DNA of 64,000 nt. Origin: a virus. The notes beneath the pieces were generated by a model. The model saw only the letters and a program-made list of their open reading frames with translations. It did no database searches and was not told the DNA's origin. Positions 1 to 64,000 of the stretch are shown in pieces (positions within the stretch are counted from its first letter, which is position 1; the number at the start of each line of letters is the position of its first letter). The DNA lies in IMG/VR virus record IMGVR_UViG_3300022723_000184, positions 62,001-126,000 of that record; one strand, 5' to 3'. The translations under genes were made by a program, and so were the position numbers.

Positions 1-1
1 G

Positions 2-1180
2 ACCGGAGAACACGTACCCATCGCTGAAATTTGCCACGGCGATCGGGTGCGGACTCATCACGGGAATGAGGGGGAAGTGACGCTGACGTCTCGCCGCCTT
101 TACGCCGGGGATTTCGCGAGAATTTACGCTTACGGTCTGCCTGACGCGTTGTCGGCGACTGAAAATCACAGGATTTGGGTTCGCCCCGCGCTGAAAGGAA
201 AAACACCTCGGTGTCCGGTGTGTGGAAAGCAATTCAAATCTTTGGGGTGCCATTTCCGAGAACAGAAGGACGCGCAGCACGCGTTGGCTGCGGCAAACTA
301 CGGCCGGTACGCCGAGGGCTGGGTAGAGGCAGGCCAGGTCGTAGCCGGCGATTTTGTCCGCGTTCCGATCGACCAGGAAGTGCTCGAAGAGGGCGACGCG
401 ACCTATGCGGCCTTGCTGGGTCTCTACTTGGCGGAAGGTAACACTTGGCAATACGCAAGGTACGAGAAGTCTCCGCTAGACACCTATCGCGGTGTCGATT
501 TCTCGTTCCACCGAGAAGAAAAGGAACTGGCGGACAAAACGATCGGACTGCTTCACGAACTGGGTTATCGTCGTACGCACGTATATTTGAGGAAGAACAA
601 CGTGCGACTGGTTCGTGTTTGCTCGGCAGAGTTGGCGGATCGTCTGGAGGTTGACGGAGGCAAAGGAGCCTGGGGCAAGCGAATTTCTCCGGGCATCATG
701 AAGTGGTCGCCCCCGACGCAAAAGCTGATCCTTGAGAACTGGCTGGAAGGTGACGGTACGTTCAGCCGCCAACACCAAACGGTAGTCGGCGTGTCGGTAT
801 CCCGCGAACTATGTCGGCAGATGGCGGAGATCGGCTGGCGCAACGGTATTTGCGTCAAACTCGGGAGACAAAAAAGAGGGAAAGGGTGCGACACCTGTAC
901 GATTCGTCGCTCCGAAGTGAGTAGGCTTTCGTTGTCTAAGGTCCCGGCCGATTTCTTTCCGCCTTCGCCTGTGTCTGTTTCCTGCGGGCACCTGAAAAAC
1001 CAGGCAACGGCCGCCACGACTAAGCCACGTATTTCTTCCAAACCGATGACGTTTATCGAAAACGGTTTCCTTTACTTGCGGGTAAGGAAAGTAGAGCGGT
1101 TCTACGACGAGACGTATGTGTACAACATGACCGTCGAGTCGGACCACTCGTACACTGCCAACGACGTGGGCGTGTCCAAC
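2..1180 (+). mobile_element. LAGLIDADG intein (N-terminal edge missing)
   Basis: Intein blocks are visible in order. Near the left edge HVPIAEICHGDRVRTHHGNEG fits the region after block A; SATENHRI is block B (TxxH). LLGLYLAEGNTW and ILENWLEGDGTFS are the two LAGLIDADG motifs with their acidic residues. VYNMTVESDHSYTANDVGVSN is block F, followed by Cys+1 at 1181. The homing endonuclease therefore looks intact and the splice Asn and Cys nucleophile are present. The residue before the terminal Asn is Ser rather than the usual His. The first nucleophile (block A Cys/Ser) lies outside the window. Confidence 0.9.
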
Positions 1181-2167
1181 TGCCGCGTCCCTTACGACGA
1201 GTGCAGCGGTTGTGGTAACAAGGCCAGGACCCGCGACGAGTATTGCACCAGTGCCACCTGCAAGTACGGCGGGTGCCGCGACAACCTGACGAAGGTGGCG
1301 GCCGATGGTCACATCCTTCACGTCGACAACCCGAATCCCAACTGGTTCGACATTTCCAACGTCTACCGCCCGGCCGACCGGATCGCTTACGGCGGTGCCG
1401 CCGACTACCTGCAGAAGGCGGCGAGCGCCATCGACTTCATGGGCGGTGCCGAGCTGGCGCAGCACCTGGGCGTGACCGCCCCGCTCAACGTGATCCTCAA
1501 CCAGGACGAGCCGTACCACTGGAACACGGCGATCGACGGACAGATCAAGCTCGCCTACGGCCTGGCCATGCTGGAGAAGAAGGGCCACAACGTGCCCAGC
1601 GAAACCCTCCGGGCTTTCGCCGCTCCGGTCCAGCCCCAGATGAACCAGGAGATGTTCTTGCTCCTGGGAAGCCCGGGCACCGAGAAGTCGGCCACGGCCC
1701 TCGCCGCCTTGGCCGATCGGAAGGTGGTCCTGCCCCTCCGTGAGTTTGCTCGCTGGACCGGCAAGTCGGCTTCGGCCGATGCCGCTGAGGCCCTGCTCCC
1801 TGGCGTGTTCGGACGCCTGGTGGAGCGTGGCGATCTCGAAAGTCGCTTGACGGTCAACCGTTACGCGACTACCGAGAAGACGGCGTCGATCGCCCAGCGG
1901 ACCCTGGCCACCAACCTGGAGGGCGGTTACGGTCTGACCTCGACTGCGGTCAGGGACCGGGCCATGCGGTCCTCGATCCGGCAGGCTCCGGCCCCGGATT
2001 CAAAAAGTACTTTTTGGAATGAGAAGCAGGCCGCAGACTCGCCAGAGGCGGCGAGCTTGGCGGAAGAATACGCCCTCTATAAACTGGCAGCCCTCCACCG
2101 TATCGCGGCCTATGATCAAGAGTTTCATTTGACAGGACGCTTTGCTCTGGCACAGAATTGTGTATGA
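2..2167 (+). CDS. Intein-containing head-region protein, 5' truncated
   Basis: The frame is open from base 2 to the stop at 2165-2167, so the gene begins left of the window; the GTG at 47 lies inside intein sequence and is not a believable start. Bases 2-1180 encode an intein and 1181-2167 the C-extein (328 aa). The C-extein starts with a Cys-rich stretch (CSGCGNKARTRDEYC and further C residues), then DNPNPNWFDISNVYRPADR, and an Ala-rich C-terminus with KLAALHRIAAY. I do not recognise the extein family securely. Its place just before a scaffold-like gene and the capsid gene suggests a head assembly or maturation protein, and the cysteines could bind zinc. Bases 2001-2016 inside the coding region carry a 16-bp palindrome shared with three other sites. 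Confidence 0.85.
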   Translation, partial: TGEHVPIAEICHGDRVRTHHGNEGEVTLTSRRLYAGDFARIYAYGLPDALSATENHRIWVRPALKGKTPRCPVCGKQFKSLGCHFREQKDAQHALAAANYGRYAEGWVEAGQVVAGDFVRVPIDQEVLEEGDATYAALLGLYLAEGNTWQYARYEKSPLDTYRGVDFSFHREEKELADKTIGLLHELGYRRTHVYLRKNNVRLVRVCSAELADRLEVDGGKGAWGKRISPGIMKWSPPTQKLILENWLEGDGTFSRQHQTVVGVSVSRELCRQMAEIGWRNGICVKLGRQKRGKGCDTCTIRRSEVSRLSLSKVPADFFPPSPVSVSCGHLKNQATAATTKPRISSKPMTFIENGFLYLRVRKVERFYDETYVYNMTVESDHSYTANDVGVSNCRVPYDECSGCGNKARTRDEYCTSATCKYGGCRDNLTKVAADGHILHVDNPNPNWFDISNVYRPADRIAYGGAADYLQKAASAIDFMGGAELAQHLGVTAPLNVILNQDEPYHWNTAIDGQIKLAYGLAMLEKKGHNVPSETLRAFAAPVQPQMNQEMFLLLGSPGTEKSATALAALADRKVVLPLREFARWTGKSASADAAEALLPGVFGRLVERGDLESRLTVNRYATTEKTASIAQRTLATNLEGGYGLTSTAVRDRAMRSSIRQAPAPDSKSTFWNEKQAADSPEAASLAEEYALYKLAALHRIAAYDQEFHLTGRFALAQNCV
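2002..2015. repeat. AAAAAGTACTTTTT palindrome, copy 1
   Basis: Perfect 14-bp palindrome (16 bp with flanking C and G, 2001-2016) lying in frame inside the C-extein coding region about 150 bp before its stop. The same core recurs at 41642 and 63933 and, with one central change, at 27967. Confidence 0.85.
2129..2167 (+). promoter_or_regulatory. Possible sigma70-like promoter before the head genes
   Basis: TTGACA (2129-2134) is a perfect -35 hexamer and TATGAT (2162-2167) a good -10 hexamer, but they are 27 bp apart, too far for one standard promoter. TATGAT overlaps the stop codon of the preceding gene. It would feed the scaffold and capsid genes. Weak evidence. Confidence 0.25.
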
Positions 2168-2238
2168 TGTCCGGAACTCGTGGACACCGGCACAATCGCC
2201 GCAGGCAAGGACGACCAAAAACGAGAAGGAGTCTCACC

Positions 2239-3654
2239 ATGAGCAGCGCCCAGGAGAGCATGCAGACCATCGAGAGCTTCCTCGATCAGGTCGGCGCTCA
2301 ACCCGAGAAAAAGGCCGCCGAGGCCAACACCGAAGCCGGCGGTTACGACGGCGCTACCACCCACCCGGTGAAGGACGTCGACGACCGGACGGAGGACGCC
2401 GACGAAGGCGCCCGCTCGTCCGAGAACTCCGAGGACACGAAGGACGACAAGATCGGCCCGGGCAAGCCCTCGGTCGACGCGACGTCCGAGGCCAAGGCCA
2501 AGGTCGGTGCCGACGAGGGCACCGCGGCCAGCGACCAGACGCAGATCGGCACGAACAAGCAGCCGACCGGCGACGACCCCTCGAACGAGACGCAGGGCAC
2601 CAAGCCCGGCAAGGAGGACGGTCAGTACGACGGTCCCTCCACCCACCCCGCCCGCACCGACAACAACGAGCTGGACGGTAACAAGTACTCGGCCGACCTC
2701 TCGGGCATGTCGATCGCTCAGCTTGCCAAGGAGGCCGCGGATCTCGGCAACGAGATCTGCGCCGACATCGCCAACGAGGCCACCACGGCCAAACAGGCGA
2801 TGGACAAGTGCCCCGGTTGCAAGGAAGACAAGGGTTCTTGCAAGTGCGGCATGTACGGCAAAGACAAGTACGACAAAAGCATGCACGGCAAAGACAAGTA
2901 CGACAAAAGCATGCACGGCAAAGACGAGTACGACAAAGAGGCAGGCGATCAACTCTCGCAGCAGGTCGGCTGGGAGATGGCCGGCCTGGTGACCGGCAAC
3001 TTCGACAAGAAGGCCGCGGACTCGATGGTGCACAGCGCCCTCAAGGACGTGGTGAAGACGGCCAGCGACGACGCGGACAACGTTGTCGAGTACCTCTCGG
3101 CCTATGACCTAGCCGAAAAGGAGGCTGCGGAGAAAGCCGCGATGGGCGGCGATCCGCTGGGAGGTATGCCGGGCGGTGACGCCGGCGCCATTCCTCCCGA
3201 GGCCCTGGGCGCTGCGCCCGGAGCTGCGCCGGCCCTCGCTCCGGCTCCGGCTGGTCCCGAAGGCGGTGCTCCCGAAGGCGGTGCTCCCGAAGGCGGTGCT
3301 CCCGAGGGCGGTGCCCCTGAGGACGAAGCGGCCATGCTCGCCGCGGTCCTCGACGAACTGGGTGTGAGCCCGGAGGAGCTGGAAGCGGCCCTGGCCGCTC
3401 AGGGCGGCGGTGGCGGTCTCCCCGGTGCCGAGGCCCCCGCTGGCCCTGCTCCAGCGGGCGGTGAGGGCGACGAGGAAGCCGGTGCGATGGAGGCCCAGGC
3501 TTCGGCCGGCGCCACCAAGAAGGCCGGCGATCCGACCACCGAAGAGAAGAAGGCCGAGATGAAAAACTACATCTCGGAGATCGTCACCCGCTCCCGTCAG
3601 AAGCGGGCCGCGGACAAGGCGAAGAAGGACACGGAAGCCGCGAAGGGCTCCTGA
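2239..3654 (+). CDS. Scaffold/prohead-core-like protein with repeats
   Basis: 471 aa from ATG 2239 with AAGGAG 8 bp upstream; an upstream in-frame extension to 2158 overlaps the previous gene and has no better ribosome site. The N-terminal half is very acidic and low complexity and contains the motif GYDGATTHP, repeated as QYDGPSTHP. In the middle are CPGCKEDKGSCKCG and three copies of a ten-residue GKDKYDKSMH-type unit. Then comes a Gly/Pro/Ala-rich part with four PEGGA units and a charged helical C-terminus with KRAADKAKK. Acidic, Ala-rich, helical proteins immediately upstream of the capsid gene usually act as internal scaffold or core that is proteolysed during head maturation. Function is inferred from position and composition. 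Confidence 0.75.
   Translation: MSSAQESMQTIESFLDQVGAQPEKKAAEANTEAGGYDGATTHPVKDVDDRTEDADEGARSSENSEDTKDDKIGPGKPSVDATSEAKAKVGADEGTAASDQTQIGTNKQPTGDDPSNETQGTKPGKEDGQYDGPSTHPARTDNNELDGNKYSADLSGMSIAQLAKEAADLGNEICADIANEATTAKQAMDKCPGCKEDKGSCKCGMYGKDKYDKSMHGKDKYDKSMHGKDEYDKEAGDQLSQQVGWEMAGLVTGNFDKKAADSMVHSALKDVVKTASDDADNVVEYLSAYDLAEKEAAEKAAMGGDPLGGMPGGDAGAIPPEALGAAPGAAPALAPAPAGPEGGAPEGGAPEGGAPEGGAPEDEAAMLAAVLDELGVSPEELEAALAAQGGGGGLPGAEAPAGPAPAGGEGDEEAGAMEAQASAGATKKAGDPTTEEKKAEMKNYISEIVTRSRQKRAADKAKKDTEAAKGS
2851..2940 (+). repeat. Three tandem 30-bp repeats in coding sequence
   Basis: Three direct units starting at 2851, 2881 and 2911, nearly identical at DNA level, encode a ten-residue Lys/Asp/Tyr-rich peptide. 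Such repeats can expand or contract by slippage. Confidence 0.95.
3256..3315 (+). repeat. Four tandem 15-bp repeats in coding sequence
   Basis: Unit CCCGAAGGCGGTGCT at 3256, 3271 and 3286, with a slightly changed fourth unit at 3301. It encodes PEGGA repeats in the linker of the scaffold-like protein. Confidence 0.9.
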
Positions 3655-3690
3655 CCCTGCAGCGGATGAAGCAGCAACAGGAAACCCTTC

Positions 3691-3712
3691 GACTGCAAAG
3701 TCACGGAGGACT
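3691..3712 (+). promoter_or_regulatory. Mutually exclusive hairpins at a ribosome site
   Basis: AGTC at 3699-3702 can pair with GACT upstream (3691-3694, loop GCAA) or with GACT downstream (3709-3712, loop ACGGAG, which holds the Shine-Dalgarno core). Only one can form at a time, just before the ATG at 3716. The stems are only 4 bp. Confidence 0.35.
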
Positions 3713-3715
3713 CAG

Positions 3716-4141
3716 ATGAACGCACAACTCGCCCAGAAGACGCTTCGTTTCGTGCAGCTCTCCAGCGAGCTGTCCAAGCGGGCGCTCGACGAGCGGAACC
3801 AGCTGACCGAAGATCGCGAGAAGGCGGCGGCCGGCCGGGACCAGCTCATCGGTTCGATGTTGGAGGCCGAGGCCATCAACGATAACCAGCAGACCAAGGT
3901 GGCCGAGATGCTCGGCTTCCATGATGGGACAACCAAGCTCCTCAAGTCGGCGATCGCCCGGATCGCTGAACTCAGCAAGACCCAGAAGCAGGCCGGTGAA
4001 CTCGGCGAAGGAGTCGATCCCTCCGTCGTGGATGGCTCGCCCAAGGAGGCCGCGGTGAACGACAACTACGTCGGCGCCCGGTCGTCCGAGAAGCGGGCGT
4101 CGGACCGGGCACTTCTCGAAGGCCTCGGCCTCGGGGGGTAA
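3716..4141 (+). CDS. Small helical head-region protein
   Basis: 141 aa from ATG 3716 behind CACGGAGGACTCAG. The first 100 residues are charged and helical with heptad-like spacing (LSSELSKRALDERNQLTEDREKAA), so a coiled coil is likely. The C-terminus is short and flexible. No family is recognised. It sits between the scaffold-like protein and the probable decoration protein and is presumably co-translated with them, so a role in head assembly is plausible. Confidence 0.7.
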   Translation: MNAQLAQKTLRFVQLSSELSKRALDERNQLTEDREKAAAGRDQLIGSMLEAEAINDNQQTKVAEMLGFHDGTTKLLKSAIARIAELSKTQKQAGELGEGVDPSVVDGSPKEAAVNDNYVGARSSEKRASDRALLEGLGLGG

Positions 4142-4167
4142 CCCTAGATCGTGACGGCCCCGCGGTG

Positions 4168-4173
4168 TATACT
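4168..4173 (+). promoter_or_regulatory. Possible -10 element TATACT
   Basis: TATACT lies in the loop of an imperfect inverted repeat (CCCGC ... GCGGG, 4159-4178) in the 101-bp gap before the gene at 4243. No -35 match is seen at the normal distance. A similar arrangement occurs at 10717. Confidence 0.25.
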
Positions 4174-4242
4174 GCGGGAGCCATTTAGGAACGGATTTCC
4201 TTGGGGCTGAAGCAGCCCTGAAAGACTCACGGAGGACACACG

Positions 4243-4782
4243 ATGGCAGCTCCTCGCCAAATGACCGCCCACACGCTCGACGCTCTCAAGGGTTGGCCGG
4301 CGCCGCACGCGCTGGACTTCGCTGCGGAGCTGAGCGAGTCGATTCCCGGCGCCAACCTTCCCGTACTCTCGGGCACGGTGGTCCGCCTCAACGCGTCCGG
4401 CAAGTTCGAGCTGGGCGTCGGCACCAGCTCGGTGATGCCGCTGTTCCTGTTCAGCAACAGCGACGACCCGGACGTCGAGAATGACGGCGGCGACGCTTCG
4501 ACCGACAAGGGTGTCTTCGTCCCGATCACGCCGTCGGGCAAGGCCATGGCCCTCGTGGCCACGGGCGCCTACGAGCTGACGAGCACCGAGTTCGTCGCCG
4601 ACACGTACGCCCCGAACGACGCGCTGACCGCGGCCACGGCCGGCGGCAACGCCGGCAAGCTCGCCAAGGGCACGATGTACACCGACATGATCGTCGGCAT
4701 CGTTTCCCGCGGTCAGGTCGACAACGGATACGGCACCGACGCCCTGGCGTTCTGGCCGCACCCGGTCTTCCCGACCCCGTAA
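4243..4782 (+). CDS. Probable capsid decoration protein
   Basis: 179 aa, ATG 4243 preceded by CACGGAGGACACACG. The protein is rich in beta-forming and small residues: SGTVVRLNASGKFELGVG is followed by an acidic loop SDDPDVENDGGDASTDKG and then ITPSGKAMALVATGAYEL. No signal peptide or transmembrane segment is present. A small beta-rich protein directly upstream of the major capsid gene resembles the gpD-gpE order of lambda-type phages, so decoration or head stabilisation is the best guess. The sequence itself does not prove the family. Confidence 0.6.
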   Translation: MAAPRQMTAHTLDALKGWPAPHALDFAAELSESIPGANLPVLSGTVVRLNASGKFELGVGTSSVMPLFLFSNSDDPDVENDGGDASTDKGVFVPITPSGKAMALVATGAYELTSTEFVADTYAPNDALTAATAGGNAGKLAKGTMYTDMIVGIVSRGQVDNGYGTDALAFWPHPVFPTP

Positions 4783-4787
4783 ACCCT

Positions 4788-4813
4788 GGACTGACCCCGT
4801 AGTGGGTCAGTCC
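4788..4813 (+). promoter_or_regulatory. Perfect 10-bp hairpin before the capsid gene
   Basis: GGACTGACCC (4788-4797), loop CGTAGT, and GGGTCAGTCC (4804-4813) form a perfect stem between the decoration and capsid genes. No T-run follows, so it is not a classical intrinsic terminator. It may block 3' decay, act as an RNase processing site, or set relative expression of the capsid gene. Confidence 0.75.
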
Positions 4814-4853
4814 CGCACGGACGTACCCACAGAAGATCACGGAGGACACTTCG

Positions 4854-5792
4854 ATGTCGATCACCACCCAAGAGGAGAGCAAGCTCCTCAACGAGACGCT
4901 CTTCGAGAAGCTGTCGTCCCGCGACCCCGTGCTGGAGAAGCAGGCCGTCGACGCGGTCAACGACTTCACCCGCACGAAGATGCGTGAAGACGGCTTCTTC
5001 CGTCGGATCATGCCGCCGCTACCCATCTCGAACGACGAGCTGGACCGCCAGGTGGACACCGACAAGCCCGTGAAGGTCGTGGACAAGGAGCCGGACAGCC
5101 CGGCGGCCATCTCCATCCCCTTCGCCACCCTGCCCCAGAACCTCTACATCCGAGGCCCCCGGTACAAGGTGACGTTCGACCGCATCGTCACCCCTCGGTT
5201 CACCAAGGACGTAGACGAGCTGCGCACCTGGATCATGGACATTCGCCAAGTCCTTTCAGACAATGCAATTAAGGACATGTTGGCGGAAGAGGACGGTAAG
5301 TTCATGACCGCGGTGAACACCGCGATCGTGGGTGCCGGCCTTACGGTCCCGACCTCGGGCACCGTGCAGCACGAGGTGATCGCCGGTGGCATCACCCGCG
5401 ACACGCTGTTCGACGGCCTGAAGATCATGCCCAACACGCCCTCCAACCTGGAGGTGCACACGGTCCTGATCAACCACATCACCATCAAGGACGTGGCGAA
5501 GTTCAGCCGCAACGAGATGGGTGGTGACCTGTCGCAGGACATCATGCGGCAGGGTTGGACCCTGCAGGAGTTCCAGGGCAAGCAGTGGATCATCACGATC
5601 AAGAAGGGTCTGGTGCCCACCAACACACTGTACTACTTCGCCGATCCGAAGTTCATCGGCAAGTTCTACGTGCTGGAGGACACGACCATGTACATTCGCC
5701 GCGAGGCCTACATGCTGGAGTTCTTCGCGTACGAGACCATCGGCGCGACGATCGGCCACACCAGCGGCATCGCTCGGGCGGACTACGTCTGA
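4854..5792 (+). CDS. Major capsid protein (HK97-like fold expected)
   Basis: 312 aa, ATG 4854 behind CACGGAGGACACTTCG. After a helical N-terminal arm (residues 1-50, EKQAVDAVNDFTRTKMREDGFF) the protein alternates strands and helices as in capsid proteins: IPFATLPQNLYIRGPRYKVTFDRI, then a long helix around DVDELRTWIMDIRQVLSDNAIKDML, then FMTAVNTAIVGAG. The C-terminal half (LYYFADPKFIGKFYVLEDTTMYIRREAYMLEFFAYETIGATIGH) resembles the axial domain of large-phage capsid proteins. It has its own strong ribosome site, a perfect hairpin upstream and a terminator directly downstream, as expected for a highly expressed virion gene. Confidence 0.85.
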   Translation: MSITTQEESKLLNETLFEKLSSRDPVLEKQAVDAVNDFTRTKMREDGFFRRIMPPLPISNDELDRQVDTDKPVKVVDKEPDSPAAISIPFATLPQNLYIRGPRYKVTFDRIVTPRFTKDVDELRTWIMDIRQVLSDNAIKDMLAEEDGKFMTAVNTAIVGAGLTVPTSGTVQHEVIAGGITRDTLFDGLKIMPNTPSNLEVHTVLINHITIKDVAKFSRNEMGGDLSQDIMRQGWTLQEFQGKQWIITIKKGLVPTNTLYYFADPKFIGKFYVLEDTTMYIRREAYMLEFFAYETIGATIGHTSGIARADYV

Positions 5793-5815
5793 GCCCTGAT
5801 CAGCTGAACCGATGA

Positions 5816-5846
5816 GGGGCCTGGTCCTCGGGCCGGGTCCCTTTTT
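5816..5846 (+). terminator. Intrinsic terminator after the capsid gene
   Basis: A GC-rich stem of about 9 bp with two G-T pairs (GGGGCCTGG ... CCGGGTCCC, loop of 8) is followed by TTTTT at 5842-5846, 24 bp after the capsid stop. Confidence 0.75.
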
Positions 5847-5861
5847 CACGAACCGGGCCAG

Positions 5862-5881
5862 CCCGCCGGCTAAAAGGCGGG
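5862..5881 (+). promoter_or_regulatory. Leader hairpin, GGCTAAAA loop
   Basis: CCCGCC, loop GGCTAAAA, GGCGGG, followed by ACCACGAAGGG just before the ATG at 5900. The loop and the bases after the stem match hairpins at 10764, 38886 and 63957, while the stem sequence differs but still pairs. Confidence 0.55.
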
Positions 5882-5899
5882 ACCACGAAGGGAAGACCC

Positions 5900-6340
5900 A
5901 TGAGCGACCAGACCAAGCAAGCTGAGACGGCGTCGCTGCCCTCCCCGGAGGACGCGTACAACCACCTGCTCGGCAACGTCCACTCGCAGGTATTCTTCGG
6001 CAAGCTCGCCCAGGTCGGCATCCATCCCCAGACGGAGAAGGAAGCCAACGACCTGTTGGAGCTGGCCGGTAAGCTGCGGCTCGTCAACGACGACCCCGCG
6101 GTGAAGCAGGCTGCCGAAGCGGACAGCAAGTACGCCAAGGCCAACGCCGCCCTCGACGAGCTGTTCGGTAAGAGCGGCGCCATGAAGCAGGCCAGCGCCC
6201 AGGAGCAGGACGTCGCCCTCGACCAGGCTGCCCGCACCCTGGCCCAGGATCCCCAGATCTACAACTCCGTGCTGAGCATCAAGGCGGCCCAGGCCGAGGA
6301 GATCGCGAAGCAGCTGGGGCTCGGGCAGGACGCGGCCTGA
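5900..6340 (+). CDS. Small helical protein downstream of capsid gene
   Basis: 146 aa, ATG 5900 after GAAGGGAAGACCC. It is predicted mostly helical: PSPEDAYNHLLGNVHSQVFFGKLAQVGIHP, then a long Ala/Asp-rich helix region. No membrane segment or known motif is visible. Its position behind the capsid terminator with its own structured leader suggests a separately controlled virion or head-completion protein. Family unknown. Confidence 0.7.
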   Translation: MSDQTKQAETASLPSPEDAYNHLLGNVHSQVFFGKLAQVGIHPQTEKEANDLLELAGKLRLVNDDPAVKQAAEADSKYAKANAALDELFGKSGAMKQASAQEQDVALDQAARTLAQDPQIYNSVLSIKAAQAEEIAKQLGLGQDAA

Positions 6341-6396
6341 ATCTGAGCGAATCCGGACCGATCTAATCGGCCCGCATCCACGGAAGGAACACGACC

Positions 6397-6744
6397 ATGA
6401 GCGATTTCACGTTCGACATGAGCTGCCTCTTCTCGACCGTCAAGAACAACAGCGGTCAGAAGCGGAAGTTTGGCTTCCTGCCGCCGCACGGCCGGGAGCT
6501 GGACGTCGACGAGGAGTTCACCTTGTTCGGCCACGTCACCGAGGCGATGATCGCCTTCGAGCGTGTGACCAACAAGCGGAGCATCGACGCCCTTCAGCGC
6601 TCGCTGGACAGCGGCGACCTCCTGATCCTCAGCACACCGAACCCGGTCCTGCAGGACGTCACGACGGCCGCCGTCCAGATGATCCAGCTCGACAACGGTT
6701 CGCTGACCGTCGTCGACCCATGCTGGAAGGTCTCTGCCTCCTGA
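6397..6744 (+). CDS. Small structural protein, paralogue A
   Basis: 115 aa, ATG 6397 with CACGGAAGG upstream and a small hairpin (CCGAT-CTA-ATCGG, 6358-6370) before that. The core FGFLPPHGRELDVDEEFTLFGHV is shared almost residue for residue with the protein at 7447, as are the central TPNPVLQDVTTAAVQM and the DNGSLTVVDPCW ending. Compact and beta-rich. An intrinsic terminator follows. Unknown family, probably a virion component present in two versions. Confidence 0.75.
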   Translation: MSDFTFDMSCLFSTVKNNSGQKRKFGFLPPHGRELDVDEEFTLFGHVTEAMIAFERVTNKRSIDALQRSLDSGDLLILSTPNPVLQDVTTAAVQMIQLDNGSLTVVDPCWKVSAS

Positions 6745-6777
6745 GCGGCTGCCTGACGGCGACACATCGACACCAAG

Positions 6778-6810
6778 ACGGCCCGCAGGGATACCCTGTG
6801 GGCCGTTTTT
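6778..6810 (+). terminator. Intrinsic terminator
   Basis: ACGGCCCGCAGGG, loop ATA, CCCTGTGGGCCGT (one G-T pair), followed by TTTTT ending at 6810. The stem is strong and the T-run follows directly, between the genes at 6397 and 6831. Confidence 0.85.
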
Positions 6811-6830
6811 CGTAGGCCAGGGAGGGCGCT

Positions 6831-7409
6831 ATGACCGTCGAGGAAAAAAACGAGAAGAAGGGCAAGATGAGTCCGTTCGCCAAGGTCTGTGTCTACATCG
6901 TCACGGCCATAACCCCGGTCGCCGGAACCGCCGTGGTCAACTTCATCCGCGACCTGGATCAGCGGGTCGAGGACGTGGAGAAGACCCAGACCGCGGCGTT
7001 TCACACGATCTACGAGAACGAGACGATCAACCAGCGGCAGTGGGAGATTCTTGGGGCGGTCCGCACCAACTCCGAGGCCAACAGGCGTGTGCTGGACCTG
7101 TACAACCTGCTGCTGGTCAGCGACCAGATCGACATTGAGAAGCTGTCGGAGGCCATGGCCGTGGTCCGGGCGATCGAGCAGTCCGGGCTCTCAGAGGCCG
7201 AGATCAAAACGGCACTCCACACGCTGCAACGGCTCAAGTCGCTCAACCCGTTCGGACACAACGCCCCGAAGCCCGCGGTGCTCCCCACGCTACCGGCGCC
7301 GGTCCCCGTGCCCAACGTCCAGCAGCAGCAATCCACCCGCCCAGATCTCCTGTCGCCCGAGGAGCTTCAGCGGTACATCGAGCAAAAGAAGGGCGGCGTC
7401 AAGAAGTAG
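6831..7409 (+). CDS. Predicted single-pass membrane protein with coiled coil
   Basis: 192 aa, ATG 6831 after CAGGGAGGGCGCT. A short Lys-rich N-terminus is followed by a hydrophobic stretch (about residues 16-37, FAKVCVYIVTAITPVAGTAV), then a coiled-coil region (FIRDLDQRVEDVEKTQTAAF and later heptads), and a Pro-rich tail ending in an acidic/basic helix ELQRYIEQKK. The membrane segment is unusual among its structural neighbours; it could serve lysis timing, membrane anchoring during assembly, or ejection. A terminator just upstream means it starts a new unit. Function unknown. Confidence 0.7.
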   Translation: MTVEEKNEKKGKMSPFAKVCVYIVTAITPVAGTAVVNFIRDLDQRVEDVEKTQTAAFHTIYENETINQRQWEILGAVRTNSEANRRVLDLYNLLLVSDQIDIEKLSEAMAVVRAIEQSGLSEAEIKTALHTLQRLKSLNPFGHNAPKPAVLPTLPAPVPVPNVQQQQSTRPDLLSPEELQRYIEQKKGGVKK

Positions 7410-7446
7410 GTTTATGCTATACTTCTTTCGGCTGCAGGGATGTAGC

Positions 7447-7842
7447 ATGCTCACCGGATGGATCTGTTGTATGAGCACCATCTGTCTTTACTCAACCGTC
7501 AAAAACACGTCCGGCATCCGGATGCGGTTTGGCTTCTTGCCTCCGCACGGCCGGGAGCTGGACGTCGACGAGGAACTGTCGATCTTCGGGTTCGTGGCTG
7601 AGCTGCTGGACGCCCAGGGGGCCAAGGCCTTCCAGCGGGCGATCGACGCCGGCTACCTGGAGATCCTCGATACCCCGAACCCCATCGTCCAGGACGCTGC
7701 GACGGCCGTCGTCCAGATGGTGCGGACCGACAACGGTTCGATCACCGTGGCCGACACCTGCTGGGGCGTTACCGCCAACCTGGTGACCGAGGACGACGAG
7801 GAGCTGTTGACCGAGGGCGATGACGAGATTGTCGTCGAGTAA
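7447..7842 (+). CDS. Small structural protein, paralogue B
   Basis: 131 aa from ATG 7447 (AGGGA 6 bp upstream). ATG codons at 7414 and 7471 in the same frame are alternatives; 7471 has a weak GGATGGA in front. It shares STVKN, FGFLPPHGRELDVDEE, TPNPIVQDAATAVVQM and DNGSITVADTCW with the protein at 6397 and adds an acidic tail (EDDEELLTEGDDEIVVE). Clear duplication and divergence. The membrane protein gene and a terminator separate the two copies. Confidence 0.7.
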   Translation: MLTGWICCMSTICLYSTVKNTSGIRMRFGFLPPHGRELDVDEELSIFGFVAELLDAQGAKAFQRAIDAGYLEILDTPNPIVQDAATAVVQMVRTDNGSITVADTCWGVTANLVTEDDEELLTEGDDEIVVE

Positions 7843-7855
7843 GCAAGGAGGCTTA
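7840..7855 (+). promoter_or_regulatory. Shine-Dalgarno presented in a hexaloop
   Basis: TAAGC, loop AAGGAG, GCTTA. The stem begins with the stop codon of the preceding gene and the loop carries the ribosome site for the GTG at 7860. Same layout as at 11483, 20169 and 27475. Confidence 0.5.
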
Positions 7856-7859
7856 TCCC

Positions 7860-9107
7860 GTGGCCGATCAAGTGAAGATTTCAGCGTTGCCCGCCGCCAC
7901 CACGCCGCTCGCCGGTACGGAGGAGGCGGTCATCGTCCAGGGCGGACAGTCCCGCAGGGTCGCGGTCAGCGAGTTCGCTGGCTCGGTCGCCGTGTTCGGT
8001 CAGGGCAGCGACGGCCTGGTACCCGGTCCGTCGTCCGGCGACGTGTCCGCCAACCGGCTGCTCCAAGCTGACGGTAGCTGGGTGGACCCGCCGACCACTT
8101 TCTCCCAGGACGTCGCGGGCCTGGTCCCCGGACCGACGGCGAGTGACGTCTCGAACAATCGACTGTTGCAGGCCAACGGCGCCTGGGTCGACCCTCCGTC
8201 CGGCGGCGGCATGAACCAGGCCGGCGCCGGTACGTTCAGTGTCACAGGTACCGGCGCCAACGCCGGAGGTCGATGCGACTCGGGCACGGTGACGGTCGAC
8301 GGCAGCGGCGCGCTGTTCAGCGGTTACAAGGCCGGCCCGGCGACGCTGAACGTGAGCGGCGAGGGCGCCACGGTGCTCGGCCTGATTGTGAGCGGCACCG
8401 TTGACTTGGACGCCGACGGCACGTTCGCGATGACGTATCACCTGGACGGCTCGCTGACCAACCCGAACGGGAACACCGGCGCGTCGTTCATGGGCCACAT
8501 GCAGGGCTCCTCGACGGCCGTCGTGCTACAGGGCGACGGCACCTCGGTCCGAGGCCACTTCACCGGCGGCACGGTCACGGTCAGCGGCTCCGGCGCCCGA
8601 TTCCGCGGTCGCTCGATCACGAGCGGCACTTGCACGGTGAGCGGCAGCGCGGCCGTGTTCGATGGGCTCACGCAGAACGGCGCGACCACCACTCTCAGCA
8701 GTGACGTGGCCCGGTTTGAGGGAGCCAACGTCGGCGGCACGGTGCTCGTTGATTCGACTGCGGCCAAGGCGTCGGGCTACTTGGACAATGCGAGTGCCGT
8801 GATGAATTCGACGGGGCTCGCATCGTTTGTGCATGCGTACATCCCCGGCGCCGGCACGGCCGAGGCTACCGCAAACGGCTCGTGGCAAATCGGTATCGGG
8901 TCCTGCACGGTTGCAAACGCTTTCCAGTTGGGTGCCGGTGTGTTGCACTGTCGATTTGAAGCCGGTAGCGAGACGTTCGCGATGTTCGGGGCAACTCCGG
9001 TGGCACAACAGAGCGATCCAGCCAGTCCGGCGGCCGATACCGGCGAGCTTAAGACGGCTGTCGACGCTCTCCGAACCATCATGCTCAACTACGGCATGAC
9101 GGCCTGA
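7860..9107 (+). CDS. Repeat-containing tail fibre-like protein
   Basis: 415 aa, GTG start at 7860 with AAGGAGG upstream. The N-terminus (KISALPAATTPLAGTEEAVI, QGGQSRRVAVSEF) is a short attachment module common in phage fibres and also found at 16944. Two units of LVPGP-DVS-NRLLQA-G-WVDPP follow (about residues 58-118). The rest (about residues 125-370) is a run of Gly/Thr/Ser-rich strands like GTVTVDGSGALFSG and GTCTVSGSAAVFDG spaced evenly, suggesting a beta-helix or beta-prism shaft. The C-terminal helix LKTAVDALRTIMLNYGM is typical of fibre tips or trimerisation ends. Confidence 0.75.
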   Translation: MADQVKISALPAATTPLAGTEEAVIVQGGQSRRVAVSEFAGSVAVFGQGSDGLVPGPSSGDVSANRLLQADGSWVDPPTTFSQDVAGLVPGPTASDVSNNRLLQANGAWVDPPSGGGMNQAGAGTFSVTGTGANAGGRCDSGTVTVDGSGALFSGYKAGPATLNVSGEGATVLGLIVSGTVDLDADGTFAMTYHLDGSLTNPNGNTGASFMGHMQGSSTAVVLQGDGTSVRGHFTGGTVTVSGSGARFRGRSITSGTCTVSGSAAVFDGLTQNGATTTLSSDVARFEGANVGGTVLVDSTAAKASGYLDNASAVMNSTGLASFVHAYIPGAGTAEATANGSWQIGIGSCTVANAFQLGAGVLHCRFEAGSETFAMFGATPVAQQSDPASPAADTGELKTAVDALRTIMLNYGMTA

Positions 9108-9122
9108 TGTCTGTTGGATTGT

Positions 9123-9141
9123 GTTAACCCATTCGGGTAAC
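9123..9141 (+). promoter_or_regulatory. Leader hairpin
   Basis: GTTAACCC, loop ATTC, GGGTAAC (one bulged A), 9 bp before the ATG at 9150, which has only a weak ribosome site. It could influence initiation. Confidence 0.35.
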
Positions 9142-9149
9142 ATCTCGGC

Positions 9150-9470
9150 ATGAACATCAACTTCGACCTTGAGGTCAAACGGCTGTCCGGGGCACCGTTC
9201 CTGGACGGAGGTGCGGCGAAAGAGGGGGAGGAAGCTCCCCCGCTCTTGCTGAAGAACGGCGTGGTCAACTGCCTGTTGGAACCGCAGCAGGCCGATGCCT
9301 CAGCCAAGGGTGCGACCAAGCTCGAACTCTACGAGCTGGCCCGCAAGATTTCGGCGGGCGGCGAGGTCGACCTGTCGGCCGAGGAGATCACCAAGGTCCG
9401 TGAGCGGGTGCAGGCCAGCTCGTACGGCATCGAGGTGATCGGCGCGATCTGCGACATGGTCAAGGCGTAG
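9150..9470 (+). CDS. Small protein between fibre and glycosyltransferase
   Basis: 106 aa, ATG 9150. N-terminal strand region NINFDLEVKRLSGAPF, an acidic Gly/Pro loop, then helices (KLELYELARKISAGGEVDLSAEEITKVRERV). No recognised domain. The fold outline (short beta part, then helices with a TKLELYELARKI segment) recalls small phage proteins placed near tail genes, but nothing assigns a role. Confidence 0.65.
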   Translation: MNINFDLEVKRLSGAPFLDGGAAKEGEEAPPLLLKNGVVNCLLEPQQADASAKGATKLELYELARKISAGGEVDLSAEEITKVRERVQASSYGIEVIGAICDMVKA

Positions 9471-9489
9471 ATGGAGGAGGGCGGTACAG

Positions 9490-10692
9490 GTGCTCTCCCT
9501 CTTCACTCCGACCCATGACCCGAAGCATCTCGAAGAAGCGTACGACTCCCTCCTGGTCCAGGACTACGAGGACTGGGAGTGGGTGTTGGTCCCCAATGGC
9601 GGCATGAAACAGCCGGTACCCGCCCGGGTCACGCAAGATCCCAGGGTCCGGCTGGTCGCCGATCCAAAGACCGACAAGATCGGGGCCCTCAAGAAACATG
9701 CCTGCGACCGCTGCCAGGGCGACGCGTTCATCGAGTTCGACCACGACGACCTGTTGGTGCCCGGGACCCTGGCCAAGATCGCCAAGGAGATTGAGGGCGG
9801 CGCGGGCTTCGTCTATTCGGACGCCGCGGTGTTCAACGACGGCAGCCTCAAGAGCTGGTCGTACAGCCCGACGCACGGTTGGGAGAGCTACGACCTACGG
9901 GTGTACGAGAAGCCCTTCCGGGCCACCAAGTGCTTTGAGCTGACGCCTCGCAGCCTGTGCGAGGTCTACTACGCCCCCGATCACGTCCGCGTCTGGAGCC
10001 GGGAGGCCTACGAGAAGACCGGGGGCCACAACCCGGACATGGGGGTGGCCGACGATCACGACCTGGTGTGCCGCACCTACCTGGCCGGCTTCGCGTTCGC
10101 CCACATCGGCTGCTGCGGTTATCTGTACCGGTACCACCAGAACAACACGGTCAAGGCCCGCAGCGACGACATTGCCCGGCTGCAGAACGCCAACCGGCAG
10201 CGGTACATGGCCCCACTGGCCGAGGAGTGGTCGAGGCGACAGGGGCTGAAGGTGATCGAGCTGCACGAGCTGTTCCGCTTGGGCAAGTGGGCCCCCGACA
10301 AGCCGATCCCGTGCGGCGACGGTGAGGCTGGGCAGGTGGTGGCCTGGGACGTCCTGCAGTTCTTCCCCCCGGGCCTTCAGGTGGCGGTGTTCAACGAGGT
10401 CTACCGGGTGCTGGCGCCGGCCGGGATCATGAACCTGGCGGTGCCCAGCTCCAATGGTCGGTACCAGGACCAGGACCCTCGCCACCGCACCCGGTTTAAC
10501 GAGAACAGCTTTCTCTATTACACGGTCAAGGACTTCGCTCGGGCCAATCCCGAGGTGGCCTGCAAGTTCCAGCTGGTCCAGGTCTACGATGGATTCCCGT
10601 CAGAGGAATACAAGAAGCACGACATGCGCGTGCTCTTCGCGGACTTATGCGCCCTCAAGGGGCAGAGACAGCCGGGACGAGTCCACATCTAG
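9490..10692 (+). CDS. GT2 glycosyltransferase fused to a partial methyltransferase-like domain
   Basis: 400 aa, GTG start 9490 after ATGGAGGAGGGCGG. Residues 1-240 are a GT-A fold family 2 glycosyltransferase: LFTPTHDPKHLEEAYDSLL at the start and FDHDD (about residues 83-88) as the metal/nucleotide-sugar binding DxD-type motif. Residues about 285-350 match the second half of class I methyltransferases seen in phages: VVAWDVLQFF, then EVYRVLAPAGIMNLAVPSS, then DPRHRTRFNENSFLYYT. The SAM-binding glycine-rich motif I that should precede it is not visible, so methyl transfer is doubtful. It may glycosylate virion or host surface components. Confidence 0.75.
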   Translation: MLSLFTPTHDPKHLEEAYDSLLVQDYEDWEWVLVPNGGMKQPVPARVTQDPRVRLVADPKTDKIGALKKHACDRCQGDAFIEFDHDDLLVPGTLAKIAKEIEGGAGFVYSDAAVFNDGSLKSWSYSPTHGWESYDLRVYEKPFRATKCFELTPRSLCEVYYAPDHVRVWSREAYEKTGGHNPDMGVADDHDLVCRTYLAGFAFAHIGCCGYLYRYHQNNTVKARSDDIARLQNANRQRYMAPLAEEWSRRQGLKVIELHELFRLGKWAPDKPIPCGDGEAGQVVAWDVLQFFPPGLQVAVFNEVYRVLAPAGIMNLAVPSSNGRYQDQDPRHRTRFNENSFLYYTVKDFARANPEVACKFQLVQVYDGFPSEEYKKHDMRVLFADLCALKGQRQPGRVHI

Positions 10693-10716
10693 CTCGCCGT
10701 TCGGGACGGCCAGTGG

Positions 10717-10722
10717 TATAAT
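10717..10722 (+). promoter_or_regulatory. Possible extended -10 promoter TGGTATAAT
   Basis: TATAAT preceded by TGG fits an extended -10 element. It sits in the loop of GTGG ... CCAC (10713-10727), in the 106-bp gap after the glycosyltransferase gene. No -35 match. It would transcribe the leader hairpin at 10764 and the gene at 10799. Confidence 0.4.
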
Positions 10723-10763
10723 GCCACCAGGACTACGTTTGGCGAGTATCAGCGCAATGCCCG

Positions 10764-10784
10764 CTCATCGGCCTGGAAGATGAG
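10764..10784 (+). promoter_or_regulatory. Leader hairpin, GGCCTGGAA loop
   Basis: CTCATC, loop GGCCTGGAA, GATGAG, then ACGCGGAGG as ribosome site and ATG at 10799. Member of the family at 5862, 38886 and 63957: similar loop, similar following bases, different stem that still pairs. Confidence 0.6.
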
Positions 10785-10798
10785 ACGCGGAGGCAAGG

Positions 10799-11158
10799 AT
10801 GCCCGATCTCTTTCCCATCTTGGACGACAAGCCTGAGACGTCCATCCGGGAGTTCGGGGAGATCGCCGCCCTGGCCGCGGATGCCACGGGCACGGTCCTC
10901 TCCTTTACCAACGCGGGTCCCGGTGTTGCCTGGATCGATGGCGTTCGTGGCGAGGGCGATGGCGACGCACGCTGGCAGCTGGTGATCGAGACCGTGGTTA
11001 AGGACTCGACCCGGACCAGCATTGCGACACCCAAGGCGGAGTTTTTGTTCCCAACGCCGCAGCGGTTGGAGGCCGGCGAGACCCTGGAGGTCAAGGTCAC
11101 CAACTGCATCGACGGCCTGGGCAAGTACAACGCCTCGCTCTTCGGCCACAGAGACTGA
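10799..11158 (+). CDS. Small beta-rich virion protein
   Basis: 119 aa, ATG 10799 behind CGGAGGCAAGG. The sequence alternates short hydrophobic strands and polar turns (TGTVLSFTNAGPGVAWIDGVRG, QLVIETVVKDSTRTSIATPK, LEAGETLEVKVTNCIDGLG), which fits a jelly-roll or Ig-like sandwich. It begins a unit with a candidate promoter and structured leader. Probably a minor virion protein linked to the fibres downstream. Confidence 0.65.
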   Translation: MPDLFPILDDKPETSIREFGEIAALAADATGTVLSFTNAGPGVAWIDGVRGEGDGDARWQLVIETVVKDSTRTSIATPKAEFLFPTPQRLEAGETLEVKVTNCIDGLGKYNASLFGHRD

Positions 11159-11160
11159 TC

Positions 11161-11472
11161 ATGGGAGACATCGTTCGCTCCGGCGACAACTCGCAGAAGA
11201 TCATCAAGGCCGACATCGGGCTGACGCTCAAACGGCTGCGGATCATGATCTCTGAGAAGGAGGTTCAGCTGGACGGGATCAACGTTCGTATCCAACAGCT
11301 CAAGAGCGTCGAGATTAAAAATCTGCAGCTGCAGCAGGACGTGATCGTCCGAGAGATTCAGGAGCTGAAGGTAGAGGCACAGGAGCTGACTCGGAAGGCG
11401 ATGGAGGAAGGTCGGGAGGACGCTATCATCGACGCCGAGTTTGAAGTGAAAGAAGATCAACCCACCGGTTAA
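11161..11472 (+). CDS. Coiled-coil protein
   Basis: 103 aa, ATG 11161 two bases after the previous stop. Residues about 15-85 form one long heptad-bearing helix (LKRLRIMISEKEVQLDGINV, IQQLKSVEIKNLQLQQDVIV), then an acidic tail. Tight coupling with the beta-rich protein before it suggests they work together. A trimeric coiled-coil connector for fibres is plausible. Confidence 0.7.
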   Translation: MGDIVRSGDNSQKIIKADIGLTLKRLRIMISEKEVQLDGINVRIQQLKSVEIKNLQLQQDVIVREIQELKVEAQELTRKAMEEGREDAIIDAEFEVKEDQPTG

Positions 11473-11482
11473 CGCCGGCTGA

Positions 11483-11500
11483 CTGTTCAAGGAGGAACAG
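11483..11500 (+). promoter_or_regulatory. Shine-Dalgarno presented in a hexaloop
   Basis: CTGTTC, loop AAGGAG, GAACAG: a perfect 6-bp stem with the ribosome site of the gene at 11504 in the loop. This is the clearest member of the group at 7840, 20169 and 27475. Confidence 0.6.
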
Positions 11501-11503
11501 CTC

Positions 11504-12937
11504 ATGGTAGACATCCGAGCAGGCCAACGCGTCCGGATCTGGGACGACGACAACGATACAGAGGTGATGGTAGCCGTCCGCGACGTCGCGGCCGGCGGCG
11601 CCGAAGCCGGCATCACGGCCATGGCCGTCCGCGACGATGGCGGTGGCTCCCTGGTCTCGGCCGACGGTGACTACACCCCGCTCTCCGTCGACGCCAGCGG
11701 CAACCTCCGCGTGGTTGTGACCGGTGGCGGCAATGCCTCGGTCGCGGTCGATGACAGCGCGTTCACCCCGGCGACCGACTCGGTTACCGTGATCGGGGCG
11801 TTCGCCGACGAGACGACGCCCGATTCCGTGGATGAAGGCGACCTGGGTGCGGTCCGCATGACGCTCGACCGCCAGCTCCGCGTCCGTGTGGAGTCAGAGT
11901 ACCCCGAGTCGTCGACCCATTCGTCCGGCGACTTCGGCATTCTCAACCTCGCGGTCCGCAACGACGCCGGCACCCCGCTGGCCGCGGACGGCGAGTACAT
12001 CCCACTGACGACCAATGCCTCTGGCGACCTGCGGGTCGCGGTGGCCTCGGGTACGACCGCCCCGTCCAAGACTGACGACGACGCGTTCGCGATCGGCTCG
12101 GACCTGGTCAGTCCGTCCGGCTTCCTGGCCGACGAGACGGCCCCGGATTCCGTGGACGAGGGCGACGTGGGCCTGGCCCGCATGACCCTCGACCGTCGTC
12201 AGCTGATGGTCCTCACCGACGCGACCACCGAGTCGCAGCGGCTCGGGATCGACTCCGACGGCGAGCTGACGGTCAAGATCAACCAGACCGGCTCGAACAA
12301 CAATGTCCAGAACGACGAGACGATCGCCGACGATGCGGCGTTCGCCGTGGCCACGAGCCCTGTGTTCCCCATGGGCGCCCTGGCCGACGAGACGGCCCCG
12401 GACTCCGTGGACGAGGGGGACATCGGCGCTCCCCGCATGACCCTGGACCGGAAGCTCCTGGTTCGCGTCGTGGGTTCGACGGACGCCAACCGCCTGGAGG
12501 TTACGGCCTCGGGTGCCGTTCACACCAACCTCTCGGAGGTCAACGGCGCCACTCACAGCGAGACCAACCCGGTCTTCGTCCAGGTGGTGAGCACCGCGGT
12601 CAGCGGCAGCGAGATCCACGACTACAGCGTGGCGACCGTGGCCAAGGACGCGACGGACAACCACGACTACACCGTGGCCAACAGCACGTTCTTGCTCAAG
12701 AGCGTGGCGGTGACGGCCTCGGGCGCGATGAAGGCCGAGATCCAAACCGGCCCGGTGGCCGGTTTGGCGACGGTGGCCGTGATCTTCACCAGCCCGAGCA
12801 ACCCGTTCAACCAGATCTTCTTCGACCCGCCGGTCGAGGTCCCGGTGGCCTCCACGGGCACGGTCCGGGTGATCCGGCGGAACGATGACAACCAGAGCCA
12901 GGACCTGTACTCTACGATCATCGGCAACGACGTCTGA
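11504..12937 (+). CDS. Fibre-like protein with triple repeat
   Basis: 477 aa, ATG 11504. Three units of about 90-100 aa each contain a DDAF / ADET-PDSVDEGD-G-RMTLDR motif (near residues 85-130, 185-230 and 275-325). Each is followed by a region with short strands such as ADGEYIPLTTNASGDLRVAV. The unit is a recurring module in phage and virion appendage proteins. The C-terminal 120 residues form a separate beta-rich domain (YTVANSTFLLKSVAVTASGA, FFDPPVEVPVASTGTVRVIR) that may be a receptor-binding or capping head. Confidence 0.75.
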   Translation: MVDIRAGQRVRIWDDDNDTEVMVAVRDVAAGGAEAGITAMAVRDDGGGSLVSADGDYTPLSVDASGNLRVVVTGGGNASVAVDDSAFTPATDSVTVIGAFADETTPDSVDEGDLGAVRMTLDRQLRVRVESEYPESSTHSSGDFGILNLAVRNDAGTPLAADGEYIPLTTNASGDLRVAVASGTTAPSKTDDDAFAIGSDLVSPSGFLADETAPDSVDEGDVGLARMTLDRRQLMVLTDATTESQRLGIDSDGELTVKINQTGSNNNVQNDETIADDAAFAVATSPVFPMGALADETAPDSVDEGDIGAPRMTLDRKLLVRVVGSTDANRLEVTASGAVHTNLSEVNGATHSETNPVFVQVVSTAVSGSEIHDYSVATVAKDATDNHDYTVANSTFLLKSVAVTASGAMKAEIQTGPVAGLATVAVIFTSPSNPFNQIFFDPPVEVPVASTGTVRVIRRNDDNQSQDLYSTIIGNDV

Positions 12938-12981
12938 TAGGCGGGTGTCGGCCGATGCCAATCTCTTAGGAAGGATTTGTC

Positions 12982-13233
12982 ATGGCCGACATCCGAAGGA
13001 ACGACGACGAGCCTGGAGAGCAGCACGACCCCGTCCAGGTCGAGAAGAAGACGACCAAGAAGGACATCGACCTGGACGAACCCAAGGACTCTTTCAGGGA
13101 GATCCAGTTGAAGCTGCCTGAGACGGGCAACCTCGACGTCGTCCAGATCGAGCTGCTGGCCACGATCAACAAGCAGCTGTCGGAACTGATCAAGCTGAAC
13201 GACCGGATCGCCAAGGCCCTGGAAGCCAAGTAA
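12982..13233 (+). CDS. Small charged protein
   Basis: 83 aa, ATG 12982 after TAGGAAGG. Very charged N-terminus (DIRRNDDEPGEQHDPVQVEK) and a C-terminal amphipathic helix (QIELLATINKQLSELIKLND) able to form a coiled coil. Probably an assembly or adaptor peptide for the neighbouring fibre proteins. No family known. Confidence 0.65.
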   Translation: MADIRRNDDEPGEQHDPVQVEKKTTKKDIDLDEPKDSFREIQLKLPETGNLDVVQIELLATINKQLSELIKLNDRIAKALEAK

Positions 13234-13245
13234 GGATGATGGCCC

Positions 13246-13653
13246 ATGGCCGACCTGCCACGCAGCGAAGGCGTCGAGACCAACATCAGTGGCCTGAACG
13301 AGGTCGGCACCGATGAGCGGCGTGCGGGTGTCACCGACCTTCTGGAGTTGAAGGTCGATGACGGGCCGGGCGACAACGTGCTGCACGGGAAGACGACTGT
13401 TACCACCGCGGGGACGGCCGTCTCCGTTATGGGGGCGGCCACCGCCACCCGGTCCATCACCATCCGGGCCAACCGAACCAACTCCCTCAGTTCGATCATC
13501 TACGTTGGCGGCTCGACGGTCAGCTCGACCGATGGCTTCGAGCTGGGCCGTGGGCAATCGGTGACCTTGGACGTCGACAACAGCCAGGACGAGATCTACA
13601 TCGACACCAACGTGAACGGCTCAGGCGTCAGCTGGATCGCCGTGGACAAGTAA
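13246..13653 (+). CDS. Small beta-sandwich-like virion protein
   Basis: 135 aa, ATG 13246. After a short linker and LLELKVDDGPG the sequence reads as a string of strands: KTTVTTAGTAVSVMGAATAT, SITIRANRTNSLSSIIYVGG, GRGQSVTLDVDNSQDEIYID. This pattern is common in small phage carbohydrate-binding or decoration domains. It lies 3 bp before the next fibre gene and is probably part of the same appendage. Confidence 0.65.
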   Translation: MADLPRSEGVETNISGLNEVGTDERRAGVTDLLELKVDDGPGDNVLHGKTTVTTAGTAVSVMGAATATRSITIRANRTNSLSSIIYVGGSTVSSTDGFELGRGQSVTLDVDNSQDEIYIDTNVNGSGVSWIAVDK

Positions 13654-13656
13654 CGC

Positions 13657-14790
13657 ATGCCAGGAACTCGATCGACCGACGGTCTTGACGCAGTCGGTCT
13701 CATCCTTGGGGATGGGACCATTGTCGACATCGGCCCGGTTGCCGACGGCGAGGTGTTGCAGCGATCGGGCTCGCAGATCTTGGGGGCCGTCGTCGACCCG
13801 CGACTGGCCGCCGAATACTACTTCCTGGCCGACTTTCTGGAGAACATCAACCCGGCGGGCACCGACTGGGCGGTGAACGCGCTCTCCGAATTGTTGCCTG
13901 ACCCTTTCAACAACGGTATTCCTGTTCGACACTTTGACGATTCGGTGGAAGAAGGAGCCGGACTCACGCTCCGCATCCCGGGCGAGGCTGGACAAGTTAC
14001 GTTTGACCTGACGGCCCGGGCCTTGGCTACGGGCGGCGGTGACGTGCAGTGGAACCTGTACTGGAGAGAGATCACGGATGGCGCCGCTACAGGGGCCTGG
14101 TCTGCAGGCGTACCGTTCGCCACCCACAACTTCGAGCCCAACAACAACTGGTCGCGGGTCAGCGGTACGTTCGACCTGAGCGGTTCTGGGTTGAACGCGG
14201 GCAGTACATACCAGTTCGAGTTGACTCGTGACGGTACCGCCGGTGCCGATGATCTGGTGTCGGACGTCCTGCTCTACGACATCCGCGTGAGGTTCGACGC
14301 CGCCAAGTTCCGGCAGTACTTCGCCGGTCACTTCTCGACGCCAAAGAACGCCGACTGGGCGGTGAACGCGTTTGCCCCTGAGGACATCGATGACATCAGC
14401 GCAGCCCTCAACGTTCGATACTTTGACGACACGGACGAGGAGGGCGTGGGCTTCGAGGAGCGTGTTCCTACCTGGGCCAAGACCCTGAAGCTCGACTTCC
14501 AGTCCCGCGCCCAGGCCACGGGCGGCGGGGACGTCGCCCTCAACCTGTACTACCGCAAGATCGAGGCGGGCGGGACGACCGGGGCCTGGTCGTCGGCCTT
14601 TTCGCTGACGGACCTGACCTTCGGGGCGAACACCAACTGGGCTGACGACACGCAGCTGATTGCCTTGAGTACATTGGGCATTGACGCAGGCTCCCCCTAC
14701 CAGTTCCAGCTGACGCGTAACGGCGGGGACGCGGGCGACACCCTGGTGAGCGACTGGCTTCTCCATGAAATGGATGTGACCTGGATCTAA
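13657..14790 (+). CDS. Adhesin with two copies of a DWAVNA domain
   Basis: 377 aa, ATG 13657. A short N-terminal attachment part (GLILGDGTIVDIGPVADGEVLQRSG) is followed by two homologous domains of about 150 aa. Each starts with F(L/S)-N-DWAVNA, has a RxFDD-EEGxG motif, then a TGGGDV-NLY strand and ends TYQFELTRDG / PYQFQLTRNG and LVSDxLL. The same domain forms the C-terminus of the protein at 17408. It behaves as a mobile receptor-binding module. Function is inferred from domain shuffling among fibre proteins. Confidence 0.75.
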   Translation: MPGTRSTDGLDAVGLILGDGTIVDIGPVADGEVLQRSGSQILGAVVDPRLAAEYYFLADFLENINPAGTDWAVNALSELLPDPFNNGIPVRHFDDSVEEGAGLTLRIPGEAGQVTFDLTARALATGGGDVQWNLYWREITDGAATGAWSAGVPFATHNFEPNNNWSRVSGTFDLSGSGLNAGSTYQFELTRDGTAGADDLVSDVLLYDIRVRFDAAKFRQYFAGHFSTPKNADWAVNAFAPEDIDDISAALNVRYFDDTDEEGVGFEERVPTWAKTLKLDFQSRAQATGGGDVALNLYYRKIEAGGTTGAWSSAFSLTDLTFGANTNWADDTQLIALSTLGIDAGSPYQFQLTRNGGDAGDTLVSDWLLHEMDVTWI

Positions 14791-14792
14791 CG

Positions 14793-15488
14793 ATGGCGGC
14801 TAACTTCGTTTCAGGCAGCTCGCAGTACCTTCAGCTCGATTCCGGGCTGGTGACGCCGCTCGGCGCTACGGCCTCGGTAGCGCTATGGTTCCGCACGACT
14901 CAGGCGGGCAGTGGCAGCTTTTGGGAGTGGCCCGGCCCCGGCGTCGGTGTTGAGTCGGCCGGCGACGGCAACGACTACTTCTACGGGATCATCGACACGT
15001 CCGGGCACCTGGTGATGAAGAACGGCGACGACGTGCAGAGCGTGTCGTTGGCCCCGGTCAACGCCGGCAACTGGCATCATGCAGTGATGGTCCGTGACAT
15101 CCCGAGCCTTGACGTGCGGCTGTCGGTCGACGGCGTTTTGCAAGAGCAGAACGTGCCAACGGACACCGCGACCAAGACCACCGACACCAGCAGCATCGGT
15201 CGTTTCGAGGACACCGGAGGTACCCCGGCCTACTACAACGGCGACCTCGACGACTTAAGGATCTACAGCCGCGCGATTTCCCCCGACGAGGCCCTGTCGC
15301 TATTCACCTATAACGGTGCGGACACCATCCGCCAGGACATGGTCTTTCGTTGGCGATTTAACGAGAGCCACGCTGGTCAGGTAATGGGCGGCGTGAAAAA
15401 CGAGACTCAAACGCCTAACGATGGAGCCGGCGTAAACTCTCCGATCTATACCGCCGGTTTTACCAAATGGCGGAGGCGGGTAGCGTGA
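14793..15488 (+). CDS. LamG-like adhesin 1
   Basis: 231 aa, ATG 14793. It has concanavalin/LamG hallmarks: SQYLQLDSG at the start, ASVALWFRTT, a central NWHHAVMVRD strand, DVRLSVDGVLQ, GDLDDLRIYSRAISPDEA, and an ending MVFRWRFNES. These folds bind glycans, so a host-surface adhesin is likely. The stop overlaps the GTG start of the next LamG gene by four bases. Confidence 0.8.
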   Translation: MAANFVSGSSQYLQLDSGLVTPLGATASVALWFRTTQAGSGSFWEWPGPGVGVESAGDGNDYFYGIIDTSGHLVMKNGDDVQSVSLAPVNAGNWHHAVMVRDIPSLDVRLSVDGVLQEQNVPTDTATKTTDTSSIGRFEDTGGTPAYYNGDLDDLRIYSRAISPDEALSLFTYNGADTIRQDMVFRWRFNESHAGQVMGGVKNETQTPNDGAGVNSPIYTAGFTKWRRRVA

Positions 15489-16282
15489 GCATCGACTTCA
15501 TTCCCAACTCCAGTGTCTTGATGGGCCTGAACATGCCCTTCGCCCAGAACGTGTCTGGCGGCACGCTCATGGGCTGGGTCGAGCTAGACGCGTTGCCTGC
15601 TTCGGGTACCGACAGCTTCAACTCGATCTCGATTAACAACGGCGGGGCTGGTACCGCCAGTAGCCGGTTCAACATGGATGTGCAGAGCAACGGAGCGATC
15701 CGTGCCGGATACCGGACAGGCGACGGAGGCGCATTCCAAACTGTTTCGTCGGCAGCGGGTGTCGCGGTGGTTGGCGAGCGGGCTCATTTCTCGGTGACCG
15801 TAGACCTGCCGACGGGCGCCGTGGTGATTTACAAGGACGGCGTACAGGTGGCGACGGGGACCGGCGCGACCGCGGCAGCCTGGCCCGATACGACCAGCGA
15901 CAACAGTCGCATTGCTTCAAACGACCAGTCCAACGGCGAGTTCGTCGACGGCCGGATTGAGGACTACCGCCTGTATCACCGCGTGCTCAGCCAGGAAGAG
16001 ATTGCGGCGATTGCTACTGGAAACGGCCAGGACGGGATTGTGGATACAATGGTGTTTCGGTGGGAGATGCACGGCGAACGCGAGGCCGTGGCGCCCGAGA
16101 CACTCGGAACAGAGACGGGCGGCAACGAGGTCGGTACCGAGGCGTCCGACCAGATCGGCATTGCCGGATCGGGCGACGTGCTTGACGTCTCGAACAACAA
16201 GTACATCGGCCTCGGCGAGGAGCCGACCAACACTCCGCTAAGGCACTTCCGGTTCACCCGGTCGGTTAGGAGAACAGCATAA
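15485..16282 (+). CDS. LamG-like adhesin 2
   Basis: 265 aa. GTG 15485 is chosen because GGAGG lies 9 bp upstream and GTGA overlaps the previous stop; ATG 15467 in the same frame would place the ribosome site inside the gene. LamG features: SVSIDFIPNSSVLMGLNMPF, GTLMGWVELD, RAHFSVTVDLPTGAVVIYKD, GRIEDYRLYHRVLSQEEI, MVFRWEM. The C-terminal 60 residues are a more variable tail. Likely a paralogue of the preceding gene. Confidence 0.75.
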   Translation: MSIDFIPNSSVLMGLNMPFAQNVSGGTLMGWVELDALPASGTDSFNSISINNGGAGTASSRFNMDVQSNGAIRAGYRTGDGGAFQTVSSAAGVAVVGERAHFSVTVDLPTGAVVIYKDGVQVATGTGATAAAWPDTTSDNSRIASNDQSNGEFVDGRIEDYRLYHRVLSQEEIAAIATGNGQDGIVDTMVFRWEMHGEREAVAPETLGTETGGNEVGTEASDQIGIAGSGDVLDVSNNKYIGLGEEPTNTPLRHFRFTRSVRRTA

Positions 16283-16923
16283 TGGCGACCGTGCTCAAAA
16301 AAGACATGACCCAGATCCATCGGTCGGCCCCGACCCACAAGTTCCCGACCAAGGACTGGTTCATCAACCCTGACCTTACGGCTGTGGACGGTGTCCCAAT
16401 GAAGTACTGGAAGGACAGCGGCAACGTCAACGGCCGAGGTCAGGCCATCATCGAGCCAATGGTCAAGGGCGAGCAAGACGCTGTCGATGCTGCCAGGCTT
16501 CCTGCGTACAAACTGACCCGTATGAACCAGATCGACCAGAAGACCGGCGAGCTGATCGGCGAAGGCTTTGACTTCGACGATCATCACTTCTCGCTGTCGC
16601 AGAACGCCCAGATCAAGTGGTCTGGCCTCAAGCAGTTCTACGACGCCGGCATCATCCAGTTGCCTCGCAAGATCTCGACGGCCGAAGACCCGGACCGCGT
16701 CGAGTACGAGATCAACCCTGGGAACATCCCCGCCTTCTACATGGAGGGCGTGGCGACGTACGAGGCGATCGTTGACAGCGGCCGGGAGCTGAAGGTCTTG
16801 GTGTCCGCCGCCACGACGCCCGACGAGGTCGACGCGGTGGTCGACGATCGGACCCGGGAGAACTTGCAGAGCCGGATCGACGCGAAACTTGGGCAGTCGG
16901 TTTCAGATTCGGGCGGAAGATAA
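16282..16923 (+). CDS. Possible tail-fibre assembly or accessory protein
   Basis: 213 aa, ATG 16282 overlapping the previous stop (TAATG). No repeats; mixed alpha/beta. The segment HHFSLSQNAQIKWSGLKQFY followed by EAIVDSGRELKVLVSAATTP recalls the DUF4376-type domain of tail-fibre assembly proteins, but the likeness is from memory and partial. Its place within an adhesin cluster is consistent with a chaperone for those fibres. Confidence 0.5.
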   Translation: MATVLKKDMTQIHRSAPTHKFPTKDWFINPDLTAVDGVPMKYWKDSGNVNGRGQAIIEPMVKGEQDAVDAARLPAYKLTRMNQIDQKTGELIGEGFDFDDHHFSLSQNAQIKWSGLKQFYDAGIIQLPRKISTAEDPDRVEYEINPGNIPAFYMEGVATYEAIVDSGRELKVLVSAATTPDEVDAVVDDRTRENLQSRIDAKLGQSVSDSGGR

Positions 16924-16943
16924 CCAGAGCGTAGAGGTCAAGG

Positions 16944-17408
16944 ATGGCCATTGTCCCCATTTCAAGTTTGCCTGCGGCTTCTGCCCTCGACGGGACGGAG
17001 GAGATCGCTGCGAACCAGGGCGGGACTACGGTCAAGGTCACAGCCGAGCAGCTGGCTCAGCTGCAACCCAACCGCAACACGGTTACGACCTCCGACGCCA
17101 CCCTGACCACGATCGCCACGATCCCGCTGACCGACAACACGGTCTACTTCATCAACGTGGACATCGTGGCCCGACGTACCGACGCTCCGGACCGGGCCGT
17201 GTACAAGCGGTACCGAGCCTTCTACCGAGAGGGTGGCGGTGGGGCGACGGCGCTCGGCGCCATGCGTAACCGGTTCACCGAAGAGTCGGACACGAGCTGG
17301 ACTGTGCAGATGAACGTCTCTGGTAACAACGTACTGATCCAGGTGCAGGGGGCCGCGGCCAAGAACGTGAACTGGGCGGCCAACTACAGCGTGCAGGAGG
17401 TCGGCTGA
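16944..17408 (+). CDS. Short fibre protein with ISALPAA-type N-terminus
   Basis: 154 aa, ATG 16944 after GAGGTCAAGG. The N-terminal PISSLPAASALDGTEEIAAN, QGGTTVKVTAEQL matches the attachment module of the fibre at 7860. The remaining 110 residues are strands (TIATIPLTDNTVYFINVDIV, WTVQMNVSGNNVLIQVQGAA) of a small beta domain. The stop shares one base with the next start. Probably a virion surface subunit. Confidence 0.65.
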   Translation: MAIVPISSLPAASALDGTEEIAANQGGTTVKVTAEQLAQLQPNRNTVTTSDATLTTIATIPLTDNTVYFINVDIVARRTDAPDRAVYKRYRAFYREGGGGATALGAMRNRFTEESDTSWTVQMNVSGNNVLIQVQGAAAKNVNWAANYSVQEVG

Positions 17409-19339
17409 TGGCGGTTATCAGTGTCAACGATCTCGGCGATCACGTTCACGTTGTTCTGGTCGACCACGACCCGGAGAGCGTGGCGACCGACGCGCCCCTC
17501 GGCTCATTTATTGTCGAGACATCGACCGGTGACTGGTTTCACAAGAACGACAACGGCAGCTCGACAAACGTCACCCTGGTCAGTCCGTCGCCGGCCCCCG
17601 GCGGCGTGGCGGGCGGCGACCTGACTGGTACCTACCCGAACCCCACGGTCGCGGCCGACGCGGTGACCAACGCCAAGCTCGCGAACATGGCGGCGAACAC
17701 TGTTAAGGCCAACGCCACGGCCGGTGCGGCAGACCCCGCTGACTTGGCGGTAGGTACGAACACAGTTGTCGGCCGGGCGGCGGGCAACATCGTCGCCGCG
17801 CAACTCGTAACGGCTCAGATGGCGGACAACGCCGTCACCAACGCCAAGATCCGGGATTCGGCTGCCCTATCGGTGATCGGCCGCTCGGCCAACTCTACGG
17901 GCGACCCGGCGGACATCGCGGCGGGCACCGACGGTCATGTTCTGCGGCGAAGCGGTACTGCGCTAGGCTTTGGCACGGTGGCGACCGGGGGTATCGCCGA
18001 CAACGCGATCACCAACGCCAAGCTCAATGACATGGCCGCCAACACGATCAAGGCCAACCCCACCGCGGGCACGGCAGATCCCCAGAACCTGGCGGTCGGC
18101 ACGAACAGCGTCCTTGGCCGCGTGGCCGGTAACATCGTGGCGGCCCAGCTCGTCAGCGCTCAGGTGGCCAACGACGCTATCGGCAACACCAAGCTCGCCA
18201 ACATGGCCAACGCCACCATTAAGGGGCGGACCACGGCGGGCACCGGCGACCCTGAGGACCTGACCGCGGCCCAGGTCGTGGCCATTCTCAACACAACACT
18301 CAACGGCGAGTACCTTCGCCTGGACGGTACGACCACGATGACCGGCGACCTGTCGGTTAGCGCCGATGGTTCAACAACAGGCGCGCCGCGCGTCGTGGGT
18401 TTCGTCGATCTCACGTCGGGCGAGGCGTGTCGTATTCAGTTCGGTGACACCAGCAACGTCTGGCAGAACAGCCATGGCGGCGCCATGACGATGCACGCCT
18501 ACCACACGATCGAGATTCTGGGCAACCAGAACGGCGCGGTCGGCGGGTTCAGCACGCGGTCCGATGTCGGCGTGTACATGAAGCCGGGCAGCGCAACGGC
18601 CGCCCATCGATCGGCGGCGATTGCCCGGGGCAGTATCGGACAGACCGGCGCCCTGCTGGAGTTCCTCGACGAGTCGGACGTGGCCCTGCCCTTCTCGGTC
18701 CTGGCCGACGGTGAGATTGACGGGGACATCGTCGACATCACGTACACCCCGAGCAACTACGAGCCGGACACTACGCCGGCTGAGGCCTCGGACGCCGACG
18801 ACCTGACAGCTCACCTGGCGGGCATCGACAACAAGCTTGCGACGATCGTCGAGAAGTATTACGCCGATCAACTCGACTTCCCGGTGAACAGTGACTGGGC
18901 GGTTAACGCGAGGGCCGCGGCGGCCGTCGACAGCAACAACAACGGGATCAAGGTCCGGCTCTTCGACGACACGACCGACGAGGGCGTAGGCTTTAACACC
19001 CGGATCCCGGCCGGGGCCACGGGCTTTAACATACACACCGTGAGCCGCGCCGAGGCCACGCCGGCCGGGGCCGTGGCCGTTCGCCGCCAGCTCTACGCCC
19101 GCGATTTCCCGGACAACGCCGCGGTCGGCAGCTGGAACAGCACGGCGCTCGCCGACGCTGCCTTCACGACCAATGAACTGTGGCAGTACGACACCGACAG
19201 CGTCGCCCTCGCCTCGCTGAGTCTGACGGCCGGCGAGGAGATCCAGTTCGAGTTGGTGCGGGACGCCGACCACGCCAACGACACGCTGGTCAGCGACTGG
19301 GCGTTGTACAGCATCATGATCGAATGGACTTTCGACTGA
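17408..19339 (+). CDS. Large tail fibre with pentapeptide-like repeats and DWAVNA tip
   Basis: 643 aa, ATG 17408. N-terminal beta region, then GDLTGTYPNPTVAADAVTNA and several repeats of ITNAKL-MAANTIKANPTAGTADP-LAVGTN-VLGR-AGNIVAAQL (about residues 75-300), a classic phage fibre shaft. Next is YLRLDGTTTMTGDLSVSADG, then a beta domain. The C-terminal 165 residues (DFPVNSDWAVNARA to DTLVSDWALYSIMIEW) are a third copy of the domain duplicated at 13657. The shared tip with different shafts points to modular exchange of receptor-binding ends. Confidence 0.8.
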   Translation: MAVISVNDLGDHVHVVLVDHDPESVATDAPLGSFIVETSTGDWFHKNDNGSSTNVTLVSPSPAPGGVAGGDLTGTYPNPTVAADAVTNAKLANMAANTVKANATAGAADPADLAVGTNTVVGRAAGNIVAAQLVTAQMADNAVTNAKIRDSAALSVIGRSANSTGDPADIAAGTDGHVLRRSGTALGFGTVATGGIADNAITNAKLNDMAANTIKANPTAGTADPQNLAVGTNSVLGRVAGNIVAAQLVSAQVANDAIGNTKLANMANATIKGRTTAGTGDPEDLTAAQVVAILNTTLNGEYLRLDGTTTMTGDLSVSADGSTTGAPRVVGFVDLTSGEACRIQFGDTSNVWQNSHGGAMTMHAYHTIEILGNQNGAVGGFSTRSDVGVYMKPGSATAAHRSAAIARGSIGQTGALLEFLDESDVALPFSVLADGEIDGDIVDITYTPSNYEPDTTPAEASDADDLTAHLAGIDNKLATIVEKYYADQLDFPVNSDWAVNARAAAAVDSNNNGIKVRLFDDTTDEGVGFNTRIPAGATGFNIHTVSRAEATPAGAVAVRRQLYARDFPDNAAVGSWNSTALADAAFTTNELWQYDTDSVALASLSLTAGEEIQFELVRDADHANDTLVSDWALYSIMIEWTFD

Positions 19340-20019
19340 TGAGCTACGAGCACGACGGAACCGCAGCCGCACGCATCGCTGTGCCCCACGACACCGAACT
19401 GGACTTCGGCGGGACGGCCCAGCAAACCATTTCGGCCTGGGTCACGCTGCCATCGGGCGTCAACCAGATCCAGTGGGCGGCCTTGTTAGCCAAGCTCGAC
19501 AACACTTGGCGAGTCTCGGTGATCGGCAACAACGACTACGGCTGGCACTTTCACAAGGGCGGTTCGGCCCTCGATGTTACGCACAACAACAACGACGACA
19601 TCCTGCACCATTACTGCTTCGTGTCCGACGGCACGAACAAGATTCAGTACGAGGACGGGGTGAACACCGGCAGTAACGCCCAGGGCTCGGTGGGCACGAA
19701 CACCGGCGAGCTGTGGCTTGGCAACAACAGTCAGCAGCAGGACCGTGGGTTGCAAGGCCGCTTAGAGGACATCCGCCTGTACAACCGCGGCCTGAGTCTT
19801 GAAGAGGTGCAGGGAATTTACCACGGCCGAGGCCACGACGGGATCGTCGACGGCCTGGTGGCCCGCTGGATGTTCCAGGAGCTGCATCCGGGGCAGGGCC
19901 TGGCCAACGCCTATGACGTGGCGGCCAGCGCCACGACGCACGACGGGACCGATACGAGCCCGGCCGGCGGCGTGACCCATGGGGAGGGCGACCTGGCCTT
20001 CCGCCGGCGGTGTGCGTAA
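19339..20019 (+). CDS. LamG-like adhesin 3
   Basis: 226 aa. ATG 19339 overlaps the preceding TGA by one base; longer in-frame readings run inside the fibre gene and are rejected. LamG marks: ELDFGGTAQQTISAWVTLPS, ILHHYCFVSDGTNKIQYEDG, GRLEDIRLYNRGLSLEEVQG, LVARWMFQEL. This is the third LamG protein of the first adhesin cluster. Confidence 0.8.
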   Translation: MSYEHDGTAAARIAVPHDTELDFGGTAQQTISAWVTLPSGVNQIQWAALLAKLDNTWRVSVIGNNDYGWHFHKGGSALDVTHNNNDDILHHYCFVSDGTNKIQYEDGVNTGSNAQGSVGTNTGELWLGNNSQQQDRGLQGRLEDIRLYNRGLSLEEVQGIYHGRGHDGIVDGLVARWMFQELHPGQGLANAYDVAASATTHDGTDTSPAGGVTHGEGDLAFRRRCA

Positions 20020-20058
20020 GACCCTGGTCCGTGAGGCCCTGGCGGGTATCATGGAGGG

Positions 20059-20169
20059 ATGGCCGACGAACCGCAGCAACCGCCGATCGGTGGTGGGCCG
20101 GCTTACAACATCTGCTCCAGGCCGTGTTTGGGGCATGACATGCTCACCCTGACGAAGGCGGGTGACTGA
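20059..20169 (+). CDS. Very small ORF (36 aa)
   Basis: ATG 20059 to TGA 20169 encodes MADEPQQPPIGGGPAYNICS and 16 more residues including SRPCLGHDM. GGAGGG lies directly before the ATG, closer than usual. It fills most of the 170-bp gap between two structural genes. A real small protein is possible; the reading from ATG 20051 in another frame looks random. Confidence 0.35.
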   Translation: MADEPQQPPIGGGPAYNICSRPCLGHDMLTLTKAGD

Positions 20170-20184
20170 TCGCACGGAGGCGAT
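20169..20184 (+). promoter_or_regulatory. Shine-Dalgarno presented in a hexaloop
   Basis: ATCGC, loop ACGGAG, GCGAT, six bases before the GTG start at 20190. Same form as the hairpins at 7840, 11483 and 27475. Confidence 0.5.
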
Positions 20185-20189
20185 AGCCG

Positions 20190-21242
20190 GTGACCGAAGA
20201 CTTCACGCTAACGCTTCGCGACGGTCTGACGATTTACTATGTCGTCCATGACCTGAGCAACAACACGGTCTGGGACCAGGACGACAACGAGTTCCGGGCC
20301 CTGGTCGCTGCTGCGTCCCCCGCCATCCCGGCCCCGGCCACCTCTGTTTTCGGGGGCGGCCGGTTCGCCACGTACAACGCCCGCATCGAACTGGAGGACG
20401 TCCATAACGGGACGCAGAAGAGCTTTCACGTCGCGGCCTACCGCCAGGCCGGCGGGGCGCCCGATCCTTTGACCGACAGGCCGGCCGGGTACCTGAACAT
20501 CACGATCGAGCGTGGCCGCCTGAAGATCGCCTACTTCGATGTCCAGGACCTGATCGAGCAGACGGGCTCCGGCTCCGAGCTGGTCAACCAGGACTACGGT
20601 GGTCCCAACAATCTGTGCTACACACTGAACGGGGTCCCGGTGGACAACGCCGAGATCTTGATCTACCGCGAGAAAGACTACGAAGACTGCAACCGATCGA
20701 CCGAGAACGTGGTGGCCGCGAGCCGGACCGACGCGTTCGGGGCTTGGGTCAAGGCCGTCATGCTCGACCCTGGTCGATACGTGGTGCAATTCTACAAGCA
20801 GGAGGTGTCAGGCCCCGACGCGTTCCTGCTCGTGGTGAGTCAGGACCCCGACGAGATTTCGGTGACCCCGATCAACGTGCCGAGCTGCGGTGTGCTGCCT
20901 CCGCCACCCCCGCCCGACCCGTGCCCGCCGCAGGAGACCGAAGGCCTCGACGAGTTCGGGGGCGACGGTCTGGTGTTGGTGGATCAGGATTATGGCGGCA
21001 CTAACAGCCTCTGCTACCTGATCGACGGCACACCGGTGGCCGGCGCCGAAATCCTGCTCTTCGACGCAGCCAGCTACAACGCCGGAAACCGGCAGAACAC
21101 CTACGCCATCGCCGCAAGTCGACAGAAGTCAGATGGTGCGTGGGAGCTTCCCGTAAAGCTGGATCCGGGGGAATACGTGATCCAGTTCCATCGCCGGGGT
21201 GTGGCGGGACCTGACGCCTACCCGCTGACCGTCACCGCATAG
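20190..21242 (+). CDS. Virion protein with duplicated beta domain
   Basis: 350 aa, GTG 20190. The N-terminal 125 residues are one beta domain. Two copies of a domain follow (about residues 130-235 and 265-350), each beginning LVNQDYGGPNNLCY or LVDQDYGGTNSLCY, then VxNAEILIY, a helix, and DPGRYVVQFYKQEVSGPDAF or its match. The pattern (strand, substitution loop, DPGxYVVQF) is like carboxypeptidase-regulatory/transthyretin-like folds. A Pro-rich linker (PPPPPPDPCPPQE) separates the copies. Likely a structural spacer in the neck or an appendage. Confidence 0.7.
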   Translation: MTEDFTLTLRDGLTIYYVVHDLSNNTVWDQDDNEFRALVAAASPAIPAPATSVFGGGRFATYNARIELEDVHNGTQKSFHVAAYRQAGGAPDPLTDRPAGYLNITIERGRLKIAYFDVQDLIEQTGSGSELVNQDYGGPNNLCYTLNGVPVDNAEILIYREKDYEDCNRSTENVVAASRTDAFGAWVKAVMLDPGRYVVQFYKQEVSGPDAFLLVVSQDPDEISVTPINVPSCGVLPPPPPPDPCPPQETEGLDEFGGDGLVLVDQDYGGTNSLCYLIDGTPVAGAEILLFDAASYNAGNRQNTYAIAASRQKSDGAWELPVKLDPGEYVIQFHRRGVAGPDAYPLTVTA

Positions 21243-21252
21243 GAGTAAGACT

Positions 21253-22218
21253 ATGGGACTGGAAGGTACGCCCGTCATCAAACCCGCCCAAGGCGGCAGC
21301 AACTGCAACGACCTCGACGTGGTCAAGGAAGAGGTCGAGTTCCGTGACGGTTGTCCGGTCCTCCCTAAACTGCAAATCCACGCGACCGCTCGGGGTCAGT
21401 GTGCGACGTTGGAAAAGACGATCCGTGATCGAGCGGGCAATCCCGTGGACCTGACCAACTGCGTGTGTTCACCGGCCGGCAGCGAAAGCCTGTCAGACGA
21501 CGATGTGCAGTGTGGCGTGGTCGTGAAGATCATGGAGGCGACTGGTATTAGCTCAGGCGACCCGATCTACGACTTGCAGGGGACGGTGACCGACCCGGCC
21601 AACGGCATCGTTCGCGTGACGCTGCCCCGGAAGCTGGCCGACTGCCCTGGCGTCTACAAAGTGAGTTGGGGCGTGTACGAGTCGACCGGTATGCTGGCCT
21701 ATGTCCAAGAGGGTTGGCTGATCATCGAGAACAGTTTGTTCGGCATCGCCAACCCGGCGAGCGCCGAACGCAACTACGGACCGCCATCGCTCATGGAGCT
21801 GCGACTGGGAATCCGGGACAGCGCCCCGAGCGAGAACGTGCTGCTCGACGACGTCGAGTTCAGCAACATGGAGATCGGCTATGCCTTCCTCCGCCCGGTC
21901 CGAGAGTTTCACGAGGTCAACCCGCCTCTCAACATGTTCTGGACAACCAAGACCTTCCCGTGGAAGGAGCATTGGATCAAAGGCACCCAGGCCTACCTCT
22001 ATTCGATGGCCGAAGCCTGGTACCGCCGCAACCGTCTGGGGACCAGCGCGGGCGGCGTCTCGATCGACCCGGAGAACAAGGAACGCGAGTACATGCGGGC
22101 GTACCAACAATACGTCGGCGAGTACCGTGAATGGATGAAGCTCAAAAAGGTCGAGATCAACGCCGCGGCGTTCAGCGGTGTCGTGGGCTCAACCTATGGC
22201 CAGACGCTCAGAGGGTAA
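21253..22218 (+). CDS. Neck/head-tail connector candidate 1
   Basis: 321 aa, ATG 21253. The N-terminal half is an Ig-like domain for appendages or necks (LQIHATARGQCATLEKTIRD, GIVRVTLPRKLADCPGVYKV, WGVYESTGMLAYVQEGWLII). The C-terminal half is helical and conserved in tailed-phage connectors: MELRLGIRDSAPSENVLLDD, EIGYAFLRPVREFHEVNPP, then YSMAEAWYRRNRL. It is followed directly by a second connector candidate and the tail completion gene, matching a neck position. Assignment rests on synteny and pattern. Confidence 0.6.
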   Translation: MGLEGTPVIKPAQGGSNCNDLDVVKEEVEFRDGCPVLPKLQIHATARGQCATLEKTIRDRAGNPVDLTNCVCSPAGSESLSDDDVQCGVVVKIMEATGISSGDPIYDLQGTVTDPANGIVRVTLPRKLADCPGVYKVSWGVYESTGMLAYVQEGWLIIENSLFGIANPASAERNYGPPSLMELRLGIRDSAPSENVLLDDVEFSNMEIGYAFLRPVREFHEVNPPLNMFWTTKTFPWKEHWIKGTQAYLYSMAEAWYRRNRLGTSAGGVSIDPENKEREYMRAYQQYVGEYREWMKLKKVEINAAAFSGVVGSTYGQTLRG

Positions 22219-22221
22219 TAC

Positions 22222-23142
22222 GTGAGCCTTGAAGGTACGTCTGCAACTCCTCCACCGACCCCGCCGGTCGTCAAACCGGTGGAGCCCGACGTGTGCGCTA
22301 CAAGGGACCATGACTGTGAGTCGGTGTTCGACCGCGTCGTGGTCAACTATCTGATCCGCGGCGGCACCCGGGTCATGTGGGAGCTGCGTGACGACTTCAT
22401 GGATGGCCAGCCGTACACCTTCCAGCTGCAAATGGGCCAGACCAACGACAACAACGCCGACGACTGGCAGAACGTGGGCCTCCCGGTCCAGGACCAGTAC
22501 GTGGCGGTCGACGACGAGCAGCGGGCCTTCAACAAGTGGCCCAACCGGACCTTCTACCGCGTTGAGCTGAAGACGAAGAACGACACCTACTACTCGCTGC
22601 CCACGGACGGGGCCGGCACCCTCAGCAAACGGGACTGGCGGATCAGTCGTGAGATCGTCCGGCAGGAGCTGATTCGGTTCCGGCACCACGCCGGCCAGCA
22701 GGGGCTGTTGCTCAAGCGGCGGATCACGGGCGAGGACTGCCCGACGTGCCTCGACTACCAGACCAACGAGATCCGGGACCCCGACTGCCCCGACTGCTGG
22801 GGTACGGGCAAGCGGTGCGGGTACTTCTTCCCGATCGACTGCGTCTGGGCCGACATGAACCCTAAGACCTACCGGACCCACCTGGACGCCGGCCAGGGGC
22901 GGGGGACGATCAACGACGTGGTGGCCAGGGCCCGGATGCTCAACACGTTCCTGTTGGGCGAGGAGGACGTCTGGATCAACCTGGTGACCGACGACCGATT
23001 CTACGTCCACACGGTGCAGAACGTGGCCGAGTACCGGGGCATCCCGCTGATCGCTAACGTGGAGTTGCGGCCGGCGCCCTACACCGACATCATCTACGAC
23101 ATTCCGATCCCACAGCAGCTTGAACGACTGGGGTTTAGCTAA
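22222..23142 (+). CDS. Neck/connector candidate 2 with zinc ribbon
   Basis: 306 aa, GTG 22222, three bases after the previous stop. N-terminal fibronectin-like part (VMWELRDDFMDGQPYTFQLQ, YRVELKTKNDTYYSLP), a basic helical part (WRISREIVRQELIRFRHHAG), and a zinc ribbon CPTCLDYQTNEI, DCPDCWGTGKRCGYFF (about residues 173-202). The C-terminus is beta-rich (VNLVTDDRFYVHTVQNVAEY). The CxxC-CxxCxGTG pattern recurs in structural proteins of large myoviruses at the neck. The stop overlaps the stop of the antisense HNH gene. Confidence 0.65.
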   Translation: MSLEGTSATPPPTPPVVKPVEPDVCATRDHDCESVFDRVVVNYLIRGGTRVMWELRDDFMDGQPYTFQLQMGQTNDNNADDWQNVGLPVQDQYVAVDDEQRAFNKWPNRTFYRVELKTKNDTYYSLPTDGAGTLSKRDWRISREIVRQELIRFRHHAGQQGLLLKRRITGEDCPTCLDYQTNEIRDPDCPDCWGTGKRCGYFFPIDCVWADMNPKTYRTHLDAGQGRGTINDVVARARMLNTFLLGEEDVWINLVTDDRFYVHTVQNVAEYRGIPLIANVELRPAPYTDIIYDIPIPQQLERLGFS

Positions 23143-23582
23143 TCACAGGTGTTACGAGTTAATTTGGTATGACAAGACTTGCACACAGGCACAACATCGA
23201 ACGCGCTGTCGCCGTCGTATCCGCGAGGGTGGTGGTACTCTACAGCGGGTTTACTGCATTTGCAGGTCAGCGTTTTAGGGTCTGGAAGCTTGCTCTTCAA
23301 GATCGCTTTTTGCACTCGCCAGTATGCTCTGACTCGATCCGGGTGTTTGATTGCATAGCGTTTAGAGGTCTTCGCGTTATTTCTGCGGCCCCTTATCGTT
23401 TGCCGGTACTTGCGGCCTGCCCGCCGGGCGGCAAGTTTTCCTCGTTTGGTACTGGCGTACGATTTGTTGGTCTTATTGCGGCATTGCTTACACCGGTGGT
23501 CTCGACCGCCTTTTCGGCTACGGTCTTTGTAGAACTCCTCGGCGGATTTGGTTTCCTTGCAGCGTGAGCAGGTTTTAGGCAT
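23139..23582 (-). CDS. HNH homing endonuclease on the minus strand
   Basis: 147 aa, read leftward from ATG ending at 23582. N-terminal zinc-finger-like CSRCKETKSAEEFYKDRSRK with a second CKQC pair, a basic central part with RRAGRKYRQTIRGRR, and C-terminal CKCSKPAVEYHHPRGYDGD, VVPVCKSCHTKL, which is an HNH nuclease core (HH, then CxxCH). It is the only minus-strand gene in the window, is visibly richer in A+T than its neighbours, and lies tail-to-tail with the gene before and 14 bp from the divergent GTG after it. A recent insertion is likely. Transcription would need a leftward promoter, which is not evident. Confidence 0.85.
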   Translation of the reverse strand: MPKTCSRCKETKSAEEFYKDRSRKGGRDHRCKQCRNKTNKSYASTKRGKLAARRAGRKYRQTIRGRRNNAKTSKRYAIKHPDRVRAYWRVQKAILKSKLPDPKTLTCKCSKPAVEYHHPRGYDGDSAFDVVPVCKSCHTKLTRNTCD

Positions 23583-23596
23583 ACGGAGAGTATACC

Positions 23597-23887
23597 GTGC
23601 CGCACATCCCCAAGAGCGTCACCCACGCCCCGACCAGGCTGACCCAGACCGGCAGCGCCACCCGGCCCGAACTGGTCGGGGTCCGCCCGCCCCAGCCCAA
23701 AGCCCAGATCCCAGTCCGCAGCAAGCCGAAGGCGACCAAGGCCCCGGGTGAGAGCTTCATGCCGCGGATCAACCCGATGACCTACGACGGGCCCGAGACG
23801 CATCCCGAGAACGTGTTCAAGGGCCTGTTCGGTCGTAGTTGGCCGAAGGAGAACGAGTTCGGTGTAGCCAACGGAGGCCGAGTGTGA
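23597..23887 (+). CDS. Small linker protein with YDGPETHP motif
   Basis: 96 aa, GTG 23597 after ACGGAGAG. Basic, Pro-rich and apparently disordered (PKSVTHAPTRLTQTG, PPQPKAQIPVRSKPKATKAP), then MTYDGPETHPENVFKGLFGR. The YDGxxTHP motif occurs twice in the scaffold-like protein at 2239. The stop overlaps the next GTG start. Possibly a head-tail joining peptide that contacts the same partner as the scaffold motif. Confidence 0.6.
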   Translation: MPHIPKSVTHAPTRLTQTGSATRPELVGVRPPQPKAQIPVRSKPKATKAPGESFMPRINPMTYDGPETHPENVFKGLFGRSWPKENEFGVANGGRV

Positions 23888-24564
23888 GCCCGGAGACTCC
23901 AGCAGACTGGTGCGAGAGCGAGAGCCCGTCCCCTGATCCTCAGGATCGGCGACAGCTGATTGGTCCGCAGACGGCCAACGCCCTGTGCCATACGGGATGG
24001 GCGCCCATCATCCTGACCGGCCTTTTCCGGGATCTTTTGGTCCGCCACTTCTCCGACGCTAACTTCATCGAGACGCCTGAGCTGCGAAAAGCAATCTGGC
24101 AGGAGCTACCCCCCACGGGTATACTGATCGAGAGCGTACACAAGTGGCGCGGCGACCTTACGGAAAAACGACCCGCGATCACGATTAAAAGAAACGCCTA
24201 CCGCAACGTCAGGATGGCGATCCTCGACCGGGTGGGCACAGACGAAGAGGGCAACGACAACTTCTCGACTCTCTGGGTTGGAAGTCACACCCTCTTCTGC
24301 ATCCATGGAACGGGTGCAGGTGTTGAGATCTTGGCCACCGAGGTGCAGCGAGAGCTGACCCAATTCGCCCCGGTGATCACCAAGATGCTCGGCCTACATA
24401 AGTTCAAGGTGAACGAGGTCGGGCAAATCAGCGAGCTGGAAGAGGCGACAGAGAACTTCGTCGTGCCGCTCACCGTTGGGTGGGCCTACGAGGAGAACTG
24501 GCGACTCGAACCAGAAGCGCTCAGGCTTTCGTCGATCTCGATCGGCTTCAGCCTGGACTGCTGA
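23884..24564 (+). CDS. Tail terminator/completion candidate
   Basis: 226 aa. GTG 23884 is chosen (GTGA overlap, GGAGG upstream); the longer frame from 23839 sits inside the previous gene. Mixed alpha/beta: GWAPIILTGLFRDLLVRHFS, WRGDLTEKRPAITIKRNAYR, HTLFCIHGTGAGVEILATEV, FVVPLTVGWAYEENWRLEPE. Size and position directly before the tail sheath match the T4 gp15/lambda gpU-type terminator that caps the tail and binds the head. No signature motif confirms it. Confidence 0.6.
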   Translation: MSPETPADWCESESPSPDPQDRRQLIGPQTANALCHTGWAPIILTGLFRDLLVRHFSDANFIETPELRKAIWQELPPTGILIESVHKWRGDLTEKRPAITIKRNAYRNVRMAILDRVGTDEEGNDNFSTLWVGSHTLFCIHGTGAGVEILATEVQRELTQFAPVITKMLGLHKFKVNEVGQISELEEATENFVVPLTVGWAYEENWRLEPEALRLSSISIGFSLDC

Positions 24565-24600
24565 TCAACACGTACGAACACTTTGGCATGGAGGCCTGAA

Positions 24601-27402
24601 ATGGCTACTTACGTTCTGCCCCAGGTCCTGGTCTTCCAGGATTTCCAGGCGTCGCCCGCCGCGGTCGCCAACCCGCTCCGAGCCCACATCGCCGGTCCCC
24701 ACGCGTTCGCCATCCGCTTCGACGACAACGACGAGCGTGAAGACGGACGTCTCGGGTTCTACGACGAAATCCTTGCCACCAACTACCTGTGGCCCAACCG
24801 CCCGGCCGGTGGCGACGTCGACGAGTCGTTCACCAAACTGTACGTGGTGGACGGTCTGCTTAAGTACTTCGAGGACACGGTGTCCGGCGGCTCGACCATC
24901 ACCCGCACCGGCCAGAACACCGTCCGCTCCGACACGGTCAACTTCGCCGAGAACGGGATCTACGCCCGCGACTCGTCGCTGCTCGATCGCGACGTCCAGA
25001 TCGGCGACATCGTCAAGGCCCGGTTCGTGCCGGTCGGCGACGACCCGGTCACCGTCTGGACGTTCGTCAAGGACCTGGTGGGCGACCCGATCGCTGCGAT
25101 CGTGGCCGCGGCCACCGCGGACGTGGACAACGCCGCGACCCAGGGCGCCTCCACGGCCGTCGCCAAGATCTCGGGCCCCGACAACTGCGTCACCCTGACC
25201 CCCGACGGCTCGTCCTACGACGGCCTGGCCGAAGGCGACATCACCGAGACCTACCGGATCACCGTGCTGGAAGGGTCGCTGGACGGCGACCTGACCCAGG
25301 CCAAGATCCGCGTCACCAGCGCCAGCGGCAACGACGACCAGGCCGAGGTGACCCCGAGCCCCGCCGGCAGCCCGACCCCGATCGGCACCCGCGGCCTGCT
25401 CGTGACGTTCTCCGACGACGACACGGCGGCGTGCTCGGCCTCGGCCAGCGACGACGACGTGTCGCCCAACGACCTGATTGCGGGCCAGGCCTGGGACGTG
25501 GCGGTCAGCCAGGCGTTCACCGCCCCGACCCCGACCTCGGGCGGCTCGTACACCGGCGCCCAGGACACCACGTACATCCTCGACGTGGTCCGCGGCGGCC
25601 TGTACGCCGACACCGACAAGCCCCAGATCCAGGTTTCGACGACCAACGGCACCGACGTCAGCGGTCCGACCAATATCACCGCGGCGGCCACTGCCGTGGC
25701 AGTCGGGACTAAGGGGACCACGGTGGCCTTCGACGGTACCGGCCTGCGCAAGGGCGACCGGTACTACATCGTGGTCACGGCCGAGGCCGAGGGCCCGATG
25801 CGGACCATCGTCCTGGGCAACACGATCCCCAGCGACATCACGGACGGCACCGAGTGCGACCTCACGCTGTTCATCCTCAAGCCTGAGGCCGAGATCCCGC
25901 AGAACCGGATCCAGTCGCCGCCGCTCCAGAACTGGACGACCAGCGACACCGAGATCACGGTCAACAGCTCGATTGAGCTATTCGATGAGACGTGGACCGA
26001 CGGCGGTGTCCCGCAGCCCCTGCCCCTGATCTCCGAGGACAGCCAGAACTACGGCATCCTCTACGTGGAGTACCGGGCCTGGCTGCAGGACCTGTGCAAC
26101 GAGGTCGGCACGATCAGCGACGTGGCCAACCTGAACGATCTGATCAGCGGCCCGCTGGACCCGATCAACCCCCTCAAGTGGGGCGTGTTCAAGGCCCTGT
26201 CGAACTCCAACGGCACCGAGGTGAAGTTCACCGCCGTCTGCGACCCGGACAGCCCGGAGAGCTGGGCGGACGTCCTGGAGCTGTTGGAGGGTCGTGACGA
26301 CGTCTACGGCCTCGTCCCGCTGACCCGGGACCGCACGGTCCTCGACCTGTACGCGGCCCACGTGGACGCCAACTCCACGCCGGAAGAGGGTCTGTGGCGG
26401 GTCGCCTGGTTCAGCCTGCTCGGGATCCCGACCAAGGCCATTGTCACCGCCGACAACTCGACGGACGGCGAGGCGGTCGAGGCGACGATCACCGACGACC
26501 CGAACACCTCGGGCACCCAGTACACGCTGGTCGAGGTGCCGGACAAGAACAGCGACTTCATCAAGAACGAGGTGCGGGCGGGCGACATCCTCCGCGCCAT
26601 CTACTCCTCGGACGGTTTCGGAAACGAGACCTACCAGGAGTTCGTGATCGACGACGTCCTGACCGAGGACAGCCTCCGCCTGCTCAGCGGGCCGGGCGCC
26701 GCGGTCAACGTCGCGGCCAAGATCGAGATCTGGCGGAACCTCTCCTTGAACGAAGAGGCCCAGGAGATCGCCCTTGACGCGGGCGCCTGGAACAACCGCC
26801 GCATCCGGGCCGTGTGGCCGGACACGATCGAGACCAGCGGCGTCGTGCAGGAGGGTTACCACCTGTGTGCCGCTCTGTCGGGCCTCCGCTCGGGCGTCCT
26901 GCCCCACCAGGGCATGACCCACCTGGAGGTCGCGGGCTTCACGGACGTGCCCCGCACGATCGACAAGTTCAACAAGCCGCAGCTGGACATCCTGGCGGCG
27001 GCCGGCACCTGGATCGTCACCCAGAACATCTTCGATGGCGAGATCTTTACTCGCCACGCGGTGACCACGGGCGACACCGAGGACATCGGCCAGCGCGAGG
27101 AGATGATCACCTCCAACGTGGACAGCATCAGCTTCCGGTTCAAGGACCACTTCGCTCCGTTCATCGGCGTGACCAACGTCACCCCGTCGATGATCGAGCT
27201 GCTGGGTCTGGAGGCCGAGTCGCTGATCGAGGTCCTCAAGACGGAGAACGCGACGCAGACGTTGGGCGGCCAGCTCATCGACGCGACGATCATCGAGCTG
27301 CGGCAGCACCTGACGTTGAAGGACAGGGTCGTCATGATCCTGGACACCGACATCCCGGTGCCGCTGAACAACTTGGAGATCCGCCTCCAGATCGTGTTCT
27401 AA
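24601..27402 (+). CDS. Tail sheath protein with Ig-like insertions
   Basis: 933 aa from ATG 24601 (GGAGG upstream; an in-frame upstream extension to 24583 is unlikely). The N-terminus (TYVLPQVLVFQDFQASPAAV) and the C-terminal part are sheath-like: VYGLVPLTRDRTVLDLYAAH, then HLCAALSGLRSGVLPHQGMT, TWIVTQNIFDGEIFTRHAVT, and the C-terminal VPLNNLEIRLQIVF. Between about residues 200 and 425 are two Ig-like or BIG-like repeats (DITETYRITVLEGSLDGDLT and QDTTYILDVVRGGLYADTDK), probably exposed on the tail surface. It is longer than the 450-700 aa common for sheaths. The expected partner, the tube gene, follows. Confidence 0.85.
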   Translation: MATYVLPQVLVFQDFQASPAAVANPLRAHIAGPHAFAIRFDDNDEREDGRLGFYDEILATNYLWPNRPAGGDVDESFTKLYVVDGLLKYFEDTVSGGSTITRTGQNTVRSDTVNFAENGIYARDSSLLDRDVQIGDIVKARFVPVGDDPVTVWTFVKDLVGDPIAAIVAAATADVDNAATQGASTAVAKISGPDNCVTLTPDGSSYDGLAEGDITETYRITVLEGSLDGDLTQAKIRVTSASGNDDQAEVTPSPAGSPTPIGTRGLLVTFSDDDTAACSASASDDDVSPNDLIAGQAWDVAVSQAFTAPTPTSGGSYTGAQDTTYILDVVRGGLYADTDKPQIQVSTTNGTDVSGPTNITAAATAVAVGTKGTTVAFDGTGLRKGDRYYIVVTAEAEGPMRTIVLGNTIPSDITDGTECDLTLFILKPEAEIPQNRIQSPPLQNWTTSDTEITVNSSIELFDETWTDGGVPQPLPLISEDSQNYGILYVEYRAWLQDLCNEVGTISDVANLNDLISGPLDPINPLKWGVFKALSNSNGTEVKFTAVCDPDSPESWADVLELLEGRDDVYGLVPLTRDRTVLDLYAAHVDANSTPEEGLWRVAWFSLLGIPTKAIVTADNSTDGEAVEATITDDPNTSGTQYTLVEVPDKNSDFIKNEVRAGDILRAIYSSDGFGNETYQEFVIDDVLTEDSLRLLSGPGAAVNVAAKIEIWRNLSLNEEAQEIALDAGAWNNRRIRAVWPDTIETSGVVQEGYHLCAALSGLRSGVLPHQGMTHLEVAGFTDVPRTIDKFNKPQLDILAAAGTWIVTQNIFDGEIFTRHAVTTGDTEDIGQREEMITSNVDSISFRFKDHFAPFIGVTNVTPSMIELLGLEAESLIEVLKTENATQTLGGQLIDATIIELRQHLTLKDRVVMILDTDIPVPLNNLEIRLQIVF

Positions 27403-27414
27403 ACCAGAACGCCG

Positions 27415-27443
27415 ACCCCGGGGCCTACGGGCCCCGGGGTTTG
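27415..27443 (+). terminator. Strong stem-loop after the sheath gene
   Basis: ACCCCGGGGCC, loop TACG, GGCCCCGGGGT: a perfect 11-bp stem closed by a UNCG-type tetraloop, followed by a weak TTTG. Termination is probably partial, or the stem protects the sheath mRNA. Confidence 0.7.
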
Positions 27444-27474
27444 ATAAAGAAACGCCTCGGCACGCTGAGGCTCT

Positions 27475-27490
27475 TAGGTACGGAGACCTA
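27475..27490 (+). promoter_or_regulatory. Shine-Dalgarno presented in a hexaloop
   Basis: TAGGT, loop ACGGAG, ACCTA, ending 4 bp before the tube gene ATG (27495). A second small stem (CCTC ... GAGG, 27455-27470) lies just upstream. Confidence 0.55.
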
Positions 27491-27494
27491 GACC

Positions 27495-27947
27495 ATGGCC
27501 GACATCTTCAACCGAAACGTGAGCAAGCTCGGCGGCGTGTTTACCTCGGACGAGGCGAAGCTCACGCTTAAGGGCAACCTGGGCGTGCTCGTCCAGCAGC
27601 TCCAGTTCACCTATGCCCAGACAATCACCCACCTCTACGAGGTCGGTGGCGCGAACATCTACTACGTCGGCGGCCGGACCCAGGGCAACCTGAACGTCAA
27701 CCGCGTCATCGGCCCGACCGGCACAATCTGTGCGCTGTACTCGACGTACGGCGACGTGTGCAACGCCAAGCAGAATGTGATCACCCTGGCCCTGCAGCAG
27801 ACCGACTGCTCGACGGGCGCCGGCGGCAAGAACACCTACACGATGAAGAACTGCGTCATCACGCAGACTGGCATCGCGGTGGCTGCCCAGGACATGATCA
27901 TCAACGAGAACACCACGATGATGTACTCGTCGCTGGAGTGCTCGTAA
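27495..27947 (+). CDS. Tail tube protein
   Basis: 150 aa, ATG 27495. Typical small tube subunit size, directly after the sheath gene as in most myoviruses. Sequence pattern of a tube beta-barrel: SKLGGVFTSDEAKLTLKGNL, LVQQLQFTYAQTITHLYEVG, NIYYVGGRTQGNLNVNRVIG, ending KNTYTMKNCVITQTGIAVAA and MINENTTMMYSSLEC. It has its own structured leader, fitting high and separately tuned expression. Confidence 0.85.
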   Translation: MADIFNRNVSKLGGVFTSDEAKLTLKGNLGVLVQQLQFTYAQTITHLYEVGGANIYYVGGRTQGNLNVNRVIGPTGTICALYSTYGDVCNAKQNVITLALQQTDCSTGAGGKNTYTMKNCVITQTGIAVAAQDMIINENTTMMYSSLECS

Positions 27948-27964
27948 GACAACCACTCGCCGAC

Positions 27965-27982
27965 CTAAAAAGCACTTTTTAG
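27965..27982. repeat. AAAAAGCACTTTTT near-palindrome, copy 2
   Basis: CTAAAAAG-CA-CTTTTTAG; differs from the other copies by one central base. GCCGA and TCGGC flank it (27960-27964, 27984-27988), so the RNA could form a long hairpin. It starts 18 bp after the tube gene stop and is followed by GATC, as is copy 3. Confidence 0.75.
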
Positions 27983-28021
27983 ATCGGCCTCAGGGTCGGC
28001 CCTCCTACGGTGGGGTCGGCC

Positions 28022-28059
28022 CGGGCCACGAGGCCCGCTTAGAAACGCACCGCAAGGTG
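28022..28059 (+). promoter_or_regulatory. Two leader hairpins before the spike gene
   Basis: CGGGCC-ACGA-GGCCCG (28022-28037) and CACC-GCAA-GGTG (28048-28059, GNRA loop). The second includes the AAGGTG ribosome site of the gene at 28065. Confidence 0.45.
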
Positions 28060-28064
28060 AGCAC

Positions 28065-30809
28065 ATGGCGGATACCCCTCACGTAAGCCAGGGTGAGGCC
28101 GCGGAGCACACGGCAACTCCGGACAAGCGTATCGTCGACCTGGTCGACGGCCTTGAGGAGACCCTGGCCCGCCTCGACCCGAACCTCTCGTTCGCCGCCG
28201 ACCCTTTGCGGGCGGCCTTCGGCGGGCTCCTCGATTTCAACACCAACAACCCCGTCCAGTTTGGGCGGGTTGTTTATTCGGTTCCCTATTGCAACACGTA
28301 CCGCGTGCAGCTTGACCGGCTGTCGGGCGACCGGTGGTGCTGCGCGGCGGCCGACGGTTCACTGCTCCCGATCGGCGTCCGGTCCTCGACCGTGATCCCG
28401 CCGAACAGCCGGGTGATGGTCTGGATCCCTCCGGGCATCAACTGGGGCATCATCCTGGGCACGGTACCCGCCCAGATGTACGATCCGAACCTGGCGGTCC
28501 CCGAGTGGGTCCAGCAGGGCTCTGGCACCGGCATCAACCGGGAGAGCTGCTACACGTTCCCGTTCAAGAACCTGTTCCGCGAGGGCGGGATCATGGACTT
28601 CAGCAACGGCCGTCCCCTCGACGGCACGTCGCTGGACTGGGGACGGTTCGCTGAGACCGGGATCGGGATCCACATCGACCCGTTCCAGGCCTTTCTCCGC
28701 GTCAATGAGGCGTGCGGCCTGTTCCTCAACTACTTCGACAGTTACATGCGTCTGGCCGGGGTGAACCTCGACATCCAGAGCGCGGTGCACGAGCTGAACG
28801 TCCGGGAGGACTCGGGCGAGAACCGACTGTTCAAGGGCGTCGCCGTCTACCCCTGGGAAGCTCTCGGCCTGTTCAAGAACGGCGAGGAGCCCTGGGAGGA
28901 AAAGGACGACAAGGACGTTCAGTTCAAGAAGCACTATGGCAAGGTCGATCTGAAGGACGGCGACGAGGAGCAGCAGTCGTACTACCGGTACCAGGAGTAC
29001 GGTGGCTACCTGGGCCAGGGTTTCCGCCGGCTGCTCATCAGCCCCGCCGACAAGAGCGGCAAGCAGCTGTACTCGGACACGCCGGATTCTGCGGGCCCCG
29101 ACTTCGGTGTGTTCGAGGAGGGCCTTGGCCTCGATGGCTCGTACTGGGTCCGCTCGGCCAAAGGCATCTACATCTCCAAGCGGTGCCTGATCCCGGTGCC
29201 CAAAGAGATCCGGCTGCCCGAGGACCAGAAAGAGGGCGACGACAAGGACAAGGACAACTACAAGTTTTCCGGCACGTTCGGCGGCGGCGACGAGCACAAG
29301 GTCGGCGACATCGAGATCGAGGCCGAGGAAGACGAGAAACACCTGCTCCAGGCGGCCGGCCTGTTCGACGTGCTCGCCTACCACATGAACTGGAAGGGCC
29401 TGCACCCGTTCCATTACCACGGCGAGGACTACAAGACGCCTGAGGAATCGGCACCGGTCGAGGGCGGACCGACGGCGACCCAGGAGAACATTGACTTCAG
29501 CAAGCTGCAGGACGACATGTACCTGGGCTACCCCGAGCCCAAGATGGTCAAGATCGACGAGCGCTACGGCGAGGTCGAGTACTTCGAGCGGGAGGCGGGG
29601 ATCGCCGTGCTCCCCGACGGCAGCCTGGTGTTGTACGACGGCTACGGCTCGCAGATCACGATGACCGGCGGCGTCATTCGCCTCGACACGCCGGGCGACG
29701 TGCAGCTGATGCCGGGGCGCAACATCCTGCTGATGGGTGGCGACGACATCGTGCTCCGGTCCAAGAACAGCGTCGACATCTCGGCCGGTGACAAGGACGT
29801 GCGGATCAAGGCCGAGAGGAACATGCAGCTGCTCGCCGGCAACAGCGGCGAGGGCGGCATGCTCCTGGAGTCCAAGGCCTCTCGCACGGTCTACGACTTC
29901 GACAACAAGGTCGGCGAGGACGTGGTCAGCTCGGGCATCACGCTCAAGGCCGCCAAGTCGACGGTGGCCGCCTGGGCCGGCGACATCTACCTGCGAACCG
30001 GCAAGGAGGGCGACCCGCTGAACACGGGCGAGATTGTCCTCGACGCGTCGAAGGGCGACGCCGACGTCATCCTCAAGGGCCAGAAGGTCGAGGAGTATGT
30101 GAACGTCGGCCACGAGATCTTCATCGGCCCGCAGGATGAGAACTCGAACGTCAACAACTCGTTCGTCTTCGACCTGGGCGGCGCCCTGATCCCGGTGCAG
30201 CTGCGGGTGACCGGGCCGATCATCAACACCAGCGGGATCAGCACGCAGGGCTCGGTCAACTCGTTGGGCTCGTTCAACTCGAACTCGAACCCCGACGTCC
30301 TGCCCCTGGGCCCGGCCGCGGCCATCGTCGCCGCCCAGATTAGCCAGGCCCGCAGCAGCCAGGAGCAGGCCAACACGACCGGGACCCAGGAGCACACCGG
30401 CCTGTTCACCGACGGCTTGTACCAGGACGGCCAGCCGGGCAACGACAAGACGATCGAGCAGGCCTCGTTCAGCTACCGGGACGACGACGAGCAGGCCCAG
30501 TACAACACACAGAACTTCAAGCTCGCCGAGAGCCGCTGGCAGCAGATGGTCCGCCTCAACCTTGGGACGGGTGGCGTCGAGTGGGAGGAGCCCAAGGTCG
30601 AGTACCAGGCCCGCCAGCAGCTGCCGTGGCCCGGCAAGAAGAAGTGGGAGGACGAAGACACGCTGCTCCAGCTCGGGGAGCTGAGCATGTACGATACGTC
30701 CAACGGATACTCGAAGGATCGTGGTGACGACGGCGGCCCTTACCTGGAACCCAAGCTGGGTGAGCTGGAACGTATCGCACCGAAAACAGGTTTCAAGGTG
30801 CTCGGATAG
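28065..30809 (+). CDS. Baseplate spike / gp5-VgrG-like protein
   Basis: 914 aa, ATG 28065. An OB-fold-like part lies near residues 65-140 (FGRVVYSVPYCNTYRVQLDR, SSTVIPPNSRVMVWIPPGIN). In the C-terminal half is the VgrG/gp5 needle pattern: SLVLYDGYGSQITMTGGVI, LDTPGDVQLMPGRNILLMGG, DIVLRSKNSVDISAGDKDVR, then MQLLAGN (about residues 525-590), a triple-stranded beta-helix. Long acidic insertions and a C-terminal helical region make it larger than T4 gp5. No lysozyme motif is obvious, so it is likely a membrane-puncturing spike without an embedded lysozyme. Confidence 0.8.
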   Translation: MADTPHVSQGEAAEHTATPDKRIVDLVDGLEETLARLDPNLSFAADPLRAAFGGLLDFNTNNPVQFGRVVYSVPYCNTYRVQLDRLSGDRWCCAAADGSLLPIGVRSSTVIPPNSRVMVWIPPGINWGIILGTVPAQMYDPNLAVPEWVQQGSGTGINRESCYTFPFKNLFREGGIMDFSNGRPLDGTSLDWGRFAETGIGIHIDPFQAFLRVNEACGLFLNYFDSYMRLAGVNLDIQSAVHELNVREDSGENRLFKGVAVYPWEALGLFKNGEEPWEEKDDKDVQFKKHYGKVDLKDGDEEQQSYYRYQEYGGYLGQGFRRLLISPADKSGKQLYSDTPDSAGPDFGVFEEGLGLDGSYWVRSAKGIYISKRCLIPVPKEIRLPEDQKEGDDKDKDNYKFSGTFGGGDEHKVGDIEIEAEEDEKHLLQAAGLFDVLAYHMNWKGLHPFHYHGEDYKTPEESAPVEGGPTATQENIDFSKLQDDMYLGYPEPKMVKIDERYGEVEYFEREAGIAVLPDGSLVLYDGYGSQITMTGGVIRLDTPGDVQLMPGRNILLMGGDDIVLRSKNSVDISAGDKDVRIKAERNMQLLAGNSGEGGMLLESKASRTVYDFDNKVGEDVVSSGITLKAAKSTVAAWAGDIYLRTGKEGDPLNTGEIVLDASKGDADVILKGQKVEEYVNVGHEIFIGPQDENSNVNNSFVFDLGGALIPVQLRVTGPIINTSGISTQGSVNSLGSFNSNSNPDVLPLGPAAAIVAAQISQARSSQEQANTTGTQEHTGLFTDGLYQDGQPGNDKTIEQASFSYRDDDEQAQYNTQNFKLAESRWQQMVRLNLGTGGVEWEEPKVEYQARQQLPWPGKKKWEDEDTLLQLGELSMYDTSNGYSKDRGDDGGPYLEPKLGELERIAPKTGFKVLG

Positions 30810-30820
30810 GAAGGAAAGTC

Positions 30821-32014
30821 ATGGCCAAGGAAATCGATCTGACAGGGCTGCGTAAACCGGATGGGGCGATGTCCACGCCTCCCCCGGCCTCCGCGCCGCA
30901 ACGAAACGGACCGCCGCTGGGCGTCGGGGAGGTGGTCAAGGCCATCGACCCGAAGGAACTGACGGCGGGCGAGCGGGCGACGCTCGAATCGGTGGGCTGG
31001 AAGGAAGGCGAGCCGGTGCCCGACAACATGCCCGAGATCCTCGCGGCTCAGGCCGAGGCCAAGGCCTCGGTCGGTGGGCCGCTGCCGCCCCCGGTCGACC
31101 CCAGCACGCCGCCCGTGAAGTTGCAGGTGCAAGACATCAGTGAGCTTCCGGCCGACAAGCAGGACGAGGTCCGGCAGAAGATGGCCGAGGCCCTGGGCCA
31201 GGCCGAGGCGGTCAAACAGGACGAGCAGCAAGCGGCCAGGGCCGCGGCCATGCCCGATGTGGCCAGGAAGATGGTCAGCGCCGCGATGAACCCCAAGGAC
31301 ACGGGGCCGGCCGAGCAAGTGGATCGCCCCGCGACCCGGACGGTGCCCGACGCCGATTACACGCCGGACCAGGGCAGCGTGGAGCGGGCCGAGCAGATCG
31401 AAGAGCAGCTGCCCAAGCCGCAGGCCGGCCCGGCCTACTGCCCCCATTGCAACTGGGACATGAGCCGCAAGGACATCGAGCCGCCGGGTGAGGCCGATCG
31501 GGCAAGCTTCTTGCAGGCGCTGCTCGGCATGAAGCCGTACACCAAGAAGGTCCCGCTCATGGGCGGGGCGTTCAGCGTCTCATTCCGGACCCTGACCACT
31601 GCGGAGTCCGACGCCGCGTTCAGCCAGGCGATGGCCGACCGCGACGCCCACGAGTTCATCAGCGAACTGGACTTCTGGGAGAAGGTCAACCGGTACCGGA
31701 TGTACCTGCAGATCTTCGAGATCGACCGGGAGGGTCGGCAGAAGATCGAGCTGCCCGACGGCCTGGACAAGGAGACCAATCCGAACTCCGCGGCCCACTG
31801 GAAGCTGCCGGAGGGCGTGGCCCCGCTCAAGGCGATCGAGCAGTACGTTTTGACCAACGTGCTGCCCAACGAGTCGGTGGCCAGGATCGTGCAGGTCGAA
31901 CTCAACCGGTTCAACCAGCAGGTATCTAAAATGGAGGCGATGGTAGACGACACGGATTTTTGGAAAGCGACCGGACAGCAGTCTTCCTCGTCGAAGCCCA
32001 CGTCAGGGGCCTGA
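30821..32014 (+). CDS. Tail assembly chaperone (short frame)
   Basis: 397 aa, ATG 30821 after AGGAAGG. The first half is disordered and Ala/Pro/Asp-rich. YCPHCNWDMSRKD (about residues 205-217) is a single CxxC knuckle. The folded part has helices like WEKVNRYRMYLQIFEIDREG and ends in a Ser-rich tail. The following ORF overlaps by 55 bp in the -1 frame and both lie directly before the tape measure gene, the hallmark of the gpG/gpGT-type chaperone pair. Confidence 0.75.
   Translation: MAKEIDLTGLRKPDGAMSTPPPASAPQRNGPPLGVGEVVKAIDPKELTAGERATLESVGWKEGEPVPDNMPEILAAQAEAKASVGGPLPPPVDPSTPPVKLQVQDISELPADKQDEVRQKMAEALGQAEAVKQDEQQAARAAAMPDVARKMVSAAMNPKDTGPAEQVDRPATRTVPDADYTPDQGSVERAEQIEEQLPKPQAGPAYCPHCNWDMSRKDIEPPGEADRASFLQALLGMKPYTKKVPLMGGAFSVSFRTLTTAESDAAFSQAMADRDAHEFISELDFWEKVNRYRMYLQIFEIDREGRQKIELPDGLDKETNPNSAAHWKLPEGVAPLKAIEQYVLTNVLPNESVARIVQVELNRFNQQVSKMEAMVDDTDFWKATGQQSSSSKPTSGA
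31957..31963 (+). other. Candidate -1 ribosomal frameshift site TTTTTGG
   Basis: The -1 frame is open only from 31930 (stop at 31927-31929), and the zero frame stops at 32012-32014, so a shift must occur between these. GAT TTT TGG allows the Phe-tRNA to slip from 31958 back to 31957 with full pairing; the A-site match is imperfect, so this is a candidate only. Confidence 0.4.
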
Positions 32015-32466
32015 TCGACTTCAGGGAAGCCCGGCTGAACGATCCCGCCTGGTGGCGGAGACTCCGGGCCGTCTTCAAGACGATGGCCCGGGAGAAAGAC
32101 CGGGAGATCTTCAAGGCAGTTTACGATCTGCAGCTTGCCTTGGTCGCGAACGGGAGTCTGACGGAAGAGAGCTTTGACGCGTCACAGGAGCGTGCGAATG
32201 AACTGAAGACCGACCTGATCAGCACCCACCGGCCATGGGAAGGCAAAAGCTATCAGGAGCGACAAAAGAAGCAGTTCAAGGACTGGCGTCAGCGGTACAT
32301 CGACGCGTTCGGCGTCGATCCCACGGACGAGAAGTTCAAGGAATGGGAGGCGAGCCAGATCGCCAAGATCGAATCAGGCGAGTTGTTCCAGGAGACCGAG
32401 TCGGACGAAGAACGAGTCACCCGCTTGCTGCGTGAGCGGGACGAGAAACAGAGGCAAGGACGCTGA
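31960..32466 (+). CDS. Tail assembly chaperone, frameshift extension
   Basis: 168 aa when read from TTG 31960, in the -1 frame relative to the gene at 30821. Helical and charged (DFREARLNDPAWWRRLRAVF, AREKDREIFKAVYDLQLALV, QKKQFKDWRQRYIDAFGVDP). No ribosome site precedes TTG, so it is probably made as a fusion by -1 frameshifting, as in many tailed phages where the T domain binds the tape measure. Its stop overlaps the ATG of the tape measure gene. Confidence 0.75.
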   Translation: MESDRTAVFLVEAHVRGLIDFREARLNDPAWWRRLRAVFKTMAREKDREIFKAVYDLQLALVANGSLTEESFDASQERANELKTDLISTHRPWEGKSYQERQKKQFKDWRQRYIDAFGVDPTDEKFKEWEASQIAKIESGELFQETESDEERVTRLLRERDEKQRQGR

Positions 32467-35036
32467 TGACTCAATTTGGGTCGCTCAATCCGTACACGAT
32501 GATGAACCCTGGCATGGCCGTGGGCCCGCACACCGGGTTCGAGGGCATGCCGGGGTCGAACAATTTCATCGGCAACCTCCTCTACGGCCGGCTGGCGCAG
32601 CACATGCAGGCGTCGGGCTTCCAGCCCATGGGGCTCAACCAGCAGAACCTGCTGGACCAGGCCCGCAACGCCCAATTCATGCAGATGCACCAGACGATGA
32701 TGCAGCGAGCGGCAATGCAGGATCAGGAGAACACGATCCGCACTATGCAGGGCCTTGCCCGGGCCGCGGGCGCCACTTTCGGCTCTGAGCAGCGCGAGGC
32801 GACCATGGCCATGCTCAACCGGATCATGCCCCACATCGGTGGGCTCGCCGCGGACCCCAACATCGCTAACGCCCTGGAGCTGCTGGGCGGCCCACGGGGC
32901 TCCCAGGCGGTCATGGCCCACCGCGTGATCATGGGCAGCCGGTTCCGGTTCGACCCGGCCACCGGTCGTCTGGGGCAGGGCCCCGAGGCGATCGGGGCGA
33001 CGATCGAGGCCATGGGCGACCTGGTGAACCGGGACGACATCGCCGGCCTCCGCGGCTTCACCGCGGGGCAGGTCGGCAGCATGCAGCAATTCCTGTTGAG
33101 CCGGGGACTTCTGTCTTCAGGCACGGGCCGGGGCGGCGACATCGCGGCCCTGAATGCTTTGAACGACGGGGAGAGCGCCGTTGGACGCTGGCTGGACCGC
33201 CGGGGGATCGGGGCGGGGACCGACATCGCCACGCTCCGCCAGAGCACGGTCGACGAGATGCTGTCCGACCGCGAGATCGGATCGCTGGTCAGGGACGCTC
33301 CAGAGGCCCAGGGAGCCCGCAGGCGGTTCGACGCCCGCCGGGTGGCTGAACGGACCAGGGAGTTCCTGGGGGCAGCCAGGGCCATCGGAGACCTGTTCGG
33401 ACGGCCCGACGCGCTGATCCCTGAGCTGATGGCGACGTTGGAACAGTTCGTGGGGCCCACGGCCATGGCCCAGTTGAGCCCGACCCGGGTCGCTCAGATG
33501 GTCAGGGAGACGGCCGAGATGTCCCGGATGGCCGGGATGACGCCGCAGGCCGTGCTCGGTATGAGGCAGCACATCGCCAACCAGGCGATGGCCATGGGCG
33601 TAGAGCCGATCTTCAACCAGGGCATCCTCCGGGACACCATGGCTTTCTCCGCGGCCTTTACCGGCGTGGGCTTCACCCCGGGCTTCGGCCGGATGAGTGC
33701 TGACCAAGCCCGTCAGGCCTTCACCAACCAGCGGACGGCGGGTGTCGCCTCGGCGGCCTCCAACCGATTGTCGGCCTTTCTCCGGCTCCGCGCCGCTTCG
33801 GGTGGGCAGTTCGCCGACCCCGAAGCCGAGCGGATGGCCCAGGACATCCAGGCCGGCCGCCTCGACCGGATCCCGACCGTGGGCGAGCTGCACCGGCTGG
33901 TCACCCAGTCCGGACATGACGGCGCCACGTTCAACCGGCTGCTGGGGCAGACCGGGGCCAACCGCGAGTTCGGGATGGACGAGGGCCTACGGGCATCGAT
34001 GGACCGGCTCCAGGTGGTCGAGGCCCAGCAGGCGGTCGGGATCTTCGCGGGCAACGAGGTGACCAGGGCCCTGCGCCTCAGTGATCTGGATCCACGTCGC
34101 CGCGCCGGCATGGGGTCACGGATCATACAGGCGCTGTCCGAGATGGACGAGCAGGATCGCACGGACCAGACCAAGCGGAACCAGGTGATCCAGCAGACGA
34201 TCCACGCCGAGATGGATCGGTTGGGTGTCGACAAGAACGATCCCCGCCGTTCCCGTGTGATCGGGGCCGTCGCCGAGAGCGTGTTCGGCGAGCTGACCCG
34301 GGGCGTCAGGTCCTCGCAGATCCTGGGCATCGACAACATCGAGGCCCTGCTCCAGATGTCGGACCCGCAGATACGTGAGGCCATGCGACGCGTGCAGTTA
34401 GAGTCGATCGCCGGCTCCCGGGTCCGTGGCGCCCTGGAAGGTCTGGGACGCGGCAGCTTTGCTCAGCGATTCATCGGGGCGATCCAGGAGTCGCCCACCG
34501 CTCAGCTCGACGACATCCTGTTCGGGACGCTGGGCGTGCCGAAGGACAAGGTCAGCAAGGCCCTTCGCTCATCGCTCAGCGACCTGCAGGGGCAAGCAGC
34601 CGAACTCAAAGACCTGGAGAAGCAGGTGCTGGAGGAGAACGACCCAGCCCGCCGAGACACGATCCGCGAGGATATCCGCGTCAAGCGGGCGGTCATCAGC
34701 TCGACGATCAACAAGGTCCGGGAGATCGTCGATTCCGAGGGCGGGTTCAAGAAACTGGACGAGGCCGCGGTCAAGGCCAGGGAGGCCAATGAGGCCGAGC
34801 AACAGAAGCTCAAGGAACAGACCGATAAAGTGAGCAAAGGGACGCAGACCGGTGTCCGCGATACCACGGCGGACTTGGACAAGGCCGAGAAGGCCAAGAA
34901 GGAGACGGGCTCGGCCGCCGCCGCGGCGATCGAGTGGCCGGACCGGTTGGCGGTCGAAGGGACCATCGAGATCCCAAATCTCGGCAAGGGCAAGATGCAA
35001 GGGTTCCTGCTGGGCAAGAACCAGGTGCCGGCCTAG
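32466..35036 (+). CDS. Tape measure protein
   Basis: 856 aa, ATG 32466 with TGATG overlap. It starts with a Met/Gly/Asn/Gln-rich segment (MTQFGSLNPYTMMNPGMAVG), then long helices with many Gln, Met, Ala and Arg (GLNQQNLLDQARNAQFMQMH, AERTREFLGAARAIGDLF). A coiled-coil C-terminal part follows (QGQAAELKDLEKQVLEENDP, KVREIVDSEGGFKKLDEAAV) before a short folded end. Position after the chaperone pair and before the baseplate genes, and length, fit a tape measure. It has no membrane segment as seen in some families. Confidence 0.75.
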   Translation: MTQFGSLNPYTMMNPGMAVGPHTGFEGMPGSNNFIGNLLYGRLAQHMQASGFQPMGLNQQNLLDQARNAQFMQMHQTMMQRAAMQDQENTIRTMQGLARAAGATFGSEQREATMAMLNRIMPHIGGLAADPNIANALELLGGPRGSQAVMAHRVIMGSRFRFDPATGRLGQGPEAIGATIEAMGDLVNRDDIAGLRGFTAGQVGSMQQFLLSRGLLSSGTGRGGDIAALNALNDGESAVGRWLDRRGIGAGTDIATLRQSTVDEMLSDREIGSLVRDAPEAQGARRRFDARRVAERTREFLGAARAIGDLFGRPDALIPELMATLEQFVGPTAMAQLSPTRVAQMVRETAEMSRMAGMTPQAVLGMRQHIANQAMAMGVEPIFNQGILRDTMAFSAAFTGVGFTPGFGRMSADQARQAFTNQRTAGVASAASNRLSAFLRLRAASGGQFADPEAERMAQDIQAGRLDRIPTVGELHRLVTQSGHDGATFNRLLGQTGANREFGMDEGLRASMDRLQVVEAQQAVGIFAGNEVTRALRLSDLDPRRRAGMGSRIIQALSEMDEQDRTDQTKRNQVIQQTIHAEMDRLGVDKNDPRRSRVIGAVAESVFGELTRGVRSSQILGIDNIEALLQMSDPQIREAMRRVQLESIAGSRVRGALEGLGRGSFAQRFIGAIQESPTAQLDDILFGTLGVPKDKVSKALRSSLSDLQGQAAELKDLEKQVLEENDPARRDTIREDIRVKRAVISSTINKVREIVDSEGGFKKLDEAAVKAREANEAEQQKLKEQTDKVSKGTQTGVRDTTADLDKAEKAKKETGSAAAAAIEWPDRLAVEGTIEIPNLGKGKMQGFLLGKNQVPA

Positions 35037-35045
35037 GAGACGTAG

Positions 35046-35660
35046 ATGCCTGTCATTTTCCAAGGACAACCTGGCCGGGTGCTTGCGATCAAGGATCCCG
35101 CGGTCCCCTCGGAGATCCGACCGCTCGTACAGCCGGATCCCTCGATCGACATCCAAAGCGAGAAGTCAATCATCACCAACGTGGCGATCAACCAGCAGAC
35201 CAACCACCAGTTCTTGCACACGCTGGGCAACGACATCTACGTCTACGTGTTCGGCGACCGCATTGGCCAGATCAACATCATGGGCTTCTCGTTCATGGAG
35301 ACCTGCGGCGGCAGTGGCGGCGGTAACGGCCAGCACGGCCTGGAGCTGATGCTCAACTGGTACAAGCGGAACAAGCTCTCGTCCCGAAAGGAGCCGGTGA
35401 AGGTGGCGATCGGCGCCGTGACCTTCACCGCGTTCGTCACTGGCATCCAGACGCAGGTCCAGGACCCCAAGCTGTTCCTCACCTCGTTTAACGTGTCCAT
35501 GGCCTTGATCCCGGAGAAGAACGACGAGGGTGGAGGTGATCCGTCAGGTGGCGCCGGCACCATACCGGTTGGCGCCGCGCTGTCCGGCGGTCTGGGTACG
35601 GCAGGCACCCAGTTGTTTGAGACCGGGGGCATCTCCGGGGCAGGTACGGCAGTCGTATGA
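35046..35660 (+). CDS. Tail/baseplate hub-associated protein
   Basis: 204 aa, ATG 35046 after CTAGGAGACGTAG. Beta-rich core: SEKSIITNVAINQQTNHQFL, LGNDIYVYVFGDRIGQINIM, KEPVKVAIGAVTFTAFVTGI, LFLTSFNVSMALIPEK, then a Gly-rich tail. This is the form of small hub or tube-initiator proteins encoded between tape measure and hub in large myoviruses. The stop overlaps the next ATG by four bases. Confidence 0.65.
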   Translation: MPVIFQGQPGRVLAIKDPAVPSEIRPLVQPDPSIDIQSEKSIITNVAINQQTNHQFLHTLGNDIYVYVFGDRIGQINIMGFSFMETCGGSGGGNGQHGLELMLNWYKRNKLSSRKEPVKVAIGAVTFTAFVTGIQTQVQDPKLFLTSFNVSMALIPEKNDEGGGDPSGGAGTIPVGAALSGGLGTAGTQLFETGGISGAGTAVV

Positions 35661-36460
35661 TCAACCACGTACGAACACTCCTGTTGAACGTCGACGGGTC
35701 GAACAACCCGGGCCCCACCTTCTTCGGCGAGGAGTACGTCCCGCCGGAGTTCAAGGCCGTGGACTACCCGTCGTTCATCGTCGACATCCGAGAGAAGCTG
35801 TTCGGGGCAGAACCCGACCGGGCGATGCTCAACTACCGCCTGTGGCAGTTCATGCAGGTACTGCACTCGACCGATGACCTGTCCCAACACGTCGAGGACT
35901 TCGACCCCCGCGTGACTTACGTCGACAGCAAGCGGATTGACCTCTACAACCCGGTGTCGTTCGAGCCGGTGGTCGACCAGATCTCCGGCGTGACCGCGGA
36001 GCTGTTCCCGCAGCAGGGGCCGGCAGTGCCCGATCAGAACGGCCGCGTGCGTCACCAGTACGAAGTTGACATTCTCAGCAGCTCCACGGTCCGCGTGAAG
36101 CAAGAGACGCAGCCCATTCGGCAGGAGATCGTCAGCTACACGTTCGCCGACGGTCTGAGCAGCCGCATCAACCTGCTCGACAGCGGGTGGGGCGTGTTGC
36201 TGGGTACGGACAGCGCGGGCACCTCGTGGAAGGTCGAGGTCCGCAACCGACCGCAGTACGACCTGGGCCAGCTCGTTGCGAGCGTGGCGGCCGTCGGTGA
36301 GCCGGTGTTCTTGGAACTATTCGGCCTGGCTCCCGAGGAGCCGATGCTGACCTTCAAGAACCTGTGGGAAACGAACAAGGAAACCCCGTACCGCCTGGGT
36401 GGCTTGCTGCTTGCACTGGCCCGGCGGTCCGATGAAGCACGGAGACAGGTGGTTGGCTAA
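35657..36460 (+). CDS. Baseplate protein
   Basis: 267 aa, ATG 35657. N-terminal part with VDYPSFIVDIREKLFGAEPD and LNYRLWQFMQVLHSTDDLSQ, then a beta-rich central region (VDILSSSTVRVKQETQPIRQ, EIVSYTFADGLSSRINLLDS), ending in a helical tail. It is co-translated with hub neighbours and overlaps the next gene. Likely part of the tube-baseplate junction. No named family recognised. Confidence 0.6.
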   Translation: MINHVRTLLLNVDGSNNPGPTFFGEEYVPPEFKAVDYPSFIVDIREKLFGAEPDRAMLNYRLWQFMQVLHSTDDLSQHVEDFDPRVTYVDSKRIDLYNPVSFEPVVDQISGVTAELFPQQGPAVPDQNGRVRHQYEVDILSSSTVRVKQETQPIRQEIVSYTFADGLSSRINLLDSGWGVLLGTDSAGTSWKVEVRNRPQYDLGQLVASVAAVGEPVFLELFGLAPEEPMLTFKNLWETNKETPYRLGGLLLALARRSDEARRQVVG

Positions 36461-38156
36461 GGCCAAGAATTACATCTACACCGACCTGTCCGAGGACGAC
36501 GTCCTCGAAGTGGAGATTGACGGCCAGACGTACAAGGCCGTCAATTTCACGATGTCGTTTGCGCTCAACTCGATCCCCCAGGCCGCGGCCACCCTGGCCA
36601 TCGGCCGGGAAGCTCTGTCTGGCGAGCCGGCGAAGATCGCGGAGACGGCGGCCGAACTGACTTCGATGAAGCCAGTGAAGGTCACGTTCAACGCCGGCGG
36701 CGAGTGGGACTCCGAAGGCACCAAGTGGCCCGGCAAGCAAACGATCTTCGAGGGCTACTTCACCGGGTTTTCGTACAAGAAGCTCTATGGCAAGGTCCAG
36801 GTCGTGGCCAACTTCATCCATTGGCTCGTGGACCTGGGCTTCAGCTCCTGCCTCAACTCTCAGATGCACGTGGGCAACCCGGGCGTCATGCTGGGGCCGG
36901 CCGTCATGTCAGTGCAAATTAACTCGGCGGGCGGCGCAGGTGCCAGTGACAAGAACAGCGCCCTGGTCGCCAACCACATCGGTTACGACCTGATCGCCAA
37001 CAACGTCGAGTCCGATTGGTGGAAGACGATCAAAAGCTATCTGTGTGCACTGGCCGGGGTCTCCGGGTTGGCGACCAGCGCCACTGCTACGTGCGAGGGG
37101 ACCGGCGACATCACGGCGAACGACCGGGCGCTCAGAGCCCTGTCCCGGATTGAGGGAGAGGACCTGGCCGGCGAGTGCTCTCGCGACTACGAGTTCGGCA
37201 AGGCCCTGCCCCTCGAAAGCCGAGGCCAGCGGCAGGTGCCCGATGCCGTGGCGAAGTCTGTGGCCAACTCGTACATGCAGTCCTACTTCAACCAGACGTT
37301 CTGGGACCTGCTGGTTAAGGACCTGCTGCCGAGCTTTGGTGCTGCGGTCATGCCCCTGGTCGACCGGGCGGTGGTCATCGCCGACCTCCCGACCTGGCAG
37401 GGCGTCAGCAACCAGCCCTGGAAAGAGATTGGCCCCGACGAATACGTGGCGATGGAGCAGGACTCGAAGATCCCACAGCCGTTGCGGGGAATCGGCATCT
37501 ACGCTCCGGTCGCCGGTGAGACGAACGTCCAGTCAGTGTCCGGCCCTTACAAGCCGCAACTCGGCGGCTGCTACGTGTCGGACGCCGAGGAGGACTCGGA
37601 CGGCACACTCAAGTACGTGACCGCGCCCCGTTGGTTGTTGGGGGTCCCGTCCGAAGGCCTGTACGCCGGCGCCATGACCGGGAACAAAGAAGAGAAGTCG
37701 ATCAAGTCGGCGACCCACGGCCAAGAGGACAAGATCGACACCCCCGAAGACCCTAGCCCGGTGGATACGTTCGAGACGGTCAACGAGCTGATGGTGCGGT
37801 ACGCCCACTGGCTTTTCACGATGGAATCACTTCGTGGCCGGAGCGCCATCTTCTCTGGTAGACTGAGGTTCGACATCGCCCCGGGGTCCCACCTGAAGAT
37901 CGTGGGCTCACCGGAGCAGTTCCTGGAGACCGACGCCCTGGCCTCCGACGTCTACGGCATGGTCCGTGCGGTCACGATCGGGATCGACATCGAGGCGAGG
38001 GCGGCGGTTACCTCATACGTGCTGTCACACAATCGAAACGAGGCAGAGAACGAGGCCGAGCGGACGAGTATCGAGGAACATCCACTGTTCGGGTCAGCGA
38101 TCGTCAACGGGGCGCCGCTGGTCAAGGCCTTGGACCTGGGGAGCGAAGATGCCTGA
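36432..38156 (+). CDS. Baseplate hub protein, gp27/gpD-like
   Basis: 574 aa from ATG 36432, or 567 aa from TTG 36453, which has the better ribosome site (GGAG, 8 bp). Hub pattern: VEIDGQTYKAVNFTMSFALN followed by IPQAAATLAIGREALSG, then KQTIFEGYFTGFSYKKLYGK, VQVVANFIHWLVDLGFSSCL. Later there is a long helical insertion, then ELMVRYAHWLFTMESLRGRS, RLRFDIAPGSHLKIVGSPEQ, and VTIGIDIEARAAVTSYVLSH. This order is that of the gp27/P2 gpD hub family, which forms the trimeric collar between tube and spike. Confidence 0.75.
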   Translation: MKHGDRWLAKAKNYIYTDLSEDDVLEVEIDGQTYKAVNFTMSFALNSIPQAAATLAIGREALSGEPAKIAETAAELTSMKPVKVTFNAGGEWDSEGTKWPGKQTIFEGYFTGFSYKKLYGKVQVVANFIHWLVDLGFSSCLNSQMHVGNPGVMLGPAVMSVQINSAGGAGASDKNSALVANHIGYDLIANNVESDWWKTIKSYLCALAGVSGLATSATATCEGTGDITANDRALRALSRIEGEDLAGECSRDYEFGKALPLESRGQRQVPDAVAKSVANSYMQSYFNQTFWDLLVKDLLPSFGAAVMPLVDRAVVIADLPTWQGVSNQPWKEIGPDEYVAMEQDSKIPQPLRGIGIYAPVAGETNVQSVSGPYKPQLGGCYVSDAEEDSDGTLKYVTAPRWLLGVPSEGLYAGAMTGNKEEKSIKSATHGQEDKIDTPEDPSPVDTFETVNELMVRYAHWLFTMESLRGRSAIFSGRLRFDIAPGSHLKIVGSPEQFLETDALASDVYGMVRAVTIGIDIEARAAVTSYVLSHNRNEAENEAERTSIEEHPLFGSAIVNGAPLVKALDLGSEDA

Positions 38157-38874
38157 GACACCCGATATCGATTTCGACCAGGCGTATACGTCGTGGGCCT
38201 CGGACAGGTCTCCGCAGGCCAACGCCACGATCCTGAAGGTTCTCGACCCGGTGATCAGCCAGGCGGTGCAGACACACGTCGGTACGAGCAACCCGCTGCT
38301 CAAGGCCCGGGCCCGGAAGATGACGCTCGGCGCCCTGGGCTCGTTTGACCCGAAGCGGGGCCGGCTCAAGAGCCACTTGTATTCGCAGCTCCAAGGCCTC
38401 AAGCGGCAGCATGCCAAGCAGCAGAGCATCTTCCGGGTGCCCGAGCGGCTGATGTTGGACCGCCGAGGTCTGAAGGCGGCGCAGCAGGAACTGGAAGACG
38501 AACTGGGGCGGGAGCCGACGGACCAGGAGCTGGCGACGCGCACCGGGTTCTCGGTCGACCGGATCTCTCGCATCCGGCAGTTCAGCCCCGCGATGAGCGA
38601 GGGCTTCTTCTCGACGGTGGGCGAGGGCGGCATGGTCCCACAGTCCACGAGCCCGATCAGCCAGCAATCGTCGTGGGTCCAGGTGGTGTACGACGACCTG
38701 GGCCCGCTCGACAAGAAGATCATGGAGTGGACGCTGGGCCTCAATGGCCAACCCCGACTCTCGAACCAGGAGATTGCTTTGAGGCTCAAGAGGTCCCCGG
38801 GCGCCATCAGCCAGCGAAAGGCGCTGATCCAGCAGATGCTTGACGAGGAGCAGGACCTTTCCCCTTTTCTATGA
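38149..38874 (+). CDS. Sigma-70-like RNA polymerase sigma factor
   Basis: 241 aa, ATG 38149, overlapping the hub gene end by 8 bp. Region 2 relic: ILKVLDPVISQAVQTHVG, then LGALGSFDPKRG and LKSHLYSQLQGLKRQHA, lacking the aromatic melting residues of standard region 2.3. Region 3: RVPERLMLDRRGLKAAQQEL, DELGREPTDQELATRTGFSV is an almost textbook sigma-3 sequence. Region 4: LDKKIMEWTLGLNGQPRLSN, QEIALRLKRSPGAISQRKAL with a helix-turn-helix. It may direct host polymerase to phage promoters or be packaged in the virion. Its place inside a baseplate operon is unusual and suggests late production. Confidence 0.8.
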   Translation: MPETPDIDFDQAYTSWASDRSPQANATILKVLDPVISQAVQTHVGTSNPLLKARARKMTLGALGSFDPKRGRLKSHLYSQLQGLKRQHAKQQSIFRVPERLMLDRRGLKAAQQELEDELGREPTDQELATRTGFSVDRISRIRQFSPAMSEGFFSTVGEGGMVPQSTSPISQQSSWVQVVYDDLGPLDKKIMEWTLGLNGQPRLSNQEIALRLKRSPGAISQRKALIQQMLDEEQDLSPFL

Positions 38875-38885
38875 AACTATGCCAG

Positions 38886-38905
38886 CTCGTCGGCTTAAAA
38901 GCGAG
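38886..38905 (+). promoter_or_regulatory. Leader hairpin, GGCTTAAAA loop
   Basis: CTCG (bulged T) C, loop GGCTTAAAA, G CGAG, then ACAAGG. Preceded by TGCCAG; the whole block from 38880 resembles that at 39894. It lies between the sigma-like gene and the ATG at 38932. Confidence 0.5.
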
Positions 38906-38931
38906 ACAAGGCGAGACCTCTGAGGTAGACC

Positions 38932-39408
38932 ATGGGTACCGAACCGAAACCACAGTCCAAGGCCGAGATCGACTCGAACTTCGAGGGTCAGATCAAGAAG
39001 CTGCGTGAGCGGGCCAAGGACGAGGCCGACGCGAAGCTGGGCGGCGACAACGCCCAGTGGAACATCCCGGAGCTGGGCGATTGGGACGGCGACCTGTTCG
39101 CGGTCGAGGAGATCAGCGACGCGTTCAAGCGGGAAGAGGCCAACGAGAAGTTCGAGGAGGCGACCAAGGACTCCAGCTCGCCGGGTGTCGCCGGCGACCT
39201 CGGCGTTACCACACTGCAGGTTGACTACTTGGCCTGCATGGACCGGGCCTTCCGGGCCAGGCACACGATGCGACGGCCCCGGACCATGGCCCACATGACC
39301 GGCCGCCGCAAAGGCCACGGCAACGAGCGAGGTACGCTGACCCAGACGGCGTTGGAGTTCGCCCGCAACCTGCTTAAACAGGCCCAGGCGTCGGGAGGTG
39401 GTAGCTGA
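38932..39408 (+). CDS. Charged protein of the baseplate module
   Basis: 158 aa, ATG 38932. It is acidic and basic in blocks: AEIDSNFEGQIKKLRERAKD, DGDLFAVEEISDAFKREEAN, then a basic segment RARHTMRRPRTMAHMTGRRK. Mostly helical, no known domain. Position between sigma-like and gp25-like genes suggests an assembly or baseplate accessory protein. The stop overlaps the next start. Confidence 0.65.
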   Translation: MGTEPKPQSKAEIDSNFEGQIKKLRERAKDEADAKLGGDNAQWNIPELGDWDGDLFAVEEISDAFKREEANEKFEEATKDSSSPGVAGDLGVTTLQVDYLACMDRAFRARHTMRRPRTMAHMTGRRKGHGNERGTLTQTALEFARNLLKQAQASGGGS

Positions 39409-39893
39409 TGACCGTGACCGGATCCGTTGCTGCCTACGCCGATCGTCAGATCGACATGCTGGCTTTCCAGAACCCAGGTATCGGGAGCCTGGAACTGGTC
39501 GACTTGATCCTCGTCCCCGACGGCGGCAGCGGGTTCAGCATCGCCGGCATCGCCAAGCTCGCCCAGCGGTTCTTGATCGAGCTGCTGACTGAGCAGGGAT
39601 CGATCCCGTACGACACGGTCCGCGGCTCGACGTTCCTCACCGAGCTTCGGCAGGGTAGGGTGCGTACGACGCCGGCCGCCGAGACCGCGTTCTACCTGGC
39701 GCTGGACCAGGTGAAGCTCCAGCTGCAGCTGGAGGAGTCCGACGACATGCCCGACGACGAACGGTACGGGCGAACGACCCTCGACTCGATCGTGCTGTCG
39801 CCGGCCGATACGGTAAAACTACGACTGACGTTGTTCAGCTTGGCGGGGACCGGCGTGACGCTGTTGCTCCCGATTGAGACTACGCTTGGATAG
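39408..39893 (+). CDS. Baseplate wedge subunit, gp25-like
   Basis: 161 aa, ATG 39408. Contains the gp25/gpW-like core GIAKLAQRFLIELLTEQGSI followed by PYDTVRGSTFLTELRQGRV and a C-terminal strand pair (TVKLRLTLFSLAGTGVTLLL), with a helix LDQVKLQLQLEESDDMPDDE between. Length and position before the gp6/gpJ-like wedge gene match. In T4 and P2 this subunit joins the sheath to the wedge. Confidence 0.8.
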   Translation: MTVTGSVAAYADRQIDMLAFQNPGIGSLELVDLILVPDGGSGFSIAGIAKLAQRFLIELLTEQGSIPYDTVRGSTFLTELRQGRVRTTPAAETAFYLALDQVKLQLQLEESDDMPDDERYGRTTLDSIVLSPADTVKLRLTLFSLAGTGVTLLLPIETTLG

Positions 39894-39929
39894 TGCCAGC
39901 TCGCTGGCGAATAGAGCGAGACGATAAGG
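39894..39929 (+). promoter_or_regulatory. Leader element similar to 38880
   Basis: TGCCAGCTCGCTGGC, then CTCGC/GCGAG pairing around GGCGAATAGA, then GACGATAAGG before the ATG at 39940. It shares TGCCAGCTCG, GGC, AGCGAGAC and AAGGC with the block at 38880. Confidence 0.5.
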
Positions 39930-39939
39930 CAGGGAAGCC

Positions 39940-41643
39940 ATGACGATTCAGATCACCAACCTGGACGACGTGAACCAAGAGCTTGTCGCGGACAACCTCG
40001 ACGAGATCATCACGCGCCTGCAAGAAGACAACCCATCACTCGACCTCCGGCGAGGCGTCCTCAAGGACCTGCTTGCCGGCTACCACGCGTCGCTGAGCGC
40101 TGCCGAGCAGCAGACGTTGGCCCGGTACCTCAGCGCCCGGTCGCTGCAGCAGATCGAGGCCGATCCGACGCTGGCCGACGAGGGGGTGACCGACGACGTC
40201 CTCTCCAACTACCGGGTCACCCGGCAGCAGGGGGCTACGGCCCAGGGTGAGATCACGATCGTCGTCAGTCAGAACACCACGGTGGTCATCTCCGAGGGAG
40301 CCATCTTCGAGGCCGACGGGCAGCAGTTCGCTAGCGATTCGGTGTTCACGGCCAAGACCGAGGCCGCCCAGATCAACACGTCGACCGACCGCCTGCTTCA
40401 ACAGCGATCGGACGGCAACTGGTTCTTCACCATCACGGTGACCGCGGCCGAAGTCGGGACCGAGGGGAACATCGCCAAAGACACTTTCATGGTGCCGGCC
40501 GTGCCCCCGCCCAACTACGTCACGTCGTTCGCGACCAACGACTTCGTGAGCGGGACCAACACCGAGACCAACACCCAGCTGCTCCAACGATTGCAGGAGG
40601 GGCTCGCGGCCAGGGCCCCGTCCAACCGCACGAACATGAAGGGGATGCTCCGAGAGATCTCCGACGAGGCGTACGCCGGCAACCTGCATAGCTCGATCGT
40701 CGGGTTCGGCGACGAGGAGATGCTCCGTGACCAGCACACGATCTGGCCCGGCAGCCTGGGCGGGCGCTCCGACTGGTACATTCGCACGGTCGAGCAGCTG
40801 TTCCGGCTGACGCTGCAGCGGGAAGCCACGCTCGTCCAGATCGGGACCCGTGGCGAGCTATCGAATAACTGCTCGCCCGGAGGCCCCAACGCCTCGGACA
40901 TCGTAACGGTCTGGCAGTTCGCCCTGGCCCGCGACGACGCCCCCGGTTTCTACGAGATCCGGACGGTACGCCCCCTGGGATTCGATGAGGCCAGCGGCAG
41001 CTTCGAGATCCTGGCCGACATCCGGGGCCTGGACCTGACGGGCGACGGCTTCGTCCCGGACATCGACACCGTGGAGGAAGGGGCGTACAGCCGCTACCAG
41101 ACCACGGTCATCAAGTTCATTGACGACCAGGTTGACCCGACCACGGTCGCGGTCGGGGACACTAGCGCCTACGACGTGTCAGTGGCCATGATGCCCCAGA
41201 TCGGCGACATCCAGGACGACCTGAACACCCGCGACATCCGCAGCTACGGGTCCGACGTCCTGATCAAGGCCCCGGTACCCTGCTTCGTGTCGCTCTCGTT
41301 CACGATCAACAAACAGAACAACGTGCCGGACCCGGACCTCGATGCGATCAAGACGGCGTTGGCCAAAGAGGTCAACACGATTGCGTTCCTAGGCCGGCTG
41401 TACGCTTCGCAGCTGCACGACGTGATCCAAGGCCTGCTCGGAACCACGACCAGCGCCGGCAAGATCGACATGTTCGGTCGCCTGCGTTACCCGGACGGCA
41501 CGACCAAGTACGTCCGTGACTTTGAGGTGCTGGCGATCGACGGGCCGGCCGGGCAAATGGTCAGCCCGAAGACCGTGCAGTTTTATCTGGACGTCGAGGA
41601 CATCTCGATCTCGATCGCGACCAGCGTCCCCGTGCCCTCTTAA
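39940..41643 (+). CDS. Baseplate wedge protein, gp6/gpJ-like
   Basis: 567 aa, ATG 39940 after AGGGAAGCC. Wedge hallmarks: N-terminal LRRGVLKDLLAGYHASLSAA, then GEITIVVSQNTTVVISEGAI, FEADGQQFASDSVFTAKTEA, AAEVGTEGNIAKDTF, and NTETNTQLLQRLQEGLAARA followed by NMKGMLREI. The C-terminus has the fibre/sheath-facing domain (VLIKAPVPCFVSLSFTINKQ). This is the standard baseplate J family form. The stop codon is the first triplet of the palindrome at 41641. Confidence 0.8.
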   Translation: MTIQITNLDDVNQELVADNLDEIITRLQEDNPSLDLRRGVLKDLLAGYHASLSAAEQQTLARYLSARSLQQIEADPTLADEGVTDDVLSNYRVTRQQGATAQGEITIVVSQNTTVVISEGAIFEADGQQFASDSVFTAKTEAAQINTSTDRLLQQRSDGNWFFTITVTAAEVGTEGNIAKDTFMVPAVPPPNYVTSFATNDFVSGTNTETNTQLLQRLQEGLAARAPSNRTNMKGMLREISDEAYAGNLHSSIVGFGDEEMLRDQHTIWPGSLGGRSDWYIRTVEQLFRLTLQREATLVQIGTRGELSNNCSPGGPNASDIVTVWQFALARDDAPGFYEIRTVRPLGFDEASGSFEILADIRGLDLTGDGFVPDIDTVEEGAYSRYQTTVIKFIDDQVDPTTVAVGDTSAYDVSVAMMPQIGDIQDDLNTRDIRSYGSDVLIKAPVPCFVSLSFTINKQNNVPDPDLDAIKTALAKEVNTIAFLGRLYASQLHDVIQGLLGTTTSAGKIDMFGRLRYPDGTTKYVRDFEVLAIDGPAGQMVSPKTVQFYLDVEDISISIATSVPVPS

Positions 41644-41656
41644 AAAGTACTTTTTA
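41641..41656. repeat. TAAAAAGTACTTTTTA palindrome, copy 3
   Basis: A perfect 16-bp palindrome fills the gap between two baseplate genes; its first three bases are the stop codon of one and it ends 4 bp before the ATG of the next, with GATC between. It leaves no normal Shine-Dalgarno sequence for the gene at 41661. Confidence 0.9.
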
Positions 41657-41660
41657 GATC

Positions 41661-43211
41661 ATGGCCGACTTCCTCTATCCGACCAACGACTTCGACCGCC
41701 GCAACCGGCTGCTGGCTGAGGTGGCGTCGTTCTGGAACAACGTGTTCGGGCAGCGGGAGTTTGTCCGCGACATCCTGTTCGCCAAGGGTCAGCTGGAGCA
41801 GCAGACGGTTCAGCAGCTGACCGAGCTGTTCGATTCGGTCAGTCGCTTCAAGCTGCCGCCGTTTCATTTAGAGCGATGGTATCTGATCACGCTGCTGGAG
41901 TCTGACCTCAACCAGGGCAAGGCCGCCCAGCTGCTGTACGACGGTGAGGTCGACTACGACCCGACCGGCCCTTTCAAGTACGGGGTCCCCCGACAGCTCA
42001 ATCAGTTCACGTGGGATGCGCCGGCCGAGCTGGTCGACACCGGTGTCCTGGTCAACCGGATCCACGACGCCAGCCTGACGATGACCCGGGGCGTCGACTT
42101 CCTGTTGGAGGACGGGAGCCTGTTCTTCAGGGAGAACCCGTTCGACAACCCGCTGGTCCCGGTCCGCGACATCGTCGTCGGCCAGGAGGTCGTCGACCGG
42201 CAGATCGGTCTGTGGGTCTTCCAGGCCAAGTTTGACTGGGACTACATCTTCGAGCAGTTCGGGTACGTCATCCAGCTGTCGCTGGAGAGCGGCGACGAAT
42301 ACAAGGGCATGATCAACGCGGTGTTCGACGCCCTGGTCGAGGGCACGACCCAGCGGTCGGTCGAGAACGCCTTCGAGGCGATGACCGGCTCCACCCTGGT
42401 CCAGAACCCGACGGAGACCGTCAAGGCGATCGTCGACGAGCCGGGCAGGCAGCTGGTGATCACCGACCAGGTCGTCTACGAGTACAGCGACCTGGTCAGC
42501 GTCATCGTTTCTGTGGGCGACAAGGTCATCGAGGGCCAGGCTCTGGTCGACACGCTCCAGTTCTTCGAGTTCAACCGGGGCCAGTGTCCGACGCAGGAGC
42601 AGTGCCAGGCGGTCGCCTTGGGTCGTGGTTTCCTGGGTCGCGGGTTCTTCGGTGACCTGGTGTTCGAGAACAAGAGCACGCCACTCGTGGTCGAGACCGA
42701 CGACGAGGGGTACACCAAGGTCAGTTGGGAGATCGGCGGGTTCCCGACCGACGTCGTGAAGTTCTTCGACGACCTGCACGCTAACGGGCTTGCCGCCGGC
42801 CAGACGCTGGCCAACCTGCTCGACACCCGGACCAATAAGGTCGGCGAGCCGCAGGCGAGCAACCTACCGACCACAATCAACCCGTTCGAGTTTCTGTGTC
42901 AGAACGTGCTGAGGAACCACGCCTACCTGGCCAAGATCCGGACGGCCGGCTTCGGGCCGGGCGCCGTGGGCATGAACGCCGGAAAGATCCTGAGAAAGGT
43001 ACATCCACCGCAGACTGCTCTAATTATCGCCGCGGAATTGGCTCACACGGACGATCCGATTATCATGGAAGATCCGGGTACGGAGACCGCGCCGGGCTAC
43101 GAGGAGACCGTCTCGACCTACACCGGAATGGTGCAAGCCGAGACGATTTCACCGGATACGGCGATGGACGAGTGCGTGCGGGTCAAGCTGATCTCGGGCC
43201 GCTGCACCTAA
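41661..43211 (+). CDS. Large baseplate protein
   Basis: 516 aa, ATG 41661, with no ribosome site because the palindrome occupies the spacer; translational coupling to the previous gene is likely. N-terminal helices (NRLLAEVASFWNNVFGQREF, QQTVQQLTELFDSVSRF) resemble gpI-like wedge proteins. A long mixed domain follows, including FDWDYIFEQFGYVIQLSLES and GRGFLGRGFFGDLVFENKST. The C-terminal region contains EFLCQNVLRNHAYLAKIR. It follows the gpJ-like gene, the position of P2 gpI/T4 gp53 partners. Confidence 0.7.
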   Translation: MADFLYPTNDFDRRNRLLAEVASFWNNVFGQREFVRDILFAKGQLEQQTVQQLTELFDSVSRFKLPPFHLERWYLITLLESDLNQGKAAQLLYDGEVDYDPTGPFKYGVPRQLNQFTWDAPAELVDTGVLVNRIHDASLTMTRGVDFLLEDGSLFFRENPFDNPLVPVRDIVVGQEVVDRQIGLWVFQAKFDWDYIFEQFGYVIQLSLESGDEYKGMINAVFDALVEGTTQRSVENAFEAMTGSTLVQNPTETVKAIVDEPGRQLVITDQVVYEYSDLVSVIVSVGDKVIEGQALVDTLQFFEFNRGQCPTQEQCQAVALGRGFLGRGFFGDLVFENKSTPLVVETDDEGYTKVSWEIGGFPTDVVKFFDDLHANGLAAGQTLANLLDTRTNKVGEPQASNLPTTINPFEFLCQNVLRNHAYLAKIRTAGFGPGAVGMNAGKILRKVHPPQTALIIAAELAHTDDPIIMEDPGTETAPGYEETVSTYTGMVQAETISPDTAMDECVRVKLISGRCT

Positions 43212-43224
43212 AGGCAGGGAAGCC

Positions 43225-43815
43225 ATGCAAGAAATCATCCTCCCAAACAAGAGCGTCTCTGGTCGGGTCCGCGCCCACGAGGTTCGTGGCGACGTCTGGG
43301 ACCTTCTGACCGCGTGGGACCACAACCAGGTCCTCTACGGCTGGGGGACCGTGGTCGGCACGCTGCTGACCAAGGGCCTGTCCAACTACCGCATCGGTGG
43401 GATGTACCTGGAATACGAGAACGTCGCGGACCCCGACGACCCGGTGTCGGCCCCGACCTTCGACCGGAGCGGCGGCAAGAGCTACTACGACGGCCTGGGC
43501 CTCAGCGCGACCCGCGACTACCTCCGCGTCCCGCTGACCGCCTCGCTCTTGAGCAGCAGCGATGAGACGCTGTTCCCGGACGGCAACGTGATGACGTTCT
43601 TCGCCCAGTCCCAGGGCGTGACGGGGGCCAACGGCAAGGCGTTCAGCGACACGGTCAACTCCAAGATCTACGGAGGGGCCCTGGTCGCTTTCCTGGATGA
43701 GGCGGACGCGGATCAGGATATCGTCTTCAGCCGCTTCTACTTCTCGGTGGCGAACCAGCAGGTGAAGTTGCCCACCTCCCAGATCGGGTTGGAGTGGGAG
43801 ATCACGCTGCAGTAG
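43225..43815 (+). CDS. Small baseplate-periphery protein
   Basis: 196 aa, ATG 43225 after GGCAGGGAAGCC. Beta-rich with a polar N-terminus (MQEIILPNKSVSGRVRAHEV), SNYRIGGMYLEYENVADPDD, LRVPLTASLLSSSDETLF, and a C-terminal strand pair QVKLPTSQIGLEWEI. No family recognised. Its distance from the next gene (73 bp) contains a conserved intergenic element. Confidence 0.65.
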   Translation: MQEIILPNKSVSGRVRAHEVRGDVWDLLTAWDHNQVLYGWGTVVGTLLTKGLSNYRIGGMYLEYENVADPDDPVSAPTFDRSGGKSYYDGLGLSATRDYLRVPLTASLLSSSDETLFPDGNVMTFFAQSQGVTGANGKAFSDTVNSKIYGGALVAFLDEADADQDIVFSRFYFSVANQQVKLPTSQIGLEWEITLQ

Positions 43816-43822
43816 CGGCTAG

Positions 43823-43880
43823 AGTCACACCTTGTAAGCCGGTGCGCTGGCATGGTGACGCTAGTATAGCTAGATAAGGG
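43823..43880 (+). repeat. 58-bp intergenic element, copy C
   Basis: It aligns along its whole length with 62038-62096. Shared blocks include AGTCAC, CCTT, CCGGT, GGCATG, TGAC, AGTA and GCTA. It is followed by the ribosome site and ATG at 43889. It contains CTAG-TATAG-CTAG. Confidence 0.6.
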
Positions 43881-43888
43881 GCTCAAGG

Positions 43889-45679
43889 ATGAGCGGCTGG
43901 AAAGATCTGATCCAGTTCATCAAGACCGGCGAACCCGTCTTGCCCGGCACCCCCAACCGGGTGACCCGGGACCTCGACGGCAACATCCGGTTCTTGCGTG
44001 ACCTGCTGGAAGCGGCGGAGATCGGCGAGGCCGTCTTCGCCCGTGACGTGACCGTCGAGGCCGGTGCCTCGGTCGGCATGCCCGTCTACTGGGACGTCCC
44101 CTCGAACTCGTTCAAGCGGGGCCTGGCCCAGGTCGACGTCGATCAGGCGTCCGGCGCCATCGAGACCGCGACCACCGCCCAGATCTGGGGCGTGGTCTAC
44201 GAGAAGACCAACACCACCCTCGGCTGCATCCAGCTCTTCGGGTTCACCGACCTCGACCTGAGCCTTGCGGTGGACGGCGACGTTGAGGCCGGCGTCTACT
44301 ACCTGTCTGCCGTGACCCCTGGCAAGCTGGTCAAGCAGAAGCCCGCGGTCAGCGTGGCCGTGCTGGTCGCCGACGGTCAGGGCGGGGTGTTCGTCAACAC
44401 GACGATCGCCAACTTCGTCAACGACCACGTCCATTTCAAGTACAACCTCGTGGCGGCGCCGGCCGGCGACACCAGCCCGCCGACCGTGGGCGACCCGCAC
44501 ACAATCACGTCTCCGGACAGCACACTCGAAGGCTGGCTGCCGGCCGACGACGCGATTTTCGGGGGCAAGGCCCCGGCCGGGGCCGTGTTCGGCTACAACC
44601 TCTCGGCCAACAGCCAGCTGGTCAACCAGTGGCCTCCGGTTCCTTACAACAGCGCGGTCCTCGAATGGGACCGGGGCGAGACCAAGGAGCTGGGCTACAT
44701 CGGGGTGGCCGACAACCTGGTTGTGCTCGACCAGAACGGCATCTGGTGGATGAGCGACTGTTACGGTGACGTGCCGTGGCCCACGGACCTCGACACCAAC
44801 AGCTCGTTGTCGGTTAGCGCGTCCGACGACTGCCCCCGAGAGTTGGAGTTCAAGCTCCGCCTATGGTTTACCAAGCTCTCGTTCCTGACCGATGGCTCGG
44901 TCGTGACCAGCCTGGCGACGGACGACGATCGCATCCAGATCCTGTGCGAGAACGACCCGAGCCAGACGGCCCGGACCGGGCCCCTGCTGCTCCGCCTGGC
45001 TCTGGAGTTCATGATCGATCAGACGGACGTCCGCGGAGGCCTGGCGTTCAAGGAGTTCGACGAGACCACCAACAAGTTCAACCTGGGCCCGATCTGCGAG
45101 GGCATCTTCGCCCTGAGCAGCAACCTGACGCTGACCGGAGAATCGAGTCAGGTGTTGAACGTGGGCGGCACCGACCGGACCGTGCACCAGGGCCTCGTGG
45201 GGATCGCTGTCGACACCCAGGGCGACCAGGAGCAGCCGGTGCAGCTGATCCGGTTGGACGGGGCGACCGAGGAGTTCTACGAGGACGTCCCGTACATCGG
45301 GTTCCCGGACGACGAGCTGACCCGGATCCGTTCACAGATCAACATCCCGGCCACCCTCGCCCTGGTGAGCCCCAAGCTCAAGGTCCGCCTCCGGATCCTG
45401 GGTCGGGCTGCAGGCAGCTTGCCGGCCCTGACCCTGACTGGCCGCCGCCTGCCTCGCGACGCAAGCAGCGCCACGCCGCTGCCCACCGTCGACAGTCCGA
45501 TCACCATCGACACGACCGGGGCCGTGGCGGCCGACGAGTACATCGAAGCCGAGTCCGACCCGATCGACGTGGCGGCCGGCGACGTCTTCCTGTTCACCGT
45601 TGAGCGGAGCGACGCGGATGGCTACACCGGCGAGCTGGGCATTATCCAGCAGACCGGGGTCATCACTACAGGTACCTGA
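43889..45679 (+). CDS. Large appendage/baseplate protein
   Basis: 596 aa, ATG 43889. The first 220 residues form a virion-type beta domain that begins VLPGTPNRVTRDLDGNIRFL and includes ASVGMPVYWDVPSNSFKRGL and GLAQVDVDQASGAI, the attachment module found in many jumbo-phage tail proteins. The middle has a Trp-rich patch (NGIWWMSDCYGDVPWPTDLD) and the C-terminus is beta-rich (ALVSPKLKVRLRILGRAAGS). It begins the second adhesin cluster. Receptor-binding role is inferred. Confidence 0.65.
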   Translation: MSGWKDLIQFIKTGEPVLPGTPNRVTRDLDGNIRFLRDLLEAAEIGEAVFARDVTVEAGASVGMPVYWDVPSNSFKRGLAQVDVDQASGAIETATTAQIWGVVYEKTNTTLGCIQLFGFTDLDLSLAVDGDVEAGVYYLSAVTPGKLVKQKPAVSVAVLVADGQGGVFVNTTIANFVNDHVHFKYNLVAAPAGDTSPPTVGDPHTITSPDSTLEGWLPADDAIFGGKAPAGAVFGYNLSANSQLVNQWPPVPYNSAVLEWDRGETKELGYIGVADNLVVLDQNGIWWMSDCYGDVPWPTDLDTNSSLSVSASDDCPRELEFKLRLWFTKLSFLTDGSVVTSLATDDDRIQILCENDPSQTARTGPLLLRLALEFMIDQTDVRGGLAFKEFDETTNKFNLGPICEGIFALSSNLTLTGESSQVLNVGGTDRTVHQGLVGIAVDTQGDQEQPVQLIRLDGATEEFYEDVPYIGFPDDELTRIRSQINIPATLALVSPKLKVRLRILGRAAGSLPALTLTGRRLPRDASSATPLPTVDSPITIDTTGAVAADEYIEAESDPIDVAAGDVFLFTVERSDADGYTGELGIIQQTGVITTGT

Positions 45680-46632
45680 TGCCAACACCCACGTGGAACA
45701 TCGAGTGGCTGAACCACAACTCGCAACGGCGATACCCGCTGTTCGACGACAGCAGCGCCGTTGACGACACCGGCTCGTTCGAGATCCCCAACGACTTCCT
45801 CGTGGAGCTGGACTTGCCCGTCCACGCGGGGCTCGACGTGGACCCGGCCCGCTTCTTCATCAAACACATCGGCGCCTACGCCACAGGGTTCAGCGTTGTG
45901 GTCGGCTACCAGCCGGAGGTGGGTGACGCGGTCGACGTGGCCACGGCCCTGATCAACAGCGACACCCACGCCAAGAACACGCCTTATCAGCTGGGCGGTG
46001 TCGGGGATTTCTCGGATACCAATGGCAAGCTGGTCATCGGACGCCTGGAAGAGATCCTGAAGCAGCCGGCCGGGTTCTTCACGTTCACGCTGGACAACGG
46101 CCGGCTCACTCCGGACACGACCCGGCCCATGATCCGCGGCATCAGCTCGATCCAGATCCGGTCGGGCGACGACGTGAGCGAGCGGATGTACGGTGACATC
46201 GAGCTGCAGCCGTTTGACAACATGCAGATCGTACCGATCATCGTGGCCGGCCAAGACCCGATCATCCGGTTCAGCGCCGTCGACGGCGAGGGCTTGGCCG
46301 AGGTCTGCGACTGCGAGGGCAACGTGCTGACCGCTCCGATCCGCCGGATCAACGGCGTGCCGCCGACGGCGGCCGGCGACTTCACGATGCTGGGCAACGA
46401 TTGTTTGGTGCCGACGCCGATCGAGAACGGCCTTAAACTTGACGACATTTGCTCCGAGCCCTGTTGTGGGTGCGAGGAGTTGGAAGCGATCACCCGCGAC
46501 CTCGAAGCGTTCGGGGCCAAAGCAACGACCCTGGAGAACTTCCTGGTTCGTCTGGAATCCTCGGTGACCCAGATGGACAGCGTGGTTCTCTCAGCGCAGC
46601 TCAGGGACAAGGGCTGCATCGACTGCGACTAA
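45679..46632 (+). CDS. Cys-rich virion protein, RRYP family member 1
   Basis: 317 aa, ATG 45679. N-terminal WNIEWLNHNSQRRYPLFDDS is shared in form with proteins at 53200, 54819 and 56196. A beta domain follows, then IRRINGVPPTAAGDFTM and a Cys cluster EPCCGCEELEAITRDLEAF, matching VRRINNIQPDGAGNFVL and CGPCCECDDF in the protein at 50129. The C-terminal helix may trimerise. The last residues are CIDCD. Cysteine clusters may form disulfides or bind metal in the mature virion. Confidence 0.7.
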   Translation: MPTPTWNIEWLNHNSQRRYPLFDDSSAVDDTGSFEIPNDFLVELDLPVHAGLDVDPARFFIKHIGAYATGFSVVVGYQPEVGDAVDVATALINSDTHAKNTPYQLGGVGDFSDTNGKLVIGRLEEILKQPAGFFTFTLDNGRLTPDTTRPMIRGISSIQIRSGDDVSERMYGDIELQPFDNMQIVPIIVAGQDPIIRFSAVDGEGLAEVCDCEGNVLTAPIRRINGVPPTAAGDFTMLGNDCLVPTPIENGLKLDDICSEPCCGCEELEAITRDLEAFGAKATTLENFLVRLESSVTQMDSVVLSAQLRDKGCIDCD

Positions 46633-46643
46633 GGAGAAAAGTT

Positions 46644-47273
46644 ATGCCCTATTCGACTGCCGGCAAAAACCTGATGCTTGACGCGCTGAACGCCGTCAAC
46701 CCGACGACGCCGATCACGCATGCGTCACTGCACGACGACATCCCCGACGACACGGGATCCAACGAGATCTCTGGCGGCACCCCGGCCTACGCCCGCCAGG
46801 CGATCGACTTCGACGCGGCGGCCGGCGGTTCGATGGCCAAGAACGCGACCGACCCGGTGTTCGACGTTCCGGCCTCGACCGACGTCTTCTACGTCGGCTT
46901 TTGGTCGGCGGTGTCCGGCGGCACCTTCCTGGGCTATGCTCCGATCAACGGCGGTGCCATCGACGGGGTGGGTGACGGCCTGGACACCGGCGACATCATC
47001 AACGCGTCGAACCACGGGCTGAACGACGACGACCGCGTCGTCTTGTACGCTCCGGTCGGCCAGTCGCTGCCCGGCGGCCTCAACAGTACGACGCTCTACC
47101 ATGTGGTCAACCGTGTGGCGAACGTCAGTTTCCAGGTCTCGCTGACCCAGGGCGGTGGTGCGGTAACCATCACCAGCGACGGCACCGTCTACTTCCAGAA
47201 GGCCACGCCCGAAAGCTTTGCCTCGCAGGGCCAGCTGACGCTGGACACGGCGACGCTCAAGCTCGAAGAGTAG
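46644..47273 (+). CDS. Virion protein with fibre-like beta domain
   Basis: 209 aa. ATG 46644 is chosen because AAGGAG lies 7 bp upstream; the open frame upstream overlaps the previous gene. N-terminal helix (AGKNLMLDALNAVNPTTPI), then THASLHDDIPDDTGSNEISG-type text known from phage tail proteins, RQAIDFDAAAGGSMAKNATD, and DDRVVLYAPVGQSLPGGLNS. Beta-rich. Presumably an adhesin subunit. Confidence 0.65.
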   Translation: MPYSTAGKNLMLDALNAVNPTTPITHASLHDDIPDDTGSNEISGGTPAYARQAIDFDAAAGGSMAKNATDPVFDVPASTDVFYVGFWSAVSGGTFLGYAPINGGAIDGVGDGLDTGDIINASNHGLNDDDRVVLYAPVGQSLPGGLNSTTLYHVVNRVANVSFQVSLTQGGGAVTITSDGTVYFQKATPESFASQGQLTLDTATLKLEE

Positions 47274-47306
47274 TCGGGCATCGGCACCTGTTGAAAGGAG
47301 GTCAGG

Positions 47307-47792
47307 ATGGCTGCAGGGCCCCTGGCACCATATTCCCGTTACCCTGTGACCGAGTCACGGGTGTTCCCCAATATCCATGAGGGCGCGGGGGCGAACTCGA
47401 AGCACGAAGAGGGTATGGGCGTCGAGGCGTCGGTGGGTGCCGATTCAATTTGGCGACTCAGGTTCCAACTGCCGCCGCTTCTTCCGACAGGTACACCCAA
47501 ATTACTGTTGAAGGCGTTGGCTGCGGCGACCAGCGGCAATGCTCAGGTCAATCCTAAATGGGCCTCGGTTGCAGCCGAAGAGGACGCCTCGTCGGCGACG
47601 CTGAATGCAGAAGGTACGACGCAGGTTACTTGGGCGTCTGGTGACTCGGACGTTTACAAAGAGACGAAGATCGATCTGGACGCCGACACATTGGTGGCCG
47701 GTGAAGTCGTCGTCATGGACCTGACCTTCGAGACCACCAGCTGGACGCTTGCAGTGGTGAGCACATGGAACGCTTTCATTATTTGGGAGTGA
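47307..47792 (+). CDS. Small beta-rich virion protein
   Basis: 161 aa, ATG 47307 behind AAAGGAGG. It starts with short VFPNIHEGAGANSKHEEGMG, then strands SIWRLRFQLPPLLPTGTPKL and VVVMDLTFETTSWTLAVVST. Codon use is slightly less GC-rich than the baseplate genes, as is the next gene. Unknown family, most likely part of the tail appendages. Confidence 0.65.
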   Translation: MAAGPLAPYSRYPVTESRVFPNIHEGAGANSKHEEGMGVEASVGADSIWRLRFQLPPLLPTGTPKLLLKALAAATSGNAQVNPKWASVAAEEDASSATLNAEGTTQVTWASGDSDVYKETKIDLDADTLVAGEVVVMDLTFETTSWTLAVVSTWNAFIIWE

Positions 47793-47795
47793 TCC

Positions 47796-49634
47796 ATGGC
47801 CCGCAATCTACCGGCAGGCGGCACTACCCGGATCAACTTCGGTAACCCCACGTCGCTTGACATTACTGGTGACCAGCTCACCATGATGTTCTGGGTGAAG
47901 CGTGCGTCGAGCAGTACGAACCGGTTCATGGCGTTGGCCAAACGCAACAATTCCGGTGACAACGCTTACGACTTCAAATGGCAGCCGACACCTAACGGAA
48001 ACACTCTGCGGTTTTGCCTGGATACAGGTAGCGGTATCGTCTGTCATAACAGCAGCGCAGCTCATACTGAGACCGGCAGCTGGCACCACGTGGCCGCTAC
48101 GTACGACGGCAGCAACAAACGCATGTACTTCGACGGGGTCGAAGATGCGAACACCCCAGCTGAGTCGGGCAATATTATTTCGGTCGCTGAGCCCCTTCTG
48201 CTCGGGGCCAACGACGACACATCACCGGGCGACGAATCCGACGGCGATTACGCCGAAGTCGCCGTGTGGGCAGCACGGTTGACTGCAGCCGAGATTGCAG
48301 CGATCGCCTCTGGTGCCGTTGCTCCGTGGCAAGTCCGCTACAGCGATCTTCGCGGCTACTGGCCGTTATGGGGCACACACGCAACCGAGATTGATCTGTC
48401 GCCGCACCAAAACGGCGGTACGCTCGTCGGAAGCCCCGCCCGTGCCACCCACGCCCCTGTAGCCCCGTTCCAGTCGTTGCGGCACATGTTCAACCTGGAG
48501 GTTGAAAGCCTATTCACCGTCGAACAGAGCAAGGCGACATCGACCGGGACGAATGACGCAGCAATCACCGCCACGCTGGACAGCAGTCCGACTGTCGGCA
48601 ACGTACTGGTCGCAATTTGGGCAAATCGCGGCAACAACGCTGCGGGCTATCCGACGATGCCTGCAGGTTGGGAACGGATGGCTTTGGTTCGCGGCGAGCC
48701 GAACATTGCGATGTTCGTCAAGGAAGTCGAAGCCGGCGAGGCGACCGGCGTCACTGTGACGCACGAGAGCGGTACCGACCGCCAGTGCCTGCAGGTGCTG
48801 GAGATCTCGGGGGCCGATATTCAGAGTATTCGGGCCGCCGCTGCCGACAGTGCTCCGCCGTCCGCGTCGGTAACCTCGAAGACCGCGGGCACGGCGACGG
48901 ATGCACGTATCGCGGCCAAGGTATTTGCCGTAGCAGGTATGGCCATTCGCGATACACCAGGGACCTCCGGCGGTTGGACCAACGGATTCTCCGAGGTGGC
49001 TCAGGTCGGCGACGGTAGTTCGCAGGTGCATCTGGCCGTATCGACGTCGGAGGTACCGTCAGGGACCATCGAGACCACCCGGTCGTGGGCGACGGCTCGG
49101 AACGCCGTGGGGGCACTGCTCCTCATTCGCGAGGCCCAGACACGTAGCGGCGTCCAGAGTCGCCTGCTACCACGACAGTTCCTCGACTTCGGGTCGTCGC
49201 TCAACGCCATGGCCAACGGGGCGGCAGCGGGTTGTGCAGCAATCGATAACACGTCTGATGCGGCACAGCAGGCGTACATCGGCGGCAAGCTGCAAGTCGG
49301 TACGTCGCCGACCGACAATGCACAGATCCGGCTGTATGCCGTTGGCTCCAACGATAACGCGTTTTGGGATGACAACTACAGCGGGGCGTCGGGCAGCCAC
49401 ACACTTACAGCGAACGCAAGACAACTGAAAACACTTCTTGTCGACAGCACTACTGATAAGATCTACGAGTTCGGGGGTATCGATCTGGCCAAGGCCTTCG
49501 GTGGTCGTGTGCCGCGATACTGGGCGATCATCGTCGAGAACCGGACGGGGCAGGCGTTTGAATCGCTGGCCGCGGCAGACGTCAGGGACGGCTTCGAGCT
49601 GCATTACCAGCCGGTCGTTCGACAGCGGAACTAA
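47796..49634 (+). CDS. Multidomain LamG adhesin
   Basis: 612 aa, ATG 47796. LamG domain at residues 1-195 (TSLDITGDQLTMMFWVKRAS, SWHHVAATYDGSNKRMYFDG, YAEVAVWAARLTAAEIAAIA), then a beta-sandwich (NVLVAIWANRGNNAAGYPTM, GWERMALVRGEPNIAMFVKE) with an Ala/Thr-rich end. The C-terminal domain of about 150 aa (LDFGSSLNAMANGAAAG to YWAIIVENRTGQAFE) is repeated as the separate gene at 49652. Probably a long side-fibre or adhesin whose last domain binds a partner or glycan. Confidence 0.75.
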   Translation: MARNLPAGGTTRINFGNPTSLDITGDQLTMMFWVKRASSSTNRFMALAKRNNSGDNAYDFKWQPTPNGNTLRFCLDTGSGIVCHNSSAAHTETGSWHHVAATYDGSNKRMYFDGVEDANTPAESGNIISVAEPLLLGANDDTSPGDESDGDYAEVAVWAARLTAAEIAAIASGAVAPWQVRYSDLRGYWPLWGTHATEIDLSPHQNGGTLVGSPARATHAPVAPFQSLRHMFNLEVESLFTVEQSKATSTGTNDAAITATLDSSPTVGNVLVAIWANRGNNAAGYPTMPAGWERMALVRGEPNIAMFVKEVEAGEATGVTVTHESGTDRQCLQVLEISGADIQSIRAAAADSAPPSASVTSKTAGTATDARIAAKVFAVAGMAIRDTPGTSGGWTNGFSEVAQVGDGSSQVHLAVSTSEVPSGTIETTRSWATARNAVGALLLIREAQTRSGVQSRLLPRQFLDFGSSLNAMANGAAAGCAAIDNTSDAAQQAYIGGKLQVGTSPTDNAQIRLYAVGSNDNAFWDDNYSGASGSHTLTANARQLKTLLVDSTTDKIYEFGGIDLAKAFGGRVPRYWAIIVENRTGQAFESLAAADVRDGFELHYQPVVRQRN

Positions 49635-49651
49635 GCACGGAGGCTACCCAC

Positions 49652-50125
49652 ATGACCACTATCAACTTGGATTACGGGACGGAGGTCGAACACGCGATCA
49701 CGCTGGCCAGCCTGGCGAACAACGGCGCTCGCGGCGGCGATTCGATCGACAACAGCAGCGACCAGAACATCGACGCACAGCTGGGCGGCGTGATCCGGAC
49801 CGGTGCCGTGGCGCCGACGGCCGACAGCCCGATCAACATCTACGTGGTCGGGTCAAACGACGACGTGCTGTGGGACGACAACTACAGCGGCAGCGATGCG
49901 GACCACACGCTCGGAGGTAATGCGAAGCTCGTCCACACAATCCGGGTCGATACGACCACGGGCAAGGACTACGAGTTTGGCGGGATCAGCGTGGCCCAGG
50001 CCTTCGGCGGCGTGCTGCCTCGATACTGGGCGGTGATCGTCGAGAACCTGACCGGACAGACCTTGGACACGACCGGCTCGAACTTCGAGATCAATCACGT
50101 CCCGGTGAACTTTCAGCAGAACTAA
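49652..50125 (+). CDS. Stand-alone copy of the adhesin C-terminal domain
   Basis: 157 aa, ATG 49652. It matches the C-terminal domain of the preceding protein: LDYGTEVEHAITLASLANNG, IYVVGSNDDVLWDDNYSG, KDYEFGGISVAQAFGGVLPR, YWAVIVENLTGQTL. Duplication into a separate subunit is clear. AGCACGGAGGCT before the ATG forms a weak 3-bp SD-loop hairpin. A virion beta-sandwich subunit. Confidence 0.75.
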   Translation: MTTINLDYGTEVEHAITLASLANNGARGGDSIDNSSDQNIDAQLGGVIRTGAVAPTADSPINIYVVGSNDDVLWDDNYSGSDADHTLGGNAKLVHTIRVDTTTGKDYEFGGISVAQAFGGVLPRYWAVIVENLTGQTLDTTGSNFEINHVPVNFQQN

Positions 50126-50128
50126 CCA

Positions 50129-53100
50129 GTGGCTACGTACGACCGTCATTACGGCCGTGTGAAGCCACCGCTTCACGCGAAGATCGACTGGGCTCATCCG
50201 CTTGCGGACAAGCTCACGAACATGTGGTCGTTCCGCGAAGGCGCCGGCAGCATCATCCACAACGACGTGCCCAACGGCCTTGAGGGCATGGTCAACACCC
50301 TGACCACGGGCTTCTGGAAGGAAGCGGCTCCTGGCGAGGAGGCCTACCAACACGGCGTGGGTAGGGCGGTGTTCATTGACGCCATTGCCCAACGGATAGA
50401 GCTTGACGATACGGCCATCGTCATCAACGAGGACGATCCGTTTACGGTCTCCGCTCTCTGCCGACCGGACACTGAGCACCCAACGTTTGCTGGCCTGTTG
50501 GCGTTGCGGACTGACACCAGCAACATGTTGGAGATTTTTGCGTCGAGGTCTAGTAGTTACACCCACTTCTCTTTTGGTATCTCGGGCGTCATCGTTCGCC
50601 GGGATGGGCTGCCCGCTGCCAGCGAAGACAACAAATGGAAGCGAATTACGATCACTTACACGGGCGGCGGTTTTGGCGACTCCAACCACTGGCGGATGTA
50701 CCTCGATTCCGAGGAGATTGCCCACGTCAGCAGCAGCGGGTACTCGAACCGTTCCGAGCAGAACCGCATTGGTAGCGTGGGCAGTGATTCGCGTCAATGG
50801 GACGGCGACATCGCGGAAGTTCGGACCTATGCCCGAGAGCTGACGCCCGCCGACGTGCGGGAGATGACGATCAACCCATACGGCATCTACCTGATGTCGC
50901 CGATCGTCTTGGGCTTCTCGCCGCTGGAGGCCGGCGAGGCCGCGGAAGGCACGGGCCGAGGGCACCTCGAAGCCTCGTCGACCAAGACCGCGATCAGCGA
51001 CCCGGCTGAGGGTACGGGCCGGGGTACGGCAGAAGCCGTTTCGACAAAGAACGTTGAGGTTAATGCTGAGACCACAGGCCAAGGTACGACCCAGGCCTTC
51101 GGCCCCAAAATCCGCCTGGCTTCTGCCGAGGTCACGTCGCAGGGCACGGCCCAGGCGTCCGGGTTCCGTGCGGCGTTCCCCGAGGGTACTGGCCGCGGCC
51201 ACATCGAGACGGTGAGCGTCAAGCAGGTCGAGGGCAACGCTGCGGCGTCGGCCCAGGCCACGGGCGAGGCGATCTCGGTCAAGAACGTGGTGGCCGACGG
51301 CCAGGCGACGGCTCAGGCCACGGCCGAGAGCAGCTCAGTCAAACAGGTTACGGCTCAGGTCGAGGTCGCGGCTCAGGGTGCGGCCGACGCCCAAAGCATC
51401 TTCAGCGTCTCGGCCTCGGTCGAGGTCACGGCCCAGGGCCACGGCGAAGCCGTGATGTTCGTCGTGGCCAACGCCCGCCTCGCTGGCGCCCAAGGCCACA
51501 TTGAGGCGGTAAGCACCAAGACCGCGGTCTCGGTTGGGGTCGAGGTCACGGCCCAGGGCCACGGCGAAGCGTCCGGCGAGGCCATCTCGGTCTCGACCGT
51601 CAAGGTCTCGGCCCAGGCCCACATCTCGGCTACGTCCTCGTCGTACCAGCTCAGCCCGACCGGACGTAAACCGATCGGTCCCGACCAACCACCGCACGGT
51701 GCCAACTCGAACTACCCGTTCGTCAAGCTGTCGACCGACATCCAGAAGATGTTGGGTGATTTCTACCTGAGCTACGACGACCCGGACTGCGAGTACGCCC
51801 TGCCCTTCCGCATCGCGTGGATGGCCGGCTTTGGCAGCCTCGACGTCCCGGAGCCCCCCGGCTTCCCGACCAAGGTCCATAAGAAAGACTTGCTGGTGGT
51901 GGATGCCAACGACAAGGTGGTCTTCGACAGCACCAAGGCCATCGACTACGTCGAGATCCCGTGGGCCGGCCGCCTCGAATCGATCGAGTGGACGACCAAC
52001 AACAAGATCTGCCGGGTCACCCGCCACACGGCGTTCAAGCCCGGCGACACGCCGATCTTCTACGACACGTTCATCACTCCCGAGAACGGGCAGCTCGACG
52101 AGCGGACGTACCGCGCCAACCCGCGGCGGGTCACCTCGTTCAAGGTCGGCCTGGTGACGGTGAAGGCCGAGAACGTGATCTGGGACGAGGGTTTCAACCT
52201 GAGCATGACGCCGCAGGACCCGGTTTCCGCCGAGGGCGGGCGCCGCGTGCAGCCGATCGTGTTCACGGCCCGGCCCGGTGACGGCATCGGGCGTGTCCCG
52301 GCCTGCGAGGACGTCGACCCGCTGGTCCGCCGGATCAACAACATTCAGCCGGACGGGGCCGGCAACTTCGTGCTCGACACCTCTGGCTGCTACCGCATTC
52401 AGCGACCGACGCAGCTGGTCAACGACCGGCCGCGGACCGTGGAGCTTGGGCACCCGGACCTGACGGCCGAGCAGGCGGCTGCCGCCATCCAGGTGTTCAA
52501 CGATTGCGGCCCGTGCTGCGAGTGCGACGACTTCGTCAACACGTACGAGGGTGTGCGTCGCCTGGAGAACCGGTACTTCGGCCTGGGCCAGCGTGCCGAG
52601 GCGGCCCGGGACCAGTACGCTCTGAACTTGGCACGGTGGAACGCCGGCCGCGACTGTCGGATCAACAACCCGTTTCGCCTGGTCGTGCAGCAGGAGTACG
52701 GGTGCACGGTGGCCCTGGGCCTCAACCACTGCAACCTGACCGAGGGCTGCATCCGGCCGCTGTACATCCGCCTGACGCTGCAGGTGTACAAGGACGGGGT
52801 GATCGACCCGAGCGTTACGGCCACGACCTTCGTCTGCCCGGAGACCGTCCGCAACGGTACGGACACCGGGTACGAGGACGACGTCTACGAGATGGCCGGG
52901 ACCTACCCGGTGTTCGACACCAAGTTCGGCCTCGCCGACCCGCAGCAGCCGGCCAAGCTCCGGACTCGACTCAAGTTTTCGGGCTGCGACAATGGGCACG
53001 CCCTGAAAATCACGATGAGCGCCCACTACGAGGACGTGCTCAAGGACGATGGGACGCCGGCCAACACCCCGCCCGTCCTCACGCCGGGCGGCGACATTGC

Positions 53101-53194
53101 GACGCTGTGGGACGGGGCGGATGACGAGCTGCCGCCGGCCCGGGCGATCGTTCAGGACACCGTGGCCCTGACACTGGAGGATCCGTGTAGGTAA
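50129..53194 (+). CDS. Giant adhesin: LamG head, short-repeat stalk, Cys-rich tail
   Basis: 1021 aa, GTG 50129. Residues about 70-265 are LamG-like (EDDPFTVSALCRPDTEHPTF, WKRITITYTGGGFGDSNHWR, GDIAEVRTYARELTPADVRE). Residues about 270-507 are ten or more degenerate 20-aa repeats of the type AEVTAQGHGEAxSxKxV. Next is a domain starting GPDQPPHGANSNYPFVKLST. The C-terminal 300 residues hold VRRINNIQPDGAGNFVL and CGPCCECDDF as in the protein at 45679, plus further cysteines. This links adhesin and Cys-family modules in one chain. Confidence 0.75.
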   Translation: MATYDRHYGRVKPPLHAKIDWAHPLADKLTNMWSFREGAGSIIHNDVPNGLEGMVNTLTTGFWKEAAPGEEAYQHGVGRAVFIDAIAQRIELDDTAIVINEDDPFTVSALCRPDTEHPTFAGLLALRTDTSNMLEIFASRSSSYTHFSFGISGVIVRRDGLPAASEDNKWKRITITYTGGGFGDSNHWRMYLDSEEIAHVSSSGYSNRSEQNRIGSVGSDSRQWDGDIAEVRTYARELTPADVREMTINPYGIYLMSPIVLGFSPLEAGEAAEGTGRGHLEASSTKTAISDPAEGTGRGTAEAVSTKNVEVNAETTGQGTTQAFGPKIRLASAEVTSQGTAQASGFRAAFPEGTGRGHIETVSVKQVEGNAAASAQATGEAISVKNVVADGQATAQATAESSSVKQVTAQVEVAAQGAADAQSIFSVSASVEVTAQGHGEAVMFVVANARLAGAQGHIEAVSTKTAVSVGVEVTAQGHGEASGEAISVSTVKVSAQAHISATSSSYQLSPTGRKPIGPDQPPHGANSNYPFVKLSTDIQKMLGDFYLSYDDPDCEYALPFRIAWMAGFGSLDVPEPPGFPTKVHKKDLLVVDANDKVVFDSTKAIDYVEIPWAGRLESIEWTTNNKICRVTRHTAFKPGDTPIFYDTFITPENGQLDERTYRANPRRVTSFKVGLVTVKAENVIWDEGFNLSMTPQDPVSAEGGRRVQPIVFTARPGDGIGRVPACEDVDPLVRRINNIQPDGAGNFVLDTSGCYRIQRPTQLVNDRPRTVELGHPDLTAEQAAAAIQVFNDCGPCCECDDFVNTYEGVRRLENRYFGLGQRAEAARDQYALNLARWNAGRDCRINNPFRLVVQQEYGCTVALGLNHCNLTEGCIRPLYIRLTLQVYKDGVIDPSVTATTFVCPETVRNGTDTGYEDDVYEMAGTYPVFDTKFGLADPQQPAKLRTRLKFSGCDNGHALKITMSAHYEDVLKDDGTPANTPPVLTPGGDIATLWDGADDELPPARAIVQDTVALTLEDPCR

Positions 53195-53199
53195 GTCGT

Positions 53200-54819
53200 A
53201 TGGCGGTAAGAAATAACCACTGGTACAACGCCAACGAGACTCGCAGCTACCCGCTGGACGAGTCGTCCACGTTGCGCTCCGACCAGGGCGACCTGCTGCC
53301 GAGCGACATCATCACGGACATTAACCTCCGCTACCCCGGCATTTACGGGGACTACCCGTTCCTGGCCAGCGTCGGGATCACCGAGAACCTGGTCAGCCTG
53401 ACGATCCAGGCGGCCACCGCGCCGACCGGAGGACCCGGGCTCAACCCGCTGGCCGTGTTCAGCTTGGCCAAGGACGACCTCGTCGAGGGTCGCCCCTACG
53501 CCCTGGAAGGGCAGGTGGACGGCGCCGGCGGCTGGATCGTCTTCGGGTCGGGCATCCAGGAGCCGTTCACCGGACGCTTCTCCGGGCCCGCACAGGCCCT
53601 CCTGGCCCCGAGGGCGGCCAGGGCCTACAGCACCCTCCCCCTGACCTCCCTGGCCAAGCTGGGCAACCAGCAGGCCCTGACCGGCGTCGTGCAGCTGCTG
53701 GCCGAGGACCCCCTCCAGATCGTCCGTGAGAGCCGGGAGATCGACGGGGTGGAGCGGGACGTGATTGTCCTTCGCCTCTACCAGGCGGGCAACGTGACCG
53801 TGGACGGCCGCGAGGTCAACGTGTTCCAGGCCCTCGGTGGGCCGTGCGTCGGCCGCCCTGAGAGCCAGACGTGCGGCGACCCCACGCCCATCGAGTTCAT
53901 CAACACGGTGGGCCCGGACTGCGACGGAAACCTGACCCTGGTCTTCCAGGGCTGCGCCGAGATCGCCAAGATCATCGACGAGTGCGGGATCGTGATCGAC
54001 TGCGACCAGGGCCTGACCGAGGCCTGCGTGCCCAAACGGCTGCCGGGCGCCGACGGCACCCTGCCCAATGAGTACCCGGACCTCTGCTTCTTCTCCGAGA
54101 GCCCGGAGCCCGAGGAGTCAGAGAGCCCGGAGCCCGAGGAATCGATCAGCGACATTTCTGAGTCACCGGTCGTGGTCGGCGAGCTGCCGTTCATCGAGTG
54201 CTTCGTCCCCGGCGACCTGAGCGCCGGCTGGGATACGAAGGAGGGGCTGTTCGCGTTCATCGACGACAACAGCCCGGACATCTCGATCAGCTGCGAGGCG
54301 GACACCGGTCAGAGCTACGCGTCGCTCGACACGGCGAAAGAGAACATCGCGATCTGGGAGGGCTTCGACGACTCCACGGTCAACCGAGTGGTGACCACGG
54401 ACTTCAAGATGACGATTGGCCCCACCGGCTCGAAGCAGAACGCCGGCGTCATCTTGAACTACCGTCCCGACCTGGCGCTGCAAGGGGCCAACGAATACTT
54501 CTTGGTCCGGGCCGACTACGACACGCAGCGGTTCGAGATCGTTCGGTTCGACGGCTCGTCACTCGTCTTGACCAGCGCCTTCGTCTTCCTCCCAGGCCTC
54601 AAGCTCGACGCTTGGTACCGGATTGTGGCCACGGTCACGATGTCCGGGTCCAAGGTCCTGATCTCGGCCACGATCGAGTCGTTGGACGACAGCAGCCTGT
54701 TCGCTTCGATCGGGCCGATCACTTCCACCCTCTACCTGCCGGACACCGGGTACATGGGGATCTATGCTGACCACGCGCTCAGCCGGTTCTCGTGGTTCGA
54801 GATCAAGGAGGCTCCCTGA
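53200..54819 (+). CDS. Cys-rich virion protein, RRYP family member 2
   Basis: 539 aa, ATG 53200. N-terminal NNHWYNANETRSYPLDESST carries the shared RxYP signature; DIITDINLRYPGIYG follows. A Cys-bearing middle (IEFINTVGPDCDGNLTLVFQ) parallels the INGVPP region of the protein at 45679. An acidic linker of repeated SESPEPEE (residues about 302-320) leads to a C-terminal beta-sandwich of 200 aa (FKMTIGPTGSKQNAGVILNY, WYRIVATVTMSGSKVLISAT, SLFASIGPI), which looks like a laminin-type or DUF1080-like sugar-binding fold. Probably an adhesin. Confidence 0.7.
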   Translation: MAVRNNHWYNANETRSYPLDESSTLRSDQGDLLPSDIITDINLRYPGIYGDYPFLASVGITENLVSLTIQAATAPTGGPGLNPLAVFSLAKDDLVEGRPYALEGQVDGAGGWIVFGSGIQEPFTGRFSGPAQALLAPRAARAYSTLPLTSLAKLGNQQALTGVVQLLAEDPLQIVRESREIDGVERDVIVLRLYQAGNVTVDGREVNVFQALGGPCVGRPESQTCGDPTPIEFINTVGPDCDGNLTLVFQGCAEIAKIIDECGIVIDCDQGLTEACVPKRLPGADGTLPNEYPDLCFFSESPEPEESESPEPEESISDISESPVVVGELPFIECFVPGDLSAGWDTKEGLFAFIDDNSPDISISCEADTGQSYASLDTAKENIAIWEGFDDSTVNRVVTTDFKMTIGPTGSKQNAGVILNYRPDLALQGANEYFLVRADYDTQRFEIVRFDGSSLVLTSAFVFLPGLKLDAWYRIVATVTMSGSKVLISATIESLDDSSLFASIGPITSTLYLPDTGYMGIYADHALSRFSWFEIKEAP

Positions 54820-55646
54820 TGGCTAAGCGGATCCTCCACCCCGAGTGGCGGGACGAATACGAGACGACCAAGTATCCGTTCGGCGCCGGCGCGACGCTGA
54901 CCAACGGGGTCGACGTGTTCATCGAGGGTCTGTTCCTGGACGCCGTCGTCTACCCGATCGGCGGCCAGGCCCGCATGTACATCTCGAAGGTCAACGTCAC
55001 CCACAACCGCGTGACGCTGACCATCGGCGACCCGTTCAACGCGAACCTGGCTACCGGGTCGTTCGACCTCATCAACCCGCCCGACCGCTTCAAACTGGAA
55101 GACCAGTACGGCAGGCCGGCGGGCATCTTCATCTCTGAGACCCTACGGCTATCGACGTTCCAGAGCTGGGCGGTCGGCGATCACCTGTTCAGCGTGGACC
55201 AGTCGGAGCTGGCGGCCACGGTCTGCGTGCCGACGCCGGAGGTCGGTGTGCGGGGCATCCAGCTGGCCGACGGCAGCCTGTTCACGGGCGACGTCTACCT
55301 GGTGGGCGACGACGGCGTGGTGCTGAGCACCGAGGAGATCGAGGAGCCGACACCGTGCGGCCAGCCCAACCGACTGGTCACCGCGATCCGCGTGGATCTG
55401 GTGGGCGACCCGTTGTTCCGCAGGCGACTGTGTCAGGGCAACAACCTGTTCGCCACGCCCAGGTTCATCAAGACGATCACGTTCGACGACGGCAAGCAGC
55501 AGGTGACCTGTTCGCCCGACCAGGTGGGCGACGTGAAGGTGACGCCGAACAATGATCTGGCCGAGGACACCGTGCTCCGGATCAAGGCGACGGAGGACGG
55601 TATCGTGGTCAGGGCCGAGGGCACGACGCTCTCCGGCGTGAGGTAA
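54819..55646 (+). CDS. Virion protein, RRYP family member 3
   Basis: 275 aa. ATG 54819 shares one base with the previous stop and has AAGGAGG in front; a longer frame from 54792 is not needed. N-terminal WRDEYETTKYPFGAGATLTN is a variant of the shared motif, then FIEGLFLDAVVYPIGGQARM and YISKVNVTHNRVTLTIG. It ends with TFDDGKQQVTCSPDQVGDVK. It is followed 4 bp later by an inserted HNH gene. Confidence 0.7.
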   Translation: MAKRILHPEWRDEYETTKYPFGAGATLTNGVDVFIEGLFLDAVVYPIGGQARMYISKVNVTHNRVTLTIGDPFNANLATGSFDLINPPDRFKLEDQYGRPAGIFISETLRLSTFQSWAVGDHLFSVDQSELAATVCVPTPEVGVRGIQLADGSLFTGDVYLVGDDGVVLSTEEIEEPTPCGQPNRLVTAIRVDLVGDPLFRRRLCQGNNLFATPRFIKTITFDDGKQQVTCSPDQVGDVKVTPNNDLAEDTVLRIKATEDGIVVRAEGTTLSGVR

Positions 55647-55650
55647 CTGC

Positions 55651-56196
55651 ATGAAGCACTGTACTAAATGCAACAAAAGGAAAAGCAACAAGGCTTTTTC
55701 GTCGGACGCGTCTAAAGGTGACGGGCTGTATCCTTACTGCCTTGAGTGCCAGAGAGCGTATCACCGAACCAGAAGGAAGCGAAGAAAGCACGCGGTGTCT
55801 GTGGCAGAAAAAACCTGCGCCAAATGCTCTCAAGAGAAAATAGCGTCCGAGTTCTCGACCAATCCGACCAACAAGGACGGGCTACACGCGTACTGTCACA
55901 CGTGTGCGGCAGAAACACGCCGGCGGCGTTACCTAGAACACTCGGACTACTACAAGTCTTTAGCAGCTAAACGAAGAGCCATACGTAGAGGTGCTCGGGT
56001 CGAGACCAATATAAGTCGAAAAGAAATCTGGGAACGTGACGGTGGTATTTGTCAGCTGTGCTTTAGTCCGGTGCTGTTTGAAGATATGCACCTAGATCAC
56101 AAGGTGCCTTTGTCTCGCGGCGGCTCGCACTCGAAAAAGAATACTCAGGTGGCTCATTCCAGATGTAACTTGAGAAAGCACGCTAAGGTTTTCTAG
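55651..56196 (+). CDS. HNH homing endonuclease (sense insertion)
   Basis: 181 aa, ATG 55651. Two zinc-binding pairs at the N-terminus (CTKCNKRKSNKAF and CLECQ), a second CxxC repeat (CAKCSQEKIASEF and CHTC), a very basic middle, and the HNH core ERDGGICQLC, LDHKVPLSRGGSHSKKNTQV, HSRCNLRK. Clearly A+T-richer than flanking genes. It sits exactly between two members of the same paralogous family, with its TAG overlapping the GTG start of the next gene, so the insertion spared both reading frames. Confidence 0.9.
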   Translation: MKHCTKCNKRKSNKAFSSDASKGDGLYPYCLECQRAYHRTRRKRRKHAVSVAEKTCAKCSQEKIASEFSTNPTNKDGLHAYCHTCAAETRRRRYLEHSDYYKSLAAKRRAIRRGARVETNISRKEIWERDGGICQLCFSPVLFEDMHLDHKVPLSRGGSHSKKNTQVAHSRCNLRKHAKVF

Positions 56197-57212
56197 TGGG
56201 AAAAGTAGACTTCTACAACGACAACGCCAACCGGGCCTACCCGTTCGTTACGGGTACGGTGCACAGCCGTCCGCCCGGCGTGCCGCTCACGGTCAAGGAC
56301 CTGCCCAACGGGCTGATCGTTGACGCCGGCTTCCTCATGGGCCTGCAGTCAGGTTACGACGCGGAGCTGCACGAGGTGTACCTGCACGAGATCCGTCGGC
56401 AGGGCACCACCTTCTTCATTGAGTTCCGATCGACGGCACCCGGCCTCTTCGAGAGGCCGCTGATCTTCACCCGGGAGATCGGCGACAACACGTACGCCGT
56501 GGAATACGTCGACAACTTCCAGGAGCCGGTGTCCAGCGAGTCGGCGTCGTCCTCGTTCTCCGCCTCGGGCAGCGAGGGACCGTGCCCGCCCGAGCCCTTG
56601 TGGTCCGGGTTCCTGGTGACCGGCAAGCTCTCGGCCTTCGAGACGGCGTTGCCCGCGGACGACGAGATCACCCGGACCGACGATGACGACGGCCTGCTGG
56701 AGCCGGCCCTGATCCAGAGCATGGTGGTCGGGTACATCGATTCGCTGAACGTGGCGAACAACGACCGGACCCGGGTCACGGCGCCTGAAGACTGCCCGCC
56801 CGTGGTCTGGGACTACCCAACGGACATCGTGTACGTCCGAGATACTTGCATCCGAGGCGACGTCCGGCTGCGGCCCGGATTCAACACGATCATCGTTCAG
56901 AATCAGTTCGAGAACTCACTGACCATCACGCCGTCGGTCGGGGCCGGTGCCGGCCAGCCCTGCGAGTCGGTGCCCTTGTTCAACGGCGAGATGCCGCCCG
57001 ACGACAGCATCCTGCTTGAAGGCGGGCCGACGTGCGGCGACGTGCTACGATCGATCAACGGCAAGAGCGGCCGGGTCATTGAGTTCTTGGCCGAGCAGGG
57101 CGTGACGATCTCGCCCGACCCAGAAAACCACAGGCTTACGATCAACGTCGACATGACGGGCCTGGCCCTGTGCTACGAGTCCGACGTGTCCCAGGTGTCT
57201 GAGCAACTGTAA
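56196..57212 (+). CDS. Virion protein, RRYP family member 4
   Basis: 338 aa, GTG 56196 overlapping the HNH stop. N-terminal VDFYNDNANRAYPFVTGTVH has the family signature, then LPNGLIVDAGFLMGLQSGYD and an Ser/Glu-rich linker SSESASSSFSASGSEG. The C-terminal part (VLRSINGKSGRVIEFLAEQG, VTISPDPENHRLTINVDMTG) parallels the ING region of the others. The ribosome site now lies in HNH sequence (CTAAGG). Confidence 0.7.
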   Translation: MGKVDFYNDNANRAYPFVTGTVHSRPPGVPLTVKDLPNGLIVDAGFLMGLQSGYDAELHEVYLHEIRRQGTTFFIEFRSTAPGLFERPLIFTREIGDNTYAVEYVDNFQEPVSSESASSSFSASGSEGPCPPEPLWSGFLVTGKLSAFETALPADDEITRTDDDDGLLEPALIQSMVVGYIDSLNVANNDRTRVTAPEDCPPVVWDYPTDIVYVRDTCIRGDVRLRPGFNTIIVQNQFENSLTITPSVGAGAGQPCESVPLFNGEMPPDDSILLEGGPTCGDVLRSINGKSGRVIEFLAEQGVTISPDPENHRLTINVDMTGLALCYESDVSQVSEQL

Positions 57213-58087
57213 TGGCGAACGGCTCCCAAGATCCTGTTTTCGATCCAGACAAATGCCCTGTGCCATTTGTCCAGCGTATCCCTCAGCGGGACATCATCGA
57301 AGACTGCGACATTCCAGGGCCGCCGGACCCGATCTTTGATTGCCCTGACGCCTCCATCAACATCCCGCCCCCAGTCATCAACCCGATCGTCCCGTGTCCC
57401 CAGGTCGAGACCGAGGTCACGGTCTCTGGCGCCACGTTCACGGTGGAAGTGGAGAAAGAGGATCCGTGTCTCCTGACGTTCAAATACGATCTGACTGTTA
57501 CCGGTGGCGGAGGCGACTGCCCTGAGATAACCGCTGAGGCCTCGATCGATTGCGATACAGAAGAATGCGGGGTGAGCGTAGAAGTAACTAAAGACGCGCA
57601 GCAATGTGCGTATGAGTTTGATTTTGCATTTTCCGTACCAAAAGGTGCCGACGGCGCCCAAGGCTCGCAGGGTCCACAAGGCCCGCAGGGCTCGAAGTTC
57701 GCGATCATCGAGGTGACCGACGACCAGGGCGACGAGCAGTTCCTCGGCCTGTTTTGCACCGAGATGCCTGAGTCGTACTTCATGGACATCATGGATCTGA
57801 AGGTGCAGGCCTATCAGACCGCGGTGCCCATGGACCGAAACTTCCTGAAGGCGTGCGAAGGGAACAGCTTCCGGGTCGTGAGCGTGGTGCCCACGGACCC
57901 GATCCAGTACGGTGCGTTCATCGACGACGACAAGGTGGTGCTCCGCACCCAGGAGCACGCCAAGTGCGACAGGGCGACGGTCATGGTCGCCGGCATCCGC
58001 AGGCACTTCGCGGGCCAGAGATTCCCGGTCTTCTCCCGCGAGCAGAAGGCACAGAACGACCGGTTCTGGGGCTCGGCGTTCGAGTAG
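57212..58087 (+). CDS. Fibre-like protein with a short collagen-like segment
   Basis: 291 aa, ATG 57212. Pro/Cys-rich N-terminus (DPDKCPVPFVQRIPQRDIIE), two beta units (VETEVTVSGATFTVEVEKED and later CGVSVEVTKDAQQCAYEFDF), then GADGAQGSQGPQGPQG, a collagen-like Gly-X-Y stretch (residues about 146-161). The C-terminal 125-aa globular domain includes FRVVSVVPTDPIQYGAFIDD and ends GIRRHFAGQRF. Short collagen segments trimerise phage fibres, so this is likely a trimeric tip or linker. Confidence 0.7.
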   Translation: MANGSQDPVFDPDKCPVPFVQRIPQRDIIEDCDIPGPPDPIFDCPDASINIPPPVINPIVPCPQVETEVTVSGATFTVEVEKEDPCLLTFKYDLTVTGGGGDCPEITAEASIDCDTEECGVSVEVTKDAQQCAYEFDFAFSVPKGADGAQGSQGPQGPQGSKFAIIEVTDDQGDEQFLGLFCTEMPESYFMDIMDLKVQAYQTAVPMDRNFLKACEGNSFRVVSVVPTDPIQYGAFIDDDKVVLRTQEHAKCDRATVMVAGIRRHFAGQRFPVFSREQKAQNDRFWGSAFE

Positions 58088-58094
58088 GGTCCGC

Positions 58095-60077
58095 ATGGCT
58101 AGGCAACCCATACTGCTGCAGCACCGCTGGGCGCTGGGCGACGCAGTCCTGTTCACGGGCCTGTGCCGAGACATCCAGCTCAACCACCCCGGCAAGTACC
58201 AGGTCTACGTCGACACGCATTTCCGAGACGTGTTTACCAACAACCCCAACGCCACGCTCAAGGAGCGGATGCCGGCCCGTGAGGCTCGACGCATGCGTCC
58301 CGTCAAGATCTCGTACAAGGACGGGATCCGGATGGCCGGACGCGGCAACAAGATCCACATGCTCAGCGAGTACCACCGGGACTTCGAGAAGAAGACCGGG
58401 ATCAGGTGCCCGGTCCGTCGGCCCAAGGGAGACATCCACCTGGTCGGCGAAGAGAACGAGCCGATCGTCAAGGGCCGCTACTGGGTGATCCAGGCCGGCG
58501 GCAAGCTGGACATGACCAACAAGTTCTGGTGGTACAGCCGCTATCAGCAGGTCGTCGACCGCCTGGCCAAGCAGGGCGTCAGCTGCGTGCAGAGCGGGGT
58601 GCGGCACAACAACCACCGGCATCCCGATCTCCGCAACTGTCTGAATCTGGTCAACAAGTTTCAGTCTGCCCGGGAGTTCTTCAACCTGATCAAGTATGCC
58701 GACGGCTTCATCGGTCCGATTACCGGGGGCATGCACGTCGCGGCCTGCTTCGACAAGCCGTGCGTCGTCCTGGCTGGAGGTCGTGAGGAGCCTTGGTGGG
58801 AGGCGTATACGAACGCGTACAATGCGTTCGGCCCCCAGTGCGACCCGGTCAAAGTGGAACACCGGTTCCTGCACACCGTGGGCCTGCTGAGCTGTTGCGA
58901 GGCGAAGGGCTGTTGGAAGAAGCGGGTGGTGCCCTTGGACCCGGCCGACACACTTAAGAACGCGGACAAACTGTGCAAGATGCCTGTACAGCACAATGAC
59001 CAGGCGGTCGGCCAGTGCATGGACATGATTTCGGTAGATCACGTGGTGGAGGCGATAATGAGCTATTACGAGGATGGAGCGATACCGCCGGTTGGCGACA
59101 CGAGCGGGAAGTACCGGGACGAGGATGACGACGAACAGTTCGAGACCCCGAAGCTCGTCGACCCCGGCAACCTCCCGCCGGTGATCAGCACGCCGCCCAT
59201 CGTCCGGAATCGGCCGCAGCTGATAAAGAAGCCGGCGGCCCGCCCTGAGCCCGAGAAGCCCAAGATCCCGTCACCGGCACAGGCCCCGCCCCCACCCTCG
59301 TTCAAGGTCGCGGCGAGCCCTATTATCGGCGGCAAGTTCACGGTCTTCGTCCTGTGCTACGGGCCGTTCCCCGAGCTGGCCAAGCGGTGCCTGGGTTCGA
59401 TCCTCGACACGACGCCGCCCGAGATGCTCGACATCCGCGTGGCCTGCAACGAGTGCTCGCCCGACACGATCAAGTACCTGAGCACGCTGCCCATCACCAA
59501 GACCTACGTCAACCAAAAGAACCGCAAGAAGTACCCGGTGATGCGGGAGATGTTCTGGGACCAAACCTGCCCGATCACCACCAACTACGTGTTGTGGTTC
59601 GACGACGACACGCAGATCGTCGATCCCAACTGGCTGGTCCGGCTCAGCGAAACGATCGTGGCCAACCACCCACACGGCAACCGGATGTTCGGCACCCGGC
59701 TGATCCACGACATGCGGGTGTTCGCCAAGAACGGCAACCGGCCCGACACGTGGTTCCGACAGGCCGATTGGTTTCAGGGCCGCAACTTCCGGGTGCGTGG
59801 CAGGAACATAGAGGCGCCCAACGGCTCGATCATCGAGTTCGCCGTCGGCTACTTCTGGGCTCTGGCCACCGAGACGATCCGGAAGGCGAACATCCCGGAC
59901 CCCCGACTCAACCACAACGGCGGCGACATCACGATCGGCGAGCAGGTGCACCAGGCCGGGGCCAAGATCAAGATGTTCAACAAGGACAAAGTGTTCGTCT
60001 GGTGCCCGAAGAGGGAGGCAGGTGGAAGACGAGGTTACGCGGAAAATTTTCCTTGGTCGGCGGGGCGTGGCGTATAA
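58095..60077 (+). CDS. Two-domain glycosyltransferase (GT9-like plus GT2)
   Basis: 660 aa. ATG 58095; the open frame upstream overlaps the fibre gene. Residues 1-300 are heptosyltransferase-like (GT9/GT-B): LLQHRWALGDAVLFTGLCRD at the start, then YWVIQAGGKLDMTNKFWWYS, DGFIGPITGGMHVAACFDKP, CVVLAGGREEPWWEAY. A Pro-rich linker covers residues about 356-405. Residues 415-660 are GT2/GT-A: FTVFVLCYGPFPELAKRCLG, NYVLWFDDDTQIVDPNWLVR (DDD near 502-504). Substrates are unknown. Such enzymes may alter host-surface glycans or modify virion proteins. TATAAT overlaps its stop. Confidence 0.8.
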   Translation: MARQPILLQHRWALGDAVLFTGLCRDIQLNHPGKYQVYVDTHFRDVFTNNPNATLKERMPAREARRMRPVKISYKDGIRMAGRGNKIHMLSEYHRDFEKKTGIRCPVRRPKGDIHLVGEENEPIVKGRYWVIQAGGKLDMTNKFWWYSRYQQVVDRLAKQGVSCVQSGVRHNNHRHPDLRNCLNLVNKFQSAREFFNLIKYADGFIGPITGGMHVAACFDKPCVVLAGGREEPWWEAYTNAYNAFGPQCDPVKVEHRFLHTVGLLSCCEAKGCWKKRVVPLDPADTLKNADKLCKMPVQHNDQAVGQCMDMISVDHVVEAIMSYYEDGAIPPVGDTSGKYRDEDDDEQFETPKLVDPGNLPPVISTPPIVRNRPQLIKKPAARPEPEKPKIPSPAQAPPPPSFKVAASPIIGGKFTVFVLCYGPFPELAKRCLGSILDTTPPEMLDIRVACNECSPDTIKYLSTLPITKTYVNQKNRKKYPVMREMFWDQTCPITTNYVLWFDDDTQIVDPNWLVRLSETIVANHPHGNRMFGTRLIHDMRVFAKNGNRPDTWFRQADWFQGRNFRVRGRNIEAPNGSIIEFAVGYFWALATETIRKANIPDPRLNHNGGDITIGEQVHQAGAKIKMFNKDKVFVWCPKREAGGRRGYAENFPWSAGRGV

Positions 60078-60078
60078 T
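60073..60078 (+). promoter_or_regulatory. Possible -10 element TATAAT
   Basis: A perfect TATAAT hexamer overlaps the stop codon of the glycosyltransferase gene, just upstream of the HNH remnant. No good -35 match. Confidence 0.3.
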
Positions 60079-60084
60079 ACTTCC

Positions 60085-60228
60085 ATGGGTAACGGTAACG
60101 CAAAAGACATGGCCGGTTAACGGTTTGGTCGCCTCCTGGTCCTTCAACGAGAAGCGGTTGACGGAGCCAAGAACGCCATGTGGTTGGTCCGTTACCCGAG
60201 CCCTGACCACCCCCGTCGGGGGTCGCGA
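60085..60228 (+). pseudogene. Decayed N-terminus of an HNH endonuclease
   Basis: ATG 60085 opens MGNGNAKDMAG, followed by TAA (60118-60120), then in the same frame RFGRLLVLQREAVDGAKNAM and WLVRY. With the TAA read as CAA this gives GQRFGRLLVL, the usual start of HNH homing endonucleases of the type present intact at 60585 (LEGRKFSRWAVVGYA). After WLVRY the similarity stops and the frame runs on into the gene at 60229. A one-base nonsense change and loss of the remainder explain it. Confidence 0.7.
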
Positions 60229-60588
60229 ATGAAAACTGGTCCGCAGCTAGTCATCAACCACATGATCTTCTTCGACATGATCGGAGACCCCGCCTTCTAC
60301 TCGAAGGTGCCGGCCTTCTTCTTCATGCGGGACCAGGGTCTGGCCATCCACAAGAAGATCACCGACGCGGTCCTGGAGAAGGCAGGGTGCCGGGGCTGCA
60401 CGAACATGCGCCAGCAGGTCTGGCCGATCTTCCAGGTCTTCGCTCAGCAGGCCTTCCTGCTTGGCCAGGAGAATCCGGAAGCTCTAAAGCCTTTGGGGGA
60501 TTACATTGCAGGGAAGAAGGGCTACCGACCTACAGAAATACTGCTGTATTTCAGATATCAAGGAATAACGCATAAACTTGTAATATGA
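60229..60588 (+). CDS. Small phage protein interrupted upstream by HNH relic
   Basis: 119 aa from ATG 60229. The frame is open back to 60121, but residues before MKTGPQ belong to the HNH relic; a GC-rich hairpin (CCCCC-GTC-GGGGG, 60210-60222) sits before the ATG. The protein starts VINHMIFFDMIGDPAFYSKV, has a CRGC pair and helices QVWPIFQVFAQQAFLLGQEN, ending TEILLYFRYQGITHKLVI. A+T content rises over its last 90 bp towards the next HNH gene, so the C-terminus may have been altered by that insertion. Confidence 0.65.
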   Translation: MKTGPQLVINHMIFFDMIGDPAFYSKVPAFFFMRDQGLAIHKKITDAVLEKAGCRGCTNMRQQVWPIFQVFAQQAFLLGQENPEALKPLGDYIAGKKGYRPTEILLYFRYQGITHKLVI

Positions 60589-61244
60589 AAACTACAACGA
60601 AACCAAAACACGGAAGATTTAACGACCTAGAAGGTCGCAAATTTTCTAGATGGGCCGTAGTAGGTTATGCAGGCAGGAAACTTACCGGGAAACAGATGAA
60701 GACTTTCTGGTGGTGCCGTTGCTCTTGCGGTACCACTCGGCAGGTGGAGGCGCAATCTCTGAGTTCCGACGGATCTAAGTCTTGCGGATGTTACGAACGC
60801 GAGGTTGCGGGCGAGCACAGGCGAGTACACGGCGGCACAGGAACAGTAGAGTACACAACCTGGAAAAGGCTTCGCAGCAGATGCAACAATCCAAAATCGC
60901 CTGACTGGAACAATTACGGGGGAAGAGGAATAAGGGTATGTGCCGAGTGGGACGCTATTGAAACCGGATTCTCCAAGTTCTTGCTCGATATGGGTCCCAG
61001 GCCAGGCGACTATTATTCCGTAGAGCGCAAGGACAACGACGGACCGTATAGCGCGGAAAACTGCGTATGGGCGACAAACTACGAACAGAGCCGAAACAGG
61101 CGAACTAACCACATGTTTACCTGGGAAGGTGAAACTCTGTGTCTGAAAGACTGGGCAAATCGTTTCAACATTAAATACGACAAGTTGCGTCGCAGGTTGT
61201 TAAAATACGGATGGCCTTTTTACCGGGCAATCACGACAGCGTAG
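60585..61244 (+). CDS. HNH homing endonuclease
   Basis: 219 aa, ATG 60585 overlapping the previous stop by four bases. N-terminal LEGRKFSRWAVVGYA, WWCRCSCGTTRQVEAQSLSS and SCGC (zinc site). The nuclease part includes YTTWKRLRSRCNNPKSPDWN, NYGGRGIRVCAEW, YSVERKDNDGPYSAENCVWA and a C-terminal DNA-binding helix-turn-helix-like LKDWANRFNIKYDKLRRRL. A+T-rich relative to surroundings. Same family as the relic just upstream, so the locus was invaded twice or an older copy is being replaced. Confidence 0.9.
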   Translation: MKTTTKPKHGRFNDLEGRKFSRWAVVGYAGRKLTGKQMKTFWWCRCSCGTTRQVEAQSLSSDGSKSCGCYEREVAGEHRRVHGGTGTVEYTTWKRLRSRCNNPKSPDWNNYGGRGIRVCAEWDAIETGFSKFLLDMGPRPGDYYSVERKDNDGPYSAENCVWATNYEQSRNRRTNHMFTWEGETLCLKDWANRFNIKYDKLRRRLLKYGWPFYRAITTA

Positions 61245-61261
61245 ACGCAAGGAGGCCAGGG

Positions 61262-61714
61262 ATGGCCAGAGGCATCAGGCTCACACGACACTCGGTCAAG
61301 AACGCCAACCACTGGCACCTCCGCGCCTTCCGGCTGCGGATCGAGGTGGCCGAGACCAGCCCCGACATGAGCCGATACGTCTTCGTCTACCGGCGGCACC
61401 CTCCGGACCCGTACACCGGCGAGGTCTTCGACGAGTTCTGCACCGTCGCGAGCCCCGTTGACATGAGCGAGTACCCGGTGGGCGCCCCCGACCCCAACCT
61501 GCCGTTCCCGTTCTTCCGAAAGGATTTCATTGAGGTCGACGTCCGGTCGCTCAAGGACTTCGACGAGACGTGGGACCTTGTCGTGAAGCAGGTCTGCGTC
61601 CTGACCCAGGCCCTCGACGACATGGAGAACCTGGTGCAGGACGAGGAGGCGGTATGCGGTACGCTGCCCAGCGGTTCCGAGTCAGTCTCCGAGTCCGAAT
61701 CGGTCTCGTCGTAG
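61262..61714 (+). CDS. Small structural or accessory protein
   Basis: 150 aa from ATG 61262 (AAGGAGG upstream); the longer frame from 61211 starts inside the HNH gene. Beta-rich: HWHLRAFRLRIEVAETSPDM, RYVFVYRRHPPDPYTGEVFD, FCTVASPVDMSEYPVGAPDP, then an acidic helix and a Ser/Glu tail SESVSESESVSS like that of the protein at 56196. Presumably a virion protein of the adhesin periphery. Confidence 0.65.
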   Translation: MARGIRLTRHSVKNANHWHLRAFRLRIEVAETSPDMSRYVFVYRRHPPDPYTGEVFDEFCTVASPVDMSEYPVGAPDPNLPFPFFRKDFIEVDVRSLKDFDETWDLVVKQVCVLTQALDDMENLVQDEEAVCGTLPSGSESVSESESVSS

Positions 61715-61722
61715 GAGCGGCC

Positions 61723-62037
61723 ATGGCCACAGCAGCACACAAGCTGGTCGTGATCCAGGACAACACCCTGAAGAACATGGCCAAGCAAACGCGGTTCACC
61801 AAGGAGTTCCCGTTCCTTCAGTCGCTCAACCGACTGAACCAGGGCGCCCCGAAGCGAGGTTGCGGCGGGTGCCGATCGAGCAACAACCGGGTGTCCGAGG
61901 TATTCGCTGCGGCAAAGCGTGCGCTGGCCTCGCTGCCGGCCTCGAAGAAGCGGGTGCTCAAGGAGCTGCTTGGGGCTAAGAAGGTGCGGGTTACCTACCG
62001 TCAAGCAGGCGGGAAGACGGTCGAACTGACCTTTTAA
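61723..62037 (+). CDS. Small basic protein with Cys motif
   Basis: 104 aa from ATG 61723 after TAGGAGCGGCC; the frame upstream overlaps the previous gene. Basic and helical with FPFLQSLNRLNQGAPKRGCG, a CGGC pair, and a long basic helix AAAKRALASLPASKKRVLKE. It could bind nucleic acid or act in head/tail assembly. Short C-terminal strand VRVTYRQAGGKTVEL. Confidence 0.6.
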   Translation: MATAAHKLVVIQDNTLKNMAKQTRFTKEFPFLQSLNRLNQGAPKRGCGGCRSSNNRVSEVFAAAKRALASLPASKKRVLKELLGAKKVRVTYRQAGGKTVELTF

Positions 62038-62096
62038 AGTCACGCCTTTTGAACCGGTATGCCGGCATGTTGACACCAGTACGGCTACCTAAATAA
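62038..62096 (+). repeat. 58-bp intergenic element, copy D
   Basis: Aligned with 43823-43880. It contains the perfect palindrome ATGCCGGCAT and TTGACA (a possible -35 hexamer) and is A+T-rich at its 3' end. It begins directly at the stop of the previous gene. The rest of this gene-free stretch up to 62328 holds the hairpin at 62141, a weak TCGG-TATTATAG-CCGA stem (62177-62192) and the terminator at 62197. Confidence 0.55.
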
Positions 62097-62140
62097 ACGT
62101 GTTTTTTGCGTCAAAATACATGCAGGCAAATTAGCCCGGT

Positions 62141-62161
62141 CTCATCTTCTAAACCGATGAG
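62141..62161 (+). promoter_or_regulatory. Hairpin with the 10764 stem but another loop
   Basis: CTCATC, loop TTCTAAACC, GATGAG: same stem as at 10764 and also a nine-base loop, but not in front of a start codon. It may be part of a regulatory leader or a processing site. Confidence 0.35.
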
Positions 62162-62196
62162 CAGGTATTAAGATCCTCGGTATTATAGCCGAACCG

Positions 62197-62222
62197 CACC
62201 CGGCACATCGCCGGGTGTTTTT
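62197..62222 (+). terminator. Intrinsic terminator
   Basis: CACCCGGC, loop ACATC, GCCGGGTG, then TTTTT (62218-62222): a textbook terminator closing the structural region before the gene at 62329. Confidence 0.9.
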
Positions 62223-62328
62223 CTTTTCACCCCACCCCTCGTCCCGGTAGGCGTCCTGCTTGCCGGGGCTTTCGTCGCGGGCCTGTTGTCCGCGACTACT
62301 ACCACCTCCTCCAGAAGGGAAAATTGTC

Positions 62329-62613
62329 ATGATCGATCACAACCCCGTCCCCGCCATCCTCGTCCAGGACATCATCGACAACCAGGATCTGGGCCGTGCG
62401 ACCAACTTGGTCGCCTACGTCCGCAAGAATCTGCTGACCTCAGCCCGCGAAACAGGCCTCAGCAATATTGCGGTTGAGCGTTTAATCTCCAGCACGTTGG
62501 AACGGCTGACCCGTGGGGTGCGTGAGAATGCACCAAAAGACCGTCGATTTTTGTTCTGGGTCAACGACCGTCTCCTGCGGCGTGAGATCCTCGAAGGCCG
62601 GATCGCCGCGTAA
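62329..62613 (+). CDS. Small helical protein
   Basis: 94 aa from ATG 62329 after AGAAGGGAAAATTGTC; in-frame sequence upstream to 62260 runs through the terminator tail and is not preferred. Helical: VPAILVQDIIDNQDLGRATN, VERLISSTLERLTRGVRENA. It resembles small regulatory or lysis-accessory proteins by size only. It starts a new unit with the lysozyme-like gene. Confidence 0.55.
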   Translation: MIDHNPVPAILVQDIIDNQDLGRATNLVAYVRKNLLTSARETGLSNIAVERLISSTLERLTRGVRENAPKDRRFLFWVNDRLLRREILEGRIAA

Positions 62614-62648
62614 GCGATCGGCATCGATCCTTCAGAGAAAGGGACAAC

Positions 62649-63113
62649 ATGTTCAAATTCGCACCGTTCCTGCTACTCGTCGTCTGTTCGGCGACACTGG
62701 CCGACCAGTCTGCCGACGAGTCACAGATCAACTGGAATCTGGTCTTCAAGTGCCTTCACATGAAGGAGGCCAGCGGTAAACTGAGCCCCGATCGTGGGGA
62801 CGACGGTAAGGCCCTTGGACCCTACCAGATCCACGAGGTTTACTGGAAGGACGCGCTCAAGGGTGATCCGTCGATCGGCGGGAAGTACGAGGACTGCAGC
62901 GACAAGGCCTACTCCGAGAAGGTGATCAAGGCTTACATGCGACGGTGGCTCGTGGTGAGCCGGGTCGGCAAGGTGATGACCTACGAACTCATTTGCCGGT
63001 CCCACAACGGGGGAGGCCCTAGGGCCTGGCCCAAGCACCCCGGCCACATGCGGTGGCTTCAGGCCTCCCAGGCGTACTGGGAGTCTGCGGTCTTCGATCC
63101 CCTGCGGAAATAG
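62649..63113 (+). CDS. Exported lysozyme-like muramidase
   Basis: 154 aa, ATG 62649 after GAGAAAGGG. Residues 1-19 are a secretion signal (MFKFAPFLLLVVCSATLA). The mature part follows the invertebrate-type (i-type) lysozyme plan: E40 in LHMKEASG as candidate acid, DRGDDGKALGPYQIHEVYW (residues 48-66), then a helix KVIKAYMRRW and SHNGGGPRAW (119-127), where the lysozyme family has HNGG. With a signal peptide it would reach the periplasm without a holin, or be a signal-anchor-release endolysin. It is most likely the cell-wall lytic enzyme of the phage. Confidence 0.7.
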   Translation: MFKFAPFLLLVVCSATLADQSADESQINWNLVFKCLHMKEASGKLSPDRGDDGKALGPYQIHEVYWKDALKGDPSIGGKYEDCSDKAYSEKVIKAYMRRWLVVSRVGKVMTYELICRSHNGGGPRAWPKHPGHMRWLQASQAYWESAVFDPLRK

Positions 63114-63158
63114 ACCGAAAATCACAGGTCCCGATTGACCTTGATTGACGACGCAATA

Positions 63159-63174
63159 CCGGCTCATCAGCCGG
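63159..63174 (+). promoter_or_regulatory. Leader hairpin
   Basis: CCGGCT, loop CATC, AGCCGG, 20 bp before the ATG at 63195. GGAG (63184-63187) follows as ribosome site. Confidence 0.35.
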
Positions 63175-63194
63175 GAAAACTAGGAGAAGCTATC

Positions 63195-63929
63195 ATGAAG
63201 ACTCTGATCATCGCTATCGCTGCCGTGCTGCTCGTGTGTCCGGCGTTCGGGCAGGAGCAGGAGACGAAACTTCAATCACTCGGCGCTCGTCGGGCCATGG
63301 TCCGCTACAAGGCCAAGGTCGCGAACGCAGAGCGCCTGTACAAGGCCGCACTGTTGCGAGCGGCGAAAGACCTGAAAGAAGAACTTCAAGCCGACCTCAT
63401 CAAGGTTACGAAGACCGGCAACCTGGAGTCCGCCAACCAGGTGAAGGCCGAGCTGGATCGCATTCAGGCGGAAATCGAAAAGATGACCAACCCTGACGCT
63501 AAGCCGAGCAATACGCCCAGCGACTCCGTTGAAATCACTGAGGGCGATCCGAATGTCAAAGTCGGGAAACTCAAGCCCACTCGCGACTGGTGGACGCTCG
63601 CCCAACTCAAAGCAGGTGACAAAGTTTACTTCCGGGCGGCTGGAACATGGGAGATCTTTGGCGTCGGCACCTGCGGGCCTGACGGCGGCCGTGGAAGCAA
63701 GGGCGACAAGAACGACCCGCTCCCCGGCGCTCCAGTGGGCGCAATTCTCGGCAGGCTTCCTGGCTCCACCGACGAGAAGCGGGCTACTGGCTTTGTGATT
63801 GGGCGCAGCGCCGTATTCACTGCCAAGGAGGATGGCGCGTTCCAGCTTCGCGTCAACAAGACGAGCGGCTACATCTACAAGTGCGATGGCGAACTGGCCT
63901 ACAAAGTCAAGGTCGTTCCAGCCAACTGA
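63195..63929 (+). CDS. Secreted coiled-coil protein with PA-IL-like lectin domain
   Basis: 244 aa from ATG 63195. Signal peptide MKTLIIAIAAVLLVCPAFG then Q20. A coiled coil follows (ANAERLYKAALLRAAKDLKE, VTKTGNLESANQVKAELDRI), a phrase common in secreted proteins of Planctomycetota. The C-terminal domain (about residues 115-242) has the PA-IL/LecA-type layout: LKAGDKVYFRAAGTWEIFG, GPDGG, LPGAPVGAILGRL, AVFTAKEDGAFQLRVNKTSG, and ends LAYKVKVVPA. It appears to be a host-derived gene carried by the phage, perhaps acting in the periplasm or on the outer surface after lysis. Confidence 0.75.
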   Translation: MKTLIIAIAAVLLVCPAFGQEQETKLQSLGARRAMVRYKAKVANAERLYKAALLRAAKDLKEELQADLIKVTKTGNLESANQVKAELDRIQAEIEKMTNPDAKPSNTPSDSVEITEGDPNVKVGKLKPTRDWWTLAQLKAGDKVYFRAAGTWEIFGVGTCGPDGGRGSKGDKNDPLPGAPVGAILGRLPGSTDEKRATGFVIGRSAVFTAKEDGAFQLRVNKTSGYIYKCDGELAYKVKVVPAN

Positions 63930-63932
63930 TCC

Positions 63933-63946
63933 AAAAAGTACTTTTT
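63933..63946. repeat. AAAAAGTACTTTTT palindrome, copy 4
   Basis: Perfect core, starting 3 bp after the stop of the gene at 63195. GATC lies on its left (63928-63931), so in the reverse reading it matches copies 2 and 3, which have GATC on the right. Confidence 0.85.
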
Positions 63947-63956
63947 AAAATACCCG

Positions 63957-63977
63957 CATATCGGCTTAAAAGATATG
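63957..63977 (+). promoter_or_regulatory. Leader hairpin, GGCTTAAAA loop
   Basis: CATATC, loop GGCTTAAAA, GATATG, then ACGAAAGGGAGG and the ATG at 63996. The loop is identical to that at 38892-38900, while the stem is different and fully paired. Confidence 0.65.
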
Positions 63978-63995
63978 ACGAAAGGGAGGCACACG

Positions 63996-64000
63996 ATGCT
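63996..64000 (+). CDS. Start of a gene running off the right edge
   Basis: ATG at 63996 is preceded by GGGAGG at 9-bp distance and by a leader hairpin, so a gene very likely starts here. Only the first codon and two bases are in the window; nothing can be said about the product. Confidence 0.5.

What the first reader, a model, noticed from the sequence alone, without database searches (positions are those of the whole stretch)
5862..63977. Family of leader hairpins with a conserved GGCYTRRAA-type loop and compensating stems
Hairpins at 5862 (CCCGCC/GGCGGG), 10764 (CTCATC/GATGAG), 38886 (CTCG-C/G-CGAG, bulged) and 63957 (CATATC/GATATG) keep a GGC-(T)-AAA loop and are followed by ACRARGG-like bases and a start codon. 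39894 is a looser relative. Stems differ yet pair, which is the mark of a selected RNA structure. A phage RNA-binding protein could recognise the loop to set translation of separate virion units, like coat or RegA control in other phages.
Basis: partly seen in the sequence, partly recalled or inferred. Interest (0 to 1): 0.8.

Follow-up and report, generated by a model that had tools for sequence, protein, structure and literature searches.

The report
Phage Cas12m CRISPR handles before genes
The repeated leader hairpins are stray copies of the CRISPR repeat used by the phage's own DNA-binding Cas12m protein, scattered in front of and between its genes, which suggests that the phage may use a CRISPR protein to control its own messages.

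Summary
The window lies in a 202-kb phage record. Outside the window, the record encodes a type V-M (V-U1) effector, Cas12m (589 aa, D-E-D RuvC residues), next to an 11-repeat CRISPR array. The "leader hairpin" is the 36-nt repeat of that array: the Cas12m crRNA scaffold NNN-N-G-[6 bp]-N'N'N'-(6 nt)-[6 bp]-AC. The conserved GGC of the loop pairs with the 5' flank (GCC/GGC, ACC/GGU), and the invariant G and A match a known G.A pair of Cas12m2.

Covariance-model searches find 16 solitary copies (E<1e-4), two weak ones, and the 11 array repeats. Covariation is strong: 98% of cells pair, 0 of 500 shuffles. Seven copies are sense leaders ending 11-27 nt before a start codon, one of them before cas12m itself. 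Most others run opposite to the neighbouring genes, usually behind their own -10 box.

Close phage relatives without Cas12m have none, and at the same gene junctions often have gaps of only 4-18 nt. Unrelated Cas12m phages also carry dispersed copies.

Identity is about 95% sure. That Cas12m binds the leaders and blocks translation is inferred (about 50%). No guide target was found.

The parts
5849..5883 (+). Solitary Cas12m crRNA-scaffold element, sense leader; stem CCCGCC/GGCGGG, loop GGCTAAAA, GCC/GGC pseudoknot; 16 nt before ATG 5900 (gene after the major head protein)
   Evidence: CM R1 32.7 bits, E 2.3e-5
10751..10786 (+). Solitary scaffold, sense leader; stem CTCATC/GATGAG (same stem as the array); 12 nt before ATG 10799; a TATAAT lies further upstream, near 10717
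   Evidence: CM R1 E 2.9e-9
38873..38907 (+). Solitary scaffold, sense leader; CTCG(T)C/GCGAG with a bulge or an alternative 3' arm GGCGAG; before ATG 38932; relatives have 4-18 nt between these genes, here 57
   Evidence: CM R1 E 1.6e-7
39887..39922 (+). Solitary scaffold, sense leader; CTCGCT/AGCGAG; before ATG 39940 of the baseplate J-like gene; relative G002 has 13 nt here, this phage 46
   Evidence: CM R1 E 1.7e-6
63944..63979 (+). Solitary scaffold, sense leader; CATATC/GATATG; 16 nt before ATG 63996 of a 64-aa membrane-protein-like ORF
   Evidence: CM R1 E 3.3e-8
43824..43859 (-). Solitary scaffold on the minus strand, behind TATACT (43868-43863); the following 'guide' is antisense to the 3' end of gene 43225-43815
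   Evidence: CM R1 E 7.2e-9
62039..62074 (-). Solitary scaffold on the minus strand; CATACC/GGCGTG; guide antisense to a + ORF whose stop codon ends at 62037
   Evidence: CM R1 E 1.7e-6
62139..62174 (-). Solitary scaffold on the minus strand; array-type stem CTCATC/GATGAG and ACC/GGT pseudoknot, behind TATAAT (62187-62182)
   Evidence: CM R1 E 2.1e-9

Best explanation
The hairpins are solitary copies of the CRISPR repeat (crRNA scaffold, 'handle') of a type V-M system that the phage itself encodes. Cas12m recognises the scaffold by shape: a 6-bp stem of free sequence, a flank-loop pseudoknot, and the G.A and C that end it. In the sense leaders the 'guide' that follows the scaffold is the ribosome-binding site and start codon of the next gene. 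Cas12m bound to, or processing, that leader would therefore cover or cut off the translation start, so Cas12m would act as an RNA-binding repressor of several phage genes and of its own gene. The minus-strand copies, mostly with their own promoters, would make short crRNA-like RNAs whose guide is the antisense of a gene end. Shown here: identity of the scaffold, presence of Cas12m and array, covariation, placement, the promoter split, and loss of the element in Cas12m-less relatives. Inferred: binding by this Cas12m, occlusion or cleavage of the leader, and any effect on translation.
For: Effector: PADLOC Cas12u1 1.8e-98; solved Cas12m 5.9e-67 and Cas12m2 about 1.5e-26; D-E-D motifs in the alignment. 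Array of 11 x 36 nt directly downstream of it. The solitary copies share the array's architecture: R1 hits at 1e-10 to 5e-5. The published Cas12m2 scaffold has 6 bp C(-22..-17)/G(-8..-3), a G(-23).A(-2) pair and a second stem/pseudoknot (PMC10442227), matching our invariant G13, A35 and C36. 25 scaffolds from varied Cas12m loci: 99.6% of cells paired, 64 double-change cells, 0/500 shuffles. A scaffold-like hairpin with the array's own stem (CTCATC/GATGAG, then AC) lies 21 nt before the cas12m ATG. Relatives: Cas12m in 1 of 50; R2 hits in 0 of 28 Cas12m-less relatives, and none at E<=1 in three of them read whole, but in 21 of 28 records searched as Cas12m carriers (arrays included). Seven of 11 other-strand units have a -10 box of at least 5/6 (background 0.65%); 0 of 7 sense leaders do, as expected if those ride on operon mRNA. 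MsCas12m cuts pre-crRNA within the repeat (PMC11013384), so a scaffold in an mRNA is a plausible substrate.
Against: No expression, binding or reporter data. Sense and antisense copies are about equally frequent, so the leader position could follow from insertion into short intergenic gaps. Scaffolds before start codons are rare in other Cas12m phages, and the cas12m-leader hairpin was found in 1 of 35 cas12m genes. That cas12m hairpin lacks the GG loop and pseudoknot and scores only 15.1 bits. Isolated leaders are not unusually stable. No other phage was found that shares the same sites, so covariation is among copies within one genome plus arrays of other systems. Some rows were picked by scans that reward pairing.
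Confidence: 0.5

Rival explanations
1. Solitary crRNA genes: every copy, also those inside mRNA leaders, is processed into a crRNA whose guide (the flanking phage sequence) directs Cas12m to matching DNA in competing phages or the host. The phage's own copy is spared because the scaffold's GAC stands where the PAM should be.
For: Minus-strand copies have promoters that would start RNA at the scaffold. Promoter+scaffold cassettes recur with identical sequence up to the last repeat base but different guides (5244 and 7642 share all 35 nt upstream of the stem). Published phage spacers and mini-arrays target competing phages (PMC7162821; PMC11656645).
Against: No array spacer or solitary guide matched any fetched relative, phage or plasmid beyond chance. 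Sense guides are Shine-Dalgarno/start-codon sequences, poor for specific targeting.
Confidence: 0.26
2. Copies of the repeat, or of the promoter+repeat cassette, were dispersed by recombination or an unknown transposition and mostly have no function where they now lie.
For: Lineage-specific gains in short gaps. Short direct repeats flank two units: CTCCTAC at 5244 and TCTAGC at 43846 (p about 0.005 each). No Cas1 was found.
Against: At least six different stems keep pairing and the pseudoknot covaries; drift would break them. Flanking direct repeats are absent at most sites.
Confidence: 0.14
3. RNA anti-CRISPRs (Racr-like solitary repeat units) that trap Cas12m of the host or of a rival element.
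For: Racrs are solitary repeat mimics behind promoters in phage genomes (PMC10651486). Diverged stems might fit other Cas12m proteins.
Against: Racr-type units are described as not associated with cas genes; here the phage carries the matching Cas12m and an array, so decoys would trap its own effector. Many copies are in mRNA leaders without a promoter.
Confidence: 0.07
4. Operators of a dedicated phage translational repressor unrelated to CRISPR (RegA or coat type).
For: Position before start codons.
Against: Same architecture as the CRISPR array in the same genome and as arrays beside other Cas12m genes. Absent from close relatives that have the same virion genes but no Cas12m.
Confidence: 0.03

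Closest known systems
Type V-M CRISPR-Cas (Cas12m, formerly V-U1), e.g. Cas12m2, GoCas12m and MsCas12m
   Same: Effector homologous over its full length; 36-nt repeat with the Cas12m scaffold; array beside the effector; no Cas1 found; D-E-D variant as in several characterised Cas12m
   Different: Encoded by a ~200-kb phage; at least 16 scaffolds lie outside the array, seven copies (one weak, before cas12m) as mRNA leaders
Solitary repeat units / RNA anti-CRISPRs (Racr)
   Same: Single CRISPR-repeat mimics in phage genomes, often just downstream of a promoter
   Different: Many per genome, together with the phage's own matching effector and array, about half in sense leaders without a promoter, stems diverged with compensation
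Virus-borne mini-CRISPR arrays for inter-virus conflict
   Same: Short repeat units in viral genomes that could yield crRNAs
   Different: The mini-arrays described use host Cas proteins and have matched targets; here the effector is the phage's own and no targets were found
Translational operators of phage RNA-binding proteins (RegA, MS2/R17 coat)
   Same: Works like: hairpin next to a ribosome-binding site, probable protein binding
   Different: Not a member: the RNA is a CRISPR crRNA scaffold and the likely binder is Cas12m

Membership tests
Cas12m (type V-M) crRNA scaffold | 6-bp 3' hairpin preceded by G and followed by A-C (G.A pair) | tested here: met
   Invariant G13, A35, C36 and paired columns 14-19/29-34; published geometry
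Cas12m (type V-M) crRNA scaffold | Second stem/pseudoknot between the 5' flank and the loop | tested here: met
   97.9% of helix-1 cells paired with GC->AU changes in own copies; all three pairs covary across Cas12m loci
Cas12m (type V-M) crRNA scaffold | Same genome encodes Cas12m with an array of that repeat | tested here: met
   L006:3796-5565 and the array at L006:5703-6447
Cas12m (type V-M) crRNA scaffold | Bound and processed by Cas12m | not testable with these tools
   needs protein and RNA
Type V-M system | Cas12m effector, no adaptation genes | tested here: met
   no Cas1 (Pfam PF01867) in the record; Cas2 and Cas4 not searched
RNA anti-CRISPR (Racr) solitary repeat unit | Solitary repeat mimic downstream of a promoter | tested here: met
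   Met by seven of 11 other-strand units, not by sense leaders
RNA anti-CRISPR (Racr) solitary repeat unit | Not associated with own cas genes | tested here: not met
   cas12m and a matching array are in the same record
RNA anti-CRISPR (Racr) solitary repeat unit | Inhibits a host CRISPR system | not testable with these tools
   host unknown
Phage translational operator (RegA/coat type) | Hairpin bound by a repressor that blocks ribosome access | not testable with these tools
   placement fits; binding and repression untested
Phage translational operator (RegA/coat type) | Conserved at the same genes in relatives | tested here: not met
   absent at syntenic junctions in G001, G002 and G007

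The most novel reading that the evidence does not exclude
A phage has turned its cleavage-deficient CRISPR effector into a general RNA-binding regulator: crRNA scaffolds built into mRNA leaders let Cas12m repress, process or mark several late and recombination genes and its own mRNA, with antisense scaffold RNAs as a second arm. This would be CRISPR-protein control of translation through repeat-bearing leaders rather than through guides.
Probability: 0.4. Interest if true: 0.88.

Novelty: new variant of a known kind. Interest (0 to 1): 0.74.

Why it matters
Solitary CRISPR repeats in phages are so far read as anti-CRISPRs or mini-arrays that depend on host Cas proteins. Here a phage carries the effector, an array and about 17 dispersed scaffolds, several of them fused to translation starts, one before the effector gene. 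That makes a long-standing question testable: what do cleavage-deficient, adaptation-less phage CRISPR systems do? The scaffold rule found here (free 6-bp stem, free but covarying pseudoknot, fixed G...AC) also gives a searchable model for Cas12m-bound RNAs that repeat finders miss, because the stems differ in sequence.

Tried and rejected
Rfam: no family reaches its cut-off in the window. DNA similarity of a window stretch to public phages: none. Exact repeat pattern in IMG/VR: none. Single-sequence search for close Cas12m relatives in IMG/VR: none; an alignment query found 40. Self-targets and targets of array spacers and solitary guides in own genome, relatives, phages and plasmids: nothing beyond chance except one 28-nt partial match to an unrelated 3'-UTR-like element. 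Insertion with target-site duplication: flanking direct repeats at only 2-3 of 19 units, not pursued as the main reading. Guide seed matching the unit's own promoter (array spacer 1 with its leader, 8 nt; TTA before the direct repeats at 5244 and 43846): suggestive, post hoc, left open. Thermodynamic stability of leaders: no better than shuffles. Scaffold upstream of cas12m in other genomes: only in this phage. Sense-leader placement in other Cas12m phages: rare.
Full report
1. Observation. A consensus scan of the window added three minus-strand copies (stems at 43846, 62061 and 62161). The window is positions 62001-126000 of a 201,946-b virus record. Scanning the rest of the record gave about 26 strong sites against one at 14.4 in three shuffled genomes.

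2. The CRISPR system. At L006 (record 145801-165800) an open frame of 589 aa (L006:3796-5565) lies directly before 11 copies of ATCGTAATACCTGCTCATCGGTTTAGAAGATGAGAC with 36-38-nt spacers, one of 20 nt. The protein matches PADLOC Cas12u1 (1.8e-98) and, among solved structures, Cas12m (5.9e-67) and Cas12m2 (about 1.5e-26). The RuvC residues align as D-E-D. No Cas1 was found, and only one protein with the Cas12f1-like TNB domain. Published D-E-D, H-D-D and N-D-D Cas12m proteins bind but do not cut double-stranded DNA, need T- or C-rich PAMs, and process pre-crRNA within the repeat (PMC11013384).

3. The RNA element. Aligning 18 copies of this genome (A1) gives an invariant G before and A-C after a 6-bp stem, and a loop that begins GGC/GGT. 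The loop start pairs with the flank (GCC or ACC). Named-structure counts: 97.9% of cells paired, 6 of 9 pairs with changes on both sides, 18 double-change cells, 0/500 shuffles for the score, 23-42% paired when slid. Arrays beside other Cas12m genes have the same layout with other letters: Pelobacter GCG/CGC and Methylomonas CCC/GGG, Virus Rctr197k AGA/TCT, and many IMG/VR phages. Over 25 diverse scaffolds 99.6% of cells pair, with 64 double-change cells and 0/500 shuffles. A caveat: the solitary rows from L129, L143 and L159 were found by a scan that rewards pairing, while array rows were not chosen that way. The published Cas12m2 scaffold (PMC10442227) has G(-23).A(-2), six pairs -22..-17/-8..-3, a second stem/pseudoknot, and mostly backbone contacts, which explains a free stem sequence with fixed G, A and C.

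4. Copies and context. Model R1 finds 27 places at E<1e-4 in the record: the 11 array repeats and 16 solitary copies. Two weaker ones are L005:3650-3693(-) (0.036) and L006:3742-3775(+) (0.36 in the whole-record search). The latter lies 21 nt before the cas12m ATG and reads CTGCTCATC-gacaagag-GATGAGAC: the array's own stem with a changed loop. Sense leaders (7): window 5862, 10764, 38886, 39900 and 63957, record 174595 (before a UvsX/RecA-like gene), and cas12m. The distance from the scaffold's last C to the start codon is 11-27 nt, and a Shine-Dalgarno-like stretch lies in between. The other-strand copies mostly end at the stop codon of the upstream + gene: handle adjacent to the stop at 7642 and 62061, within a few nt at 5244 and 43846, overlapping it at 46795 and 53605. 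One, 136049(-), may instead be a leader of a minus-strand gene, because an ATG lies in its 3' arm; calling it antisense is uncertain. Seven of 11 of these units have a -10-like hexamer of at least 5/6 at 14-20 nt before the stem (background 0.65%), the array has a perfect TATAAT, and none of the seven sense leaders reaches 5/6. So both kinds are placed to be transcribed: leaders with the operon, the others from their own promoter.

5. Comparative test. The major head protein drew 65 related IMG/VR loci (88-57% identity). Of 50 of these records, one encodes a (distant, H-D-D) Cas12m. The general model R2 finds no scaffold at E<=0.01 in 28 Cas12m-less relatives, and none at E<=1 in three of the closest read whole (621 kb). 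The narrower R1 found one weak site in 50 relatives (G037, E 0.0076). At the same gene junctions the relatives often have short gaps: 4-18 nt at the 38886 site against 57 here, 13 nt (G002) at the 39900 site against 46, 16 nt (G002) at the 43846 site against 73; others are longer. By contrast, 21 of 28 records searched as Cas12m carriers, this one included, have scaffolds. Several have copies far from any array: record G063 at 13078, 40898, 52881, 60068 and 126481; G072; G062; G058; and one in Rctr197k beside a tRNA. Few of those precede a start codon. Dispersed scaffolds thus go with Cas12m, while the leader use is, so far, seen in this phage.

6. Mechanism. Shown: what the RNA is, that the cognate effector is present, that the structure is conserved through compensating changes, where the copies lie, and that they are missing where Cas12m is missing. 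Inferred: Cas12m bound to a leader scaffold would hold the next ~17-20 nt as 'guide' (17-bp heteroduplex in Cas12m2), and in these leaders that stretch is the Shine-Dalgarno and start codon, so binding or 5' processing should block or change translation; the hairpin before cas12m suggests autoregulation. The minus-strand units would give crRNA-like RNAs with guides antisense to gene ends. In the genome itself the base triplet before such a guide is the scaffold's GAC, not a T- or C-rich PAM, so the phage's own DNA should be spared. No target was found for any spacer or guide. Solitary guide RNAs against competitors remain the strongest rival, followed by functionless dispersal and Racr-like decoys.

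7. Known or new. Phage-borne V-U systems, solitary repeat units as RNA anti-CRISPRs, and mini-arrays are published (PMC7162821; PMC10651486; PMC11656645). The searches made in the held papers did not turn up a phage whose own effector's repeats are spread through its genome and fused to translation starts; preprints and most subscription papers were not searchable. I therefore call it a new variant of a known kind. Identity of the element as a Cas12m scaffold: about 0.95. Control of the leaders through Cas12m: about 0.5.

Noticed in passing
window 62098-62139 (read on +) and L008 about 3520-3555: A ~28-nt 3'-UTR-like element, GCGTCAAAATACATGCAGGCAAMTTAGCC, follows a TAA stop in two places of the record, ahead of terminator-like sequence.
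   Followed up: partly
window 38873-38925 and L005:3640-3693(-): Two scaffolds carry a second possible 3' arm (CTCGYC...GCGAG/GGCAAG ACAA GGCGAGAC), so two alternative hairpins can form.
   Followed up: no
L001:5222-5290(-) and window 43824-43875(-): Units flanked by direct repeats (CTCCTAC, TCTAGC), each with TTA just before the outer copy: target-site duplication, or a PAM-plus-seed match to the unit's own guide. The first array spacer has an 8-nt match to the opposite strand of its own leader.
   Followed up: partly
L003:7058-13804: A 2248-aa helicase/primase-like gene with intein (Hint) and LAGLIDADG domains.
   Followed up: no
KX853510.1:119281-119535 (L011:24282-24536): Virus Rctr197k has a second CRISPR array with an unrelated repeat next to a second transposase-like gene (Rctr197k_117), besides its Cas12m array whose effector is annotated only as 'similar to transposase'.
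   Followed up: no
G069 (L152, L160, L164-L171): A 153-kb phage record with two Cas12m matches and 81 scaffold hits in several clusters and dispersed sites.
   Followed up: partly
L129 around 11816-12990 (same contig region in L128, L135): Irregularly spaced scaffolds with several different compensating stems downstream of cas12m, rather than a uniform array.
   Followed up: partly
L006:6412-6447: The last array repeat lies 55 nt before the ATG of the next gene (L006:6503-7078), so the array end may itself be that gene's leader.
   Followed up: no

Follow-up and report, generated by a model that had tools for sequence, protein, structure and literature searches.

Why should a phage encode a sigma factor among its baseplate genes, and which RNA polymerase would that factor serve? 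The question is raised by a stretch of 64,000 nucleotides (here, the window), positions 62,001 to 126,000 of the 201,946-bp virus record IMGVR_UViG_3300022723_000184. A sequence-only reading of this stretch proposed that a gene overlapping the baseplate hub gene encodes a sigma-70-like protein with clear regions 3 and 4 and a reduced region 2, made late with the virion proteins, and offered three roles for it: driving a very late class of genes, being packaged and injected to start transcription in the next cell, or serving as a recruited structural protein.

A sigma-70 family gene in a baseplate operon

The encoded protein belongs beyond doubt to the sigma-70 family, by homology far above chance. 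Pfam Sigma70_r3 matches it with an E value of 7e-9, a single-sequence search of the PDB returned SigB as best match (E = 1e-5), a profile of 29 relatives matched SigA in the PDB from sigma2 to sigma4 (E = 9e-17), and hhalign against Escherichia coli RpoD gave 97% over residues 51 to 232. Sigma factors head both the Foldseek and the VIA lists of PDB structures for the AlphaFold2 model (mean pLDDT, 84). With VIA-align, residues 3 to 94 superpose on sigma2 of SigI6 (Z = 11.1, rmsd of 2.5 Å over 91 residues) and residues 173 to 234 on sigma4 of SigA (Z = 10.1, rmsd of 1.5 Å over 62 residues); global TM-scores are low, which we attribute to the flexible linkers that join the domains. Sigma2, sigma3, and sigma4 are thus all present, in that order. 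Regions 3 and 4 are as first read, whereas the reduced region 2 needs qualification: the predicted sigma2 fold is complete, and the reduction applies to region 2.3. An extracytoplasmic function (ECF, group 4) sigma factor was considered and rejected, since that group has sigma2 and sigma4 without sigma3. A search of bacterial genomes with the protein found no relative.

The hub open reading frame stops at 38156 and that of the sigma factor starts at 38149, confirming an overlap of exactly 8 bp (ATGCCTGA); 5 nucleotides separate the GGGGAG ribosome-binding site from the ATG (Table 1). The baseplate setting holds as well, with the hub gene before the sigma gene and genes for a gp25-like protein and a phrog_6 wedge subunit after it. 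The identity of the hub is supported by its predicted structure, whose top fold matches are the contractile-system hubs VgrG, Mu gp44, and T4 gp27. The order hub, sigma, small protein is kept in all 30 loci that we read, and it runs on through gp25 and the wedge gene in 29 of them; in the remaining one (L170) the contig stops after the small protein. The nine loci L019 to L027 also show the same five-gene order. In the loci read, the place of the sigma gene between the hub and the gp25 and wedge genes is therefore invariant.

Table 1. Features of the sigma locus, in window coordinates
Feature	Position	Strand	Basis or remark
Baseplate hub gene, gp27/gp44/VgrG fold	36399..38156	+	AlphaFold2 and Foldseek, E = 1.6e-12; true start maybe slightly downstream of 36399
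Ribosome-binding site GGGGAG for sigma, within the hub gene	38138..38143	+	Read from the sequence
Sigma-70 family gene	38149..38874	+	241 aa; Pfam, PDB profile, hhalign, and AlphaFold2 support
Sigma2 domain, residues 3-94	38155..38430	+	VIA-align on SigI6 sigma2
Region 2.3 equivalent, residues 71-86	38359..38406	+	Shorter than the RpoD region by two residues; melting aromatics substituted; invariant R86
Sigma3 domain, about residues 99-144	38443..38580	+	Sigma70_r3 match at residues 108-144; helices in model
Linker of low model confidence, about residues 145-172	38581..38664	+	Residues 150-172 modeled at pLDDT < 50
Sigma4 domain with helix-turn-helix, about residues 173-237	38665..38859	+	VIA-align on SigA domain 4
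Conserved 158-aa protein, always adjoining sigma	38932..39408	+	
gp25-like baseplate wedge protein	39408..39893	+	PDB profile search, E = 0.0025
Baseplate wedge subunit, gp6/gpJ-like	39940..41643	+	phrog_6, E = 5e-20

Sigma factor and RNA polymerase in virions of a relative

Upstream of the window, at about 33 to 54 kb, the record carries genes for beta, for a beta/beta' N-terminal part with the catalytic motif NADFDGD, and for the C-terminal part of beta'. As in virion RNA polymerase (RNAP) systems, the phage thus encodes its own RNAP, the genes for both subunits lying on one record. These genes are split by several LAGLIDADG/Hint intein-like insertions and lie tens of kilobases from the sigma gene. 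They are homologous to gp206 and gp216 of Salmonella phage Arash, which also has a homolog of the window sigma factor, gp10 (29% identity over 133 residues), with gp25-like and wedge genes of a similar type after it. Unlike the window phage, Arash has a second sigma factor, gp196, and a promoter-like motif discussed below.

Mass spectrometry of purified Arash virions recovered gp10 at 100% coverage (24 unique peptides, 467 spectra) together with beta (128 peptides, 3516 spectra) and beta' (40 peptides, 1210 spectra) (PMC10585845); neither a holoenzyme nor conservation of the sigma locus is described in that paper. From the published table we calculated spectra per residue, a rough measure, which came to 2.00 for both gp10 and beta' and 2.31 for beta, with 2.43 for the helicase gp217 and 1.87 for gp218. 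The baseplate proteins were lower, gp8, which occupies the hub position, reaching 0.67 and the wedge protein gp13 reaching 0.98, so by this measure the abundance of gp10 tracks that of beta and beta', unlike its baseplate neighbors. By homology with Arash (PMC10585845), the virion of the window phage may likewise hold both RNAP and sigma factor.

We think it likely that the protein is a promoter-specificity subunit, or sigma factor, dedicated to the RNAP that the phage itself encodes, and that it is packaged and brought into the cell to begin transcription. It would be translated together with the tail proteins, bind the phage core enzyme through the clamp helices of beta', be packaged in the virion within the holoenzyme, and enter the cell with the DNA to initiate at phage promoters. 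Among the three roles first offered, packaging and injection is thus the best supported, through the Arash virion proteome, although injection itself we infer; action on a very late class of genes is a less likely role. The packaging part is weakened because virion presence is known for Arash only, whose gp10 is 25 to 29% identical to the window protein, and the reading as a whole because the RNAP genes are distant from the sigma gene and the searches recovered no promoter for the group to which the window belongs.

The same observations bear on a second explanation, in which the sigma factor serves the phage RNAP inside the infected cell, for example at late genes, and its presence in virions reflects carry-over or incidental packaging. 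The gene does lie among structural genes. Ribonucleotide reductase and metabolic enzymes were among the 116 proteins of the Arash preparation, whose authors mention carry-over (PMC10585845), and motif searches, those in the Arash group included, tied no early promoter to the sigma factor. We nevertheless regard this explanation as unlikely: the unique-peptide density of gp10 equals that of the major capsid protein, its spectra per residue match those of beta and beta', and gp196, the other sigma factor of Arash, is absent from the virion protein list (PMC10585845).

A promoter motif, for which the sequence-only reading had suggested a search, was not recovered in the window's group, where k-mer enrichment in four genomes (the window's phage, G000, and G025, G023, and G009) gave no dominant promoter-like motif. 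Matches to the host sigma-70 promoter pattern TTGACA-N15-19-TATAAT numbered zero in six genomes, a result that says little, since on our estimate chance alone would give about 0.1 per genome. Dyad enrichment was run on the window's phage and on Arash. The motif GGTATAAG occurs at 31 sites in Arash (OQ632216), 30 of them on the minus strand and mostly just before genes; many extend as N5-TGTA, and the motif is common to the relative G012. It is likely a promoter class of the Arash group, and it is unassignable to gp10 because a gp196-like sigma factor is present there as well.

Other repeated elements were seen in the record. With at most two mismatches, the palindrome AAAAAGTACTTTTT occurs at 15 sites in the record, those in the window being at 2002, 27967, 41642, and 63933, mostly in intergenic positions shortly 5' of start codons, compared to 0 expected in simulated genomes; it is possibly an operator or promoter element. 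Downstream of the window, at 149596 to 152302 of the record, a CRISPR array of 11 repeats of 36 bp (GTCTCATCTTCTAAACCGATGAGCAGGTATTACGAT) adjoins the gene for a 589-aa Cas12u1/Cas12f-like effector (PADLOC, E = 1.8e-98), together a compact phage-borne CRISPR system. Solitary variants of the repeat lie near gene ends at record positions 5237, 7635, 46788, 53598, 72771 (minus strand), 124154, and 136042, with those in the window at about 10771 (minus strand) and 62154 (plus strand), and some are followed by GGTCAGTATAACTT.

The probable partner polymerase

Host RNA polymerase had been assumed as the partner of the sigma factor, but the phage carries its own beta and beta'. Searching IMG/VR with a beta' N-terminal alignment alone, without reference to sigma, yielded 179 relatives, and exactly one sigma factor of the window family was present in every RNAP-positive contig above 100 kb that was tested (36/36). 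In the reverse test, Rpb1_2 was found in 10 of 12 syntenic sigma contigs above 100 kb, the two negative contigs being 117 and 119 kb long and perhaps partial; a thirteenth (G001) has beta. Throughout the clade, sigma factor and phage RNAP go together in a one-to-one pairing. Their distances are also correlated (sigma versus beta', r = 0.93), although congruent trees would follow from common descent alone.

Outside this arrangement, Vibrio phage 1.031.O has a sigma gene elsewhere, away from recognized baseplate genes, and the divergent RNAP phages Va2, EP_H11, IME392, Rhizobium Y65, Carin-5, and PhiPA3 gave no match to the sigma family. In Cobetia phage Carin-5, the gene immediately upstream of the phage RNAP gene encodes 196 aa and carries the annotation "sigma factor" (L067, 1541 to 2131); its product had no significant match in Pfam. 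A candidate second sigma gene at about 21.9 kb of the window's record proved to encode a short LuxR-like helix-turn-helix protein and no full sigma factor.

The presumed interface points the same way. The phage beta' retains recognizable clamp helices, and residue 54 of the sigma protein, at the position of RpoD E407, is an arginine, opposite in charge to its cellular counterpart; in cellular RNAP, E407 touches beta' at R278/R281 of the clamp helices. In the window's group R or K predominates at the E407 position and E or D at the R281 position of beta', whereas Arash and the Arash-like genomes G012 and G013 have E at the E407 position and keep beta' R278/R281. Where sigma2.2 presumably meets the beta' clamp, the charges are thus complementary in both phage groups but differ between them; the swap represents roughly one evolutionary event, which limits its weight.

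These results also bear on whether the protein redirects host RNA polymerase to phage promoters, as T4 gp55 or SPO1 gp28 does, which reviews give as the usual role of most known phage sigma factors. The phage's own beta and beta', the one-to-one co-occurrence, and the arginine at the E407 position (given the presumed contact) stand against this, and we consider it improbable, more so than a purely intracellular role with the phage enzyme. T4 gp55 and the SPO1 sigma-like factors are, like the window protein, phage-encoded sigma-70 relatives, but their target is host RNAP, the phages concerned having no multi-subunit RNAP of their own. By its beta and beta', the window phage departs from the T4 gp55 type of late factor, which belongs to phages that borrow host RNAP.

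Promoter opening and implications for RNAP-encoding phages

Residues F427, Y430, W433, and W434 of RpoD correspond to L, H, S, and Q in region 2.3 of the window protein, so that all four are replaced, and the protein lacks the set of aromatics by which sigma factors melt the −10 element. Across the 29 relatives, the F427 position holds L or V and the Y430 position H in 26; one relative has tryptophan at the W433 position and two have it at W434. Q is kept at the Q437 position in 24 of the 29, and the equivalent of R441 is invariant. The melting-aromatic set is also incomplete in several bona fide sigma groups, and because those groups vary too, its loss limits claims about mechanism more than claims of homology. 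Judged from these substitutions, promoters are probably opened through other contacts, in a way that would differ from that of a cellular sigma factor, since the aromatics that open the −10 element are largely gone.

The least probable of the explanations is that a former sigma factor has become a structural baseplate protein, as was first offered: its invariant place between the hub and the gp25 and wedge genes, the lost aromatics, and its presence in Arash virions would suit such a role, but it fits less well with the retained sigma3, sigma4 helix-turn-helix, and invariant R441 equivalent and with an abundance in Arash that follows RNAP rather than the baseplate neighbors.

A packaged sigma factor dedicated to the phage RNAP, as proposed here, can be set beside known systems. 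The mReC phages (Weinheimer and Aylward 2020, PMC7481178) are likewise tailed, metagenomic, and equipped with beta and beta' of a multi-subunit RNAP; that group is defined by an RNAP tree, as a deep clade apart from cellular RNAP, and the likeness here is one of beta/beta' presence. The main text of that paper mentions neither sigma nor virion packaging. Like the window phage, phiKZ and AR9 encode multi-subunit RNAP, and phiKZ packages one in its virion. AR9 gp226 and phiKZ gp68 act at promoters and are folded like sigma factors but have no detectable sequence similarity to them, whereas the window protein is plainly a sigma factor by sequence, with sigma3 and sigma4. As a tentative and rather doubtful extension, this clade of tailed phages may package a true sigma-70 holoenzyme in which the sigma factor tethers RNAP to the hub, so that contraction would deliver a ready initiation machine with a nonstandard mode of promoter opening.

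Reviews describe jumbo phages with their own multi-subunit RNAP as lacking a recognizable sigma homolog and assign phage sigma factors to phages that borrow host RNAP. Contrary to that picture, as drawn from the openly licensed PMC papers that we searched, an RNAP-encoding clade carries one sigma factor beside its baseplate hub. A holoenzyme whose sigma factor is without the classic melting residues would be a tool for asking what promoter opening truly needs, and the sigma factor itself is a concrete candidate for how RNAP-encoding phages begin transcription.
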